A stretch of DNA of 64,000 nucleotides from contig RPFO01000131.1 in the NCBI GenBank assembly GCA_009746045.1, positions 1,902,671-1,966,670 of the forward strand, given 5' to 3'. Source of the DNA: Mesostigma viride (Eukaryota > Streptophyta > Mesostigmatophyceae > Mesostigmatales > Mesostigmataceae). The translations under genes were made by a program, and so were the position numbers. A model generated the notes under the pieces. It was not told the origin of the DNA. It saw nothing but the letters and a program-made list of their open reading frames with translations, and did not search any database. Below are positions 1 to 64,000 of this stretch, in pieces; the stretch's first letter is position 1; every line of letters starts with the position of its first letter.

Positions 1-1745
1 CCTGGCCAGGGAGATATGCTTGAGCAAAGTTAGGGGGGTACCATGGTCCAACGGGACCGACGTGCAGGAAAAATATTGACGCGCACGGCTATGGCGGTGC
101 AAAGAACTGACTGGTACGAGAGAATGGCTTGACGTATTGGACTCAAATTTTGTAGGCATGATTCTTAGATCCTAAAAATTGAATATCCCTAGCCATGGAA
201 GGTTCGGAGATACGTAGATGGGTCTCGGGGTGCTGGTCGGCGCAGCAAATGACGTTAGCGGCCAGGCAGTGATGGTGCGAGTGCTGCATGTTGCTAGGCC
301 GAATTTTCCCAGACATCTGCGCATCGATCAATTTAGTACGTTGTTCCCAACAAGATTTATTAGCATTGGCAGCCAGTAAAGGCTCGAGGCTACGTCCATT
401 ACTCTGGCGTGCTGGCTCGCGCAAGAAAGGTAATCTGCTGTACCGACCTGGTACGTTCTAGCCTCCAAGCGTGCTCTATTAGCCGTATATAGTTGTATTA
501 TCGTTTAAAGCTAATATCAGAGTTATTACCGAGGGGTTGTGATTGTCTTTTTGTTGTTTTGCTGCCTCTACGCATCGGCTTGTCATGGTTGGGGAATACC
601 ATCAGGTCAAGCAGATTTTGGACCATGTTTGGTCACCGTTAGCTGATGCAGCAACGGAAATAGCGAGGTAACGATTGTTATCGGTCACTAATATGGTAAC
701 GTTGATTACCCAATGCTTTTCCTTGGTCAAGCACCCCGAGACAAGTTCTTTTCTGACCAGTGTTAGGCGTGGCTTCTTGTTTTGCTGGCCAACGCCCACC
801 TTCTTGTTTTGCATCCATTGCATGTGAAAATCGTGGAGATACCCATAACCTGTTTGCATGGGAGCATTATACCAACTTATTCCTATTGTTTTATTCATTG
901 TTTCCAAGAACATAGAGGTGTTTTGTCGTTCATTGGGTGTGTTAGTGATGTAGCTCCTTGCCACCCTTTGTACGCGCGCTTTAGGCCTTGATATGAGCCT
1001 TACACCTATTGTATAGCATGAGCTTGTGTCTTATATGCTGGACATGGTGTTGGCATTGCTTTTGTGGCCATCTAGTTGTTTTGTGCCACTTTGGGATAGG
1101 AAACCTATACGGCAGTTCTAGCAACCGTCCCAAAATAGCTTGCACCGTTATAACGGTCTGAGCTATTTTGGGCTGTTTGCTAGCTAGCATGTGCAGTTCT
1201 GTGACATTTCATGCTGTGAATGCATTGATGGCATGCCTGTGATTCTAATAAACTGCCTTTAAAAGGCCAGGGCCACCTGATTTGTGTAAATGGTCTATAA
1301 TGCATTATATATGTCTCCAACCCCATGTGCACCGTACCCCCCTGGGGGGGGGGCTATTTATAGCATGCATGGGGCATAGATATGTGACCAACCAAATTTC
1401 CCAAACATTATTTGATATAAAAGCATGCTTGGTTCCAAGGGTGGGCCAGAAAATGTTATTTGGCTAGTTACTCTCAGGCGCACAAAGATACCCAAACTCA
1501 GTCCGTTTCGGTGGTTCCAGTCCAGACGGTTGAAGAGTTAAGGGCCACCCCTGTTTTTTAGCAGGAAAAAGCAGGGGAAAGCGGGGAAATGCCTTGGTTA
1601 CATGGCTAGCGGTTTATTAAATTATTCTGCTCAGCATGCAGCGCCTAACACATGGTGGGCTTCCAGTTTGCTAGCTGCTTCCATTGACGGCTGAGAACCC
1701 TGAACTGAAGACGCAGAATAGCTGAGTGACAGACTTCGCGAGGGG
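1..1745. other. no gene recognised
   Basis: I see no supportable coding region, RNA gene or known repeat. Short open frames on both strands have no recognisable domain. Composition is moderately AT-rich, with a short G-run near 1,345. Confidence 0.5.
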
Positions 1746-2032
1746 ATGGCAGAAGACACGTCCGGGCATCCAGCATTCTCCCAGAGGATGCTGGATGCTG
1801 GCTTAGTTGACTATAGGCACTTTAAAGCCCTCGTCATCGTCACAATGAAAGACGCCGAGGGCAACGCTCCCAAGGCAACCGACTGTAGAATCGTATCACC
1901 GGCGGGTTCCTTCTCGAGGTTGTTCCAGAGGAGAAATTGCGGGAATGCAGCTGGAACGACTATCAAAAACTGTTTAAGAAAGAGCACGCTACCATCGATG
2001 CTTGGAAGCAGCTGCGACAGCTGGCCACCTGA
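1746..2032 (+). pseudogene. unidentified protein fragment with a frame change
   Basis: The frame from ATG 1746 reads plausibly (MAEDTSGHPAFSQRMLDAG...) to about position 1,880. After that the protein-like reading moves to another frame, containing FLLEVVPEEKLRECSWNDYQ and ending QLRQLAT at TGA 2030-2032. The late part is charged and helical, typical of real coding sequence, and AATAAAG lies about 20 bp downstream. Either a single-base shift or an unseen small intron would join the parts. I do not recognise the family. It could be the last exon of a host gene or a retrocopy. Confidence 0.3.
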
Positions 2033-2257
2033 ATTGTGTTCAAGTTTTCAATAAAGTCTTTGCATGGTTGTGTGATTGATGAGCCGTGATTTGCCATGAA
2101 GTAGTCTAACTTATTATGGCACATCAAGCGACCACATAGGGCCACCTGAATCGTATTCAAGTTTTCAATAAAGTCTTGGCATGGTTGTGTGATTGATGAG
2201 CCGTGATTTGCCGTGAACTAGTCTAACTTATTATGGCACATCAAGCGACCACATAGG
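2024..2257. repeat. two tandem copies of a 117-bp unit
   Basis: The unit starting GCCACCTGAAT occurs at 2,024 and 2,141 with few differences, and a third copy starts at 2,258 but soon diverges. Each unit includes TTTTCAATAAAGTCTT, so the array duplicates a polyadenylation-like signal just after the preceding coding fragment. Confidence 0.85.
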
Positions 2258-2432
2258 GCCACCCTGAATTGTGCCAAGGTGTGTGGGTGTGTCAAAAGTG
2301 TTCGATTGTTGTGTTACTTGCCATATCAAGCAACAACATGGAATCATAGATCCATTAAGACATATGAAGTGAGATCGACAACTATTCTATTGTAGTTGTG
2401 AAACAACTAATTTAGTTAGACATTAGTTACTT

Positions 2433-2779
2433 CCGTGGGCGTGGGCGTGGGCGTGGGCGTGGGCGTGGGCGTGGGCGTGGGCGTGGGCGTGGGCGTGGGC
2501 GTGGGCGTGGGCGTGGGCGTGGGCGTGGGCGTGGGCGTGGGCGTGGGCGTGGGCGTGGGCGTGGGCGTGGGCGTGGGCGTGGGCGTGGGCGTGGGCGTGG
2601 GCGTGGGCGTGGGCGTGGGCGTGGGCGTGGGCGTGGGCGTGGGCGTGGGCGTGGGCGTGGGCTTGGGCGTGGGCGTGGGCGTGGGCGTGGGCGTGGGCGT
2701 GGGCGTGGGCGTGCGCGTGGGCGTGCGCGTGGGCGTGCGCGTGGGCGTGCGCGTGGGCGTGCGCGTGGGCGGGCGCGTG

Positions 2780-2841
<62 letters not shown>

Positions 2842-3194
2842 TGGGCGTGGGCGTGGGCGTGGGCGTGGCTGTGCCTGTGTGCCTGTGTGCCTGTGTGCCT
2901 GTGTGCTGTGTGCGTGTGCGTGTGCGTGTGCGTGTGCGTGTGCGTGTGCGTGTGCGTGTGCGTGTGCGTGTGCGTGTGCGTGTGCGTGTGCGTGTGCGTG
3001 TGCGTGTGCGTGTGCGTGTGCGTGTGCGTGTGCGTGTGCGTGTGCGTGTGCGTGTGCGTGTGCGTGTGCGTGTGCGTGTGCGTGTGCGTGTGCGTGTGCG
3101 TGTGCGTGTGCGTGTGCGTGTGCGTGTGCGTGTGCGTGTGCGTGTGCGTGTGCGTGTGCGTGTGCGTGTGCGTGTGCGTGTGCGTGTGCGTGTG
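2433..3194. repeat. hexanucleotide microsatellite, (GTGGGC)n then (GTGCGT)n
   Basis: From 2,433 to about 2,870 the unit is GTGGGC, with a GTGCGC/GCGGGC transition zone. After a short GTGCCT stretch, 2,909-3,194 is nearly pure GTGCGT. The period of 6 leaves all six frames open, which creates long false ORFs (Thr-Pro, His-Ala, Gly-Val, Cys-Val). None is a gene. Confidence 0.97.
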
Positions 3195-3929
3195 AGCAGG
3201 ATTGAGTGTGGGCAAGGGCAAGTGCAAGGGCAAAGTATCTAGAACCTTGATGTCTAATCACTGCAAGAAAATGTCCTCAAATGAGGACATTTTAAAGATG
3301 GATACCATTTGTAATAACTCACACACGTCAACACATCCATGGGTACGGTATGGAACCATTAACTTTTATGATATGCTCAAGAGTTGAAATGCTTTACATC
3401 CATGAAATATGCTCATTATATAATTGTTTACGATTTATGAATGTAGGGGGGTCGTTACACGAGTGACCAAAAAGCACTCTGACAAGTCATGTTCAATGTG
3501 CTAAGAAAGAAGGCATGGCCAGGTCATGGCTGGTCCTGAAAATGCACTGAGGGTGCCCACAACATGTCTACGTTACACCCTCGCTATCCTAGACCCTGCA
3601 GCCTGCCAGGGGGGGGGGGCACAAAATGTAACTGGCAGCCAGGGACGATGGTGCAGGCCAAATAGCAGGTGTAAAGCTAGCTCAGTCCAAAGAGTGAAAC
3701 AAGAAGCAAATATTTGCGTAGGCCAAGGTGAGGTCCAAGATTGTCATTAGAGGCTTGGCTGCCACCACGGTGCTAAACCATGATGCTGAAGCCTCGCATT
3801 ACATATGAAACATATTCTGAAAAGAGGCACGTATTGTAACACAATAACAATGTAAACATGACGAGCTCAAGTTTCCAAGCCAGTCTTCATCACTTGGACA
3901 AGAGTTATAGCGTTAGAAACATATGGGCA
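3195..3929. other. no gene recognised
   Basis: AT-rich spacer after the microsatellite. Only short unrelated open frames and a short G-run near 3,610 are present. Confidence 0.5.
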
Positions 3930-4106
3930 TCTAGTCGCTCTACACGTAAGCCAGCCATAATTTCAATGCACAAGGATACACATTTCCATCACCATTCATC
4001 TTCATCATCCTGAACGACTCGAACACGCGGACAAGATAACGGCAGGCTCGAGCTACCATGGTCCGGATTCTCCCGATTTCTGGCCTGCGCTGGTTGTCTC
4101 CTTGAT
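3930..4106 (+). repeat. dispersed repeat X, copy 1 (uninterrupted)
   Basis: Shares GGCAGGCTCGAGCTACCATG, GGTCCGGATTCTCCCGATTT and GCGCTGGTTGTCTCCTTG with copies at about 4,420-4,532 (plus) and 7,164-7,280 (minus). It also contains the stretch TTCATCATCCTGAACGACTC, which flanks the LINE insertion at copy 3. It therefore acts as a paralogous empty site for that insertion. The class is unknown; it could be SINE-like or a MITE. Confidence 0.75.
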
Positions 4107-4415
4107 ATGGGCAACATCCCAGCAAGCCTTGAAAAGCTTCAGGCAGTATATGTGTTAAATCAAACTACCACATTGCAATTAAACACAGCGACTGCTACTT
4201 GCTGCTGTTTTGACATCGCAAGACCGTTTACCTTTTCAGTGACGCAACGGGAAAAGAAAGCACTGTCCAGCAAACTTCCGTAATTCCGCTTTGTCGCCGT
4301 TTACCGAAACAGCGATAACATTTTTGTCGCGAGGGTTTTCTAGCTCCAACTCGGACCAGCCAGCAGCAACCTCTATTGGCACCCGTGATCATTACTATCA
4401 TAATACGCCGTCTAG

Positions 4416-4532
4416 GTCATCTAGTCGCTCTACACGCAAGCCACGAACACGCGGACAAGATAACGGCAGGCTCGAGCTACCATGGTCCGGATTCTCCCGA
4501 TTTCTGACCTGCGCTGGTTGTCTCCTTGATAA
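4416..4532 (+). repeat. dispersed repeat X, copy 2 (internally shortened)
   Basis: Same 3' part as copy 1 (CGAACACGCGGACAAGATAA through GTTGTCTCCTTGATA). It lacks the roughly 60 bp holding the TTCATCATCC segment. Confidence 0.75.
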
Positions 4533-4861
4533 TACGCCAACCCCTTCAGGGTGACATCCGTTGTCACGACTCGACGGCTTATGGTCGTCATAGGGAATGA
4601 ACGCCGGTTCATATGGAACAGTGAACAAGCTGCTTGTCGTCTGTCGAGCTCTATGCGGAGCACGTAACCTTGTGCAACGATCGTTGCTCAATCCATACGA
4701 TGCAAGTACCGACTGGATACATACGAAGCAACGACCGACAACAAGCAGCTGGAATTACGGCATGGCCTGGAGGCAACCGCTGGCCCTTCCCTTGCAGCTA
4801 CGCCGCCATGCACCTGTTGTTAAATATTCTGGTCATTTCAAACCAAATTGCGCAAAATGCT

Positions 4862-4901
<40 letters not shown>
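4862..4901. repeat. 40-bp poly-G tract
   Basis: An uninterrupted run of 40 G. The exact length is unreliable in any assembly. Confidence 0.95.
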
Positions 4902-4903
<2 letters not shown>

Positions 4904-5159
4904 CCAGGGGTGGCCCTTAGCGGGTGTGGCCCTTAGCCGGGTGGATTACCTTATTGTAGATTGGCGGCTTTCCTATCGTGCCAGCTGCCAGGCCACGGCA
5001 GCGGCCATGCCGACATGGCGACCGGGAGCCATGCGGGCGAGGTGACGGGGGGGAGCGTGACCGAGCCAGCGAGCGGGTATTAAGCGCGAGAAAGCAGGGG
5101 ATCTGCTTCGGGCATATACAGACCCGGCAGACGGGGTTTACTGCGACGGTTTAGCAGCG

Positions 5160-5511
5160 ATGGAGGCTGCCAGTTATATCGTAACCCCGTTTAAGGACTT
5201 CGCGAAGGATAGCATTCGGTTGGTTAACAAGTGCACGAAGCCTGACCGGAAAGGTGTGCAGTCGTTTCCTTTTCAGCAGGGTTTTGGGGGGTTAGATATT
5301 ACTTGTACCTGTACTGTATGAGGAATATTTGAGCTCGGATGTATCCTTTAATTGATAATAGTCGGTGTACGTGTTCTTTTCTGGCGGTGTTGCAGAGTTT
5401 ACGAAGATTGCGTTCCGCACTTCCATCGGCTTCGTCTGCATGGGCTTCATCGGCTTCTTTGTTAAGTTGATATTCATCCCCATCAACAACATCATCGTTG
5501 GGGGCGGCTAA
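5160..5511 (+). CDS. SEC61G: Sec61 gamma subunit (SecE homologue), two exons
   Basis: Small tail-anchored subunit of the ER Sec61/SecYEG protein-conducting channel, where it clamps the two halves of Sec61-alpha. Exon 1 is 5,160-5,253, encoding [20 protein letters not shown] and then [11 protein letters not shown]. The intron, 5,254-5,395, starts GTGTGC and ends TTGCAG. Exon 2 is 5,396-5,511, with stop TAA at 5,509-5,511. The split codon G|AG gives the conserved Glu of PDRKEF. The spliced product is 69 residues, the usual family length. It holds the amphipathic [11 protein letters not shown] helix, the invariant CTKPDRKEFTKIA segment and one membrane helix ([20 protein letters not shown]) ending in NNIIVGGG. 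No frame damage is visible, so this is a functional host gene and the only firmly identified one here. ATG 5160 fits the family's short N-terminus. Confidence 0.95.
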
Positions 5512-6244
5512 GGTCCGTGCTGGCCAGAGCGTGTTGTTTGCCTCCGTGTGCTGTTGCCTCGAAAGTGCGTATCCCTTTGCATGTGTTTGGCAAACGCAGT
5601 AGCGGAAGTACAGTCATGGTGCGTGTGGTTTAGGGTTTTAGGCGTTTCGGCGCGCTGACGCTAAAGTGGCATTTGTTTCCACATAAGCCGCATTTGTCGT
5701 CAACCTAGATGTGCTGCATTTCCACCGATTATTCCCTGCTGTGCAACAGGCCATCCCCGCACGGCCATGCTGTTCCCTCATGCCGAGGTAGATAAGTGGC
5801 ATCCATGGATGCTCGGCATCAGGCCGCTGTTACCTCTGCCGCACCCCACCCCGCCCCACTTGAATCCAATGCCCCAGTCCATCCGAACGCCTTTGTGCAG
5901 GCTTCATCCATTCCATTTTAACTCTACCTGGCCAGGCTGTGCTTTACCCAGAGCGTGGTGGTGGGTTCTGGAGCAATGGAGCCGCTTTGGTTGTGTATAT
6001 GCTGCACATCCCAACGCAGTGTTGATGTCATCTAGTCCGCGTATTTGTGACCTCGATAGTACCGGCTACGCCCCCTTCTAAAGAAGGTTCCAGCCGTGTT
6101 CAGCCCGTCTCACGTGTCGAGACTGAACAAGTCTCTAGTGGACACGTGTGTAGTACTCCTACACACACAGATCTCGAATGATTTATCTAGTACCAAATCC
6201 GAATGGCTTGCATCACTCCCCGGAAAGGAGAACTTTTGCGGTTG
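5512..6244. other. downstream of SEC61G, no gene recognised
   Basis: This should include the SEC61G 3' UTR. I saw no clear polyadenylation signal and no further coding exon. The open frame at 5,767-6,081 is proline-rich and resembles no family. Confidence 0.5.
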
Positions 6245-6425
6245 GACTGTAGGTGTCAGCTGGGGATGCCTTAGGATCAGGAGACGTCCGTCCTATAGTC
6301 ACCAAAAGTGGGTGCGAGAGGTCCCCAGTTCGATTCCGGCCTGGATTCATTTGCAGATCGCGTTTTCCGCGGACCGGCACTGAACGCAAATGGTTTTCAC
6401 CTTTGCGGCGTGCCAAATCAGAATT
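6245..6425 (+). repeat. tRNA-related SINE-like repeat, copy 1
   Basis: Contains a B-box-like AGTTCGATTCC in CCCCAGTTCGATTCCGG at about 6,328. It is followed by a body (ATTTGCAGATCGCGTTTT, CGGACCGGCACTGAACGC, AAATGGTTTTCACCTTTG) that recurs at about 7,012-7,138. A tRNA-like head joined to a repeated body suggests a SINE. No convincing A box was found. Confidence 0.6.
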
Positions 6426-7011
6426 TGTGACCACTGTGCCCTCGGCACTTCATGTCATGCTGTCGTTAATTCTGATCATACGGGTGATGTTCTGATCTGT
6501 CTTGTGCTATTGGCCAACTTAACAGATGCGGGACCGACGGCCGCTCCACACACACACCTATGGGAGCATGGCAGGGTTCACAAAGGCCATCAAACAGCCT
6601 TCCCAGAAACACAGCTTCTGCATGCTTCAGCCAGCGCATTTGTCCCGAACAAAAATCTGCAATGTGTGCTATTGCAGCCTTGACCATGGCATGGCTTCTT
6701 AAAGTGCAAGGAACTCAATTACAACAATAACTACAGCCTTCTGGAATAGATCGGCTTGCCCATGAGGCAAGTTTGCTTGTCGTGGCGGGCGATGATTCAG
6801 CCTTTGCATCTGTCCCCGATAGAATGTTAGCACAATGCGCCTTCCAGTTGCGGATTGCATAAACACTATCACTATGCCTGATCAACTATCACTATCAACA
6901 TGGTCGCCAGAGAGTGCGTGACTCTGCTTTGGGAGGTACCATTGGTGGGTTTGAACCCGTTTGGCAAATGAATGATGACGTGCAAAACGAGCCTTGATTT
7001 ATAATTGAATA

Positions 7012-7138
7012 ATGCAACAACGCGAGAGGTCCCCAGTTCTATTCCGGTCGGATTCATTTGCAGATCGCGTTTTTCCGTGTTTTCCGCGGACCGGCACTGA
7101 ACGCAAATGGTTTTCACCTTTGCACGGCGTGCCTGATC
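7012..7138 (+). repeat. tRNA-related SINE-like repeat, copy 2
   Basis: Starts CGCGAGAGGTCCCCAGTTC and shares the body of the copy at 6,245-6,425. It has a mutated B box (TTCTATTCC) and a short internal TTTTCCGTG duplication. Confidence 0.6.
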
Positions 7139-7163
7139 AGAATAATGCAACAACAGTGACTTC

Positions 7164-7280
7164 GTCCACTCATACCAAGGAGACAACCAGCGCAGGCCAG
7201 AAATCGGGAGAATCCGGACCATGGTAGCTCGAGCCTGCCATTATCTTGTCCGCGTTTTCGAGTCGTTCAGGATGATGAAT
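7164..7280 (-). repeat. dispersed repeat X, copy 3 (split by the LINE)
   Basis: On the minus strand this matches copies 1 and 2 (GGCAGGCTCGAGCTACCATG, CCGATTTCTGGCCTGCGC). Its continuation lies beyond the LINE and giant element, from 37,490 onward: ATTTTCCATCTCC there matches CATTTCCATCACC in copy 1. Confidence 0.7.
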
Positions 7281-7290
7281 ATGAATTCAT
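7281..7290. repeat. LINE target-site duplication (left)
   Basis: ATGAATTCAT here is repeated exactly at 37,480-37,489. The two copies bracket the LINE together with the giant element inside it. Confidence 0.85.
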
Positions 7291-8860
7291 TAATTAATTA
7301 ATTAATTAGACTCGTGCTCCCGTTGGGGAGTCACGGAGCATTAACCCCGATGGATGGATGGATGGGTGCAAACATTCCTACCGGTCTAATCTATCTACAT
7401 TGGCTACATACTACATCTATCTAACAGCATTCTAACTACAACATCTATCTAGGCAGCCGCACGCTGCCCGAGGGGGAGCTATCTGGCGTGCCTCCCGCGG
7501 GATTGCACACGCGGGCGCTTCCCCACTGGGGGGGGCTCATTGTCCTCTATGACCTGGGCCCACTTGGCCTTGTCCATCATCTTCTTCCAAATCACGGAGA
7601 GGCCGAGGCCCCCCATGTCCTCTACTAGCTGTTCCTTGAAGGTGCGGGCCTTGCGGCGTCTAACATCACTAGGCCCAGCCCACGTCAGGAGGTGCCGGCC
7701 AGGCTGGGCTGGTCGCAGTCCTGCGGGGGGGCCACGTGAGGTGTCTACCTGGTTGGTGCGAGCTAGGTGCCCTACAAGCTGCAGGCGGCGTTGCTTAATG
7801 GTGCTGGTGATATAGGGCATGCCCTGGTACAGGTCCTCATTGCGGACATGAGCAGCATATCCTACTCTGAAAATGGAACGCAGCATGCTGGTGACCGCGC
7901 CGTCCAGCTTGCGGGCCAGGTCGGCGGTGAGGGTCCACGTCTCGGCGCCATACGTGAGAACAGGAAGGACGAGGACCTTGAACAGGTCCTGTTTCTCGAT
8001 CTTGCCCAGGGGCTTGCGCCACAGGGCCCGGTACTGACGTAAAGCGTGCCAGGCGAGGGAGATGCGATGGTCCACATCAACCTCGCAGCTGGGGAGCAGG
8101 CTGCCCAGCAGCTTAACGCGGTCCCGATACAGGACTCGAGAGCCGTCTAGGAGATAGAGGGGCGGCGGTGGGTTGGTGAGCCCAACCGCCAGGGCCTCTG
8201 TCTTCTTGCTGACCTCAAGACCCACTGCACGGGCCTCGAGAGCCAGGCAGTCAAGCCATGTCTGCACGTGCTCGGTGTCCTCGAAGAGGGTGGTGTCGTC
8301 TGCGTAAATGATGTCTGCTAGCCGAATCTCCGTGTCCGCACCGCCATGCCAGAATTTGTTAGCAACCTGCACTCCTGGTTCCCTGCCCACGATGCGGGCA
8401 AATCGCGTGCGCGCCTGAATCATTACGTATTCGACAACAATAATGAACAGGTAGGGCGACAGCACGCAGCCCTGCCACACACCCTTCTGTAAAGGGCATG
8501 GGGGCGTGGTCCCGTAAGAAGTGCGCACCGAAGTGGTGGACCCTTCATACAGGTTGCGGATGACAGCAATCAGGGGGCGGGGGATCCGGAACAACTCGAG
8601 GATGTCCCAAAGCGCAGGCCAGAAAACCGAATCGAAGGCTTTGATGAAGTCCACCAGCACAAGGTGCAAAGGGGACTCACCAGGCTGAAGGCGTTGCAGT
8701 TCCTCCACCAGGCGGCGAGTAGCGAAGAGCGCCTGTACTGTGTTGCGACCTGAACGGAAGCCGTGCTGAGTCTCGCTGAGGTGACCGTCCAGGGCCGTGC
8801 GCAGGCGGTTCAGGATGAGCCGCATAAGAAGCTTGAGGGGGGCACTTTGAATGCACACCC
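7291..8860 (-). pseudogene. 3' half of an interrupted LINE: reverse transcriptase and C-terminus
   Basis: On the minus strand this is the rest of the ORF2 whose 5' half lies at 35,762-37,479. Coding runs from the insertion point at 8,860 to stop at about 7,479. RT motifs include LKLLMRLILNRLRTAL, ETQHGFRSGRNT, HLVLVDFIKAFDSV, KGVWQGCVLSPYLF and catalytic YADDTTLFEDTE at about 8,285-8,310. A thumb/connection region and a basic tail (PPPVGKRPRVQSRG) follow. The 3' UTR contains the stem CTCCCCAACGGGAG and ends in a (TAAT)n tail against the target duplication, as expected for target-primed insertion. The frame is intact to the break. It is the 3' half of a non-LTR polyprotein, inactive because of the 26.9-kb insert. 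Confidence 0.93.
8857..8860. repeat. target-site duplication ACCC of the giant element (left)
   Basis: ACCC directly precedes the left TIR and recurs at 35,762-35,765 directly after the right TIR. The uninterrupted LINE needs exactly one copy. Confidence 0.9.
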
Positions 8861-8885
8861 GGCCGGGCCCACTTCGAATGTTCCG
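8861..8885 (+). repeat. left terminal inverted repeat of the giant element
   Basis: 25 bp starting GGCCGGGCCCACTTCG and ending AATGTTCCG. It is an exact reverse complement of 35,737-35,761. A further shared motif, GTGTGACACTTTTC, lies inside at 8,904-8,917. Confidence 0.95.
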
Positions 8886-9155
8886 CGGTCCAAGCCAACT
8901 AGTGTGTGACACTTTTCCTTCAATTTTGAGGCAAAAATCTTGAATTTTGGCTTGCGAACGTATAAATTTCACGTAAATATTACAATTTGTGGGTATTTAT
9001 CTCATTGTAAGTCTCGTGTGACATAAAAACTTTACATTAGCGTGAAATTGCATTGTTTCATTGAAGAATATCATGGATACATTCGTCGCACTTGAGACGG
9101 AGTCGACTGAATTTACTAAAGACTCGTCCAACATAAAATAAAGTCTTCGAACCGG

Positions 9156-12100
9156 TCACTTCTTATTCTTGCTCCTTGCTTCTGCTTCCAATTTCTGCTG
9201 TTCTGTTTTGGACTTCTTCCTCTTTGGATCGATGGACATCGCAGGTGCCCACTTTGCCACATCATTCCAACTCTTTCCGTCCATCAGAGTCACCACCTTC
9301 TTCACATAGTCCAAAGGCATCCAGAACTTGCCCCTATGCAACTTTCCGCCCTCTGTCTCTTCTGGAAAAAACTTCATGCAAACGTCCCTCCATTTCCGAT
9401 CGTATCCACCTACCTGCCCGTACAACTTCACCTCCTGTAACTTGGTATACTTTTGCTTTTCCCTACTCGCATTGGCCCTTCTCATGGTGTTCTCGGCCCA
9501 CCCATCAATCCAGAAGCACTCCGGTGCTCCGTGTTTCTGTTCCCCGTCCATAAGTCTCATCCACAGCGTAGGCTTCTCATAAGGCTCTTGGCTCTGCGCA
9601 TTCGCTTCCACCCCTTCAGACTGAGCAGCAAGTTTAGCTGCAGGACCGAAGCCCACCGCAGCGTTCGCCCGCACCACATCATTACCTGCGCGTAACCAAT
9701 CGGCACATCAACGACGGACTAAAGTCAACGTAGATAGATTGCAAACGAATTAAAAAAAAAATTCAGGATACATGCCACGACCAAAACAGCGATTTCCTCA
9801 CCCTTTGTTATTCCTTTCGGAGCTCGAGTAGCAGCTGTCTTGGGTCGAGACGAGCCGGAAGACTTGGAGGGCGCGGCAGGCTTCTTCCTCCCCTCAGACG
9901 TCGCTCTGCGAGTTGACCCTCCTGCCCCTCCACCCCTTGCCCTTCCATCACCCCTTCGCCTCCCTCCATCTTCCTCCTCCTCGTCGTCATCCCCCTCCTC
10001 CTCCTCCTCCCCCTCCCCCTCCTCCTCCTCCTCCTCCTCCTCCTCCTCCTCCTCCTCCTCCTCCTCCTCCGCCTCCTCCTCCTCCTCCTCCTCCTCCTCC
10101 TCTCTCCCCTCCTCCCCCTCCTCCCCCTCCTCCCCTCCTCCCCCTCCTCCCCCTCGTCCCCTCCTCCCCCTCCTCCCCCTCCTCCCCCTCCTCCTCCTCC
10201 TCGGAGGAGGATGATGATGACTCGACTGGCTGCCTTCGAAGCTCTTTCTTGGGATACTTTAAAACGCGCGTAGGCGCGGAAGGAGCGCCCGGCCGGGCAG
10301 AAGCGCCAGGCTCAGCTTCATCTTCGTCGTCCGAGATGTGAACAACTGCCTTTCGGGCCTTTTTGGAAGGGTGTGACTCCGGCTGCGGCTGGACAGACGG
10401 CCGCTGCCCACCCTTCCCTTTGTCCCGCGTCTTCTGCGGTGACGACTTCTCTCCCCCCTTAGACGTCTTCTGCGGTGACGACTTCTCTCCCCCCTTAGAC
10501 GTCTTCTGCGGTGACGACTTCTCTCCCCCCGTAGACGTCGCTCTGCGAGTCGACCCTCCTTCCTTTCCACCCTGTCCCTCGCCTCCCTCGTCCCCATCCG
10601 AATCTCCTTCCGCGTCATCCTCAGCCTTCCTCTTCTTCGCCAATGACGTCCACGATACGTCAGGCATCTTCCCCATCCGAACCAGTAAGTCTTCGAAGCC
10701 ATCCAATGACTTCTTTCCGCCAAAAACGACCACGATGGGACGCAACTCCTCGAAAAACTGCGTCGCTAGCTCGATAAGCTTCCTGTGGTAACCGGAATTG
10801 CGTTCGACAGTTGTCTTTTTTGGAGGAACCATAAAGAGGTCATGGTCACCCCACCAGAAGTCCTTGAAGGACGTCCACTTGCGGCCGAACTCACCATCCA
10901 AATTCAGGATTCTACAGCACGGTAATGGCGTCAGGCCATCGTCTTGCCTCGCGAAAGTGGATGGGAAGCCCTCACCGTCGCCCACCGCCACCTCCGCCGC
11001 CACCCTCCTCACAAATGCCTTCTTCCTGTCAGGGCCGCCTTTAGGGAGACTATGAGAAGAATACCAGACGGTCATCTGATCCCAGGAAATGCTGCGCCAG
11101 TTATACTCAATCGGCTCAGCACTTTTCTCTTCCACCTTCTCCCCCCCTTTCCCTGCAACTTTCTCCTTCGCCTCAACCACCGCCTCCTTCTTCCCTTCCC
11201 CTCCTGCCATCTTTTTTTGATAGTGGAGATACAAGTCCTTGTCCAGAAGGCCCTGCGAACCCTTCATGCTGAAGTTCGGAGCGGTTTTGTCGAGGAGATC
11301 CACTAGATCGATGGTGCCAGCCATCAGATCCTTTCTCGGAATCCTTAGGTGATTGGCAAGACCTTCGGACTTTAAGAGGTAGGCGACATTGCGCGTGATG
11401 ATGACGGCCTTCTCCCAAAATGCAAGGAATCGATCGACGACGTCCTTGTTCCTTGGCATCCGGTTAAGTAGTCGTAAGCCGAACACCTCTTCAAATAAGC
11501 GAGAAGCCTTGTACTCCATATCAGCCCCCCCTTACATTCGCCATCCAAGTCGGGCTTTTCCTGAAACTTAATAAGGATGAATTGGCGAACGCACTCAAGT
11601 ACGTCCTTGGCCAACTCCACCAACTTTGACAGCTTTTCGGGCCCAACCTCCCCACTCATGATGCATTCACACACAGCGTCCATCATCGGAAACGACGCCA
11701 GGTTCCTTACAGACGTCCAGGACACCTTTTGCCCCTTCTTGGTGCCCTCGGCGTTAGCGAACCGGCATCTGAGAGTCATAGTCTCCTCAGAAGCTGGTGT
11801 GACTGAATTCTCATCATCCGGCCTGGCCTTTGTGAGGCGCAGGAAGGTGTTCGCCAGAACTCGATTGTAATTTGAAATTTGGGAAGGTTGGGCCTTGTTT
11901 TTTTTCCGCTCGCCTTCTTCCTCCCTCACCTCCCCCTTATCCTCCTTACTCCCCTCCAAACTCCCTTCCCTCCCGACTGATTGTTTGGTGGCCGGCAGGA
12001 TGTACGTCAGCAGGTTCGTGTAATGCCGTGTTGGTCCGTACGGCAACTCGGGTATGAAAGTACGCCGTATTGTACGGTACCGACGCTTTCGACCGCGTAC

Positions 12101-15100
12101 GCCGTACGATTTTCGCTGTTTTTCACTTTGGACTTAGCCGATTTCGGAGGTCGCGGAGGGCGGGGGGGCAGGTGTCACGCGAGATTGAGGCCCAGGAACC
12201 TGTCCGCGGTGCTGAGATAGCAGAAATTGCAGCGAGTGCATAGCTACTCCCTAGTTACTACGCGCGTGACAGTGCACCTTTTTCCTTTTTGACAGGATTT
12301 TTTATTGCGTGGGAGAAAAGCTGTAAGGGGACAGCCTGGCAGAATCATAAGCGTGCAGTTCTAGAAGGACGCAATTGAAGGACGCGCAAAATGGACGAGG
12401 AAAATGGACGATGAAAATGGAGGGTGGTGCGACGGTTCATGCATTGTGCATGCACCAGGCAATCACCTACTAAGATGCGACCATGGCGCTGCGTAGAGCC
12501 CCAAACGACAGAAAAGTAGAGGAGTATCAATACCTCCATGCATCTGATTGACGAGGTGGAAAAGACCGTTCATGGGGAAGAGGTGGTAGTCGGCCAGAGG
12601 TGGGCGTGCAAGCTGTGCGATTACAAGTTCGGCAGGCCTGGCAGCTTTAGCAAGGATCGCGCTGTCGGCCATCTCGGCCACATCCCCAACAAGGGAGCCG
12701 CGTTTTGCAAGGACTCCGGGAATGTAGAAGGCCTGATCGGGAGGCTTCAGGCGGCTGAGGCAGCCCCGTTGGAAAGGAGAGAGCTGAGGGCAGCGCTCGG
12801 TGCCCGCGTTGCCAAGGCCCTTCTGCCTGCCGCTGCCCCGGGTGCTGGCCCTTGTGGCTCTGGCAAGGCAGTGCAGAAGACGATTCCACAGTGCTTTTCC
12901 AGGCATATCCTTGGCAGTTGACAGCGTTATCTGGGCATGCCCAGATAACTGCAGTTTGCCATATACTTTTCTCAGGAATGCCCTGGCAGTTGACGGTGTG
13001 TTTTCTGGGCTACTTGCCACTTCGTATTTACTTTTTCGGGCATTTCCTTGGCAGTTTATTGTGTGGTTCATTCTGCATGGGTTGATTGCCATTTTATTTT
13101 TCGAATTTCAGGGATTCATGGCATGCACTTGTTGTCATTGTGCAGCAAAGCTGCCGACTGTAGTGCTATCACATCCACTGCATCAACTAGGCAGAGATCT
13201 GGGTGCATTATACCATATTCAATAATGCATTATATTGAGTTGATGGCATTCATGCAAATTTTGTAAAGGCTGATGCATTATAATAAAAGGGTATTATAAT
13301 AAAAGAGACCGGTGTTAAATGGTCAATAATTTGCATGACCACAATAAACACATGTACTTGAAGGATGTATTGCAATGTAAATCCAAGTGTGGCAGGTGGC
13401 AAGTCACTGCCACTATATGTTCATTAATGAATAGCATAGAATAATTATATAGTAGTAACATTTGTTGGATGCAGGGTCACACATCCTTGGAATACCCCGT
13501 ACTTTTCAGCATTCACCTCAAAAATACCCCGTACTTCTTAACTACAACTTGAAAAATACCCGTACTGCCGTACTGCGTATTTTTTCCCGTATTTTTTACC
13601 CCTCCTGAAAATACCCGTACTTTTGCAGTACGCGCGGGTTTTACCGAATACCCCGTACTGCCGTACAGACCAACACGGGTGTAATGGCCATCGGGAATAA
13701 AATGCCCTTTGCCCTGCTTCACGACGCCGTGCAAGTACAGCCTGTTGTAATTCCAAACATCCAGAAGCGCCTGCCCAAGCGTCCGATCCGCTACCGCCTG
13801 ATCTTCGGCATTGGCGCCCTTGGAGATTTCGAATAGGCGATCCAGCTTCTTCTTCCCACCCTCCTGTCACGGACAGAGGAACGAAAAATTGACACACAAG
13901 AACAATTCAAGGGTCGACTTGCAGCGTGACGTTATGAACGCACGGGAGCGCGAAAAATGGTCTTCAGCGCCGAAATCGGTAAGTTAGGGTCACTCTGCGA
14001 AACCACCCCAGAAATATGTCGGGATGAGAGTTTGACTGCCAATGTCGTTTCTGTGTGCGACTTCCCGCATTTATAATGCATGATAAAGGAAGACTTTTGA
14101 CATGGTCACTCCACAGTGCGACCCTTACTCGACATAACACGACGAAGTGGTGGAACTGCAGCGTCACCATTGCCATAGATAGAACTACCACTTACAGATA
14201 TTTCCGGGAACTTTTTACACTCGTCCCAATTTGGAAGAAGGTCGGCCCCCCGAAGCAGAATGACGTTCGTTCCCCCGTACCCAGTATGGAATTGTTCCAT
14301 GAGGGATGAGAAAAGTTTAGCCGCCGCGGCACTGTCCTTCGCGTTCTCAGACGCTGCCCCCCCTTCACACATTAGTTTCTTAACATGTGTCACACCGGGC
14401 GTCCATTCCCCCTCCAATTGCTTGAAAGACTTTAAACCCTTGAAATAGTGGTTTCCGTCGACCACCGCATATCGAAGAACGAGATATTCGCCATCAGGAT
14501 GTTCCTCGTGAAATCTTGGGTCGAATGCCTTTAAGGAGGCCTGGCTTATTAGGCTGAAGACCTCCCTTGGTTGAAAATCAAAGGGCAGAACGTCGTCTTG
14601 TTCCCCGACTCGTGCATAGGTCCGGAACTCAACACCTCTCTTGAGGAAAGAAGCGGTGGACTTGGTTCCAAGATACTTCTCAATCTCCTTGTCGGACAAG
14701 GGGCGAAAGTAACGCGAGCCCACGAACTCCGCGTCAGTCCTAGCGCCATGGCATTTTTTCAGCCAATCCCGGTAAGGGCCAGAGGACGTGATGTGTTTGG
14801 CGAAGAGGCTTGGCTTGGTTTCCGCAAGCGCTTGAAAGGCGAACTGCCACACAGGGATGCACACCTTAAAATGCAAACTGTTTGTCTTTGCATTCAGCAA
14901 GATGCGCCCGTTCTCCCTGAACACCTCATCGCTTAGCAACCGCTGCCTCATGTTGTCAGGCAAAATCAGCCCGTTGACGGTGTGAATGCGCATGCTATTG
15001 CAACCGGTATCGATGAAGTCACTCGGTCGAATCCAACGGGATTCCCGCACAGCATTCGCGTCCCGAATGGCTTTGTCCCTGATCTCCTTCTCGGAGTCCA

Positions 15101-18100
15101 CGGTCGTTGCCATCTTCCACTCTTTGATGATCGGCTCCTTGTCCACCTTTCCACTACTCGTCAGGATCCCCTCCTTGAAGAGCTTTGAAAGTGCTTTCAG
15201 AAGCTCAAGAAAAGGGGAGAAGGTAGGCCACTTTAATATATCCGACGCCGGCGCCTTGCCCCTGGCTTCGACGTAGTTAAGCATCTCCTTGACGAGTGCA
15301 AAAACGGCATCATTGCCGGCCAACCTTCCGTCACCGTCTCCTTCCCCCTCGGCACCCTGAACGAAGGCATTGACGAACATGAGACAAGAAAGCAATAAAT
15401 AGTTTAACGTATGCATATAGTCCGCGAGCGTAGGAAAATCTCAGAGTAGGGTGCAAAGAACACAGAAGGTAAAAAGGGTCACTCCACGGAGCTACCCCTC
15501 TGAATCTAAATCACCAAAAACGCACCGCTTCCTTTTCTCCCGCCTTCTTCCCCTTCTTTCCTTTTCCGCCTTTCTCCCCCTCGCCACCCTGGAGGAAGAC
15601 ATTGACGAAGATGAGACAGGAAAACAATAAATAGTTTAACGTTTGCAAATAGTCGGCGTGCAGACAAAAAATACCGAATAGGGTGCAAAGCACGGAGAAG
15701 GTAAAAAGGTTCACTCCACAGAGCTACCCCTCTAAATCTAAATTCCGCAAAAAACGCACCTCTTCCTTTTCTCCCGCCTTCTTCCCCTTCTTTCCCTTCC
15801 CGCCCTTCTCCCCCCGGCCGCGTCATCCTCCATTTCCACCCCCTTATCCTTCCCCTTCTCCTTTTTATCCGCATCCCTCTTCTTTTTGGACGCTTTTGCC
15901 TGACCCTCAAGCAGCTTCGCCCGTTCACGATCCCTTCTCTTGAGATCCCACTTCATGAACTTGATGACCTTGTCCACCTTCGCCTCCGTGTACGCCTTTG
16001 GTTTCCACTTGAACTTTTCGGTGCCCTTGGACTTGACTTGGTTGACAAAATCATAGGCCAGGTCACCGTTGAAGGTGTCAGATTGCATTGCGAAATCGGC
16101 CGCCGCCTCAACGCGTAGTTGGGTGAGATACTTGCGAAACTCCCCGGCACCCATCGTAACATCCTTAGGGGGATTGCCTAGGATGAGTTCGCCAATATCA
16201 CAGATAGTCTGCACCTTATTCCTTCTCGCAATAAGCTTTAGGTAAGCTGCTTGGAGTGTCGTCGTCGCCATTTTTTTAGCCTGCTGGAAGGTATACCAAC
16301 AACACACAACATACACATGAAGCGAAATGTATTAAGAAGAATAATCTGGACTCTGGCATCCTAGCTCTGCAGCGCGACCTTCAGCGTTATAAACTTAAAA
16401 AACATTGTACAAACCTTTGCCTTCCCCTTCCCCTTCGGAGTTGGCTCGGGCTCATTTTCTTCCTCCTCCTCCTCCTCCTCGTGCTCCTCCTCCTCTTCCT
16501 CCTCGTCCACCTCCTGCTCCTTCTCCTCCTCTTCCTCCTCGTCCACCTCCTGCATGAAAAAAAAAAAATAATTCAGACGATGACATAAAAAAAACGAGCA
16601 TTAATTTTGTTTTAACGTAGCTCTGCGAAACGACCCCAACCCTAAGCTTTAACAGTAAAATGAAACAAATTTCCTACCTCTACGTTCTCCGTCCCCATCC
16701 CTTCGACCTCTTCGAAAGGTTGATCGTCATCCTGCAAGACGAAACGTGCGTTCAGGTAAATATACAAAGTCAGTCAAAACAGGAACTATTTCTTGAATAT
16801 CCTATCTTTACAAATCGACCCCGAACCTTTAGCGGCATTTGCTTACCTCCGGTTTCCACGCTGAAGGACTTTGTCCCTCAAAACGTGGAATGTCACCCTC
16901 CTGGCGGGAAGGAGAGAAAGAAATGCGTTGATCGTTAGTAACAATTTTCAACAAAAGAAATACACAACACAAATCTAAACGGACTGAATAAAAATGTACA
17001 CAAATGTCAATAATTACCTCAATGTCAAATCTCCACTCCCGCAACACTTGTCCGATCGGCCACATCTCAGATGGAGTTGTGTGGCTCAGTTCGTTTTCGA
17101 AAAACGTCCGAAGAAAAAACAAGTGAGATAGCATGTCCTGACTCCATGATTTCTCGTTTATGTTCGCCGTCACTAACGACAGGCAGTCGTCGATCCCCTT
17201 GTACTCAAGCCATGCGACAACCTCCTTTCGTGGGGGCTCATACTGTCCGGCCATGTCGAACTCCCCACTCTGACGAAAACGCAGGATCTCATCCTCGCAC
17301 AACTGAAGAAACAATTCAACAGCTCGACTCGGAAGAATAGGGTCTGGGTTCACCCTAAACTGCGCCATCCACACTGAATACGACGAAAGGAAGTGCGATC
17401 TAACCCCATCCAAATCTTCAATGACATTTGTGCCAGCCTGAACAACTCGGGAGATACCGAGTGGTCCATGGCGACCAGAAAGTCGCCGAAGACATCCCAG
17501 TCGAACTGCGCAGCCTTGAACCCTTTCTTCAAGAGCAGATTGACATCGATTTCCGTCAGCGGGGAGGTGTCCCAATCCTCACCTGTCTTCCCCTGCTCTA
17601 GGACCTTGTACATTTCCCACCTGCAGACAGATATGATGATGTCAAAATACTCGTGTGACAATGGGTGCTGTCTCGTGTCCTTGCAGTACTGTTTGGTCGC
17701 ACAAGACAGCTTGATCCAGACGAGCAGGCTTCGAGGAACATAAGCTGTAACATCCGCTGCGTCGGGTATCGTTGACCCGCACTCGGTAACAAGCAACTCA
17801 AAGGTGTCGAAAAGAGATGCAATGTCTTTCCCCTTCAACCTTTTGCCTCTAAGGCTCCGCCCCATCGCTATGAACAAAAGATCACGAAGTGTTGGATCAC
17901 TCCAAGGGTTCATCTTCTCATCAGACCCGGATTCCATCCTCTCATGCCGGACACCGTCATCGATCTCAACTTCGATCTCCTTCGACACAAAGGTGCTCAA
18001 GAACGACTTGGCGTCATCGTTCAGATGTTTTTCGTGAGTCGTCAACCATGACTTCCAAGTTTCCAAGCCCCTCAACTGGATCGGCTGCACACAGGTCCAC

Positions 18101-20132
18101 AAAACGAAAAAAAAAGCATAATCGGAAAAAAAGTTTAGGGTCACTCTGCGAAGTGACCCTTCATTAAAAAATCTTAAACAGAACGAAGGACTAACTGACA
18201 TGCACTATTAAGCGGCGAAAAAATTCTTAGCTCACCCGCAATTTCTCCTCCCCACTCCCAACCTCGGCGTTCCCCTGAGACTCTGTCTCATCTCCCCCTT
18301 TCTTCCTCTGGATGCAGCAAGACAGAGGAAAGCATACTCGTTGAAAAAGTTTAGGGTCACTCTGCGAAATGACCCTCCATAAATTAATCACACATGCGAA
18401 GGAAACGGCAACTCAGAAATGAAGGACAAATGAACAAAGAACAAAGGCGAAAAACACAGGATTACTTATCGCTCACCTCCGTTGTTGTCCCGCTCTTCTT
18501 GGGATCCTCTGACTTCTTTTCGTCTGCCCCCCGCTTCCTCTGAAATCAAAACAACAGGGAAAAGCATACTTGTTGGTTCAGGTTAGGGTCACTCTGCGAA
18601 ATGACCCATTCATGGTCAACGAGCTTAGCAGAGATAAGGAATAACGAAACCGTTAAAAAAAACACGCACACTAATGGGGGTAAAAACTGTTTCTCACCTG
18701 AGACGGCTCCGTACCCTCCTTCTCCGAGACCCCCGCGGTCTTCCCATCCACCTCCGTCGACTTTTCTGCAGCCTGCGCCTTCCTGCGCTCCTCCTCAAGT
18801 TTGGCTTGGTATTTCAGGCGTGCCGCCACACCCGCCTCCATCATCCTCTTCCCCTCCTCCTGCACCTTCCTCTTCGCCTTTGCCTCCTCGTCCTTCTTTT
18901 TCCTTTCCTCATTCGCCTTTCTCTCCTTTTCGTCCCGCTCCCACGACGCCCTCCTCTTCCTGCGCTCCGCCTCCTCCATCTCCGCAGCTTCCATTTCTGC
19001 CTGCTTCGCCTCTCGCTCTGCCCTTTCCTTCTTCACCCATTCCCTCTGCTCCCTTTCCAGGAGCTCCTGGGCGGCCTTCCGTTCCTTGTCCTTTTTCTCC
19101 AGATTCACCAGATCTTCGGCGTGCTGCGTTGCCTGATCCAGATAAGAAGTCAGAAGTGCCATGCGGTCATTCCTTCTCTTTCTTTCCTCCTCCGGAAGAT
19201 CCTCCAGTGGCCTTGGGTCTGCCTTGTCCCTGTCCTCCATGCTGATCAGGAGGTCAATGTTCTTCTGCAGATCACGCAGGAACCGCTCATGGTCATCCTC
19301 CTTCTCCTCCCATTCCGCTCTTGCTTTCTTTCTTGCCTGTGGGGAGCGGCTCCTCGGAGGTGAGTTTCGACTTGGGTGGCGACCGGCGCTTGGGCGGAGA
19401 CTTCCGACCTGGAGATTTTGCAGGCGACTTGGGCGGTGATCGGGACTTGGAGGTCGCCCCTTCTTTGGAGGGGAGCTTTGGGGAGACGCGGGCTGCGAGC
19501 TGGGCTGTGAGGTCGACGCCTCGGGTGGGACCTTGAGGAGACCTGGGCGACGTGCTGACCTTCGAGGTCGACGCCTCGTGGTGGGACCTTAGAGGTGACT
19601 TGGGCAGCGGGCTGCCCTGCTCAGACGCCTCGTGGTGGGCCCTTGGAGCAGACTTGGGCGGCGAGCTGGGCTTCGAGGTAACCACCTCGACGGGGGCGGA
19701 CCTCGGCGAGTTTGAGGTCGACGCCCCGTGGACGGGGGACTCCTTGTTGATGGCGGGCCGCTGGGGAGACTGTGGAGACACAACGGAGCTGGACCCAGCC
19801 CCGGCAGCCTGTGCCTCAGGTGCGGGCCGCTGGGGAGATTTGGAGGCCGACGCCTCCACGGAGCTTGGCCCAGCCCCGGCAGCAAGCATTGTTGACAGAA
19901 GAGGAAACTCCTCTACGCCCTTGGGCGGAGAGGCGGGTGGCGTAATAAACTTGGGAGACTCGCTCGTCGACTTGAGCTTGTCGACATAGGTGGCCCTCTC
20001 CACCTCTTTTCCCTTCTTTGGCGAAGAGGCCCTCTCCTGCTCCTCCTTTTCCTTCTGAAGCAAGGAGGCCCTCTCCTGCTCCTCCTTTTCCTTCTGAAGC
20101 TGAACTTCCCTCTCCTTCTCCTTTTCTTCCTT
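9156..20132 (-). CDS. large multi-exon gene of the giant element, function unknown
   Basis: Minus strand, last 12 exons resolved from splice sites: 20132-18698, 18539-18477, 18307-18236, 18084-17018, 16900-16847, 16731-16678, 16549-16415, 16280-15760, 15588-15526, 15356-14196, 13863-9802 (split by a hAT at 12,018-13,686) and 9685-9156. All have GT donors and AG acceptors; the stop is at 9,156. The first exon begins at an acceptor, so further 5' exons exist but were not found. Exon 1 encodes Lys/Glu-rich and SPPKSP-type repeats (like histone-tail DNA-binding motifs), then a long coiled coil. Exons 4 and 10 encode folded-looking domains with Cys and Trp; exon 11 has repeated GGEKSSPQKTSK units and a poly-Glu tract; the last exon ends KNKK. 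No catalytic motif was recognised. Frame shifts at about 19,335, 17,435, 15,800 and 11,525 suggest damage or sequence errors. A structural, nuclear or DNA-binding accessory protein is only a guess. Confidence 0.7.
9966..10203. repeat. (CTC)n trinucleotide tract in exon 11
   Basis: Imperfect CTC/CCC repeat. On the minus strand it reads mainly GAG (poly-Glu, preceded by VESSSSSSEEEE). The proper frame resumes downstream as GGSTRRATSEGRKKPA, so the repeat length or phase is probably wrong by one base somewhere. Confidence 0.85.
12018..12025. repeat. 8-bp target duplication of the hAT element (left)
   Basis: GTGTAATG, repeated at 13,679-13,686. Eight base pairs is the hallmark length for hAT transposons. 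Confidence 0.9.
12026..13678 (+). mobile_element. non-autonomous hAT transposon inside an exon of the giant element's gene
   Basis: 1,653 bp between 8-bp direct repeats. The TIRs match: left CCGTGTTGGTCCGTACGGCA, right (reversed) CCGTGTTGGTCTGTACGGCA, continuing imperfectly to about 30 bp. The right subterminal region holds several copies of ACCCCGTACTT, as expected for subterminal transposase-binding sites. Removing it with one duplication joins exon codons GHFIPDGHYT and NLLTYILPATK in frame. It carries a BED-finger fragment but no catalytic domain, so it would need an hAT transposase from elsewhere. Confidence 0.9.
12538..12921 (+). pseudogene. BED-type zinc-finger N-terminus of an hAT transposase, truncated
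   Basis: 127-residue frame from ATG 12538. Residues about 24-60 show a BED-like finger: WACKLCDYKFG (CxxC), then SKDRAVGHLGHIPNKG and AAFCKD. hAT transposases use such fingers to bind DNA. The rest of an hAT protein (RNase H-like DDE core, dimerisation region) is absent; after about residue 80 the reading is Ala-rich and ends LGS. It is best read as the remnant left by internal deletion of an autonomous copy. Confidence 0.7.
13679..13686. repeat. 8-bp target duplication of the hAT element (right)
   Basis: GTGTAATG, identical to 12,018-12,025. Confidence 0.9.
15360..15800. repeat. tandem duplication of an intron plus mini-exon
   Basis: About 240 bp is repeated. The segment starting TTGACGAACATGAGACAAGA (about 15,370) recurs from about 15,608. 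Both copies hold a hairpin (GGGTCACTCCACGGAGC... and GGTTCACTCCACAGAGC...) and a coding stretch reading GKKGKKAGEKE. Exon 9 (63 bp, phase 0) looks like a copy of the 3' end of exon 8. Confidence 0.8.
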
Positions 20133-20197
20133 CTGCGGCAAATAAGGAAAAACAAATAGACCAATGTCGGATGAAGAAAGTGTAAATTCGCATCAGC

Positions 20198-21143
20198 GTG
20201 AGGGGTGGCGCTGCAGCGCTACCCTAAGAAGAAACAAGGATGAAATCCCATTCAGGTTTGGGGATTAAAAAAAATCGAAGATGTACCATATGTCAGGGAA
20301 GGGGTTATTCTGTAGCGAGACCCTTGCGCAAAATAAGACATAAGAACCATGTTAAGTAAGGGTGACTCTGCAGCGCGACCCTACCAACAAAATATAGCAT
20401 AATAATATTTCATGGAAGGGTGACTCGGCAGCGCGACCCTACAACCAAAATGTGATTGAATAACGTATCTATCTGGAAAGGTGACTCTGCAGCGCTACCC
20501 TACAAACAAAATGTTATTGAATAACGTATCTGGAAAGGGTGACTCGGCAGCGCGACCCTACAACCAAAATGTGATTGAATAACGTATCATGGAAAGGTGA
20601 CTCTGCAGCGCGACCCTACAACCAAAATGTGATTGAATAACGTATCTTGGAAAGGTGACTCTGCAGCGCGACCCTACAAACAAAATGTTATTGAATAACG
20701 TATCTGGAAAGGGTGACTCGGCAGCGCGACCCTACAACCAAAATGTGATTGAATAACGTATCTATCTGGAAAGGTGACTCTGCAGCGCTACCCTACAAAC
20801 AAAATGTTATTGAATAACGTATCTGGAAAGGGTGACTCGGCAGCGCGACCCTACAACCAAAATGTGATTGAATAACGTATCATGGAAAGGTGACTCTGCA
20901 GCGCGACCCTACAACCAAAATGTGATTGAATAACGTATCTTGGAAAGGTGACTCTGCAGCGCAACCCTACAAACAAAATGTTATTGAATAACGTATCTTG
21001 GAAAGGTGACTCTGCAGCGCGACCCTACAAACAAAATGTTATTGAATAACGTATCTTGGAAAGGTGACTCTGCAGCGCGACCCTACAAACAAAGACTGCG
21101 ACATTGCGCAAGGGTAGGGGTCACTCTGCGGAGCGACCCTACC
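20198..21143. repeat. tandem array of hairpin-containing units, about 58-60 bp
   Basis: From about 20,440 to 21,090 the unit is roughly AATGTTATTGAATAACGTAT, then C(TT)GGAAAGGTGAC and TCTGCAGCGCGACCC. About 11 copies occur, alternating CTGCAG and CGGCAG centres. Related single hairpins flank it at about 20,200, 20,300, 20,360 and 21,120. It lies in the region upstream of the first resolved exon of the large gene, probably in an intron. Confidence 0.9.
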
Positions 21144-21177
21144 CAAAAACAATACTGACCACTCCCCAAAAAAATCA

Positions 21178-23775
21178 CGCATGGATGGTGGTGGTGGGGT
21201 GCTGGCATGCATGGATGATGGTGGTGGGTGGCTGGCATGCATGGATGGTGGTGGTGGGGTGCTGGCATGCATGGATGATGGTGGTGGGTGGCTGGCATGC
21301 ATGGATGGTGGTGGTGGGTGGCTGGCACGCATGGATGGTGGTGGTGGGGTGCTGGCATGCATGGATGATGGTGGTGGGTGGCTGGCATGCATGGATGGTG
21401 GTGGTGGGGTGCTGGCATGCATGGATGGTGGTGGTGGGGTGCTGGCATGCATGGATGATGGTGGTGGGTGGCTGGCATGCATGGATGGTGGTGGTGGGGT
21501 GCTGGCATGCATGGATGATGGTGGTGGGGTGCTGGCATGCATGGATGATGGTGGTGGGTGGCTGGCACGCATGGATGGTGGTGGTGGGGTGCTGGCATGC
21601 ATGGATGATGGTGGTGGGTGGCTGGCATGCATGGATGGTGGTGGTGGGGTGCTGGCATGCATGGATGGTGGTGGTGGGGTGCTGGCACGCATGGATGATG
21701 GTGGTGGGGTGCTGGAATGCATGGATGATGGTGGTGGGTGGCTGGCATGCATGGATGATGGTGGTGGGTGGGTGGCACGCATGGATGGTGGTGGTGGGTG
21801 GCTGGCATGCATGGATGATGGTGGTGGGTGGCTGGCATGCATGGATGGTGGTGGTGGGTGGCTGGCACGCATGGATGGTGGTGGTGGGGTGCTGGCATAT
21901 GCATGGATGGTGGTGGTGGGTGGCTGGCATGCATGGATGATGGTGGTGGGTGGCTGGCACGCATGGATGGTGGTGGTGGGGTGCTGGCATGCATGGATGA
22001 TGGTGGTGGGGTGCTGGCATGCATGGATGATGGTGGTGGGTGGCTGGCATGCATGGATGATGGTGGTGGGTGGGTGGCACGCATGGATGGTGGTGGTGGG
22101 TGGCTGGCATGCATGGATGATGGTGGTGGGGTGCTGGCATGCATGGATGGTGGTGGTGGGTGGCTGGCACGCATGGATGGTGGTGGTGGGTGGCTGGCAC
22201 GCATGGATGGTGGTGGTGGGGTGCTGGCATGCATGGATGGTGGTGGTGGGTGGCTGGCATGCATGGATGATGGTGGTGGGTGGCTGGCACGCATGGATGG
22301 TGGTGGTGGGGTGCTGGCATGCATGGATGATGGTGGTGGGGTGCTGGCATGCATGGATGGTGGTGGTGGGGTGCTGGCATGCATGGATGATGGTGGTGGG
22401 TGGCTGGCATGCATGGATGATGGTGGTGGGTGGCTGGCATGCATGGATGGTGGTGGTGGGTGGCTGGCACGCATGGATGGTGGTGGTGGGGTGCTGGCAC
22501 GCATGGATGATGGTGGTGGGGTGCTGGCACGCATGGATGATGGTGGTGGGGTGCTGGCACGCATGGATGATGGTGGTGGGGTGCTGGCACGCATGGATGA
22601 TGGTGGGGTGCTGGCACGCATGGATGATGGTGGTGGGGTGCTGGCACGCATGGATGATGGTGGTGGGTGGCTGGCATGCATGGATGATGGTGGTGGGGTG
22701 CTGGCACGCATGGATGATGGTGGTGGGGTGCTGGCACACATGGATGGTGGTGGTGGGGTGCTGGCACGCATGGATGATGGTGGTGGGGTGCTGGCACGCA
22801 TGGATGATGGTGGTGGGGTGCTGGCATGCATGGATGGTGGTGGTGGGTGGCTGGCACGCATGGATGGTGGTGGTGGGGTGCTGGCACGCATGGATGATGG
22901 TGGTGGGGTGCTGGCACGCATGGATGATGGTGGTGGGGTGCTGGCACGCATGGATGATGGTGGTGGGGTGCTGGCACGCATGGATGGTGGTGGTGGGGTG
23001 CTGGCACGCATGGATGATGGTGGTGGGGTGCTGGCACGCATGGATGATGGTGGTGGGGTGCTGGCACGCATGGATGATGGTGGTGGGTGGCTGGCACGCA
23101 TGGATGGTGGTGGTGGGTGGCTGGCACGCATGGATGATGGTGGTGGGGTGCTGGCACGCATGGATGGTGGTGGTGGGGTGCTGGCATATGCATGGATGGT
23201 GGTGGTGGGGTGCTGGCACGCATGGATGATGGTGGGGTGCTGGCACGCATGGATGATTTTGGTGGGGTGCTGGCATGCATGGATGATGGTGGTGGGTGGC
23301 TGGCATGCATGGATGATGGTGGTGGGGTGCTGGCACGCATGGATGATGGTGGTGGGGTGCTGGCATGCATGGATGGTGGTGGTGGGGTGCTGGCACGCAT
23401 GGATGATGGTGGTGGGGTGCTGGCACGCATGGATGATGGTGGTGGGGTGCTGGCACGCATGGATGATGGTGGTGGGTGGCTGGCACGCATGGATGATTTT
23501 GGTGGGGTGCTGGCATGCATGGATGATGGTGGTGGGTGGCTGGCATGCATGGATGGTGGTGGTGGGTGGCTGGCACGCATGGATGGTGGTCACTGGTGGG
23601 GTGCTGGCACGCATGGATGATGGTGGTGGGGTGCTGGCACGCATGGATGATGGTGGTGGGGTGCTGGCACGCATGGATGGTGGTGGTGGGTGGCTGGCAT
23701 GCATGGATGGTGGTGGTGGGTGGCTGGCATGCATGGATGATGGTGGTGGGGTGCTCGCATGGATGGTGGTGGTGG
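21178..23775. repeat. 30-bp minisatellite, about 86 copies
   Basis: The unit is ATGGATGATGGTGGTGGG followed by GTGCTGGCATGC, with a few variable positions (GGT/GAT, GGGTGGC/GGGGTGC, ATGC/ACGC). Rare length variants occur at about 21,897, 22,600, 23,186, 23,230 and 23,590. Because 30 is divisible by 3, the array opens nearly every frame on both strands and makes false ORFs of 600-1,000 codons (His-Pro and Gly-Trp-Met rich). Confidence 0.97.
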
Positions 23776-24396
23776 ACATATCGCTGGCTGAGGACCAACA
23801 CGAAAAAAGAAGCCATATCGCTGGCTGAGGACCAACACGAAAAAAGAAAACATATTGCTGGCTGAGCACCAACACGAAAAAATAAAACATATCGCTGGCT
23901 GAGGACCAACACGAAAAAAGAAGCCATATCGCTGGCTGAGGACCAACACGAAAAAAGAAAACATATCGCTGGCTGACGACCAACACGAAAAAAGAAAACA
24001 TATCGCTGGCTGAGGACCAACACGAAAAAAGAAAACATTTAGCTGGCTTAGGACCAACACGAAAAAAGAAAACATTTAGCTGGCAGAGGACCAATACGAA
24101 AAAATACTCTGGTCGCTCGCTGAGGACCAACCCTTAAAAAGAAGCCGTGTCGCTGGCTGAGGACCAACACGAAAAAAGAAAACATGTTGCTGGCTGAGGA
24201 CCAACCCTACAAAAGAAGGCATATCGCTGGCTGAGGACCAACACGAAAAAAGAAGCCATGTCGCTGGCTGAGGACCAACCCTTAAAAAGAAGGCATATCG
24301 CTGGCCGAGAACCAACCAGAAAAAAGAAGTCATGTCGCTGGCTGAGGACCAACACGAAAAAACAAGCCATATCGCTGGCTGAGGACTACAAAAGGG
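23776..24396. repeat. 37-bp minisatellite, about 17 copies
   Basis: The unit is about ATATCGCTGGCTGAGGACCA followed by ACACGAAAAAAGAAGCC. Later copies have CCCTTAAAAAG or CCCTACAAAAG variants. It abuts the 30-bp array directly. Confidence 0.95.
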
Positions 24397-26338
24397 CATC
24401 ATAGACGCCACCCTGCTCGCGCGAGTAAGTAGGGGTTCGTTGCACATTTACCTGCACGCATAAATCAGGAAGGGGGAAAAACGGCATTGAACAGGACCAC
24501 GATTAGAATTGGGCTAGCTATAAACTAACCTGACCATTTGAAGGCATAGCAACAAACATCAAGCTCGACATCGAAAAAGACTGCGCTGTTGATGCACCTT
24601 CTTTATCAGGGCGGCGAGTTGAGGCGTCATTTGTCTCACCATCTTCAGGCAGCGATGATTATTACAGAAAACAGCTATGGCGGCAGCAGTGGTGGTGCGG
24701 TTTTCGAAACCCAACAGCTGTTGTGACCGATCGTCCGTGGAGCGACCCCTGTCAACGGCCCAGCGTAACCGGCGTTCAGGACGGAAAACGTGGCATGCTC
24801 GCCATTCGGCCAACGAGGCGAAACGCGGGTCTAGATTATTCTTATTGACAAACCGCGCATGCGGATTGGACGACTCACAATGTGACGTAATCCAAGCGTC
24901 GGTCTTCACGGTCCCGCAGGTATAAAAAGGAACAACACGCACACAATTTGACGCGGCAATCGGAATGTTTGGATTCGGGCGTCACCATGCTGCTGTGGAT
25001 AACGACGTCCGCGGTTCGATTCTAGCGTGAGCCCGGTGCTTTTTTGCACGTCGTCTGAGAGATCATCTGTCATATTTCCACCAGTCGTCACTCTGCAAAG
25101 CGACGTGCCTACTGCCACGTGGTATGGCAAAAATTTCGAATGCAGAACTTTTGGGGTATACAAATAAATATATTAATGAATCGGGTATAGTAAATGTATG
25201 GGCATATATTATACTAACATGCTAGCCAATATATTTAAACTTTCTGCTGTCCATATGCTTATTATTATGATTATTGTTATGAATATGATATATGTTCTTT
25301 CTAATATTTGTTAAATATATTTTCCTATTTACTGCTAACTTACTGTACTAGTTTTTTATATATATGACAAGTTTTGCGGGCTTCGCCCGCGACATTAGAG
25401 CTTGTACTTTTTGTGGCCGGTCCCCGGCCAGGGAGCCCCGGCTAGGGAGATGTGAGTCACCACGTACCTCCGTCGAGTGCCAAGTGGCGCTAGTCCCGCC
25501 AAGGAGCGCGCGCTAGCTTTAGAGTTTCGACCACAAGATTCATGGAGTGGCAAAAGGGTGAAGGAAAAAAATCTGACATGTAATGGGGGAGCTCTATGAA
25601 GGCTCGAACCTGGTACGTCCCGAATAATCGTACCTAAGATGAGCTGTGCCTTGGCGCCTGAAGTCTACGTAAGCAACTTATTGTGAAGTTTAACAATATG
25701 TACATTACTACATAGGGACAAACTGCGCAACCGCGCAGTGGACGGAGCTCGCGAACTACTTGCAGAGTTCAAGCTCCAGATTGACTGCTACCCCTGCACG
25801 GGAGCGCGATGCGCGCGGGGATGAGTGACCTCGCCAACCCCGCAGACAGAAGGGAAAAATCGCTTACAGGCGGTGGAGCAGAGGAAAATCCACGTGTGAG
25901 CTTCCGGCGCGTTTGTAACGGGATTTCGCCAACAGAAAGTTTGGTCCAACAGCCCAAAAGTTTGCGACGGTTATATCTGGAGCTCGCAAACACAGGACAT
26001 CGCAGAGTTTGGCTCCTGGCGCAACCTGGGCATACGGACCTCTGCCAAATGGCTCATCTGGATGTAACGCTTCAGAAACCTCAAAAATGGGCGCGCCGTG
26101 GTTTGACCTTTTCGTGATTGGTCGCAACGAAATTTCGCGCAGCTCATTCGTCAAGCGGACTGTAAGTCGCGCCGCTGAGTGGCTGGAGCCGAAAGCCGTT
26201 CGAAAGAGTGTTAGCTAAAATTGTGCCAGGGCTGCGTTTTACAAATTTTAGTATATATGTTGACTAGTACTAGATAGATTAATGCCATGAATACAAATTT
26301 AAAATATAGATAAAATTCTATGACAATATTACATATAT
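24397..26338. other. spacer of the giant element, mostly unassigned
   Basis: Contains a minus-strand open stretch (24,942-24,559: HARFVNKNNLDPRFASLAEW, GFENRTTTAAAIAVFCNN) that could be a 5' exon of the large minus-strand gene, but no splice sites were established. It also holds a TATA-like GTATAAAAAGG at about 24,919 and a hairpin repeat at 25,085-25,104. 25,170-25,380 is very AT-rich. No gene can be claimed. Confidence 0.4.
25585..25668 (-). repeat. tRNA-like sequence, probably a SINE head or tRNA relic
   Basis: On the minus strand it has an A-box-like CAGCTCATCTTAGG, a possible anticodon stem GGTACG/CGTACC, and a B box GGTTCGAGCCT in the right order and spacing. The acceptor stem does not pair well, so I do not call a functional tRNA. 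Confidence 0.4.
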
Positions 26339-26350
26339 TTATGGACATCA
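26339..26350. repeat. 12-bp target duplication of the ORF1-only LINE (left)
   Basis: TTATGGACATCA, repeated at 28,292-28,303. Confidence 0.85.
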
Positions 26351-28293
26351 TCCCAACGCAAAATTCCGGCCACGAGGTAGCCATGGCTGTCGGAGCTCAT
26401 AACTTTCACGTTTGAGCACCGAATTTAGCCGTGAATATCACTATCGCTTCGTCTTTCTAAGACGCACATGCTGATATAATTTTCCGAATCTAAAACGCAA
26501 TATATGGCGCACAAACGCGCCTCGACGCAACGCAGCCTGGCGGCTGCGCTCGGCAATGAAAATTCTGCAGCTCAGGCTGCAGCTTCGCCTTCAGGTCCGG
26601 CAGGCGGCGATGACACTAGTCGTGCACTGGTGGTCGTCCAGCAACCCCCCGGGCTTAACGCCTCGCCATCTGCATCGCCTGACCCCAAGCGCACCCGCCC
26701 AGCCGACGACACAGGAGGGTCTTCACGCCCAGAACCGAGCTTTCGGCCCCGGCCTTTCAAGGTCGCAGATTACGACTGGGCCACCATTTCTCCGACCGAT
26801 GCTCTGCGCTGCATCTTCTTCGGGGATTACGCTTCGCTTTACGACCTGTGCCTCCATTTCCACTCCATCAATCGCCTCCTCGCCCCGGACGGCAGCCGCT
26901 GGGCCAACATCTACGGGCTGTCCGGCTGCGTCCGCCCCCATCTCCAGCACGCCATCCTCAACTCCCTTCTCCAGCGCTCTGACGGCGAGATCTGGGCTCC
27001 ACCCCTTTCCGTCCCCACCCTCCGCTCCATCCTCACGGAAGCCTTTCAGCAGCACGTGACCCCCCTTGCTGCCGACATAGCAGCAATCGGCGGCACGCTG
27101 ACTGCTGAACTTCCTCACATTTCCACCGCCGCCGCCTCCACCTCCACGGCCATTTCCGCCTCCACTGCCGACATCAAAGCCCAGCTCCTCGACCTCGACC
27201 AACGCCTTCAAGCCACCGCCAACGCCCTTGAGAGCTTGCATGACACCGCCGGCCTCACCGCCCAGGCGGTGAAGGACATCGCCGCCCAGCCGGCGCCTGC
27301 TGGCTCGGCCGGCGATGCTCCCTCCACCTGGGCGGACTTGCTTAAGCAGCACACCACCTCCACCACCTCCACCATCTCGGCACAACTCAAGCAACAAGCC
27401 CTCGACCTTCGCGAGGAAGCCGACATCGCCCGGCGCAGCCACAATGTCATCGTCAAGCACTTCGACCAGCAGGCAGGTGAGACCTCCACGAGCCTTCTTG
27501 AGGCATTTAAGCGCGCCATTCTTGCCCCCATGTTACTCACTGGTGAGCTGGACATGTCGGCTGTCCGCCTCCCCCGCGCGCGGGGAAGGCTGGCCCGGCC
27601 CCCGTGCTCCTCACCTTTAAGTACATGGCGGACAAGCTGGCGTTCCTTAAATGCCGCAAGAAGCTCTCGGAGACTCGCTTCACGCTGGACGACGACTTGA
27701 CCCTGGCCCAGCAACAACGGCGACGCGAGCTATGGCCGGCCTACCTTCAGCTCCGGCAGAGCGCAAGGGGGAAGCCGGTATACTGGAGGGGGGCGGTCAT
27801 CCACGTTGACCACAAGCCCTGGCAGCCCCCTCCTGCCACCTCAGACTAGGAATATATATACCAGTAGTGTAGATTAGTAAGGCTTAGCCTAGCATGTGGC
27901 CCACGCGCATGTGCGCCCATAATGGCCCCCATGGATGATGCCTTCAACATTTAGCCATGCTTTGTCTATAATGGGACCCCCATGGATGTTGCATTAAGAA
28001 CTTAGCCATGCTATGCCATGCAGAGAGATGCTCTCTGTCGAGAAGCCATGCCCTAGCCCTTGCATAGCCATGATGATCTTCCTCCCCCGTGCCAGGATCC
28101 CCTTAGCTGGGTTGAACCTGAGACAGCATGGTGGTGCCAGTGCCCTTGCGGCACCTAGAGCAAGTGTTGCTTACATTCCCACCCTTGCATGAAGTAGCCT
28201 AGGATGTATTTAAAGCCATATGCCCCTTCTCAGGGATATGTGCTACATTGACTCCCAACGGAGTGATGTTGATAATTAATTAATTAATTAATT
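26351..28293 (+). mobile_element. ORF1-only LINE derivative nested in the giant element
   Basis: Flanked by the 12-bp duplication TTATGGACATCA. It has a 5' UTR that resembles the one before the LINE ORF1 at 62,853 (ATGGCTGTCGGAG here, ATGGCTGACGGCGGAG there; GACGCAC and AAACGCA also align). An ORF1 follows, then a 3' UTR ending GACTCCCAACGGAG plus (AATT)n, like the 3' end at 7,291. There is no ORF2. Complete ends with a missing ORF2 point to an internally deleted, non-autonomous element, comparable in layout to mammalian HAL1. Confidence 0.85.
26504..27849 (+). CDS. LINE ORF1 protein (RNA-binding), one frame shift
   Basis: From ATG 26504 (MAHKRASTQRSLAAAL). The N-terminus is Ala/Pro/Ser-rich and the middle is helical, with Ala/Thr-rich coiled-coil-like stretches (about residues 180-310). 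Next comes NVIVKHFDQQAGETSTSLL, and after a shift near 27,583 (GCGCGGGGAAGG) the C-terminal module PVLLTFKYMADKLAF, DDDLTLAQQQRRRELWPAYL and GKPVYWRGAVIHVD. This order (coiled coil, RRM-like, then an 'LT..Q...R..L' C-terminal module) is that of L1-type ORF1 nucleic-acid chaperones. The ORF1 at 62,853 shares PGETSTSL and PPVLLTF. The break means this copy makes no full ORF1 unless the base is a sequencing error. Stop at 27,849. Confidence 0.8.
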
Positions 28294-28303
28294 ATGGACA
28301 TCA
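28292..28303. repeat. 12-bp target duplication of the ORF1-only LINE (right)
   Basis: TTATGGACATCA, identical to 26,339-26,350, directly after the (AATT)n tail. Confidence 0.85.
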
Positions 28304-28661
28304 CTCTTTTTTTCATACAATAAGTAGAAAATATTTAGTATTAGAGATAGCTAGTCTGTCCAGTTTATATTTCTTCTATCTAAACAATAATGATTGAAAT
28401 AGAAATTGTACTAAATACTAATGAAAACTATGTAAATACCAATAAATACTTTCCATATTTCAGCTACATAATTAAACAATAATGATTAAAAAAATTATGT
28501 ACAATATTCAATTTCATTTAGTAGAATCTTAAATAATTCCATGAATTAATTCACTTCATTCGTGTTTTCCTGTCTTGGTGTGATCATCCAGGTACCTCGG
28601 CAACGACACGACACGCCTGAAAAATGAGCCGGGAAGGTGTGTTTCCAATGATGCAAATCTT

Positions 28662-28850
28662 GGTCGCGCTGCAGCGCGACCTCTTCTCAGTTCCATACGA
28701 AAAGGCCTTAAAACTTGTGTGTAACTTCGCAAGGGTCGCGCCGCAGAGCTACCCAAAATTTCATGAAGTTTGACTTTCTCTTTATTTGCTTCGCAAATGA
28801 GATTCTTTTGTATCTGCGAAGAAGGTGGGGTCATTTCGCGGAGTGACCCC
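28662..28850. repeat. cluster of three hairpin repeats
   Basis: 28,662-28,681 is a perfect 20-bp palindrome, GGTCGCGCTGCAGCGCGACC. Imperfect relatives follow at about 28,734 (GGGTCGCGCCGCAGAGC...) and 28,829 (GGGTCATTTCGCGGAGTGAC). No gene was recognised around them. Confidence 0.85.
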
Positions 28851-28908
28851 TGCATATGTTAATTGTCCGTGAATTTCTTTTTGTTACTGCAGCACGGGAA
28901 CGGGTGTT

Positions 28909-30869
28909 TCATGTCCCACGTAGCTCCCACAAAAACCAGCATCTTCATTAAAACAATAAGTGGAAGCATACATGTGACACTAATTGACATGCCCGGAGGC
29001 ACGCCGTTCAAGGCCCTTCATGAAGTACGTTGCCCTAGAGGCAACCAAGACACGGGTGGGTGGGTGGGGAGCAAAGAAAGAGGCCGACAAAACCAGCCAG
29101 AGCGGCTTTTAGTCGCAAAACCTCCCTTATCCCTAGCTAACTGACGTCATTAAACCCTTATGTTTAGTGGATGCTAGTAAGACGCTAACCGTACAGACCG
29201 GGGTAGAATATCCCGAATCTGCACGGCTAGTATTAAATAATGCGTAGGTTGTTCTTTTCAGGGGCACTGCACCTCACGCCCCGTTCCGCCCGGGTATAAT
29301 CAACCCAAGCGCGGAACGCACATTTTATTTAATTCATTTTTCAACCATGCACTATATTGCATCTACTAATCACAAAAGCTCTAGCCAAACAGCTACGAGT
29401 AAACACTACGACCTATAAGCCGCTCATCCAGCGGCCTCTTGTTCCCGCATTCACGTATAGAAGAAACTCCGTTCAAAGAACCCCGATTCATGTCCCACGT
29501 AGCTCCCACAAAAACCAGCATCTTCATTAAAACAATAAGTGGAAGCATACATGTGACACTAATTGACATGCCCGGAGGCACGCCGTTCAAGGCCCTTCAT
29601 GAAGTACGTTGCCCAATCACCCCCGCCCTGGCTTTCCCTTGAAGCCGCACTCCACCTTGCTCGTTGTCACAAGTGACCGCCCTGCCGCAAAACGGGAGCC
29701 CCCCACATCGGGAGGCGTGTGCCCGGCGGCTGTGGATGCATGGCCAGGCCCAAAAAGGCCCAGCGCATTTGCACTGCGATTGCGCACGGCCAGCCTATCA
29801 TGACCCCTCTCGGGGCCCCGAGTCGGTACCGCTATGGCCGTCTCCCCATAGACCCGGGGTGCTTCGAGAAAAAACGTGGACCTAGCCCAGGCCCCGCCAG
29901 CCCGGATGCCCGAGGCCACAGCCCCAGGCACCTGGCTGAACGAGAGTCCGTTCAGCCAAGACCGCATTCCCCCCGAGGTTTCTATGCGTGGGGAAAAAAA
30001 TTCTAGCTTAGGCGCTTTTCCCATCGCCGTCCCCAGCCCCAACCACCCCCCCTCGGCGGAAGGCAATTGCAAAGTTTGCTGGCCAGCAGCAATTTCCGAA
30101 GAAAAAGCCGCAGGCCGCGGACCGAGACACGGGTCGCCAGTGCCAGCCATCCGGCTCCAACCCGGGGTGCAAGCATCCCCAGGTACGGAGCACCAGCTCG
30201 CGCACTGGGCCGACCAAGCGACAGTTGAGCACCTGTCACGGCATCCGGCCCACCAAAGACCCCAAGCTGGGGAAAAGGTGCGGACCGGAGGTAATCATTT
30301 TCTTTTCTTTTAGTTAACCGAGCGAGGAACTACGCCTGGCCGGTTAACAACTGGAAGTCTCACCACTGGCCAAGTGGCCAGTGCAACCAGTGCTTTTGGG
30401 ATTTTGCTCCGCAGCACCCATAGCTGCGGCTGCCGCCGCAACGACAACGAGCAAAGAAAGAGGCCGACAAAACCAGCCAGAGCGGCTTTTAGTCGCAAAA
30501 CCTCCCTTATCCCTAGCTAACTGACGTCATTAAACCCTTATGTTTAGTGGATGCTAGTAAGACGCTAACCGTACAGACCGGGGGTAGAATATCCCGAATC
30601 TGCACGGCTAGTATTAAATAATGCGTAGGTTGTTCTTTTCAGGGGCACTGCACCTCACGCCCCGTTCCGCCCGGGTATAATCAACCCAAGCGCGGAACGC
30701 ACATTTTATTTAATTCATTTTTCAACCATGCACTATATTGCATCTACTAATCACAAAAGCTCTAGCCAAACAGCTACGAGTAAACACTACGACCTATAAG
30801 CCGCTCATCCAGCGGCCTCTTGTTCCCGCATTCACGTATAGAAGAAACTCCGTTCAAAGAACCCCGATT
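28909..30869. repeat. interleaved direct duplications A and B upstream of the transposase gene
   Basis: Block A (about 127 bp, ATGTCCCACGTAGCTCCC...) occurs at 28,909-29,035 and 29,488-29,612. Block B (about 420 bp, GAGCAAAGAAAGAGGCCGAC...) occurs at 29,068-29,487 and 30,449-30,869. The copies are nearly identical; one G differs in a GGGG run. The order is A, B, A, spacer, B, gene. Block B includes the sequence just before the transposase coding region, so the promoter or 5' UTR is duplicated. Recent duplication and assembly artefact are both possible. Confidence 0.9.
29740..30291 (+). CDS. possible upstream exon(s), Cys-containing, unrecognised
   Basis: Two open stretches look coding. From ATG 29740 the frame reads MARPKKAQRICTAIAHGQPI ... 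PIDPGCFEKKRG ... FYAWGKKF and stops at 30,006. In another frame, 30,012-30,291 reads RRKAIAKFAGQQQFPKKKPQ ... SGSNPGCKHPQV ... CHGIRPTKDPKLGKRCGPE and ends at a donor-like GAG|GTAATC. The region is far more GC-rich than its surroundings. They may be 5' exons of the transposase gene or a separate gene; linkage was not proven. No family recognised. Confidence 0.3.
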
Positions 30870-33800
30870 CTTTCGCCAACCTCCTCCTCCTTGCGTGGCG
30901 GCTTTGCTAATCGACTCAATGCCCACAACTTGAGCATCGGGACACCGACGCCCCTTGCAGCGGATCTGAAAAACAGCTCGAAAAGAAGTTTCGGGAATGA
31001 GAACCGCAGCACCTCGCCCGCCGTCAGGAAGCCATCGAAAAGGCCTGGCCAGTACGCCGAGAAGAAGTCTGTTGTGGGGACTCATCTTGCTGATGAGGCG
31101 TACAACGTAGTTCATCACATGAGGAATGAATCTACCAGGCGGGCCTCTTTTGAGGAGATTGTTGATGGCTTCAATAAGAGGGCTGACGAGCTCAAGGCGG
31201 AGCATTTTGACATTCCGGTGGCCAAGCTTTTGATGAGCAGCGGCTTGCACAACTGTCGAGGTCTTGGGTGGCTCGGCTGATCGCCCTTTTTGACGACCTG
31301 TCGAAATCCGACCATGACAGAGACGTCAAGATCATTTTGGTGTCAACTCTTTTTTGTGGGGACGACATCGAGAAGGAGTTTTCGGCGGCAGAGTTGGAGA
31401 GAATGACGGGTGTCCCCGCGAAGACCATTCTCAAAGTTCGGGCGATCAGAAGCAACAGAAGATGGAGTTCCTGACGCGTGCGCTGGCGCGAAAGAAGAGG
31501 AAGTTGCCCCAATTTGTAATCGAGTCGATCGCGCAGGCTTGGACTGATGAGGAGAACTCGCGCGCTTCGCCCCAAGAGAGGGATACCATAAAGACGCACG
31601 AACGAGTTGGCAATCGTGCGATTTTGGTTGGTGTCCAAGGGGCCTACTTCTACCTCACCTCGAAGGAGGACATATATCTCAAGTTTTTAGCGGAGCACAC
31701 GTACTGGGACAAGAAAAGTCCGCAGTATGAGAAGGATGTCGGCATCCATGTCGGATATACGACTTTCTGCAAGTACGCCCCCAAAACCGTCAAGGGGAAG
31801 TGGAAGGAGAGAAACGTGTGCGCCTGTGAGACGCATACGGTCATGCAGTCGAAGGTAGCGGCATGGACTAGGTACTGCAAGGCGAAGCACGGCAAGAACT
31901 GCAAGTGCGGCGACGAGTGTGAGGGATGTTTAAGGGCGAGATTGCCTGACGGCACGTGCGGGATGTTCGAAAGCCTGCACACGACCGAATGGGTGAAGCA
32001 CTTCCATTGCCGTGTGGCGGAGGCGGATGGGGGTAGTGAGCTGGGGGGTGGGGCAAACTCGGCGAGAAACGAAGAGGAGGAGGGGACAATAATGTGACGG
32101 AAGATGAATGGCAGGGGCAAGACCTTGACGATCTTGAAATAAATGAGAGGATCGTGGAGGATGAGGAAGGGGTGCCAAGGGTAGGGGACCCATCCATGGA
32201 GGAGGGGTCTGTCTTTCGCATTCTGAAGAGGGCATGTATGGAGAACTCGTGTCCCGAGTCCCGGTGTGGCATCAAAGACTGGGTGTTGTGTGACCGGGAC
32301 AAGAATTCAACAGAACTACTAAATTGGTTCAGATACGTGAAGAAGGAGGTAGTGGTTTCCCGACCGGCAGGGGAGGTAAGCGTGTTTGGATTTTGTGACG
32401 CAATTATTTCGCAGCGTCATTCTGCAGCGCGATGTTAATTAAAGGCTTTTCTGATACTTTATGAATATGTTACTTGCAAATTTACTTCATCCCTTGGTTA
32501 AAACAGGACGCGACCGATCGGCGGGTCCCGGAGAAGGTCAAGCGGCCCGTACAGGAAACGATGAGGTCAACGCCCGCGCAGCTGAGGCTGGCGATTATCG
32601 AGAGTTGGGAGGACTTTACCAACCACTGCTTTACGTCATGGTGGCAGTCGGCAACGATCAAGGACCGGGAGAGGAACATGACTGAGGGGGATGTGCTCGT
32701 GCATGGAGATTGGGCCGAGAATTACGAGAACAACAACTACGTCCAACTGCAGTCGCAGTACTTTCACAAGACGAGCTTTGTCCTCATGCCCATGATCGTG
32801 CGATATTTGCACAATGGTGCGATGGCAAAGCGAACGTTCTTTTTTCTCGGGGAAGCCAAGATGAAGCGGGGAGAGCGGGCGCTCGTCTACGCGCTGAGGA
32901 CAATCATGGAAACCCTGCGCGGACTTGGTGTGGGGGTGAAGAGGATGTTCATGTGCTCTGACAACTGCTCATCCCAGTTCAAGTCCAAGTACGTGGTTAA
33001 CGCCGTCTTCCGCCTCCTCATGCAGGATCCCGACTTGGAATCCTTCGAGTACCACTACTTGGGTGAGCAGCACGGGAAGGGGGAGGTGGATGGTCAGGGA
33101 GCGAAGTTCAAGTGCATTGTGAGGAACATGCAATGCATTCCTGAGAACCAGGGCATCGTTACAGGGCGCCAGATCGTCAAGTACATGCGGGACAGCTGGG
33201 AAGGAGGCAAAACCACGAGCAGGGAGTCGGCCCGCGCTCGGGCAGAGGGCGTCCACCGTCATTTCTTTCATTTTCCTGAGGTGCGAAACTCAATTTTTCT
33301 TGAACTTGATTGAGGTATCTCTGCAGAGTGACCTTTTGCCCATTTGCATTTTATTATTTGATAATGCTAAAAGAACTGGTATGAATTAGCGTCTTATATA
33401 GTGAAAAATGCATGCAAAGCACTTTCAAAGGGGTATCTCTGCAGAGTGACCCTTCATGTGTACTTGATCTATTGACACATACCAACTTTCCGTTTCTGAC
33501 ATTCTCCCTCATTGCAGGACCTCGACTCCGGCGCCCGTATGATACCGACGCGTGTCGAGGCCATCAAGCAAGCGCACTGGTGGCGCCTGGACAAGTCTGA
33601 CCCGGGGCTCCTGATGATGAGGCGTTTTTCGTGCTACTGCCCAGCCTGCCTAGCTAACAGGTGGGAGGAGTGCCGGACCGAGTGGACACATATCGAGGAA
33701 TTTAACGATGAGGGCCAAACGATGAAAACTTTCCGCCTGATGCCGCCAACGCAGCCCATACCTCCGGTTCGCCAGCTGACGCGGGCGGAACTGCTGAAGG

Positions 33801-34261
33801 ATCAAAGGGATGCCATTGGCAGGCAGATGCGCATGTATGATTACATCGCAGTTCCGTCAGACAGAGAGGACGTGAACCACAATTCCGCCCACCCTTTTTG
33901 GGTGATGCAGGTGGTGAGGGAGGCCTCAGTGCTGGAGAAGGAGGAGGTTAGGTGGGTTGAGGGACAAAACGGACGGCAGAAGGAGATTTTCTTGCCCGGC
34001 CACGCCGTTCTGGCGGTTCGGCTGTGGAAGCGAGATATGCATGACCCCCTGCATTTTACTCTGGATTTGGCTGATTGGCCGGAGTCCCGCCCAGCCGACC
34101 TGGTCGATTGCTATCTGTGCATCTCCGCTGCTCTTCCGCTCCAGTGCATGGTCCTTGGCAACCAAAGGCAAGCCTACGTTGATATGAGCAAGGAGCTTGA
34201 CGCGTGGCTAACCGCTCTTGTACGCAACCAGCAAGCCCCGGAGGGGCTGCCACCGGCTTAA
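30738..34261 (+). CDS. transposase-like gene of the giant element (RNase H-fold DDE type), frameshifted
   Basis: Likely the enzyme that moves the element. The true start is unresolved; 30,738 is the first codon of the open frame. Coding passes through shifts at about 31,228 (TTTT), 31,455 and 32,085, then introns 32,374-32,507 (GAG|GTAAGC ... AACAG) and 33,280-33,516 (GAG|GTGCGA ... TGCAG), to stop 34,259-34,261. Visible parts in order: a helical N-terminal region; a Cys/His-rich block (NVCACETHTV, GKNCKCGDECEGCLRA, HFHC); then three acidic motifs, VLVHGDWAENYENNNY, MFMCSDNCSSQFKSKY and LGEQHGKGEVDGQGAKFK. The spacing and the GDxAENY, SDxxxxQxK and HGKGxxDGxG signatures resemble, from memory, a transposase-like family found in many animal genomes; that link is unverified. 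The exon from 33,517 reads on to GLPPA. Both introns carry hairpin repeats. Confidence 0.65.
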
Positions 34262-34850
34262 ACTTTCGGGGACGCTCCGCAGCGCCACCCCTACGGATCT
34301 TTAAGCCTGGGCTTTATTCGCCTACGGTTGGGACAGTGTTTATTCGTGTTTATATATTTTTGGAGAACTGTTTTTTCATATGTTACATAGATGACAAGTG
34401 GCTGGGAACATTGTTAGCCTCGGTAGTGACAAATTTTAGTATATTTCCGTGTCGAAATGGCGAGTATTTTATTTAACTTGTACAATAATTTTTCGAATTA
34501 CAAATTTATAATTTGGTTTGACCTAAAAATCATGTCGTCACTCAAATATGTAGTTGCTGGTAGGACTTTCCGTCCGTCTGCAAATTGGTTCGTACTAATT
34601 TCGAATGTCACAACAATGTTACTGTACTAAGGCCTCTTTGGTAGATGTCTTAAAACACAAATTCGCTCCGGAAGTGCCAAAGTACCTTGCTTGTAACCGG
34701 ACTAGTTACGAATTGTGATTGGAAGGTTGTCCCCTACAACCACAAGGAATAGAGGGGACGCTCCGCAGCGCCACCCATACGACAGTCCGGACCGGGCTTT
34801 GCTGAAATAATTTTCTCACTCGCAACTTAGCCATCAAACTCACTTTTACG

Positions 34851-35323
34851 ATGGAGCGCGCCGATGTTTTTGGTTCGCAGCATACATATGTGCATGTCGA
34901 TAAAAAGGAGCATGCGGCCAACATGTATGTTGAAATCGACTCCCCCCCCACGACTTCCCACGCTCCCTGCGGGGACCGTTTGGAGGTTGGGGTTCAGGTG
35001 TCATTGCGTTCGGAAACGGGATGATCGACCTGATGCCCCCAGATTCAGATTTGGCGCCTGCCCCCCGTGTTCCGGGTAAGGCCAGGGTGGTGCAATGCCT
35101 CCAGAAGGAGGGCACGGAAATTTCGCCCAATGTCTCGGCTGTGCGCCTCCGGGCTGAGGCCCAGCATGAGTTCTTGAATGCGGCGGAAATAGGTGGGGCC
35201 GTATGGGCCCCCAAACAATTTTCCAACGAGCCTCCAAATTTCGTGGGGGACTTGTACAAGGGAGCGTACAAGTTTCGTGACATTGAGATCGATGGATGGG
35301 GGTCATTTCTCCAGGAAAAGTGA
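34851..35323 (+). CDS. small gene of the giant element, unknown function
   Basis: ATG 34851 gives MERADVFGSQHTYVHVDKKE ... YVEIDSPPTTSHAPCG. A frame change follows between about 34,940 and 34,975 (just after a CCCCCCCC run), then FGGWGSGVIAFGNGMIDLMP ... GAYKFRDIEIDGWGSFLQEK to stop at 35,323, about 157 residues in all. It lies 590 bp after the transposase-like gene in the same direction and 410 bp from the right TIR. Hairpin repeats at 34,265 and 34,756 sit between the two genes. No family was recognised. It could be an accessory transposition or DNA-binding protein. Confidence 0.5.
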
Positions 35324-35605
35324 ATGCCGGTCCCATTTGGCAAATATAATCGATGATTAATTCCATGCAACATTTTGCGTTGGTCAAATGTGTAAATTTT
35401 CATTATTAATCGATTCAATAAAATTATGGGGGTGGGTATACCCACCATTTGATGGTTGAAAGTACTACTAGCTTCGTCGATTAACGCTTCTCAACATGGT
35501 CCTCTAGTCGACTAGGAATGTACCAATCCATCAGGGTATCGAGAAACTTGTTATGCCGAAACACTCCGGTCGAAAATTTTGTGCCACCTGCAGGCAATCA
35601 AAAAG

Positions 35606-35730
35606 CGCACGCGGACCGACGGGAAAGAGTAGTTAGTTACGAAATTAAATAAACGACAAAAAGTGTCACACGCGGCCCGGCGGGAAAGAGTAGTTTGTTA
35701 CGAAGTTAAAAAAACGACGAAAAGTGTCAC
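35606..35730. repeat. subterminal direct repeat, two copies of about 62 bp
   Basis: CACGCGG(A/C)CCG(A/G)CGGGAAAG...GACGAAAAGTGTCA occurs twice head to tail just inside the right TIR. The shared core AAAGTGTCACAC also matches the motif at 8,904-8,917 near the left end. Candidate transposase-binding sites. Confidence 0.85.
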
Positions 35731-35736
35731 ACTTTT

Positions 35737-35761
35737 CGGAACATTCGAAGTGGGCCCGGCC
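35737..35761 (-). repeat. right terminal inverted repeat of the giant element
   Basis: Exact reverse complement of 8,861-8,885, followed by the ACCC duplication at 35,762-35,765. Confidence 0.95.
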
Positions 35762-37479
35762 ACCCCTCTGTAGTTGCCGGGGTCGGCAGGCGACCCCTTG
35801 TTCTTGTACAGCATCGTGCGAAAACTGTGTTGCCAGGCCGCTGGAGGAGGTTGCGACGACAGCAGAAGGCGGTTGCAGATGTCCCGGAAGAGCAGCATAA
35901 CACCTGTGTCCTCGAATTCGGCTGCAAGTTTTACAACTGCGGCCGGAATCTCGTCAGAGCCGGTGGCTGCGTCATAACGCAGGCGCTGGACCGCCTCCGT
36001 GACCTCGCGAGAGGTGAAAGGAGGCATGTCAGACGGGTCGCCAAGTGGGCCGACCAGCGGGGGGACTAGGTAGTCCGCCGCTGACCTAGGCGGGGCAGGG
36101 GGCCCAGCGGGGCCGGCCAGGGCGGCCGGGCGGGCGGCGGCGGCTGGGAGCAGGGGTGGGGGCGGCGCAGCTGTCCCCACGACCTCGGCCGTGGCCGTGG
36201 CCCAGGTACGAAGCCGCTTGGCTGGGGCGCCGGGGACGTCGTGGCGGTGGGGCCGGCCGAGGCCGTCCGGGTGCCTGAGGCGCTTGTACCAGAACCAGGC
36301 CCCCTTGCCGTCGTGCTTCTGCTGGCAGCTGCGCAGGTCCTTGACCATCTGCTGAGCATCTGCCTTCTCAGCCTGCTCGTAGGCGGCCCTCAGAGCTGCT
36401 TGCAGCCCAGGTTTGGCGATCGGATCTCTGTTGCGGCGGAGCATCTGCCTGGCGGCGACCACTGTCGGTGCGTGACGGTGGACAGCAAGCTGCCGACGCG
36501 GAGGCAAGGTGGGGAGGGTGCGGGCAGCCAGGCGATACTTGGCGGCGACACCACGGAGGATCACTGAGATATCCCCCGGCGGCGGAATGGCGTGTAACTG
36601 CTGTCGGCTGCCCCCGGCGTCGAATACGGCCAGGAAATCATCCCTGTGCGACATAGCGGCCTGCTCTGCTGCTGACATCTTGTCGGCATCCTTCAGCACA
36701 ATCCGGAGCACTTTCAGATCTGGCTGAGGTGCCAGCTGTCGCGACGGTTTCACCCCAGGAAACCGCAATCGGATGCGAGCGAGCACGAGACGATGATCAG
36801 ATTCCACTGTGCTGACAGAATCTTGCAGGACGCGAGCATCGACAACTGAGGGGCGCTGAGCCCGACGTACGCAGACATAATCAAGGCACACCACCCAATC
36901 CGACGGCCCAAAAAAGGTGGCCAGCTGCTCAGCGGGGCGTGCGAAAGAAGCATTGCATGCAACCAGCGCAGATTCTGCCAGCAGATTCGCAAATAAAGGC
37001 GTGTTACCGTTGGCTGTCGTGTTGGGTGGGGAATACTGAGCGCCCCCAGTGCCAACTGGCAGCGTGGCGTTGGCGTCGAGCAGCATAACCAGGAAGTGCC
37101 GAGCTGGGATGTTGGCCTCCTCCTCCTTGAGAGCGTCGAAGAAGGCCTGACGTTCCGCCTGAGCTCGACCCGCATGTGGTGCATATCCCACGATAACGGT
37201 TAGCGTGTGGTGTGAATGGCCCTCAGTGGCTGAAAAAGTGGCCACTAGCACACGCGGGGACCGCAGCACGATGGACTGGAGCTGCTCTGATGCTGCCGGC
37301 GAGCACAAGAGGCCCACACCACCTTGGCCCGGCGCGTCGCCGCCACCGTAGTGGAACCGCCAGCCTAGCTGCACGCAGGTCGTCGACCAGCAGCCCGTTG
37401 ACCGCGTGCTGAGGGTCAACGGTGCGTCGGTGCTCCTGGACTCCAAGAACAGCGATCTTGTTGTCGGCGCACAGGGTTG
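35762..37479 (-). pseudogene. 5' half of the interrupted LINE: APE endonuclease and RT start
   Basis: Minus-strand ORF2, 5'-truncated: element sequence begins at 37,479 against the ATGAATTCAT duplication. The first codons read NKIAVLGVQEHRRT (endonuclease motif with the metal-binding Glu). A frame change at about 37,385 is followed by LGWRFHYGGGDAPGQGGVGL. Endonuclease landmarks are HFLVMLLDANATLPV, DWVVCLDYVCVRRAQ and VESDHRLVLARIR. A Pro/Ala-rich linker and the first RT motifs come next (YDAATGSDEIPAAVVKLA, FRTMLYKNKGSPADPGNYRG). Translation breaks at NYRGV, where the giant element begins. The same ORF2 resumes at 8,856. Confidence 0.93.
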
Positions 37480-37489
37480 ATGAATTCAT
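37480..37489. repeat. LINE target-site duplication (right)
   Basis: ATGAATTCAT, identical to 7,281-7,290. The sequence beyond it continues repeat X. Confidence 0.85.
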
Positions 37490-37683
37490 GGAGATGGAAA
37501 ATTACATATTTCCGTACGTTGGGAGTACATGTATGTAGCACATATCCCTGATCGAGATGGGGCATATGGCTTTTAGTACATTCTTGCATGGCTACTTACT
37601 GCAATTGGGTAGGATGTAAACTAGACCTGCTCTGGGTGCACAAGGTATGTACACCTGCTCTGGGTGGACCTGCACCACTATGT

Positions 37684-37935
37684 ATTTAAATTAAATTAAA
37701 TTAAATTAAATTATAACATGCCTCCGTTGGGAGATCATGTAGCACATATTCCTTAATGGATGGGTGGGATGGAAGGAGCCGCGTAATCGAACTAACCTAA
37801 CTCTAATCTAGCTAGTCTAGAAAAATCCTAACTACCCTACTCATCAAAACGCCTCCTCCGCTTGGGGGGAGGTGGTTTGCCCACAGGGTCGGGCGTGTGA
37901 GCCTTCACTAGAAATTTTCTGGCCTGCCCCGGAAC
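37684..37935 (-). pseudogene. 3' scrap of a second LINE
   Basis: On the minus strand the ORF2 tail reads RKFLVKAHTPDPVGKPPPPK and RRRRFDE then stop, comparable to PPPVGKRPRVQSRG in the other copy. The 3' UTR has the stem CTCCCAACGGAG and the element ends in an (AATTT)n tail at 37,684-37,718. It is heavily 5'-truncated and meets the GC-rich minisatellite. No target duplication identified. Confidence 0.75.
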
Positions 37936-39945
37936 GGTTACCGGGGCGGTAGCCCCAGTTTCCGGGCCGGTGTCCGGGGCGATAACCGTGCTGGGGCGGC
38001 GACCGGGCCGGCGACCAGGGCGGGAACTGTGCCGGCCGTCTGCCGCCCCAGCCGCCGGGCCGGCATCCGGGCCGGCAACCGTGCTGGGAGTGACCGGCCT
38101 GGTAACCGGTCCGGCCTACCGGGGCGGTGGCCGTGCCGGCAGGTCACCAGGGCGGTTGCCGGGCTGGCCGCTGGGGCGGTTGCTGTGCTGCCAGCCACCG
38201 GTGTGGTTCCCGGGCCGGTTCTTGGGCCGGTAACCGTGCCGGCGGTGATCGTGCTGCCGGCCGCCGGGGCGGTTTCCGCGCCGGGGTGGGAACCGGGGCA
38301 GGAACCGCGCCGCCCAGCAGCCGGGCCGGGGACCGTGCTGCCGGGCGCCGGGGCGGTCTCCGTGCCGGCAGTGGCCGGGGCGGTGACCGGGCCGGTTATC
38401 GGGCCGGTTACCGCGCCGGCGGCAGCCGGGGCGGGGACCGTGCTGGCGGCTGCCGGGGCGGTTTCCGCGCCGGGGTGGGAACCGGGGCAGGAACCGCGCC
38501 GCCCAGCAGCCGGGCCGGGGACCGTGCTGCCGGGCGCCGGGGCGGTTTCCGTGCCGGCAGTACCCGGGGCGGTTCCCGGGCCGGTTCTCGGGCCGGTTAC
38601 CGCGCCGGCGGCAGCCGGGGCGGGGACCGTGCTGCCGGCCGCCGGGGCGGTTTCCGCGCCGGGGTGGGAACCGGGGCAGGAACCGCGCCGCCCAGCAGCC
38701 GGGCCGGGGACCGTGCTGCCGGCCGCCGGGGCGGTTTCCGTGCCGGCAGTACCCGGGGCGGTTCCTGGGCCGGTTCCCGGGCCGGTTACCGCGCCGGCGG
38801 CAGCCGGGCCGGGGACCGTGCTGCCGGCCGCCGGGGCGGTTGCCGTGCCGGCAGCGCCCGGGGCGGTTCCCGGGCCGGATCTCGGGCCGGTTACCGCGCC
38901 GGCGGCAGCCGGGCCGGGGACCATGCGGCCGGCCGCCGGGGCGGTTCCGCGCCGGGGCGGGAACTGGGGCAGGAACCGTGCCGCCCAGCAGCCGGGCCGG
39001 GGACCGTGCTGCCGGGCGCCGGGGCGGTTTCCGTGCCGGCAGCATCCGGGGCGTTTCCCGGGCCAGTTCTCGGGCCGGTTACCGCGCCGGCGGCAGCCGG
39101 GGCGGGGACCGTGCTGCCGGCCGCCGGGGCGGTTTCCGCGCCGGCAGTACCCGGGGCGGTTCCCGGGCCGGTTCTCGGGCCGGTTACCGCGCCGGCGGCA
39201 GCCGGGGCGGGGACCGTGCTGCCGGCCGCCGGGGCGGTTTCCGCGCCGGGGCGGGAACTGGGGCAGGAACCGTGCCGCCCAGCAGCCGGGCCGGGGACCG
39301 TGCTGCCGGGCGCCGGGGCGGTTTCCGTGCCGGCAGCACCCGGGGCGGTTCCCGGGCCAGTTATCCGGCCGGTTACCGCGCCGGCGGCAGCCGGGGCGGG
39401 GACCGTGCTGCCGGCCGCCGGGGCGGTTTCCGTGCCGGCGACGCCCGGGGTGGTACCCGGGCCGGTTCTTGGGCCGGTTACCGCGCCGGCGGCAGCCGGG
39501 CCGGGGACCGTGCTGCCGGCCGCCGGGGCGGTTTCCGCGCCGGGGCGGGAACTGGGGCAGGAACCGTGCCGCCCAGCAGCCGGGCCGGGGACCGTGCTGC
39601 CGGGCGCCGGGGCGGTTTCCGCGCCGGCAGCACCCGGGGCGGTTCCCGGGCCGGTTATCCGGCCGGTTACCGCGCCGGCGGTAGCCGGGCCGGGGACCGT
39701 GCTGCCGGCCGCCGGGGCGGTTGCCGTGCCGGCAGCGCCCGGTCCGGTTCCTGGGCCGGTTATTGTACTGCGCCGGCGGCAGCCGGGCCGGGGACCGTGC
39801 TGCTGGCCGCCGGGGCGGTTGCCGTGCCGGCAGCGCCCGGGGCGGTTCCCGGGCCGGTTCTCGGGCCGGTTACCGCGCCGGCGGCAGCCAGGCCGGGGAC
39901 CATGCGGCCGGCCGCCGGGGCGGTTTCCATGCCGGCGGCCGCCAG
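37936..39945. repeat. GC-rich minisatellite with higher-order structure
   Basis: Built from short blocks such as GCCGGGGCGGTTTCCGTGCC, GGTTACCGCGCCGGCGGCAG and GGGACCGTGCTGCCGGCCGC, with larger repeats of roughly 100-400 bp (a segment starting GCGCCGGGGTGGGAACCGGG recurs). Long open frames on both strands (Pro-Ala-Gly rich) are by-products of repetition. Confidence 0.95.
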
Positions 39946-40441
39946 GGTGGTTGGTTGGTTGGTTGGTTGGTTGGTTGGGCGGGTGGGTGGGTGGGAGGGT
40001 GGGTGGGTGGGTGGGTGGGTGGGTGGGTGGGTGGGTGGGTGGGTGGGTGGGTGGGTGGGTGGGTGGGTGGGTGGGTGGGTGGGTGGGTGGGTGGATGGGT
40101 GGGTGGGTGGGTGGTGGGTGGGCGGGTGGGTGGGTGGGTGGGTGGGTGGGTGGGTGCCGTGGGTGGGTGGGTGGGTGGGTGGGTGGGTGGGTGGGTGGGT
40201 GGGTGGGTGGGTTGGTGGGTGGGTGGGTGGGTGGGTGGGTGGGTGGGTGGGTGGGTGGGTGGGTGGGTGGGTGGGTGGGTGGGTGGGTGGGTGGGTGGGT
40301 GGGTGGGTGGGTGGGTGGGTGGGTGGGTGGGTGGGTGGGTGGTGGGTGGGTGGGTGGGTGGGTGGGTGGGTGGGTGGGTGGGTGGGGTGGGTGGGTGGGT
40401 GGGTGGGTGGGTGGGTGGGTGGGTGGGTGGGTGGGTGGGTG
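39946..40441. repeat. (GGGT)n microsatellite
   Basis: About 500 bp of GGTT then GGGT repeats with occasional interruptions. Runs of GGG every four bases make the plus strand a strong G-quadruplex candidate. Confidence 0.97.
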
Positions 40442-41396
40442 GATGGGTGCAGGTCTTCCTACAGATGGCCACGGGGCTCCTGCGGTCTTCGCGTCGACCT
40501 TTCCTCTCAGACAACTACCATAGTCCTTCCACGAAGTTGGATCACCGTGTCTATTAAAATTAATCAATTTAATTAATTAATTAATTGATAGACACGTGAC
40601 TGCGCCACATGAGCATAAGTCCTCAGTGGGAGGGGAACATGGGATGGAATGGATGGTGTAAGCTATCTAGTAGGTCCTAGTTACAGAAATCGGATCACCG
40701 TGCGTTCAGGAATAGCCATGCATGTCTCATTTGATGTAGAACGCAGTAATATCTTGATGCATTCGTGCATGGATAATTCTTATCTCGATAACCGCAGTTA
40801 AGTTGTCGCTCAGGACTTGCATTGTGTTTGGCTAGGCGGATGGCATCCTATACGTACGCATAAGTTAATTAGTGGCGTCTTATTTACACGTGAAATTGAT
40901 CTGCTATGGATCCACTATACATGCATGACTTCAATTGAGCTGGCATTGCCCTCTTGATAATGTGGAAAGGCGTCGTGGGTATATTCCGACAAGGCAATAT
41001 ACTTGTACATTTAACGCCGGCCAAGCGCGTAGGCAAGGGCCCCCGCCCCCTAGATTACAGCTAACGGTAGTTAACTCGATAGGCTAGCAACGCCCTTGTA
41101 CCCCGGAAGCAACTGGATACACAATTATGGCCGTACGGCGGATTGTAACCTCTGTCCCAGTGCGTGCACATGAAACAGGTGCCTGGGCTACCACGCCCTC
41201 CCCCCAATGCTTGCACGCCCTGAGCGACGATCGCCGTACACGCCCACATGGCCACATGCCCGAGTGCCCACAGCATGCCCACACACCCACATGATCATAT
41301 AGGCAGCCATACGTGCACACGTAGAAACGCACAAGCCTGTCGCAGCCCACTAGGGTGGTCACGTTCATCCCCGGCCCCTGGGAGGCCGGTATACCT
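40442..41396. other. no gene recognised
   Basis: Includes an AT-rich inverted repeat at about 40,545-40,596: GTGTCTAT ... ATAGACAC around TTAATTAATTAATTAATT. The rest is ordinary spacer. I looked here for the downstream end of the neighbouring transposon and found no convincing CACTA terminus. Confidence 0.5.
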
Positions 41397-44300
41397 TCAC
41401 TCAGGCAGGGGCCCGTGTTGCACGCTGAAGCCACGCATGTGCATATTCTTAAAATACGCCGGACAGCTGCCGTGGAAGGCATCCAAAGCGTAACTTGTGT
41501 TCCCGTCGAAGTCGTGGACTACGTCGGGCTGTCCCCGCTGGCGCTGCGATTCCGGTAAAACACGGCACCCCCCCCCTCGCACGTCACAATCGTGAACCAT
41601 CCTAACCGGCTGACCGAGGCGGAATAGCGGCACCAGGGCGCAAGACGCAGGAGGTCCCCCTCGCTCCCCCACACCGGGGGGCAAGCGATCAAACAGTGGA
41701 CATTGGTGATGCGCATCACACCTAACCTGCCCACTCCTCGGGACGAGCTGGATGTCATACCACCTAGGTTTGAACCAAAGCGTCTTGGTGCCCGATGGCC
41801 CGGTGAGGCAGAGAATGTCCTCCACTTCGCAAACCCAATGCGCCACATTGACGGAATCGGCTAGTAGCGTAACGCCAGTGCATCGGTAATGCGCCGCAAT
41901 AGGCCGCTCGCACTCCTCTTTCGTGTACGGTGCCTGTCGAAAGGCATACGCCTGCCCAACCCTCACGCCGCCGTTGTACCTGGCTGCCCGCGCATACCGT
42001 TGGATGACAGGAGGCGCGTCAAACGGGGCGTCCTTTTCGAAGAAATGTTTCACCTGTCCGTTCAGCTCTTCCAAGGAAAATCCCAGTTCGTCCAGCGTCT
42101 TCTGCTCTCCGGCACCTCGGGGCACCCCGCCTCGGCACACCAACGTGCCCTTGACATGCATGGCGTCCAGTAGCGTCGTGTCATCCACGAGTCTGGAAAA
42201 CTCGTCCTGCTCGCAAATGCCAGGGAACATGATGTTCATGGAGTCGCTCGCTTCCACCATTTGAAGCGCCTCCTGGCTCAGCGTGCCCTCCCCATCCTCC
42301 TTTCCCGCTGCAACCCGTGTATAGAGGAAAAGCATTTCCCACTCCTTCAACAATTTCGGGCCCATATTCCCGGCGTCCTTCAATTCCCCACCGACTTCAC
42401 CCTCGCCTTCAATAGGCCAATGATTCTCTCAAAATCCTGCCCCCCCATGGACCAAGGCCTCCCATACTGGTCCATCTGCTCGCGCACGTGCAAGCCGTAG
42501 TGCGTGTTTGGCGCAGCGGCGTTCCGCTTCTTGTCGGGCGCAACGCCTGCGCTCGTTGCTGCTTGTGCTTGGTTGGTAGCTCGTGGTGGCGGTGGCGGAC
42601 GCGGCCACAGGCCTTGGAAAGTATCCACAAAGATCCGGTAGATGTCATCCGCATGCTTGTTGAAAAGTGGCGACGTGACGTCCGCGGTGACCATTTCCAG
42701 GAATTTCGCAAGGTGCAGGATTAACCTGTTGACCGCTCGCACGTCGCGGCAATGCATACCAAGTTGGTTGAGATGTACGAGCCTGCGCAGCAGGAAGGGC
42801 AGCGCTTTCCCGAAAGTGAGGAATTCCATGCCTTTCATGTTCTTGTAATTGGTGAGCGGATCAGCGGGCATGACATCCCCCGGGAGGCGAGGGAAGTCAC
42901 GAGCCCACGCGTTCAGCATCTGCAAATTGGTAGGGCTGAAGAACTTGACGCAGTACTTGGTCACTAGTTTCGCCAGGCCCAGAGCGGCCAGATGGAAAAT
43001 CTCCAGGATAAACCTCTCATACCGGTTGAACCCCACGATCTCCTTCCAAGGCCAGTCAGGGACATACAGGACCCCAGTTTTGGTCTGTTCGGCTTCCCGG
43101 GCGCTCTGCGTCATCCCAGCCATGCGATTGACGATTGCCACCGTCTGCGCCTCTTTGCGAGCGTTGGCAACCACATCGTAGGAAGTGTCACCGAACCTCT
43201 CGTCGGGGCAGTTGCAAAAGGGGCAGCCGCGTTTCGCCGTGCAGCCGAGGTGGCCCATGAAGTTCCCCCTCGCATGCGAGTCGTGTTCCACCAGGACGTG
43301 GCAGCGAACCAGCATCCGCTGCAGTCCCTGGGCCGTGTGCACCTCCATCACCACTCCCCTGGTCAAAGCCGCCAGGCATTCCCTCACCACGTAAGCAACA
43401 AACTTGTCGGAGTAATCTTTCGCCGGCACCAGGCTGATCGGGAAGATGGCATTGCGAGTCTTGCTCAGCGCGCGATCCAGGCCCAGGATGCAAAACAGCC
43501 ACGCCTCCAGCGATCCTTCCTTCTTCTGCCAGTACCTGAATGCGTCCCCCCAAACGACGATAGGCAGGCAGAGGATGGGAAGGTCGCCTTCCGCGGGGGG
43601 CTGCACCTCGGGCACGTCCGCGAGCCACGCGTCGTAATTCAGCGGGGCCCAGCGTCGACGCGGCAGCAGCTGGATGAGCTTGGACTTGAGGTAATAGTCG
43701 CTGACCTCGGCCCACGCCCCCTCCTCGGATGCCACCCTGACGTGTCGCACGTAGTACTCTGTGGGCACAAGTTGGGAGTGATCCGAATCGAGCACTTCAT
43801 GCGCGCCATTCACAACCACGCCCTTGCCGTTCCTGTACATGTACTTGATGCGCAAGCACTTGACGAACCCATCAACATCTGCATTGTCTGCCACCACGCC
43901 GTCCTCCGCCAATGCGTCTTGGTGGACCCAATAGATGCCCATCACCCGGGCGGGCTCAGCAGCCTGTCTATTGCGGTCATCCGCCACCATCACTTCAATT
44001 GTGTCCCCCACCGATACCCTTATCTCCCTCCCGTCGCGGCCAACCACGTTCACGCTCCTCGGCTTGAAGGCCGGCGTGTCGAGATATGCTCTCGTTTGGC
44101 AAAACTCCGCCACCTGGCACTGCGGCCAAATCTCGTGGCGCAGGCGCAGCTGGGAAACAAATTTCTTGTCGCGCAAAACCTGTGCCAACCGTGCCCTGAT
44201 GTCAATGACGTGGGCGATGCTACCGTCGTCACTGTAGCTCCACCGGCTCAATTTTCGCCTGGCTGAGTCCCAGCAGCTTCTGCTCCATGGTCGTCACGGA

Positions 44301-44891
44301 GTGGGTTCCCACCCCTATCGCCTCCGCCACATTGAAGTCAGGGCTTTTTAACAAAGCTTGCTGCGCACGGATATGACTGTGCTCCATCTGATATCGCAGA
44401 TATAAACCGAAAAGGTGGAATGAGGTGAAGGACTGGAATGCCCCAAACATCGCCGTTGGCACGGGCAACAAGGCTGCTGCTGACGTTCTGCTGGGCTCGC
44501 CCGTGTCGCCCGTGTCGCCCATGTCGTCCATGTCGTCCGCCACGGAGCCTTGACTCCCTTGGTTGGAGTCAAGGCGCGCCGACTTGCTTGATTGCTCTTC
44601 TCCGCCCGCGGAGCTTTCGGCAGATTCAAGGCGACGCCCGGGGGGCTTGTCCGCAAGCCGGGAAACATCGTGGGGCCGAGGTGGAGATAATAGACGCTCC
44701 GGCGACGACGAAGAACCAGGGAACAGCGATGGGATGCGCTCCTCTGCACGTTCAAGGAAAGAAAGCAACGCCGCGCCTTTATAAGAGCGATCAAGAAATA
44801 ATGATTCGTTGCACCACACATGGTGTTCTCCAGCGACGCTCTCAACTGGGTCTAAATCAAATGCATGGCCCACCATTGCATGAAAAAACAT
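41397..44891 (-). pseudogene. CACTA/Plavaka-type (CMC superfamily) transposase, frameshifted
   Basis: Minus strand, about 1,150 codons in three frames. 44,891 to about 44,250 is an acidic, Ser-rich N-terminus. 44,251-42,380 is the main body. 42,383-41,397 follows after a shift in a GGGG run (VKSVGN to GELKDAGN). The body shows the TNP2-like order: LPIVVWGDAFRYWQKKEGSL, AIFPISLVPAKDYSD, the gatekeeper segment HARGNFMGHLGCTAKRGCPF, ERFILEIFHLAALGLAKL, KNMKGMEFLTFGKALPFLL and a C-terminal HYGLHVREQMDQYGRPWSMG with FERIIGLLKARVKS. These match CACTA/Plavaka transposases, which act in the nucleus on CACTA-type ends. TIRs were not found. Two shifts would prevent function unless they are base-call errors. 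Confidence 0.75.
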
Positions 44892-45529
44892 TACAGCTGT
44901 AAATATAATCTCGCATATAGCGGAGTACTATGTTTACAACATACAGATAAAAACTGGACTAAACTGAACTGAAATATAATCTCCTCGTGGCTAGGGGGGC
45001 AAGCGCATGCGTTAAATATGCGGTTTGGATTTAAGCACTGGCACGACCGGCACTTGGCGGAGGGAAGCACGAGGCATACCACACTTGCCACTCATGACCA
45101 GCATCCAGGACTTTTCTGCCCCAAATCTCGCTTGCATCATCATCCCCCGTCCGAGTCAGTCACCGCCACCTATACACACGAGAGCAAACTTGCAAATATG
45201 AACGCAAGAACTAGCGATTGATTTTTAAAACTAGGGAGTGTCCCAAAATCGAAAAAGGGCGCCCACCGGGCCGGGGATGCTTCATCAACATCTCCAGGGG
45301 GGGCTGGTAATCACCCACACCACGTTAAAAGCAACTGAGCATGCCATAAACATCAAATCGCCTGTGCATGCCTTACATGTAAATGCCACGTACCGCTGTC
45401 TACATCAGCTCCACCACGTAGGCGCAGGACGCCTGTGTTGTACGATGGCCTAGAGCTCACGCTTCGAGGAAGAAACAAGCAAGAGTGTTTCTTCAAAACT
45501 GGATAGTTAAAAACCCCAACAGCGTGCTT
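44892..45529. other. no gene recognised
   Basis: Spacer upstream of the CMC transposase. No exon, repeat or terminus was identified. Confidence 0.45.
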
Positions 45530-45728
45530 GCTGCCCAGGCCCAGGCCCAGGCCCAGGCCCAGGCCCAGGCCCAGGCCCAGGCCCAGGCCCAGGCCCTCGC
45601 CCAGGCCCTCGCCCTCCCCCCCGCCCCCGCCCCCGCCCCCGCCCTCGCCCGCGCCCTCGCCCTCGCCCTCGCCCTCGGCCTCGCCCTCGGCCTTGGCCTC
45701 GGCCTCGGCCTCGCCCTCGCCCTCGCCC
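45530..45728. repeat. hexanucleotide microsatellite (CCCAGG)n / (GCCCTC)n
   Basis: Pure GCCCAG units to about 45,595, then mixed GCCCTC, GCCCCC and GGCCTC units. Open frames across it are Ala-Gln, Arg-Pro and similar artefacts. Confidence 0.95.
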
Positions 45729-46241
45729 AAAAAAGTATTGTAAATTGGCAAGCAAAACAGTGGTCAGACAGAGAATTATCAGCCCACACCAGGTCAACAA
45801 TCATCATTATACAATTGCGCAAGGTGGATACCGGACTTGGCCTCTGTGTTGTTGAGCGTACACATTACATCCAACGTGCCGGAGTGTTGGCCAACACCCG
45901 CCCCTGTTCTCGCTGATGCCCACGTGGCCCTGTGGAGCGAGCCTGGCGTGATGCAATATGTGTTGGACGATGAAAATATGTAAATGTAAAATGGGACGAG
46001 TTAACCATAAGACGGTATCATCAGTTTGGCATGCACATTACACGGAAGTAGTACATTGGAATTATGTGTGCGAACAGCACAAGAAAACCAAGGTCAATAT
46101 ATAGATGTCTGTACACAAGAAAACTAACATCAATCAAACGCATAATGTCAAGGGGTAGGGCATTATGTTGAGCCAAGTATCTTGCCCGGCAAGCATGTCC
46201 AGGTGTCTATGGCCAACAACAAGCGTATGGAAGCGGCATAC

Positions 46242-46706
46242 CTGAGGCAGTGACGCATCGACCAGCACAGTCGCCAATTCTTCACCGACCTCGCAATTCA
46301 CAACGCCTGTAGTGGCAAATATGTACTCCGCAATCGCTAAATTGTCGTAGACGTCTACCACAATGCCATCGCGTTCTCCGTCTTCATAACACCCGACAAT
46401 CTCGGGATTCCCGCCATCGTCGTTGCTGTTGCGGTTGCGGTTGCTGTCGCTGTCGCGGTATCCACATACAAGACGACACCATCCGGATATAACAGAAACA
46501 ACCACGCTGATGGCCACGGCGTTCACGACGATGGACGACCAAAACCTGTCAGGCACCACTAATAGCGGGCGTCATGCAAACTGGAACAGACTGCACCAAC
46601 TTACTCGAACATCGTTTGTGATCTTGACACAGAGGCCGGATGACAAGGAAGCCAGGCATGCCACCAGGAGCACACCGACTGCTACAAAACTGGGAATCCT
46701 CCCCAT
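46242..46706 (-). CDS. possible small secreted or membrane protein gene, two exons
   Basis: ATG at 46,706 (minus) encodes MGRIPSFVAVGVLLVACLAS then LSSGLCVKITNDVR, a good signal peptide or N-terminal membrane helix, and stops at a consensus donor CGA|GTAAGT (46,605). A second coding-looking stretch on the same strand, about 46,559-46,242, reads SSIVVNAVAISVVVSVIS (hydrophobic), then DDGGNPEIVGCYEDGERDG ... ATVLVDASLPQ and ends at donor-like CAG|GTATGC. The phase across the proposed intron does not match with the acceptors I can see, so the link is uncertain. No family recognised. Confidence 0.3.
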
Positions 46707-47374
46707 GGCGACTGCCGTACACACGGTAAAACGCCCTTTTTTTCCTGCAAAACGTCTCACCTACTGTCGTGTCACCTAATGTAGAAAACTGCCAACAGAC
46801 CAAAGCCCAGATCCGAACGCCCAGAGCATTCGGCGGGGCGAGTCGGAGGAAGTTGAGCGTCGGAACATGATCGGTATGATAATTTCCTGGTTTACAACAA
46901 CTTAGACACCGGCCATGCCAGTCATTGACGGGTCCCCGTGGTTGACTTCTGCAAACGGCACAGACCGTTCTGGTCTGGAAATGTCATCAGTGGCTCAGTG
47001 CTTGGGCCTCCGCGCGCTTCGAGTGGGATCTGGCCGGACGAGCAACCTCTTCAAAGTTTGCCTTGACGCGTGGCAAAACATCCACGTGGTCGCGGTCTAG
47101 ACACTGAACGCACAGACATGACAAGCAGGGAAAAGAAAAGCAGGCCACAGCGAAATGTCAAATTAATACATACCCGTTTTACCGGCAAATGTCAAATTCG
47201 CCATGAAGGGGCTTGGGAAGCACTGCTGCATCGGTCCTCATCGTCCATTTGCGCGTAACTGCTCGCGTTTGATTTTCGCGCGCCTGTCCGGTGCTTCCGC
47301 TGGCTGTACATCTTGTCCTGCTGGCTTGCCGTGTGTGCCAAAGGCTTGTCCCTTGCTCCTGGTGGCTGTCCGCC

Positions 47375-48964
47375 ATGTCTAGCAAGAACAATGGTACGCC
47401 GCACGGGGAGGTCGGACCAGTAGGGTCCCGCTCCGCCGCTCCGCCCGCCAAAAAGACAAGGCGATATGAAATGCTGGATTCCCGCCGGCAGGACGCTGGT
47501 CGTGCCCCCGCAGCTTCTGAGAATGGGCAGGCGCCCGGCCACGCTTGAGCACACGGTAGCAGATCTGTCGCGGGCGGTCAGTAACCTGGGAAATGAGCTC
47601 GTAGGTATGAGGGCCGAGTTTAGCCAGGTGATGAACACGCTCGTTGCCCGCCAAGGGCTTCAGGGCAAGGACGACGCTCGTGCCAAGGTAAAATATTGCA
47701 ACAGTACGTAGCATGGAGCATGACGGAGCACGTAGTGGCATAACGAGCCAATTTCCAACTATGGGTTCGAGTTAGGATGTATGTTGTAAAGCTCGCCGCC
47801 AATTTTGAATGTCGTTTGCAACCGTGTGCAGCATATGCCGAACCGACCTTGTAAGGCAAGCATCGTTTTGGAGGGCAGGCCTTCAATGCATCTCAGGCCT
47901 TCATCGCATATCTCTGAGACGTCCTGTCCACGTCGTGCTGGTCTCCGTTGCCCCTTCCCGCGTTCCAGATATTGCTCGCCGGCCGCGAGAAGCTCGTGGA
48001 GAAAGCTCGCACCAACTTCATGATTGTCACCGCGAAGAGGAGGGCCAGAATCGAACTGGAGATCACGGCCATGGAAGCGGAGACGGGATTAGTACTTACG
48101 GATGGGGAACGCGAAGCCATTATGACCAAGGTGGTCAGCAGCCTTGCCGGGGTATGTCTTTTGAAACGCCAGTTCTTGTGGTTTTGTCTTTTGAAATATG
48201 GCATCCCCCCTACTCACTGCCACAATTACGAAGTTTAGCATGGGCGTGTATGCCTCAGGCGTTTCTTGAGCAAGCTGCGCACGACTGTCTGTCTGACAGC
48301 ACCTGTGCTGGTTTGCATGCGTGTCTGTCATTGGTGAATGGCAGTTTCGTCAAGGCTTCGTCATTAGCACGCAAAAGCATTCATAAAGAGACATGACAGA
48401 AACAGACATCGCCGAAACCGGGACGGGTGCCACCCAGAGCGTGCCACCCAGATCGCCTACCTCGTAAGTGTCACCGTTGTCTGATTTTATTTTCCGTACG
48501 TCCATGGTGGCTCCTGACTTCACTCGCCCGCTGCCACAAAGCTCACATTGCATGCGTGTGCATGCAAAATGCAAATGCCGTGGTTGCAGGTCCTCTCCGC
48601 AATGGAGGGATTCTCGTTTCTGCGTCACATGAAGTCGCACAGTGAGCGCAAGAGCCTGCTGGATGATGGGGCGGTGCTGGTGCATATAATTTGGAGAAAG
48701 ACCTCGCCCGAAATGCTCGAGAAGTTCAAGGGGGGCCTGTTGAAGGCAAACCGGTTCATTGACCCGCATGGACTCTGGTTTGTGCCGATGACGGACAGCG
48801 AGGATGAGCGGCGGGAGGGCAAGGAGGAGGACTCAGAGGAGCACGAGGAGGGGGGGGGCGAGGGGGGGACCGACGAGGGGGGGGGCGAGGGGGAGGACTG
48901 GGCCACAGGCGAAGGGGCTGACTGGCCCGGGGATCGACGGGGGTGGGGACAGAGACGGGTTTAA
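47375..48964 (+). CDS. three-exon gene of unknown function
   Basis: Exon 1 (47,375-47,687) starts MSSKNNGTPHGEVGPVG. It needs one frame change at about 47,530 to reach PATLEHTVADLSRAVSNLGN and ends AAG|GTAAAA. Exon 2 (47,969-48,151) reads ILLAGREKLVEKARTNFMIV ... TDGEREAIMTKVV and ends GGG|GTATGT. Exon 3 (48,590-48,964) reads AMEGFSFLRHMKSHSERKSL ... VLVHIIWRKTSPEMLEKFKG ... PHGLWFVPM and ends in an acidic, Gly-rich tail. All three exons join in phase 0. About 290 residues; helical with a probable coiled coil. Another frame stays open to 49,256, so a longer C-terminus is possible. It points away from the CMC transposase 2.5 kb upstream, and whether it belongs to that transposon is unknown. 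Confidence 0.55.
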
Positions 48965-49283
48965 TGATGCTGCTGGGGACGAGGATGAGACACAAGCCCC
49001 CATGGGCGCCTCCCTGCTCAAGGACATACCCCCCCTGCTCCGAGACATCCCCCCCCTGGTCCGCGCCGCCCCCCTGCACCAAGGGATGGGCCACGCTCCC
49101 CAAGGCGGCGCACACGCGCCCCAAGGGAGCGGCGCCTCTGCCCACCAATGGGTGGGCTGCGCGCACCAAGGCGGCCGCCACGCGCCCCAAGGGAGCGGCG
49201 CCTCTGCCCGCCAAGGCGGGGCCCATGCGCACTATTCGCGTGGGCCCGTCTATTGAACTGGTGTGTCCCTCAGTGTCCCACCC

Positions 49284-51880
49284 CTTGGTGCCTTCCATGG
49301 CCTGCAGTTGGTTGTGCATGCTGATTCCTTTGCCTTGGTGGTTCCTTCCATGGCCTGCAGTTGGTTGTGCATGATGATTCCTTTAGCTTGGTGGTGCCTT
49401 CCATGGCCTGCAGTTGGCTGTGCATGATGATTCCTTTGCCTTGGTGGCGCCTTCCATGGCCCGCAGTTGGTTGTGCATGCTGATTCCTTTGCCTTGGTGG
49501 TTCCTTCCATGGCCTGCAGTTGGTTGTGCATGATGATTCCTTTAGCTTGGTGGTGCCTTCTATGGCCCGCAGTTGGTTGTGCGTGATGATTCCTTTGCCT
49601 TGGTGGTTCCTTCCATGGCCTGCAGTTGGCTGTGCGTGATGATTCCTTTAGCTTGGTGGTGCCTTCCATGGCCTGCAGTTGGTTGTGCGTGATGATTCCT
49701 TTGCCTTGGTTGTGCCTTCCATGGCCTGCAGTTGGTTGTGCATGATGATTCCTTTGCCTTGGTGGTTCCTTCCATGGCCTGCAGTTGGTTGTGCATGATG
49801 ATTCCTTTAGCTTGGTGGTGCCTTCCATGGCCTGCAGTTGGCTGTGCATGATGATTCCTTTGCCTTGGTGGTTCCTTCCATGGCCTGCAGTTGGCTGTGC
49901 ATGCTGATTCCTTTGCCTTGGTGGTTCCTTCCATGGCCTGCAGTTGGTTGTGCATGATGATTCCTTTAGCTTGGTGGTGCCTTCTATGGCCCGCAGTTGG
50001 TTGTGCGTGATGATTCCTTTGCCTTGGTGGTGCCTTCCATGGCCTGCAGTTGGTTGTGCATGCTGATTCCTTTGCCTTGGTGGTTCCTTCCATGGCCTGC
50101 AGTTGGTTGTGCATGATGATTCCTTTAGCTTGGTGGTGCCTTCCATGGCCTGCAGTTGGCTGTGCATGATGATTCCTTTGCCTTGGTGGTGCCTTCCATG
50201 GCCTGCAGTTGGTTGTGCATGCTGATTCCTTTGCCTTGGTGGTTCCTTCCATGGCCTGCAGTTGGTTGTGCGTGATGATTCCTTTGCCTTGGTGGTGCCT
50301 TCCATAGCCTGCAGTTGGTTGTGCATGATGATTCCTTTGCCTTGGTGGTGCCTTCTATGGCCTGCAGTTGGTTGTGCATGATGATTCCTTTAGCTTGGTG
50401 GTGCCTTCTATGGCCTGCAGTTGGTTGTGCACGCTGATTCCTTTGCCTTGGTTGTGCCTTCCATGGCCTGCAGTTGGTTGTGCATGATGATTCCTTTGCC
50501 TTGGTTGTGCCTTCCATGGCCTGCAGTTGGCTGTGCATGATGATTCCTTTGCCTTGGTTGTGCCTTCCATGGCCTGCAGTTGGTTGTGCGTGCTGATTCC
50601 TTTGCCTTGGTTGTGCCTTCCATGGCCTGCAGTTGATGATTCCTTTAGCTTGGTGGTGCCTTCTATGGCCTGCAGTTGGCTGTGCGTGATGATTCCTTTG
50701 CCTTGGTTGTGCCTTCCATGGCCTGCAGTTGGCTGTGCATGATGATTCCTTTGCCTTGGTTGTGCCTTCCATGGCCTGCAGTTGGTTGTGCGTGATGATT
50801 CCTTTGCCTTGGTGGTGCCTTCTATTATGGCCTGCAGTTGGTTGTGCGTGATGATTCCTTTAGCTTGGTTGCGCCTTCCATGGCCTGCAGTTGGCTGTGC
50901 GTGATGATTCCTTTGGCTTGGTTGTGCCTTCCATGGCCTGCAGTTGGTTGTGCGTGATGATTCCTTTAGCTTGGTGGTGCCTTCTATGGCCCGCAGTTGG
51001 CTGTGCATGATGATTCCTTTGGCTTGGTGGTGCCTTCCATGGCCTGCAGTTGGCTGTGCGTGATGATTCCTTTCGCTTGGTGGTGCCTTCTATGGCCTGC
51101 AGTTGGTTGTGCGTGATGATTCCTTTAGCTTGGTGGTTCCTTCCATGGCCTGCAGTTGGTTGTGCGTGATGATTCCTTTAGCTTGGTGGTGCCTTCCATG
51201 GCCTGCAGTTGGTTGTGCGTGATGATTCCTTTAGCTTGGTGGTGCCTTCCATAGCCTGCAGTTGGTTGTGCGTGATGATTCCTTTGCCTTGGTGGTGCCT
51301 CCCATGGCCTGCAGTTGGTTGTGCGTGATGATTCCTTTAGCTTGGTGGTGCCTTCCATGGCCTGCAGTTGGCTGTGCGTGATGATTCCTTTGCCTTGGTG
51401 GTGCCTTCCATGGCCTGCAGTTGGCTGTGCGTGATGATTCCTTTGGCTTGGTGGTTCCTTCCATGGCCTGCAGTTGGCTGTGCATGCTGATTCCTTTAGC
51501 TTGGTGATGCCTTCTATGGCCTGCAGTTGGCTGTGCGTGATGATTCCTTTGCCTTGGTTGTGCCTTCCATGGCCTGCAGTTGGCTGTGCGTGATGATTCC
51601 TTTGCCTTGGTGGTGCCTTCCATGGCCTGCAGTTGGCTGTGCGTGATGATTCCTTTGCCTTGGTGGTGCCTTCCATGGCCTGCAGTTGGCTGTGCATGCT
51701 GATTCCTTTAGCTTGGTGGTGCCTTCCATGGCCTGCAGTTGGCTGTGCATGATGATTCCTTTGGCTTGGTGGTGCCTTTTGCGCCGTGCCGTTTGTTGTG
51801 CAGGATGATTCCTTTGGCTTGGTGGTGCCTTTTGCGCCGTGCCGTTTGTTGTGCCTTGGATGGCGTGCAGTTTGTTGTGC
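49284..51880. repeat. 53-bp minisatellite, about 47 copies
   Basis: The unit is TTCCATGGCCTGCAGTTGGT, TGTGCATGATGATTCCTTTG, CCTTGGTGGTGCC. Variants recur (gatg/gctg, gcc/agc/ggc, ggtg/gttg). The last units after about 51,775 are divergent (TTTTGCGCCGTGCCGTTTGT). No intervening unique spacers are present. Confidence 0.97.
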
Positions 51881-53433
51881 ATGACGGAATAGGTCATGCA
51901 TAATTCTTTGGCACGTAGTCGTGACACCTTTTTCCATGTTTTACATACAGCGGGGCGTTGGTCTCGATGTGTCTGCATGCGCGCGGCATCGTCCAAGGCT
52001 CCGGGCCACCCCAAATTAGGGGTACCCACCATGTCACGGACGCGAGCTATGTCATCCGGGCGGCGCCCACTATGCACAAGACCGGTGACGTGCGCAAGGA
52101 ATTTGTTTTCTACGCATTTTCGACAAAGGCTAGTGACCGGGGGGGGACACTAGCACTTGCAGCATAAGAGCGGACGAAAGTGTACGTGCATGCGCGCCGG
52201 GCCAGGCACAGCTGGGCGCGCAGCACTGACTTGAGCGGACGGCAGCACAAGTGCGCAGCGTCGAGAGGATCATACGCGTGTTAGTGGACAGCTGGAGCTG
52301 AAGCTGGACTGCTGGACTTCAACAGCGCCGAGGCTATTGACAGGCCAGGTGTCTTTGTGGTGTAGAATAGCGGGTCAACGTTATGAGGACTGGACAGAAA
52401 ATGGAAAAGGACAATTTGCGGTGCGGAGCCAGATCGCTGGAATGAATGCGAAATCGCTGGCAGCCCTACAAAGGGATTTCTTCTAGAAAGGAACGATTAG
52501 ACGCAATGTTTGCTGGGCCACTCACACGCAAGGTGTGAGCGTGCAGATTGTCTGAAGGATATTATGCTTCGACCTTGGTGGACGTGACTCAATGTCGGAC
52601 ATTCCCAGGGACAGAAATGCCGGAGCCTCTAGGAGATGAGATCGGCAACAGGGTAGCAATTTAGATTTGTCGGGATGCCTTCCTGCTTTTGTTGGCATGT
52701 GTGGTAGAAAGCCAGGACGGCAACTGGAATGCGGTTTCTATTTGCATGGTTCAGGCAGCAAGATAGTTTTGGCATTCCTGGCTGGACTGACAAGTGTGGC
52801 GTGTGTCATGCGTGTGGCATGCATGACGAATGGTTTGGTTCATAGTCGAAGAGGACTCTCACGCAGCGTGTAGTCTCTTCGAGTCTCTCGTTAGTGGCCT
52901 TCGTGTTTCTCCCTTTCCTTGGGAGCAAGGCCGGTAGCATGTCATGGAGCGCTGCCTAACTGCGGGCTCGTGAGCATGGAGTGCATCGATATTGAGACTA
53001 TCAACGTGTTGTAATTGTATTAACTTTCTCAATAAATTCCGCATGTGCGGCTTCATCATCAGACTGTGCAAAGTGTGTGTTGTGAAAGCATTGTTCTATA
53101 GCAGGGGAGGCAAAAGCACCCTCTTGCACCATCATATTGTCGCAATTAGAGTAGTTGGAGCGTCTAGCTAACGCCCCAGCAAGGATATTCAAACGCGGCA
53201 CGCGACGGTACACAAGGGGATCAAGAAGGTGGTCATCAGGCACGAGGGACAGTTCCTTGTCCTCGGCTGAGAGCCCTCTTTTCATTACTCGAAGAGACTA
53301 GCTCCATCTGCAAAGGAACATTTTCATTTCAGCAAAGAGAGACGGTGTGCAGTTTTCTGGGGAAGACTAGCACACATAGTGGCCTGATCAACCATTAAGT
53401 CTTTCAGATTAGACCGTTGCTACTTGGTAGTGG
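51881..53433. other. region upstream of the retrotransposon ORF; 5' LTR not recognised
   Basis: This should contain the 5' LTR and primer-binding site of the Ty3/gypsy element. I could not match it to sequence after 61,640, nor find a standard initiator-tRNA primer-binding site. AATAAA occurs at about 53,031. A minus-strand frame at 53,285-53,001 (MKRGLSAEDKELSLVPDDHL) is open but unrecognised. Confidence 0.4.
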
Positions 53434-53559
53434 TTGTGGCAGTTTATGTCATATCACACTAGGTCGGTCACAGCGTTTTTGGCAAGCCACGCAGGCTGTG
53501 CCAACACGGGCGTCGACACCGACGGGCAGGAGCTCTCCAGGGTCGATACCACCATCAAC

Positions 53560-56500
53560 ATGTCAGGAACTGACCCCACAGCATCAGGCAGTGGTGGGTC
53601 AGCGCCGGCAGCTACGGGCGGTCAAGCAACTGACCCGCCCAGCGGTCGTCTCGGCACTAGTGCGGACACCGCTTTGTTAGGTAATGGAGCGCCTTCCCTT
53701 TCTTCGGCAGGGGACGGTGGTGCTCTTACCCAAGTGCTGCGCCTGCTGCAAGAGCAAGCGGCAGAGCTGGCGGCACTCCGAGCTCAGCAAGCGACGCAGT
53801 TATCGCAACAGGCGACGCTTGTTGAAGAAACTGTGCGACTTGCTTTGGAGCGCGCGGAATCTACGGCTGAAGCGAGGCGTGCTACGGAGCGCGCTGAGCA
53901 ACGGCGGCAGGCGGAGGCAACCACGGAAGCTGCACGCGCCTGCCAAGCTGCGGCCCAACGCGACGCCGAGGCCAGGCAGGCTGCCGACGAGGAGGCCGCT
54001 GCCGAGGAAGCGCGGCGACATGAGGCGCTGCGTGACCAACGCGGACACTTCGACGAAGAGCGCAGTGGGACAGGTCCACTACGCAACGTTGAGCCCAGTC
54101 AGCCACGCGTCGGACCAAGCGGTCAACGGCGGGGCGACGGGGAAATGGCGCAGGATGACGAGCTGCAGCCGAACGTCGGTCGGGTAGGCACCCGGTCGAC
54201 TGCCGACGCATCTTATACGCTGGGGGGGAACCTACGGGCACCCAACCAAGGCACGTTATCGTGGCGCGGCGGGTATGGTGCAGCCCCCAGGGGGGGAGCA
54301 TCAGGTGGCTTGTTTAGCACAGGTCGGCCACCCATGACGGCGGCAGCAACGCCGTTGGGTGGCACCGCAGGGCGGCCCAGGCTTGGCGGCACTCGGTCAG
54401 ACTTCGGCTGGGGCCAAGTCGATCGGGAGGTAGCCAGCATACCATGGGGTGAGGGCGACGACGTCCAGCGACCCCACCGCATGCCGTACGGCGTGCATGG
54501 CGAATCCACTCGTGTGCCATCGCTGCCCAAGGTGGAGCTTCGCGAGAAGTTCACCTCAGCAGGCACGGGTGCGACTTTAGAGGAAGCCTATGAGCTCTTC
54601 CGAGCTCATTGTAACACTTATCGTTATGCCTCGGGGTATCCTCTTCGCCATGAGATGGTGATGGATTTTATTCACCTTTTTTTCCATGACCTGACCAAGA
54701 AGAAGGTCCAGGTTTTGGTCCAGCATTACCGAGCGCTCGTGGACCGATGTCATCGCACGGACATATGGTTTGCGCTCACGGACATGGGCACACCGGATCT
54801 CGACTCGATCATCTTCGATGTCGACCCGGCAGAGCAGCTGTGGCAGCAACTGCGGCTGGAGTACCCAGTTGAGCACGTCAAGGCCATCGCGGAATGGAAT
54901 GGAGCGTTCACCGTCGCCGAGGGTGAGGATCCGGCTTTCTCCCTTGACCGGCTTCTCGCGTTTGCGGGCAAAGTGCCTGATTATACGCAGACCAAGGCTT
55001 GCCGGTTATGGCGGAGTGCAGTGCCCCTGCTGGCCATCGATCTTCCGGAGCCGCCCGGTGGGGAGTGGACTTTGGTGACTCTCTGTGCAGCATTCAAGCG
55101 GCTGCTCAGGAAGCGTGCGGAAGGCGAGAAGGGTATCTCGTCTGAGCTGGCTGAGATGCGCAAGAAGATGGCTGAGATGGAGAAGGCCATCGCGGTCAAG
55201 GGTGGCCAGCGGCTGCCTGGTGCGGGGCGCGGTGAATATGTCGGCACTCAGGGTGGTGGCAACGCCGGTCACGGGGGCAGCGGCGGTGGCGGTCAGGGTG
55301 GCAGCGGCGGTGGCGGTCAGGGTGGCAGTGGCGGTGTCAGTCGTGGTGGCGGCGGCAGTGGCTACGGTGGTCGGGGTCGCGGTGGTGGTCGAGGCGGAGG
55401 CGGTCGTCCGCCGTCATCGGATGGGACTCAGGAGGCGCAGGGCGTGCAAGGCGCGCTGGGCGCACCCACCCCGTCACGCGGTAAATGTTACCTTTGCGAC
55501 AAGGATGGGCACCTTAGTCGCGAGTGTCCAAGCCGCTGCACGAAGCCGCATGGGGCAGACACGAAGTGGCACCTGATGAACAAGTGTCCAGCCGCGGGCA
55601 TCAAGACGGTCCACTTCGCCGAGATGGCGGGCAAGACCGACTCGATGGAAGCCCAGGTGGCTGCCATCAAGCATGGTGAGGAGGCGACGGCGCCCCCCAA
55701 CCAATTCGCGACGGTGTACCGGGAGGACCCATTCTGGGCGCCCATGCCGGGTGACGTCGAGATCAACGCTGCGGAGGCTACCAAAGGCAAGCAGGCACGC
55801 AGCCCGCTTTCTTTTCAGCAGGCACCCATGTTGCCTGCCGGGCAGTTGCCCGCGTCCTTTTCCATGCCGCTGGCTGGGGTGCAATCTGCTTTTGAGCATG
55901 CGAACCCTGCTGGGCTGGAGCAGCGTAGGCGATTGGCGCCTGTGTACCCAATGCCGTTCATTGTGGACGTACCCATGTTTTCAGCACGGCAGGTGGTCGA
56001 CACCTTCGGGCAGAAGGGGGTTGAGTGGCTGGGGTCGGTTGTGTCCGAGATCCAGTTGTTCGCAGATGGGCATGATGTGCGCACCTTGCGCAATTCTGAG
56101 TCCGTCACCTACGGGCGTCAGCCGGTAGAAGCCGCAGTGCCCGTGGTGCAAGCGGGAGTGGTCAGCACAAGTAGCCAGCAGCGCACTAGTGCAGTTCCCC
56201 AGGTTCCCACGGTGGTTCCATACCCCAATGGTGAGCCGTCCATAGCGTTCCAAGCAGTTGGAGCCTGTGGAGATGTATGGAGCGACATGGTGACATGTCC
56301 GTTGGTTGGCGCAGTCAAGCTTGATAGCGGTGCTCAGCCGCTAGTCATCAGCACAGACTTGGCCACCATGCTGAACCTGACCTACGAGAACGGTGGCTTA
56401 GTAGAAAGCCCCGTGTCTGTGTCAGGTTGGCAGGGTCCGGCTAGTAAGCCGTACGCTATGACGGCGGTTAAAGTCAACGTGATTTTCAATCCGTTGCGCG

Positions 56501-58071
56501 CCTCTAGCATGACCACCGTGTCCGCGTATGCGCTGGTGGTCAACAAGTGTGGATATTCCGCACTACTCGGGGTGGATGTCCTTGCTCGCGCCATGGTTCA
56601 GGTGGACTATAGGGCGGAGGAGGCATCTTACATCCCTGATTGGGATGGGGCTGGCCTGAAGCGGGCCAGTGTGCCGGTCTCATGCTTCAGTTCTTCAGCC
56701 GGGGCTGCACGCCTCAACCCTTCAGCGGCTGCGGGCGTGGTGGAGGTCAGCATGGTGGAGGTACGGGCGGCGGGCTCATCGGCGTGGGACAAGCATCGGA
56801 CGGTGCTGCCTCAGCCAACGGCGAGCATTGCCAAGATGCGCACGCAGTGGTCGCTGGATGCTGTGACGTCCACGCGGCAGCTGGCTATGCGCAAGCGGGT
56901 GACTGAAGCCGTCATCACCATTCCTCAGATGGCCAGCCATGGCCTCACTTTGGTGCAACCGGGTGTCTCGGAGGCCCAAGGTAATTTTTCTGCTGCAATC
57001 TTACCGCAGGCCCCTGATTTTGCCAAGGGTGCGGTAGTGTTGGAACTGTTTGCGGGGATCGGAGGGGGCATTGCAGGCTTTTTGGCCGCAGGCGGCGTGT
57101 GCCGTAAACTCATCGCGGTAGAGCCATCGCACAAGGCGCGTCAGGTGTACTTCAGTCACTGTGGCGTGTTGTCGCGAGAGTATCCCGCGCAGTTTCCGCC
57201 ATCAGCATGGCGTGACCCGTTTGGGGAATGTCCTCAAGATATCCGAGCCATCGGTGAGGTGCAGGTGCAGCAGTTGTTGCGCAGGCATCATGCCATCGAC
57301 TTGGTAATTGCGGGTTGGGAGTGCCAGGGCCTGAGCCAGGCAGGGCAAGGGCGGGGGCTAGCCGATCCGCGTAGCGCGCTGTTCTGGGAACTGTTGCGTG
57401 TGGTGGGACTGTTGCAGTCGCGTCAGCCCCATCCGCCTGCGTATCTGTTTGAGAACGTTGTGGCGGGTGACAGCCCACATCAGGCGGTGCGGGAGGACTG
57501 GGCTACAATCGTGGCACTCCTGGGGGAGCCCATCGTGTGTGACAACGCAGGGCTGGGTGGGCTCACGCATCGTTTGCGTGCCTATTGGACCAACGTGGCG
57601 TGTGCGACCGGTGTGCAGGCGGTCTTAGGGGCCGTCGCAAGGCAGCATCCGAGTGTGTCTGCGGAGGTAGCATTGCCTTCCCACCTAGTCACGCAGAAGG
57701 TGGATAGCGAGGATCGCCCACCGTATGCACGCGTCAACCGGGTCGGGAGCCCCATGTGTGCACTGCCGACCCTGGTCAGTTACCAAGGGTCGACAGCATA
57801 CCGTGATCGGGGTAAGGGTCTCGTTTGGGACACTACCACCGGTCTGTTGGTGCAGCCACCCGCAGAATTTCGTGAGGCCAGCATGGGTTTTCATGTCGGG
57901 GCCTCGGCGCTGCCGGGCGTGCTCGAGAGTGAGCGCTGGTCTTTGATAGGCCAGGCTATGTCGGTGTTGCAGGTCGGGTATGTGCTGCTTGCATCGGTTG
58001 CCGTGCGCCAGTCTGGGGGGGCGTCCCCAGCCAATCCGCCTCAGCAGGTTGAGGCGGCGCAGCCAAACTGA
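53560..58071 (+). CDS. Gag - zinc knuckle - aspartic protease - C5 DNA methyltransferase polyprotein
   Basis: The frame is open from 53,434. ATG 53560 (MSGTDPTASG) is the likeliest start, ATG 53446 the alternative. Residues numbered from 53,434: Ala/Glu/Arg-rich coiled coil about 95-205; gag domain about 380-570 (YELFRAHCNTYRYASGYPL, MVMDFIHLFFHDLTKKKVQ); Gly-rich linker 600-665; knuckle CYLCDKDGHLSREC about 686-699; retropepsin about 955-1068 (VKLDSGAQPLVISTD, ALLGVDVLARAM); methyltransferase about 1197-1530. Methyltransferase motifs: I VLELFAGIGGGIAGF; IV AGWECQGLSQAGQG with the candidate catalytic Cys; VI YLFENVV; VIII THRLRAYW; IX FREASMGF; X IGQAMSVLQVG. It should package RNA, cleave itself and methylate cytosine in DNA. 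Motif IV has Glu where most enzymes have Pro before Cys. The whole 1,500-codon frame is intact. Frame +1 ends 54 bp before pol opens in the -1 frame, so a -1 frameshift or reinitiation could express pol. Confidence 0.9.
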   Translation: MSGTDPTASGSGGSAPAATGGQATDPPSGRLGTSADTALLGNGAPSLSSAGDGGALTQVLRLLQEQAAELAALRAQQATQLSQQATLVEETVRLALERAESTAEARRATERAEQRRQAEATTEAARACQAAAQRDAEARQAADEEAAAEEARRHEALRDQRGHFDEERSGTGPLRNVEPSQPRVGPSGQRRGDGEMAQDDELQPNVGRVGTRSTADASYTLGGNLRAPNQGTLSWRGGYGAAPRGGASGGLFSTGRPPMTAAATPLGGTAGRPRLGGTRSDFGWGQVDREVASIPWGEGDDVQRPHRMPYGVHGESTRVPSLPKVELREKFTSAGTGATLEEAYELFRAHCNTYRYASGYPLRHEMVMDFIHLFFHDLTKKKVQVLVQHYRALVDRCHRTDIWFALTDMGTPDLDSIIFDVDPAEQLWQQLRLEYPVEHVKAIAEWNGAFTVAEGEDPAFSLDRLLAFAGKVPDYTQTKACRLWRSAVPLLAIDLPEPPGGEWTLVTLCAAFKRLLRKRAEGEKGISSELAEMRKKMAEMEKAIAVKGGQRLPGAGRGEYVGTQGGGNAGHGGSGGGGQGGSGGGGQGGSGGVSRGGGGSGYGGRGRGGGRGGGGRPPSSDGTQEAQGVQGALGAPTPSRGKCYLCDKDGHLSRECPSRCTKPHGADTKWHLMNKCPAAGIKTVHFAEMAGKTDSMEAQVAAIKHGEEATAPPNQFATVYREDPFWAPMPGDVEINAAEATKGKQARSPLSFQQAPMLPAGQLPASFSMPLAGVQSAFEHANPAGLEQRRRLAPVYPMPFIVDVPMFSARQVVDTFGQKGVEWLGSVVSEIQLFADGHDVRTLRNSESVTYGRQPVEAAVPVVQAGVVSTSSQQRTSAVPQVPTVVPYPNGEPSIAFQAVGACGDVWSDMVTCPLVGAVKLDSGAQPLVISTDLATMLNLTYENGGLVESPVSVSGWQGPASKPYAMTAVKVNVIFNPLRASSMTTVSAYALVVNKCGYSALLGVDVLARAMVQVDYRAEEASYIPDWDGAGLKRASVPVSCFSSSAGAARLNPSAAAGVVEVSMVEVRAAGSSAWDKHRTVLPQPTASIAKMRTQWSLDAVTSTRQLAMRKRVTEAVITIPQMASHGLTLVQPGVSEAQGNFSAAILPQAPDFAKGAVVLELFAGIGGGIAGFLAAGGVCRKLIAVEPSHKARQVYFSHCGVLSREYPAQFPPSAWRDPFGECPQDIRAIGEVQVQQLLRRHHAIDLVIAGWECQGLSQAGQGRGLADPRSALFWELLRVVGLLQSRQPHPPAYLFENVVAGDSPHQAVREDWATIVALLGEPIVCDNAGLGGLTHRLRAYWTNVACATGVQAVLGAVARQHPSVSAEVALPSHLVTQKVDSEDRPPYARVNRVGSPMCALPTLVSYQGSTAYRDRGKGLVWDTTTGLLVQPPAEFREASMGFHVGASALPGVLESERWSLIGQAMSVLQVGYVLLASVAVRQSGGASPANPPQQVEAAQPN

Positions 58072-58142
58072 AGCGCCCTGCAGCGACGGGGACTTCATCA
58101 GCATGGGGGTGGCGTCTGCGACAGGTGTGGACTATCATTCTC

Positions 58143-61100
58143 ATGACCGCCCTGCTGACCAGCACCGTGCTGGCCGGCGAGCCCACGCTGCATCGGGTAA
58201 TACACCGTGCGGCACGCGAGGCTCCGGCGGTGGGTGTCACACCAGGTGTGGCAGCCTTTTCCTTGTTCCACGACGATGCGGCTAGGGCGCCGCATCTTGA
58301 GGCACATGCGGTAGCTGTGGGTGATCCCGCGGATACGCACCCCTGGGCTATTGGCGAACACCTTTCTGATGCGCAGCGCTCAGCCATGCTAAAGTGGCTA
58401 GGCACTGCAAGGGGGGCCTTCGCTTTCACAAGTGATGAACTGGGGTGTTTCAATGGTGGGACCATGCGTGTTCCATTGGACACTGACACTCCTTTGTTCC
58501 GACGCCAGCATCGCCTGAGTCAGGCCGAGTTGGATTTTGTAGCCGAGCAATGCAAGGAGTTAGAGGATGCCGGTATCATCAGGCAATCTTCCTCCAGCTA
58601 TGCTGCTGCCGTTGTCGTTGCGCCCAAGAAGGACGCTATCACCGGGGCATGGACGGGTATGCGCATGGCCACCGATCTGCGGTTGCTGAATGCACACACA
58701 CCCGTGGACCGTTACCCCATGCCACGTGTGGATGATGTCCTGGATAAGATATCTCCTCATGTGAAGTTTGTGTCCTCGCTGGACCTGCGTAGCGGCTTTC
58801 ATCAGATCGCAGTTGCGCCGGAGGATCAGCGGAAGCTTGCATTCTGGGGGGCGGCAATTTGTATGAGTGGGTGCGCATGCCCTTTGGGCACCGCAACGCT
58901 AGTGCTGTTTTCCAACGAGCTATGGACAAAGTGCTTGCAGGTCTTCCTTTCGCCGCTTGTTACATTGATGATGTAATCGTCTTTAGCGCGACATTTGAGG
59001 AGCACCTGGCGCACTTGGAGCAGGTTCGCTTGGCTCTCGAGGAGCATAATATGCGGCTGCACCCTGAGAAGTGCAAGTTCGCCCAGCGGACCCTCTCATT
59101 CCTTGGTCATCAGATTGTGCCGGGTGGCCGGACGCCTGATGCCGCCAAGGTCGAATCCATTGCGCAGGCCGCCGTACCCACGGATGTCTCAGGGGTGCGG
59201 GCGTATTTGGGTTTGGCTGGCTATTACCGAGGTTACATTGAGAACTTCAGCAGCAAGGTGAAGCCCTTGACCGAGTTACTCAAGAAGGGGTGCGTGTGGG
59301 CGTGGGGTCCCGCACAGCAACGCGCCATCGAGACAATCAAGCAGGAGCTCACGTCGGCACCGATTCTGCGCGCCCCTGACTATGCTTTGCCATTTGTGTT
59401 ATATACCGACTGGTCCAAGGTAGGACTGGGTGCGGTCTTGGCGCAAAAGGATGGTGATGGGCGCGAGCACGTTATTGCTTATGCTAGTCGCAGCAACAAC
59501 CCAGCGGAGAGCCGGTATTCTTCCTATGAGGGGGAGGCACTGGCTGTGGTGTGGGCCATCAAGCACTTTCGCCCGTATTTATTTGGGCGCGTGTTTACTC
59601 TGGTGACAGACCACCAGCCGCTTCAGTGGCTAATGACCAACACCAACCTGACGGGTAAGCTCGCCCGATGGGCCATGATTATCCAGGAGTACCACATGAC
59701 CATTGTGCATCGGGCCGGCAAGGACCATGTCAACGCCGATGTGCTATCCCGATACGCCATGCCTACCACTGTTGACCACACTGGAGCCCGGGCCATGGGT
59801 GCCGAGGGCTCGTCTGGTTCTGTGGTCTTTGTGAACGCTGCTGGGTATGCGGCCGACGATGAGGAGGAGGCGTGGTGGCGCAGTGTCGAGTACTCTGTGG
59901 CGGACTTCGGCATCAGCGACGACCCGGTGCGGCCGTCGCCATTCACGCCATCCAAAGCTGTGTGCGCTATGGAAGAGGGTAGGTCTCTGTCCTTTGACAT
60001 TGATCCTTCTCTGCAGCAGCTGATCGCTGTGCAGGCTCTCTTAGCGCGTAGCTCTCTTGCTGATTGCTACACCGCTGATATCTGGCTAGATGGTCGAGTT
60101 TTGGAGCAAGTGCAGGGTGCTGTCTTGACTCCTACTCCAGTCGATTGGACTCCTGCTCAGAAGGCGACGGAGTTGAACAGGGTGCAGCACAGGGCTGCAA
60201 CCTATGGTTGGGAAGATGGGGTTTTGTACAAGCTGTTGGGCAAGCGTAGGGTGGTCGTCCCACCGCCTGACAAGCGCGTTGCTATAGTGCAGGCGTACCA
60301 CGAGCGGTATGGTCACTTGGGTGGCAATCGCACGCTCAGCCTCGTACGGACCAGCTATTGGTGGAATAACATGCGACACACGGTGGCCCAGGTAGTGGCC
60401 AGCTGTGTCCCGTGTGCTCGAACCAAGGCTAACTTTAGCGCAGATCATGGTGCCAAGGAGCTGATGTCGCTTCCCATCAAGGGCTTGTTTTATCGCTGGC
60501 ACGTCGATCTGTGCGGGCCGTTTCAGGAGAGCCCTGACGGCAACCTCTATGTCATGGTATGCGTGGAGAGCTTTAGCAAATGGGTTGAGTTGATCCCCAT
60601 TGCTGACAAGCATGCCGCTACCACAGCGAAGCATTTTGCGGACATCATAACCAGGTTTGGGGCTCCCGCGGAGGTAGTCACGGACCAGGGTGGTGAGTTC
60701 AGGGGTGAGTTCCAGGAGTTGCTGGATGGATGTCTTATTGATCACCGTCGCACTTCTCGGGAGCATCCTCAGGCCAATGGTTTGGCTGAGAGATTGGTGC
60801 AGACCGTCAAGCAGGCGCTGCGCAAGTGGAGCCTGCAGGTGCCGGAGTCGGCCAGGTGGGATCGCGAGTTGGCATGGATTGCCATGGGTTATCGCATGTC
60901 TCCCCAGGAGTCTCTCGCTACCTTCTCCCCGTATTTCCTTCTGTTCGGGCGTAATCCTCTTTTGCCTACGGAGGCACAGGTTGCGCACCCCGAACCCATG
61001 GCCTTCGACAACGCTCAGCAATTTTTGGTTGAGGTGCTGGCCAGGGCAGAGACTTTTAAGAAGGTCATGCCCATCGCGATGAACAACTTGTTCATTGCTC

Positions 61101-61612
61101 AGCACAGGGACTCCCTGCGTTACGCTCAGCGCCGGGGGGGCGCATACATGGCTCGCCAGCTGCGGTTTAGGCCAGGGCAGTATGTTTTCCTGCGCACTCA
61201 GCTGAAGCACACTTTGGATGTGGAGGCGGGGCCCACCATTTTGCGCATTGTGGCTATCAAACCATCGGGAGTGGCAATTTTGGAGGGCGCCGACGGGAGC
61301 CGTACGACTGACAACCTCAGCAATCTCAGTCCCTGCTCGCTGCCCAATTTGGTCCACGACCTCCAACCGCACACGTCTCGCCGAGTCAAGGACGCCCAGT
61401 GTCAGGTTTGTCACCGGGTCGATCAGGCGGAGTCCATGTTATTGTGTGATCAGTGTAACTGTGGTTGGCACATGCAGTGCTTGCAGCCAGTGGTCACCAG
61501 CATTCCGGAGGGGGATTGGTTTTGTCCAGTGTGCACCGCTGCGCAGTTTACCTCCCGCAGCTTGACTGCGGTCACCGCTGCCCTTGTCTTGGTACGATCG
61601 CTGTCTTCGTGA
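58143..61612 (+). CDS. Pol: RT, RNase H, integrase, PHD finger; one frame shift
   Basis: The frame opens at about 58,125 (ATG 58143 is the first). RT motifs: AGIIRQSSSSYAAAVVVAPK, RMATDLRLLNAHTPVDRYPM, FVSSLDLRSGFHQIAV. At 58,845, in GGGGGGCGG, the frame shifts; it continues LYEWVRMPFGHRNASAVFQR and catalytic CYIDDVIVFS. RNase H: VLYTDWSKVGLGAVLAQKDG ... TDHQPLQWL. Integrase: HHCC finger (HERYGHLGG ... SCVPCARTK), then Asp, Asp, Glu in WHVDLCGPF, VVTDQGGEF and HPQANGLAERLVQTVKQAL. A GPY/F-like module follows (GPTILRIVAIKPSGVAILEG). Last, about 61,400-61,545, is a C4HC3 PHD finger (CQVCHRVDQ, MLLCDQCNCGWHMQCLQP, IPEGDWFCPVC), in the place where chromoviruses carry a chromodomain. Apart from one shift at a homopolymer, all catalytic residues are present, so this may be a young copy. 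Confidence 0.9.
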
Positions 61613-61630
61613 TGGGGCCGGTCGCCAGCG

Positions 61631-61640
61631 AGGGGGGGAA
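61631..61640 (+). promoter_or_regulatory. candidate polypurine tract
   Basis: AGGGGGGGAA, 19 bp after the pol stop. It is followed by TCATGGGACAGG, compatible with a TG-starting 3' LTR. Confidence 0.5.
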
Positions 61641-61642
61641 TC

Positions 61643-62680
61643 ATGGGACAGGTCCTCGCCCACCCCACAGGGCATGCAGTTAAGGCAGGCACGTCAGCTC
61701 AGCTCATTTGGGTTTTACCAAATTAAGCTGAGTGGCCAGCCGCCATGGTGGCGCCGGAGATTGTGGCACGCAGACGCGACAACCAAGCTTACTACATCGG
61801 CACCGGGACACAGCTCCGTTGTTTTGGCAGACAAGATACATGGTTCTTGCTGAGTCTACAGTGTTTTAAATGTTGCACATGTCGAAGAGCTGCGTGCCCT
61901 TACATTTTCCCTTTAATCTGATAAGATATAATCAGCACGCATCCGAAATCTAAACAATATGTGCCTCTCTATATGGCTTAGCCATTTGCCTTGGTCCGCC
62001 TGTTGCCCTGTTTATGTTATTTGCCTTGTGTTGCAGGTGTACATGGCCGACGTGAAGGATGGACCAATCGATCACATATACAAACACGTTTTGCATGTAT
62101 ATATGACATCTCACTTTCTTGTCGAGGTCGCTTAGTGTGCACCATTGTATTGATCATCGGACATGGCATGAGATGAAAATGCTTTCTGCCTTTATCGGCT
62201 TATCGCGCATGTTAAGTAGCACTGCGGGCCATTACATGTGGCCGCTTTATACGAGAAATTGTATTGGCCAGTGATGACCAAGTAGGTCAGGGCGTGAGAA
62301 GCCCTGGTCTAAAGGTTAATAGCTCGGGAGTAATTGGTTTTGTGGGCGCCTTGGTGCATTGTTTGACTTCGACATATATGAGGCTGCGCCCTAGGAATTC
62401 GCATGGCAGAAACGTGGGCTTGATGTAGTCGTCCACATGTACATACATACTCCCTTGCTGGGTGGTAAAACCACAAGGGAGACAGACCGTTGCGCTTCAG
62501 ATCTGCATTGTAAGCTCATGTGGTGGGTTTCATACACCAGGGCTTTAGAAATGAGTTGTTGTAGCGTAATTTATTCACTTATTATTATTACACTGACACA
62601 GGCATTTATGAAGTTATAACTCAGCTGGTGGCCTGTGTCAAGGGTGACCACCTTGCGCGTATGTGGGCCCGAATCGGCAA
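61643..62680. other. expected 3' LTR region, then spacer; no gene recognised
   Basis: Downstream of the polypurine tract. No copy of this sequence was seen upstream of the element. Contains no supportable coding region. Confidence 0.4.
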
Positions 62681-62684
62681 CGAA

Positions 62685-64000
62685 AATGGCTGACGGCGGT
62701 ATGGCTGACGGCGGAGTTCAGATCTTTTGCATCTGAGCCCCAAATTCGGTCAGACCACTCGCATTCGATGCGCTTTTTTGAGACGCACCCGCCAGTATAA
62801 TCGGTTACGGCTGAAACGCAGTATCGCGGAAGTTATCACGTGACAGGCAGCTATGACGACCTCTAAAGCAAAACGGGGTTTGGAAAAGGAGCTTACCGGC
62901 TCCCAGCCCAACCCGCTCGCCATCGTTCTTGCCCAGCCGCCTGGGCTCGCCAACCCACCGCCAGCAGCCCCATCGCCCAGCGCCTCGCCTGAGCCCAAGA
63001 AACCCTGCCACGCTCGCAACTGGAGCAAGTTCCTCCCCGGCGACCGACGCTTCGGCTGGACCGTGTGGCAAGAATTGTCGCCGCAGGAATGCATTGAGGT
63101 TCTCCAGTTCCTCGAACAGGAGCGGAAGCTCTTCGTGCCCAAGGGGGGGGCGGCTATCGACTACAATGGAGACATGTCCTGGCTCTATGCTTTGGACGAA
63201 GTACAACAACGCCTTATTATCTTGACCAGCCAATTCCAGAGCCACCTCTCCGACCTCACCCGCACGCTCCGCACCCCAGCCCCCGCACAGCCGGCAGCCC
63301 CATCGGCTTCCTCCCTCTGCAAGGATGACCTCCGCGCAGTGCTGGAGGAGCACGTGACCTGGCCGCTGGCCGAGCAGCTGACATCGCTGAACACCACGCT
63401 CAACAAGGTCGAGGCCCGGGTCTCCAACGTGGAAACCAAGGTCGTCCACAAGCTCCAACCCCAGTTCACGGCTCTACACACCGCGGAGCAGGCTTCGGAA
63501 AAGCATGCTACACTTGTCTCTCGCCTTAACCAGGTGGAGGGAAAGTGTGGCGTGCTCCTGAAGAAGCTTGAGGCCATCACCGCCCACACCGAGGCCCTGG
63601 CCACACAGGTCCCCAAGATAGCGGAGCAGACGGCCACCATTGCATCCCAGCCACCCCGGCAGGATGCTGGCGACCTCCCGCCGCTCTCCTACGCGGACCT
63701 GCTGCGGTCAGCGACCGCCTCCACCACCGACGCCATCGCCACAAAGCTCCAGGAGCTGGAGAACCACCGCCAGGCCCAGCAACGGGAGGTCACCGACCGC
63801 GCTCGCCGCGAGTGCCGAGTGGTGCTACGTCGCTTCCCCCAGAAGCCAGGTGAGACGTCAACCTCTCTTGCTGACGAGCTCAAGAACCAGCTTCTTACCC
63901 TCATGGGCCTGGTAGGTGAGGTAGCACTGAGCGGGTGCCACCGCCTTCCCCACTCACGGGACAAGGCGGCTCCCCCACCAGTCCTCCTCACCTTCCCCTC
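62685..64000 (+). mobile_element. LINE entering the window edge (5' UTR and ORF1)
   Basis: The 5' UTR shares ATGGCTGACGGCGGAG, GACGCAC..., TATAAT and AAACGCA landmarks with the ORF1-only element at 26,351. It continues beyond 64,000; the exact 5' end is not fixed. Confidence 0.75.
62853..64000 (+). CDS. LINE ORF1 protein, partial (runs off the window)
   Basis: ATG 62853 (MTTSKAKRGLEKELTGSQPN) opens a frame with no stop to the window end, 382 codons. Order: Pro/Ala-rich N-terminus; a compact segment (GDRRFGWTVWQELSPQECIE, LFVPKGGAAIDYNGDMSWLY); helical stretches that look like coiled coil (LEEHVTWPLAEQLTSLNTTL, KVEARVSNVETKVVHKLQ); then ADLLRSATASTTDAIATKL, RECRVVLRRFPQKPGETSTS and APPPVLLTF. 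The last part matches the ORF1 at 26,504 (GETSTSLL, PVLLTF). By family it is an RNA-binding chaperone that coats LINE RNA. ORF2 would follow outside the window. No break is visible. Confidence 0.85.
   Translation, partial: MTTSKAKRGLEKELTGSQPNPLAIVLAQPPGLANPPPAAPSPSASPEPKKPCHARNWSKFLPGDRRFGWTVWQELSPQECIEVLQFLEQERKLFVPKGGAAIDYNGDMSWLYALDEVQQRLIILTSQFQSHLSDLTRTLRTPAPAQPAAPSASSLCKDDLRAVLEEHVTWPLAEQLTSLNTTLNKVEARVSNVETKVVHKLQPQFTALHTAEQASEKHATLVSRLNQVEGKCGVLLKKLEAITAHTEALATQVPKIAEQTATIASQPPRQDAGDLPPLSYADLLRSATASTTDAIATKLQELENHRQAQQREVTDRARRECRVVLRRFPQKPGETSTSLADELKNQLLTLMGLVGEVALSGCHRLPHSRDKAAPPPVLLTFP

Follow-up and report, generated by a model that had tools for sequence, protein, structure and literature searches.

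In the literature consulted, giant DNA transposons are known from animals, fungi and three groups of algae (brown algae, red algae and chlorophytes). The Sola superfamily is characterized by a DDD transposase, a 4-bp target-site duplication, terminal inverted repeats (TIRs) of 11-1124 bp and a size that sometimes exceeds 15 kb (PMC10741241, available portions), and AWWT target duplications have been reported for the Fanzor-bearing Sola2 elements (PMC3627910, available portions). In Ectocarpus, the giant KDZ, EnSpm and Sola-1 elements reach maximum lengths of 15.2 to 30.3 kb and show nested insertions and broken transposase genes; the Sola1-1_Ec32 family is 21.5 kb long and has an accessory gene with ParB and methyltransferase domains opposite the transposase, and an active 31.7-kb KDZ element of Chlamydomonas is cited in the same source (PMC12477816, available sections). 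Giant EnSpm/CACTA elements are also known from red and brown algae (PMC12477816, PMC6431247, PMC12730594, each in the sections available). Zisupton elements generate 8-bp duplications, while EnSpm elements have CAC..GTG ends and 3-bp duplications (PMC12730594, available sections). Ginger elements have TG..CA ends, TIRs of 40-270 bp, 4-6 bp duplications and an integrase-like fold (PMC10741241, available portions). The literature searched, including passages of two Mesostigma genome papers, yielded no description of the present element in Mesostigma. The host, Mesostigma viride, is one of the earliest-branching streptophyte algae, the line leading to land plants.

The window, that is, the whole 64,000-nucleotide stretch of Mesostigma viride DNA analysed, contains one copy of a young, high-copy giant TIR transposon family. 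Its ends and the surrounding LINE were as follows.

7479 to 8860, minus strand: downstream half of the LINE, reverse transcriptase (PF00078)
8857 to 8860: target-site duplication ACCC, left copy, directly outside the left TIR
8861 to 8885, plus strand: left TIR, 25 bp, a perfect inverted repeat whose boundary is common to other copies
8904 to 8917, plus strand: subterminal motif GTGTGACACTTTTC of the left end
35608 to 35732: 61-bp tandem duplication with the subterminal motif twice, at 35659-35671 (one base shorter) and at 35719-35732
35737 to 35761, minus strand: right TIR, 25 bp, a perfect inverted repeat of the left end
35762 to 35765: target-site duplication ACCC, right copy, directly outside the right TIR
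35762 to 37485, minus strand: upstream half of the LINE, endonuclease-like match (PF03372) and start of the reverse transcriptase

The perfect 25-bp inverted ends and the ACCC on either side, both claimed by the sequence-only reading, were borne out. The element has GGCC ends (GGCC..GGCC), and GTGTGACACTTTTC lies inward of the TIRs at both ends, once at the left end and, at the right end, once in full and once in the form lacking one base. In the Pfam search, the LINE part in the left flank matched the PF00078 reverse transcriptase from profile position 19 (E 3.5e-23), and the part in the right flank gave an endonuclease-like PF03372 match under the cut-off (E 0.0022). When the insert and one ACCC were removed, the two same-strand halves rejoined in a continuous frame, NKGSPADPGNYRGVCIQSAPLKLLMRLI, just as had been proposed. 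The genome scanned comprised 439,911,974 bases in 2243 contigs, and the repeat counts obtained from it are scored candidates and hence lower bounds. The joined 400-bp flanks with a single ACCC matched at full length in 40 of 40 scored genome places, all displayed at 100% identity and 13 of them at the top score of 718 bits. In other copies of the LINE, therefore, the two halves adjoin without a gap, and the anticipated empty site exists.

More copies of the element, which the sequence-only reading had expected, were indeed present. The exact TIR 25-mer occurred at 130 places in the genome (60 forward, 70 reverse), and the reversed control at none. Among the 100 of these places listed, 27 convergent neighbour pairs were recognized, spanning 19.6-37.1 kb in 23 cases, 51.7-84.5 kb in three and 135.7 kb in one. 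A 301-base left-end query, in which the first base of the element is position 62, gave 40 scored places including the window itself. Matches started at query position 55-62 in 38 of the 39 places outside the window; the one other place (L002) matched the flanking LINE too, and the TIR 25-mer was exact in L002 to L008. The assembly may contain both versions of some insertions, the copies C526 and C113 having the same 20-bp flank. With the window and 20 fetched pairs taken together, all 21 end pairs consisted of one left-type and one right-type end, and 20 of them had a perfect 4-bp duplication, the exception being the pair on C1 (L009/L010). The 20 duplication sites displayed a weak preference: C stood immediately before the duplication in 12 and G before that in 11, the first duplicated base was A or T in 17, and G followed immediately in 10.

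Six full copies, 20,926 to 34,215 bp in length, were collinear with the window copy from end to end. Four blocks of the window copy were absent from all of them.

12026 to 13678: nested insertion that has inverted ends of its own and is accompanied by the 8-bp duplication gtgtaatg; absent from six of six other copies
25373 to 26260: nested insertion; absent from six of six other copies
26351 to 28288: nested insertion with a 406-aa frame at 26480-27700; absent from six of six other copies
28911 to 30867: nested insertion with internal direct repeats, which splits exon 2 of the transposase gene; absent from six of six other copies

Since the four blocks are missing from every other full copy, they must have entered the window copy later. 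Some of the six carry further insertions, at other positions, that the window copy does not share. The 406-aa frame, being carried by a nested block, was removed from the list of element genes. The blocks sum to 6436 bp, so that the window copy without them is 20,465 bp, and the element core is about 20.5-21.9 kb. Thus, the 26.9-kb TIR transposon of the sequence-only reading is correct as to a large TIR transposon, while its length is particular to the window copy with its four inserted blocks. Substitutions between copies amounted to 0.00-0.31% in the right part (30868-35761; 15 comparisons, six copies, C113 left out), to 0.29-2.25% in the left part (8861-12025; 15 comparisons, six copies, C1690 left out) and to 0.47-1.92% in 13679-18600 (21 comparisons, seven copies). 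The seven compared copies differ by just 0 to 2.3%, which argues for very recent activity of the family. The right part was far more uniform between copies than the left part.

Multi-exon gene content had been claimed for the element, and multi-exon genes are present, although there are two main genes rather than one. The two are divergent, with a tandem-repeat centre between them. The rightward gene comprised the following parts.

30868 to 32375, plus strand: long exon of the transposase gene, with three frame changes in the window copy; open in C1413, C1580 and C1106
32507 to 33280, plus strand: catalytic exon with three conserved D
33518 to 34261, plus strand: last exon

In the window copy this gene is not intact: it is disrupted by the insertion at 28911-30867 and by the three frame changes of the long exon, which is also broken in three of the six other copies (C113, C1690 and C1724). 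The window copy cannot produce an intact transposase and therefore, if still mobile, relies on enzyme from other copies. When spliced, the C1413 gene gave a protein of 1026 aa from an in-frame ATG. It differs at the start and at one residue from P0001, a predicted Mesostigma viride protein of 1018 aa; in a search with residues 250-850 of the element's protein, P0001 was 100% identical throughout. Since P0001 figures among the ordinary predicted proteins, the gene sets of Mesostigma viride include transposon genes.

Three residues, D67, D151 and D194, were invariant in P0001, P0002 and P0004. The structure model of the core had an RNase H-like order but was weak (pLDDT 55.5, pTM 0.53). The PDB fold lists were topped by RNase H, Argonaute PIWI and retroviral integrase, and the hits in the viral fold library were no more specific than RNase H proteins. 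Eukaryotic cut-and-paste transposases were absent from the 50 entries of the VIA fold list, an absence that excludes none of them; two designed proteins also appear in that list. The transposase models of Pfam gave no match above the cut-off, and when PDB sequences were searched with the aligned transposases, a single chance-level hit was returned (E 0.59). On the invariant residues and the modelled core, the rightward gene likely encodes a DDD transposase of about 1020 aa with an RNase H-like core.

The leftward gene and the tandem-repeat centre comprised the following parts.

9156 to 12025, minus strand: downstream part of the leftward gene, with open frames of 809 aa and 183 aa in copy C1106
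14106 to 15440, minus strand: 444-aa open frame of the leftward gene, conserved in a second family at 56-57%
15738 to 20192, minus strand: upstream open frames of the leftward gene; in the window copy they measure 197, 249, 284, 305 and 299 aa
20361 to 21093: 58-bp tandem array; with its edges (20302-21118) it contains 15 of the 26 palindromes of the window
21176 to 24386: 30-bp and 37-bp tandem arrays, intergenic

In C1106, the region equivalent to 9156-20192 on the minus strand contained open frames of 809, 448, 396, 163 and 519 aa, with the 183-aa frame near the end. These leftward frames appear to be exons of one gene. The idea that this gene encodes a ParB-methyltransferase was raised by the accessory domains of the Ectocarpus Sola-1 element and by a conserved stretch, VVDGNHYFKGL, which we take to resemble ParB. 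It was set aside as no more than an idea, as sequence searches of Pfam, PHROGs, NCBIfam and PDB with pieces of the gene gave only weak hits at chance level, such as RecQ_Zn_bind with an E of 0.013 or cytochrome c' with an E of 0.18. The predicted fold of the stretch 10641-11531 was of very low confidence (pLDDT 39).

All three tandem arrays sit between the two genes. When as many as 5 mismatches were allowed, the 22-bp palindrome GGGTCACTCTGCAGAGTGACCC was found 26 times in the window, every time within the element, and 0 times in the 37,099 bp of flanks; the six other copies contained 11 to 23. The palindromes are candidate sites that one of the two element proteins might read; the concentration of 15 of the 26 in or next to a single tandem array speaks against this.

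A second family was evident from the catalytic core exon. Among its 147 scored genome matches, 58 were displayed at 100% protein identity (256-258 residues), seven were partial or at 94-99%, and 82, at 68%, represented the second family. Comparison of three copies placed the terminus of this family at GGGTGGTCCCACGCGGAATGGGG, of which 14 of the first 20 bases, as counted by eye, agree with the end of the first family. The 23-mer GGGTGGTCCCACGCGGAATGGGG occurred exactly 363 times in the genome, and its reversed control 0 times. A perfect 4-bp duplication was found in eight of 10 fetched pairs and none in the pairs on C100 and C310. One of the second-family duplications falls in an AGC repeat and is little informative. 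The exon of the left gene matched the genome at 98 places. Identity was 88-100% in 74 of them and 56-57% in the other 24, and some of the latter lay within second-family end pairs (e.g., C446:1424809-1426011 inside 1408900-1430467).

Between the two families, the core exon had a dN of 0.217 and a dS of 0.86 (256 codons), and the left-gene exon a dN of 0.407 and a dS of 2.23, the last value being near saturation (426 codons). As judged from these substitution rates, both genes have diverged between the families under purifying selection. This preservation of both genes in two families is the main evidence on the role of the left gene, and it suggests that the gene may encode a transposition partner protein rather than being captured cargo. 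Two families with the same two genes also open the way to a direct test of the need for a second protein in a very large cut-and-paste element.

We consider it very probable that the element belongs to a young, high-copy giant cut-and-paste family with a DDD transposase and a Sola-like working, in which the partner protein and the palindrome sites are the more weakly founded parts. The DDD transposase would bind the TIR and the subterminal motif GTGTGACACTTTTC and would cut the element out at the TIRs. It would then join the excised element to target cuts with a 4-bp stagger, with a weak preference for GC-WNNN-G sites. The left-gene protein may assist in transposition, and the 22-bp palindromes may be read by either it or the transposase.

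The chances are about even that we are dealing with a divergent Sola, a Sola-1-like giant element whose family would be new while its superfamily and mechanism would be those already known. The 4-bp duplication (20 of 21 pairs, and eight of 10 in the second family) and a 25-bp TIR within the range of 11-1124 bp agree with this assignment, and a DDD transposase is likely here from the three invariant D residues placed in a weak structure model. The layout is shared as well with Ectocarpus Sola1-1, which is of 21.5 kb and whose accessory gene runs opposite to the transposase (PMC12477816, available sections). However, just one of the 20 duplications fits the AWWT target of Sola2, and the ParB and methyltransferase domains of the Ectocarpus accessory gene were not detected in the left gene. 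Furthermore, the likeness is one to published descriptions of Sola.

A possible reading, to which we give somewhat less than an even chance, is that the element represents a new D-D-D transposon superfamily in which a second protein is obligate. Protein searches of 5.77 billion sequences returned just four proteins, three from Mesostigma and one from a metagenome, and this scarcity speaks for novelty; nevertheless, such searches require shared 5-residue words and miss distant relatives. The lack of any Pfam match above the cut-off and the retention of both genes in two families point the same way. On the other hand, a weak Pfam match below the cut-off, DUF7869 (E 0.026), spans the second and third D and therefore hints at a wider known family, and the hallmarks that were tested agree with Sola. 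In its full form, which we advance only tentatively, this reading would describe a giant two-component superfamily: a D-D-D transposase with hardly any recognizable relatives, accompanied in the six full copies and in the second family by a large, divergently transcribed partner protein under purifying selection, and palindromes throughout the element that one of the proteins reads. If so, the large size would be part of the transposition machine and not baggage.

Large segments bounded by inverted repeats can arise as composites, and the element might accordingly be two short TIR elements flanking host DNA that moved once. This is highly improbable: the six other full copies are collinear, which rules a composite out, and every one of the 21 end pairs joins a left-type to a right-type end. 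A Polinton-like or other viral element, for which the size and an RNase H-like core suited to a Polinton integrase would speak, and an assembly artefact have a negligible probability and were rejected, as ten element ORF pieces had no Pfam match to polymerase, capsid, packaging ATPase or protease, none of 65 pattern-matching stretches in 2.9 million viral contigs was confirmed as a relative, and many copies have separate flanks in addition to the empty site in 40 places.

The element is a real giant transposon, possibly of a new superfamily. In the sequence-only reading it had been called a new type or family of giant DNA transposon; a large multi-copy TIR transposon in a split LINE stands, but a new type is not supported, and giant KDZ, EnSpm and Sola-1 elements are already in print. 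Ginger, with its 4-6 bp duplications and integrase-like fold, resembles the element in duplication length and in the probable fold of the transposase, but it has TG..CA ends and TIRs of 40-270 bp, compared with GGCC.. and 25 bp here. EnSpm/CACTA elements are likewise large TIR elements with extra genes; their CAC..GTG ends and 3-bp duplications differ from the GGCC..GGCC ends and 4-bp duplications found here. The KDZ elements (Kyakuja, Dileera and Zisupton) of algae and fungi are similar in that they, too, are large, are bounded by TIRs and encode both accessory genes and a complex transposase of at least about 1000 aa, and they measure 30.3 kb in Ectocarpus and 31.7 kb in the active Chlamydomonas case (PMC12477816, PMC12730594, available sections). 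The duplication is 8 bp in Zisupton, the member of KDZ that this comparison covers, and 4 bp here, and the present element differs from KDZ in having no Pfam match above the cut-off. Compared with Sola2, the AWWT duplications set the two apart, with one of 20 fitting here. Sola1-1_Ec32 has a ParB/methyltransferase accessory gene, and no such domain was detected here; nevertheless, the 4-bp duplication, the likely DDD transposase, the short TIR, the size, the accessory gene on the opposite strand and the nested insertions are common to both. The element works like Sola in the testable features, and it may belong to the Sola superfamily.

The divergence among copies of the giant transposon was compared along its length. 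In the part carrying the putative transposase gene (30868-35761), the copies differed from one another by only 0.00-0.31%, whereas those in the left parts (8861-12025 and 13679-18600) differed by 0.29-2.25%. The uniformity among copies was therefore several times greater in the transposase part, as if this part had been spread or exchanged later than the left parts. One nested insertion in the transposon and the long tandem arrays outside it are as follows.

12026-13678: nested element of 1653 bp; its inverted ends read CCGTGTTGGTC, and its 8-bp duplication is gtgtaatg
2434-3192: tandem array, approximately 126 units of 6 bp
39945-40449: tandem array, 126 units of GGGT
49286-51831: tandem array, 48 units of 53 bp

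When the window was searched for the 22-bp palindrome GGGTCACTCTGCAGAGTGACCC with up to 5 mismatches allowed, all 26 matches fell within the element, spanning 9898-33452 (for example, at 13987, 18354, 18586, 28828, and 33431), and none was found in the 37 kb of its flanks. Several copies of the palindrome were located in the introns of the putative transposase gene.

A short stretch of the LINE reverse transcriptase was the site of three insertions, those of the window copy (8857-8860), L002 (an element end on contig C1426), and L085 (on C310). The L002 insertion lay 4-5 bp from the window copy's site in the same LINE sequence, and the left flank of L085, a family-2 copy, encoded NYRGVC as read by eye. 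This clustering may reflect a target preference, or may be a chance event in a LINE that is very abundant.

A short form of family-2, the second related transposon family, was recurrent, with pairs of ends on C36, C80, C280, C335 (10.3 kb), C429 (10.4 kb), and C69 (10.7 kb). The short form is probably internally deleted, and the pair on C80 was flanked by a 4-bp duplication. Among the proteins related to the putative transposase, P0004 (Mv25878), with 9 member sequences, stood at 50% in the core. Judged from its sequence, P0004 is a third and more distant family, which shares the predicted catalytic motifs.
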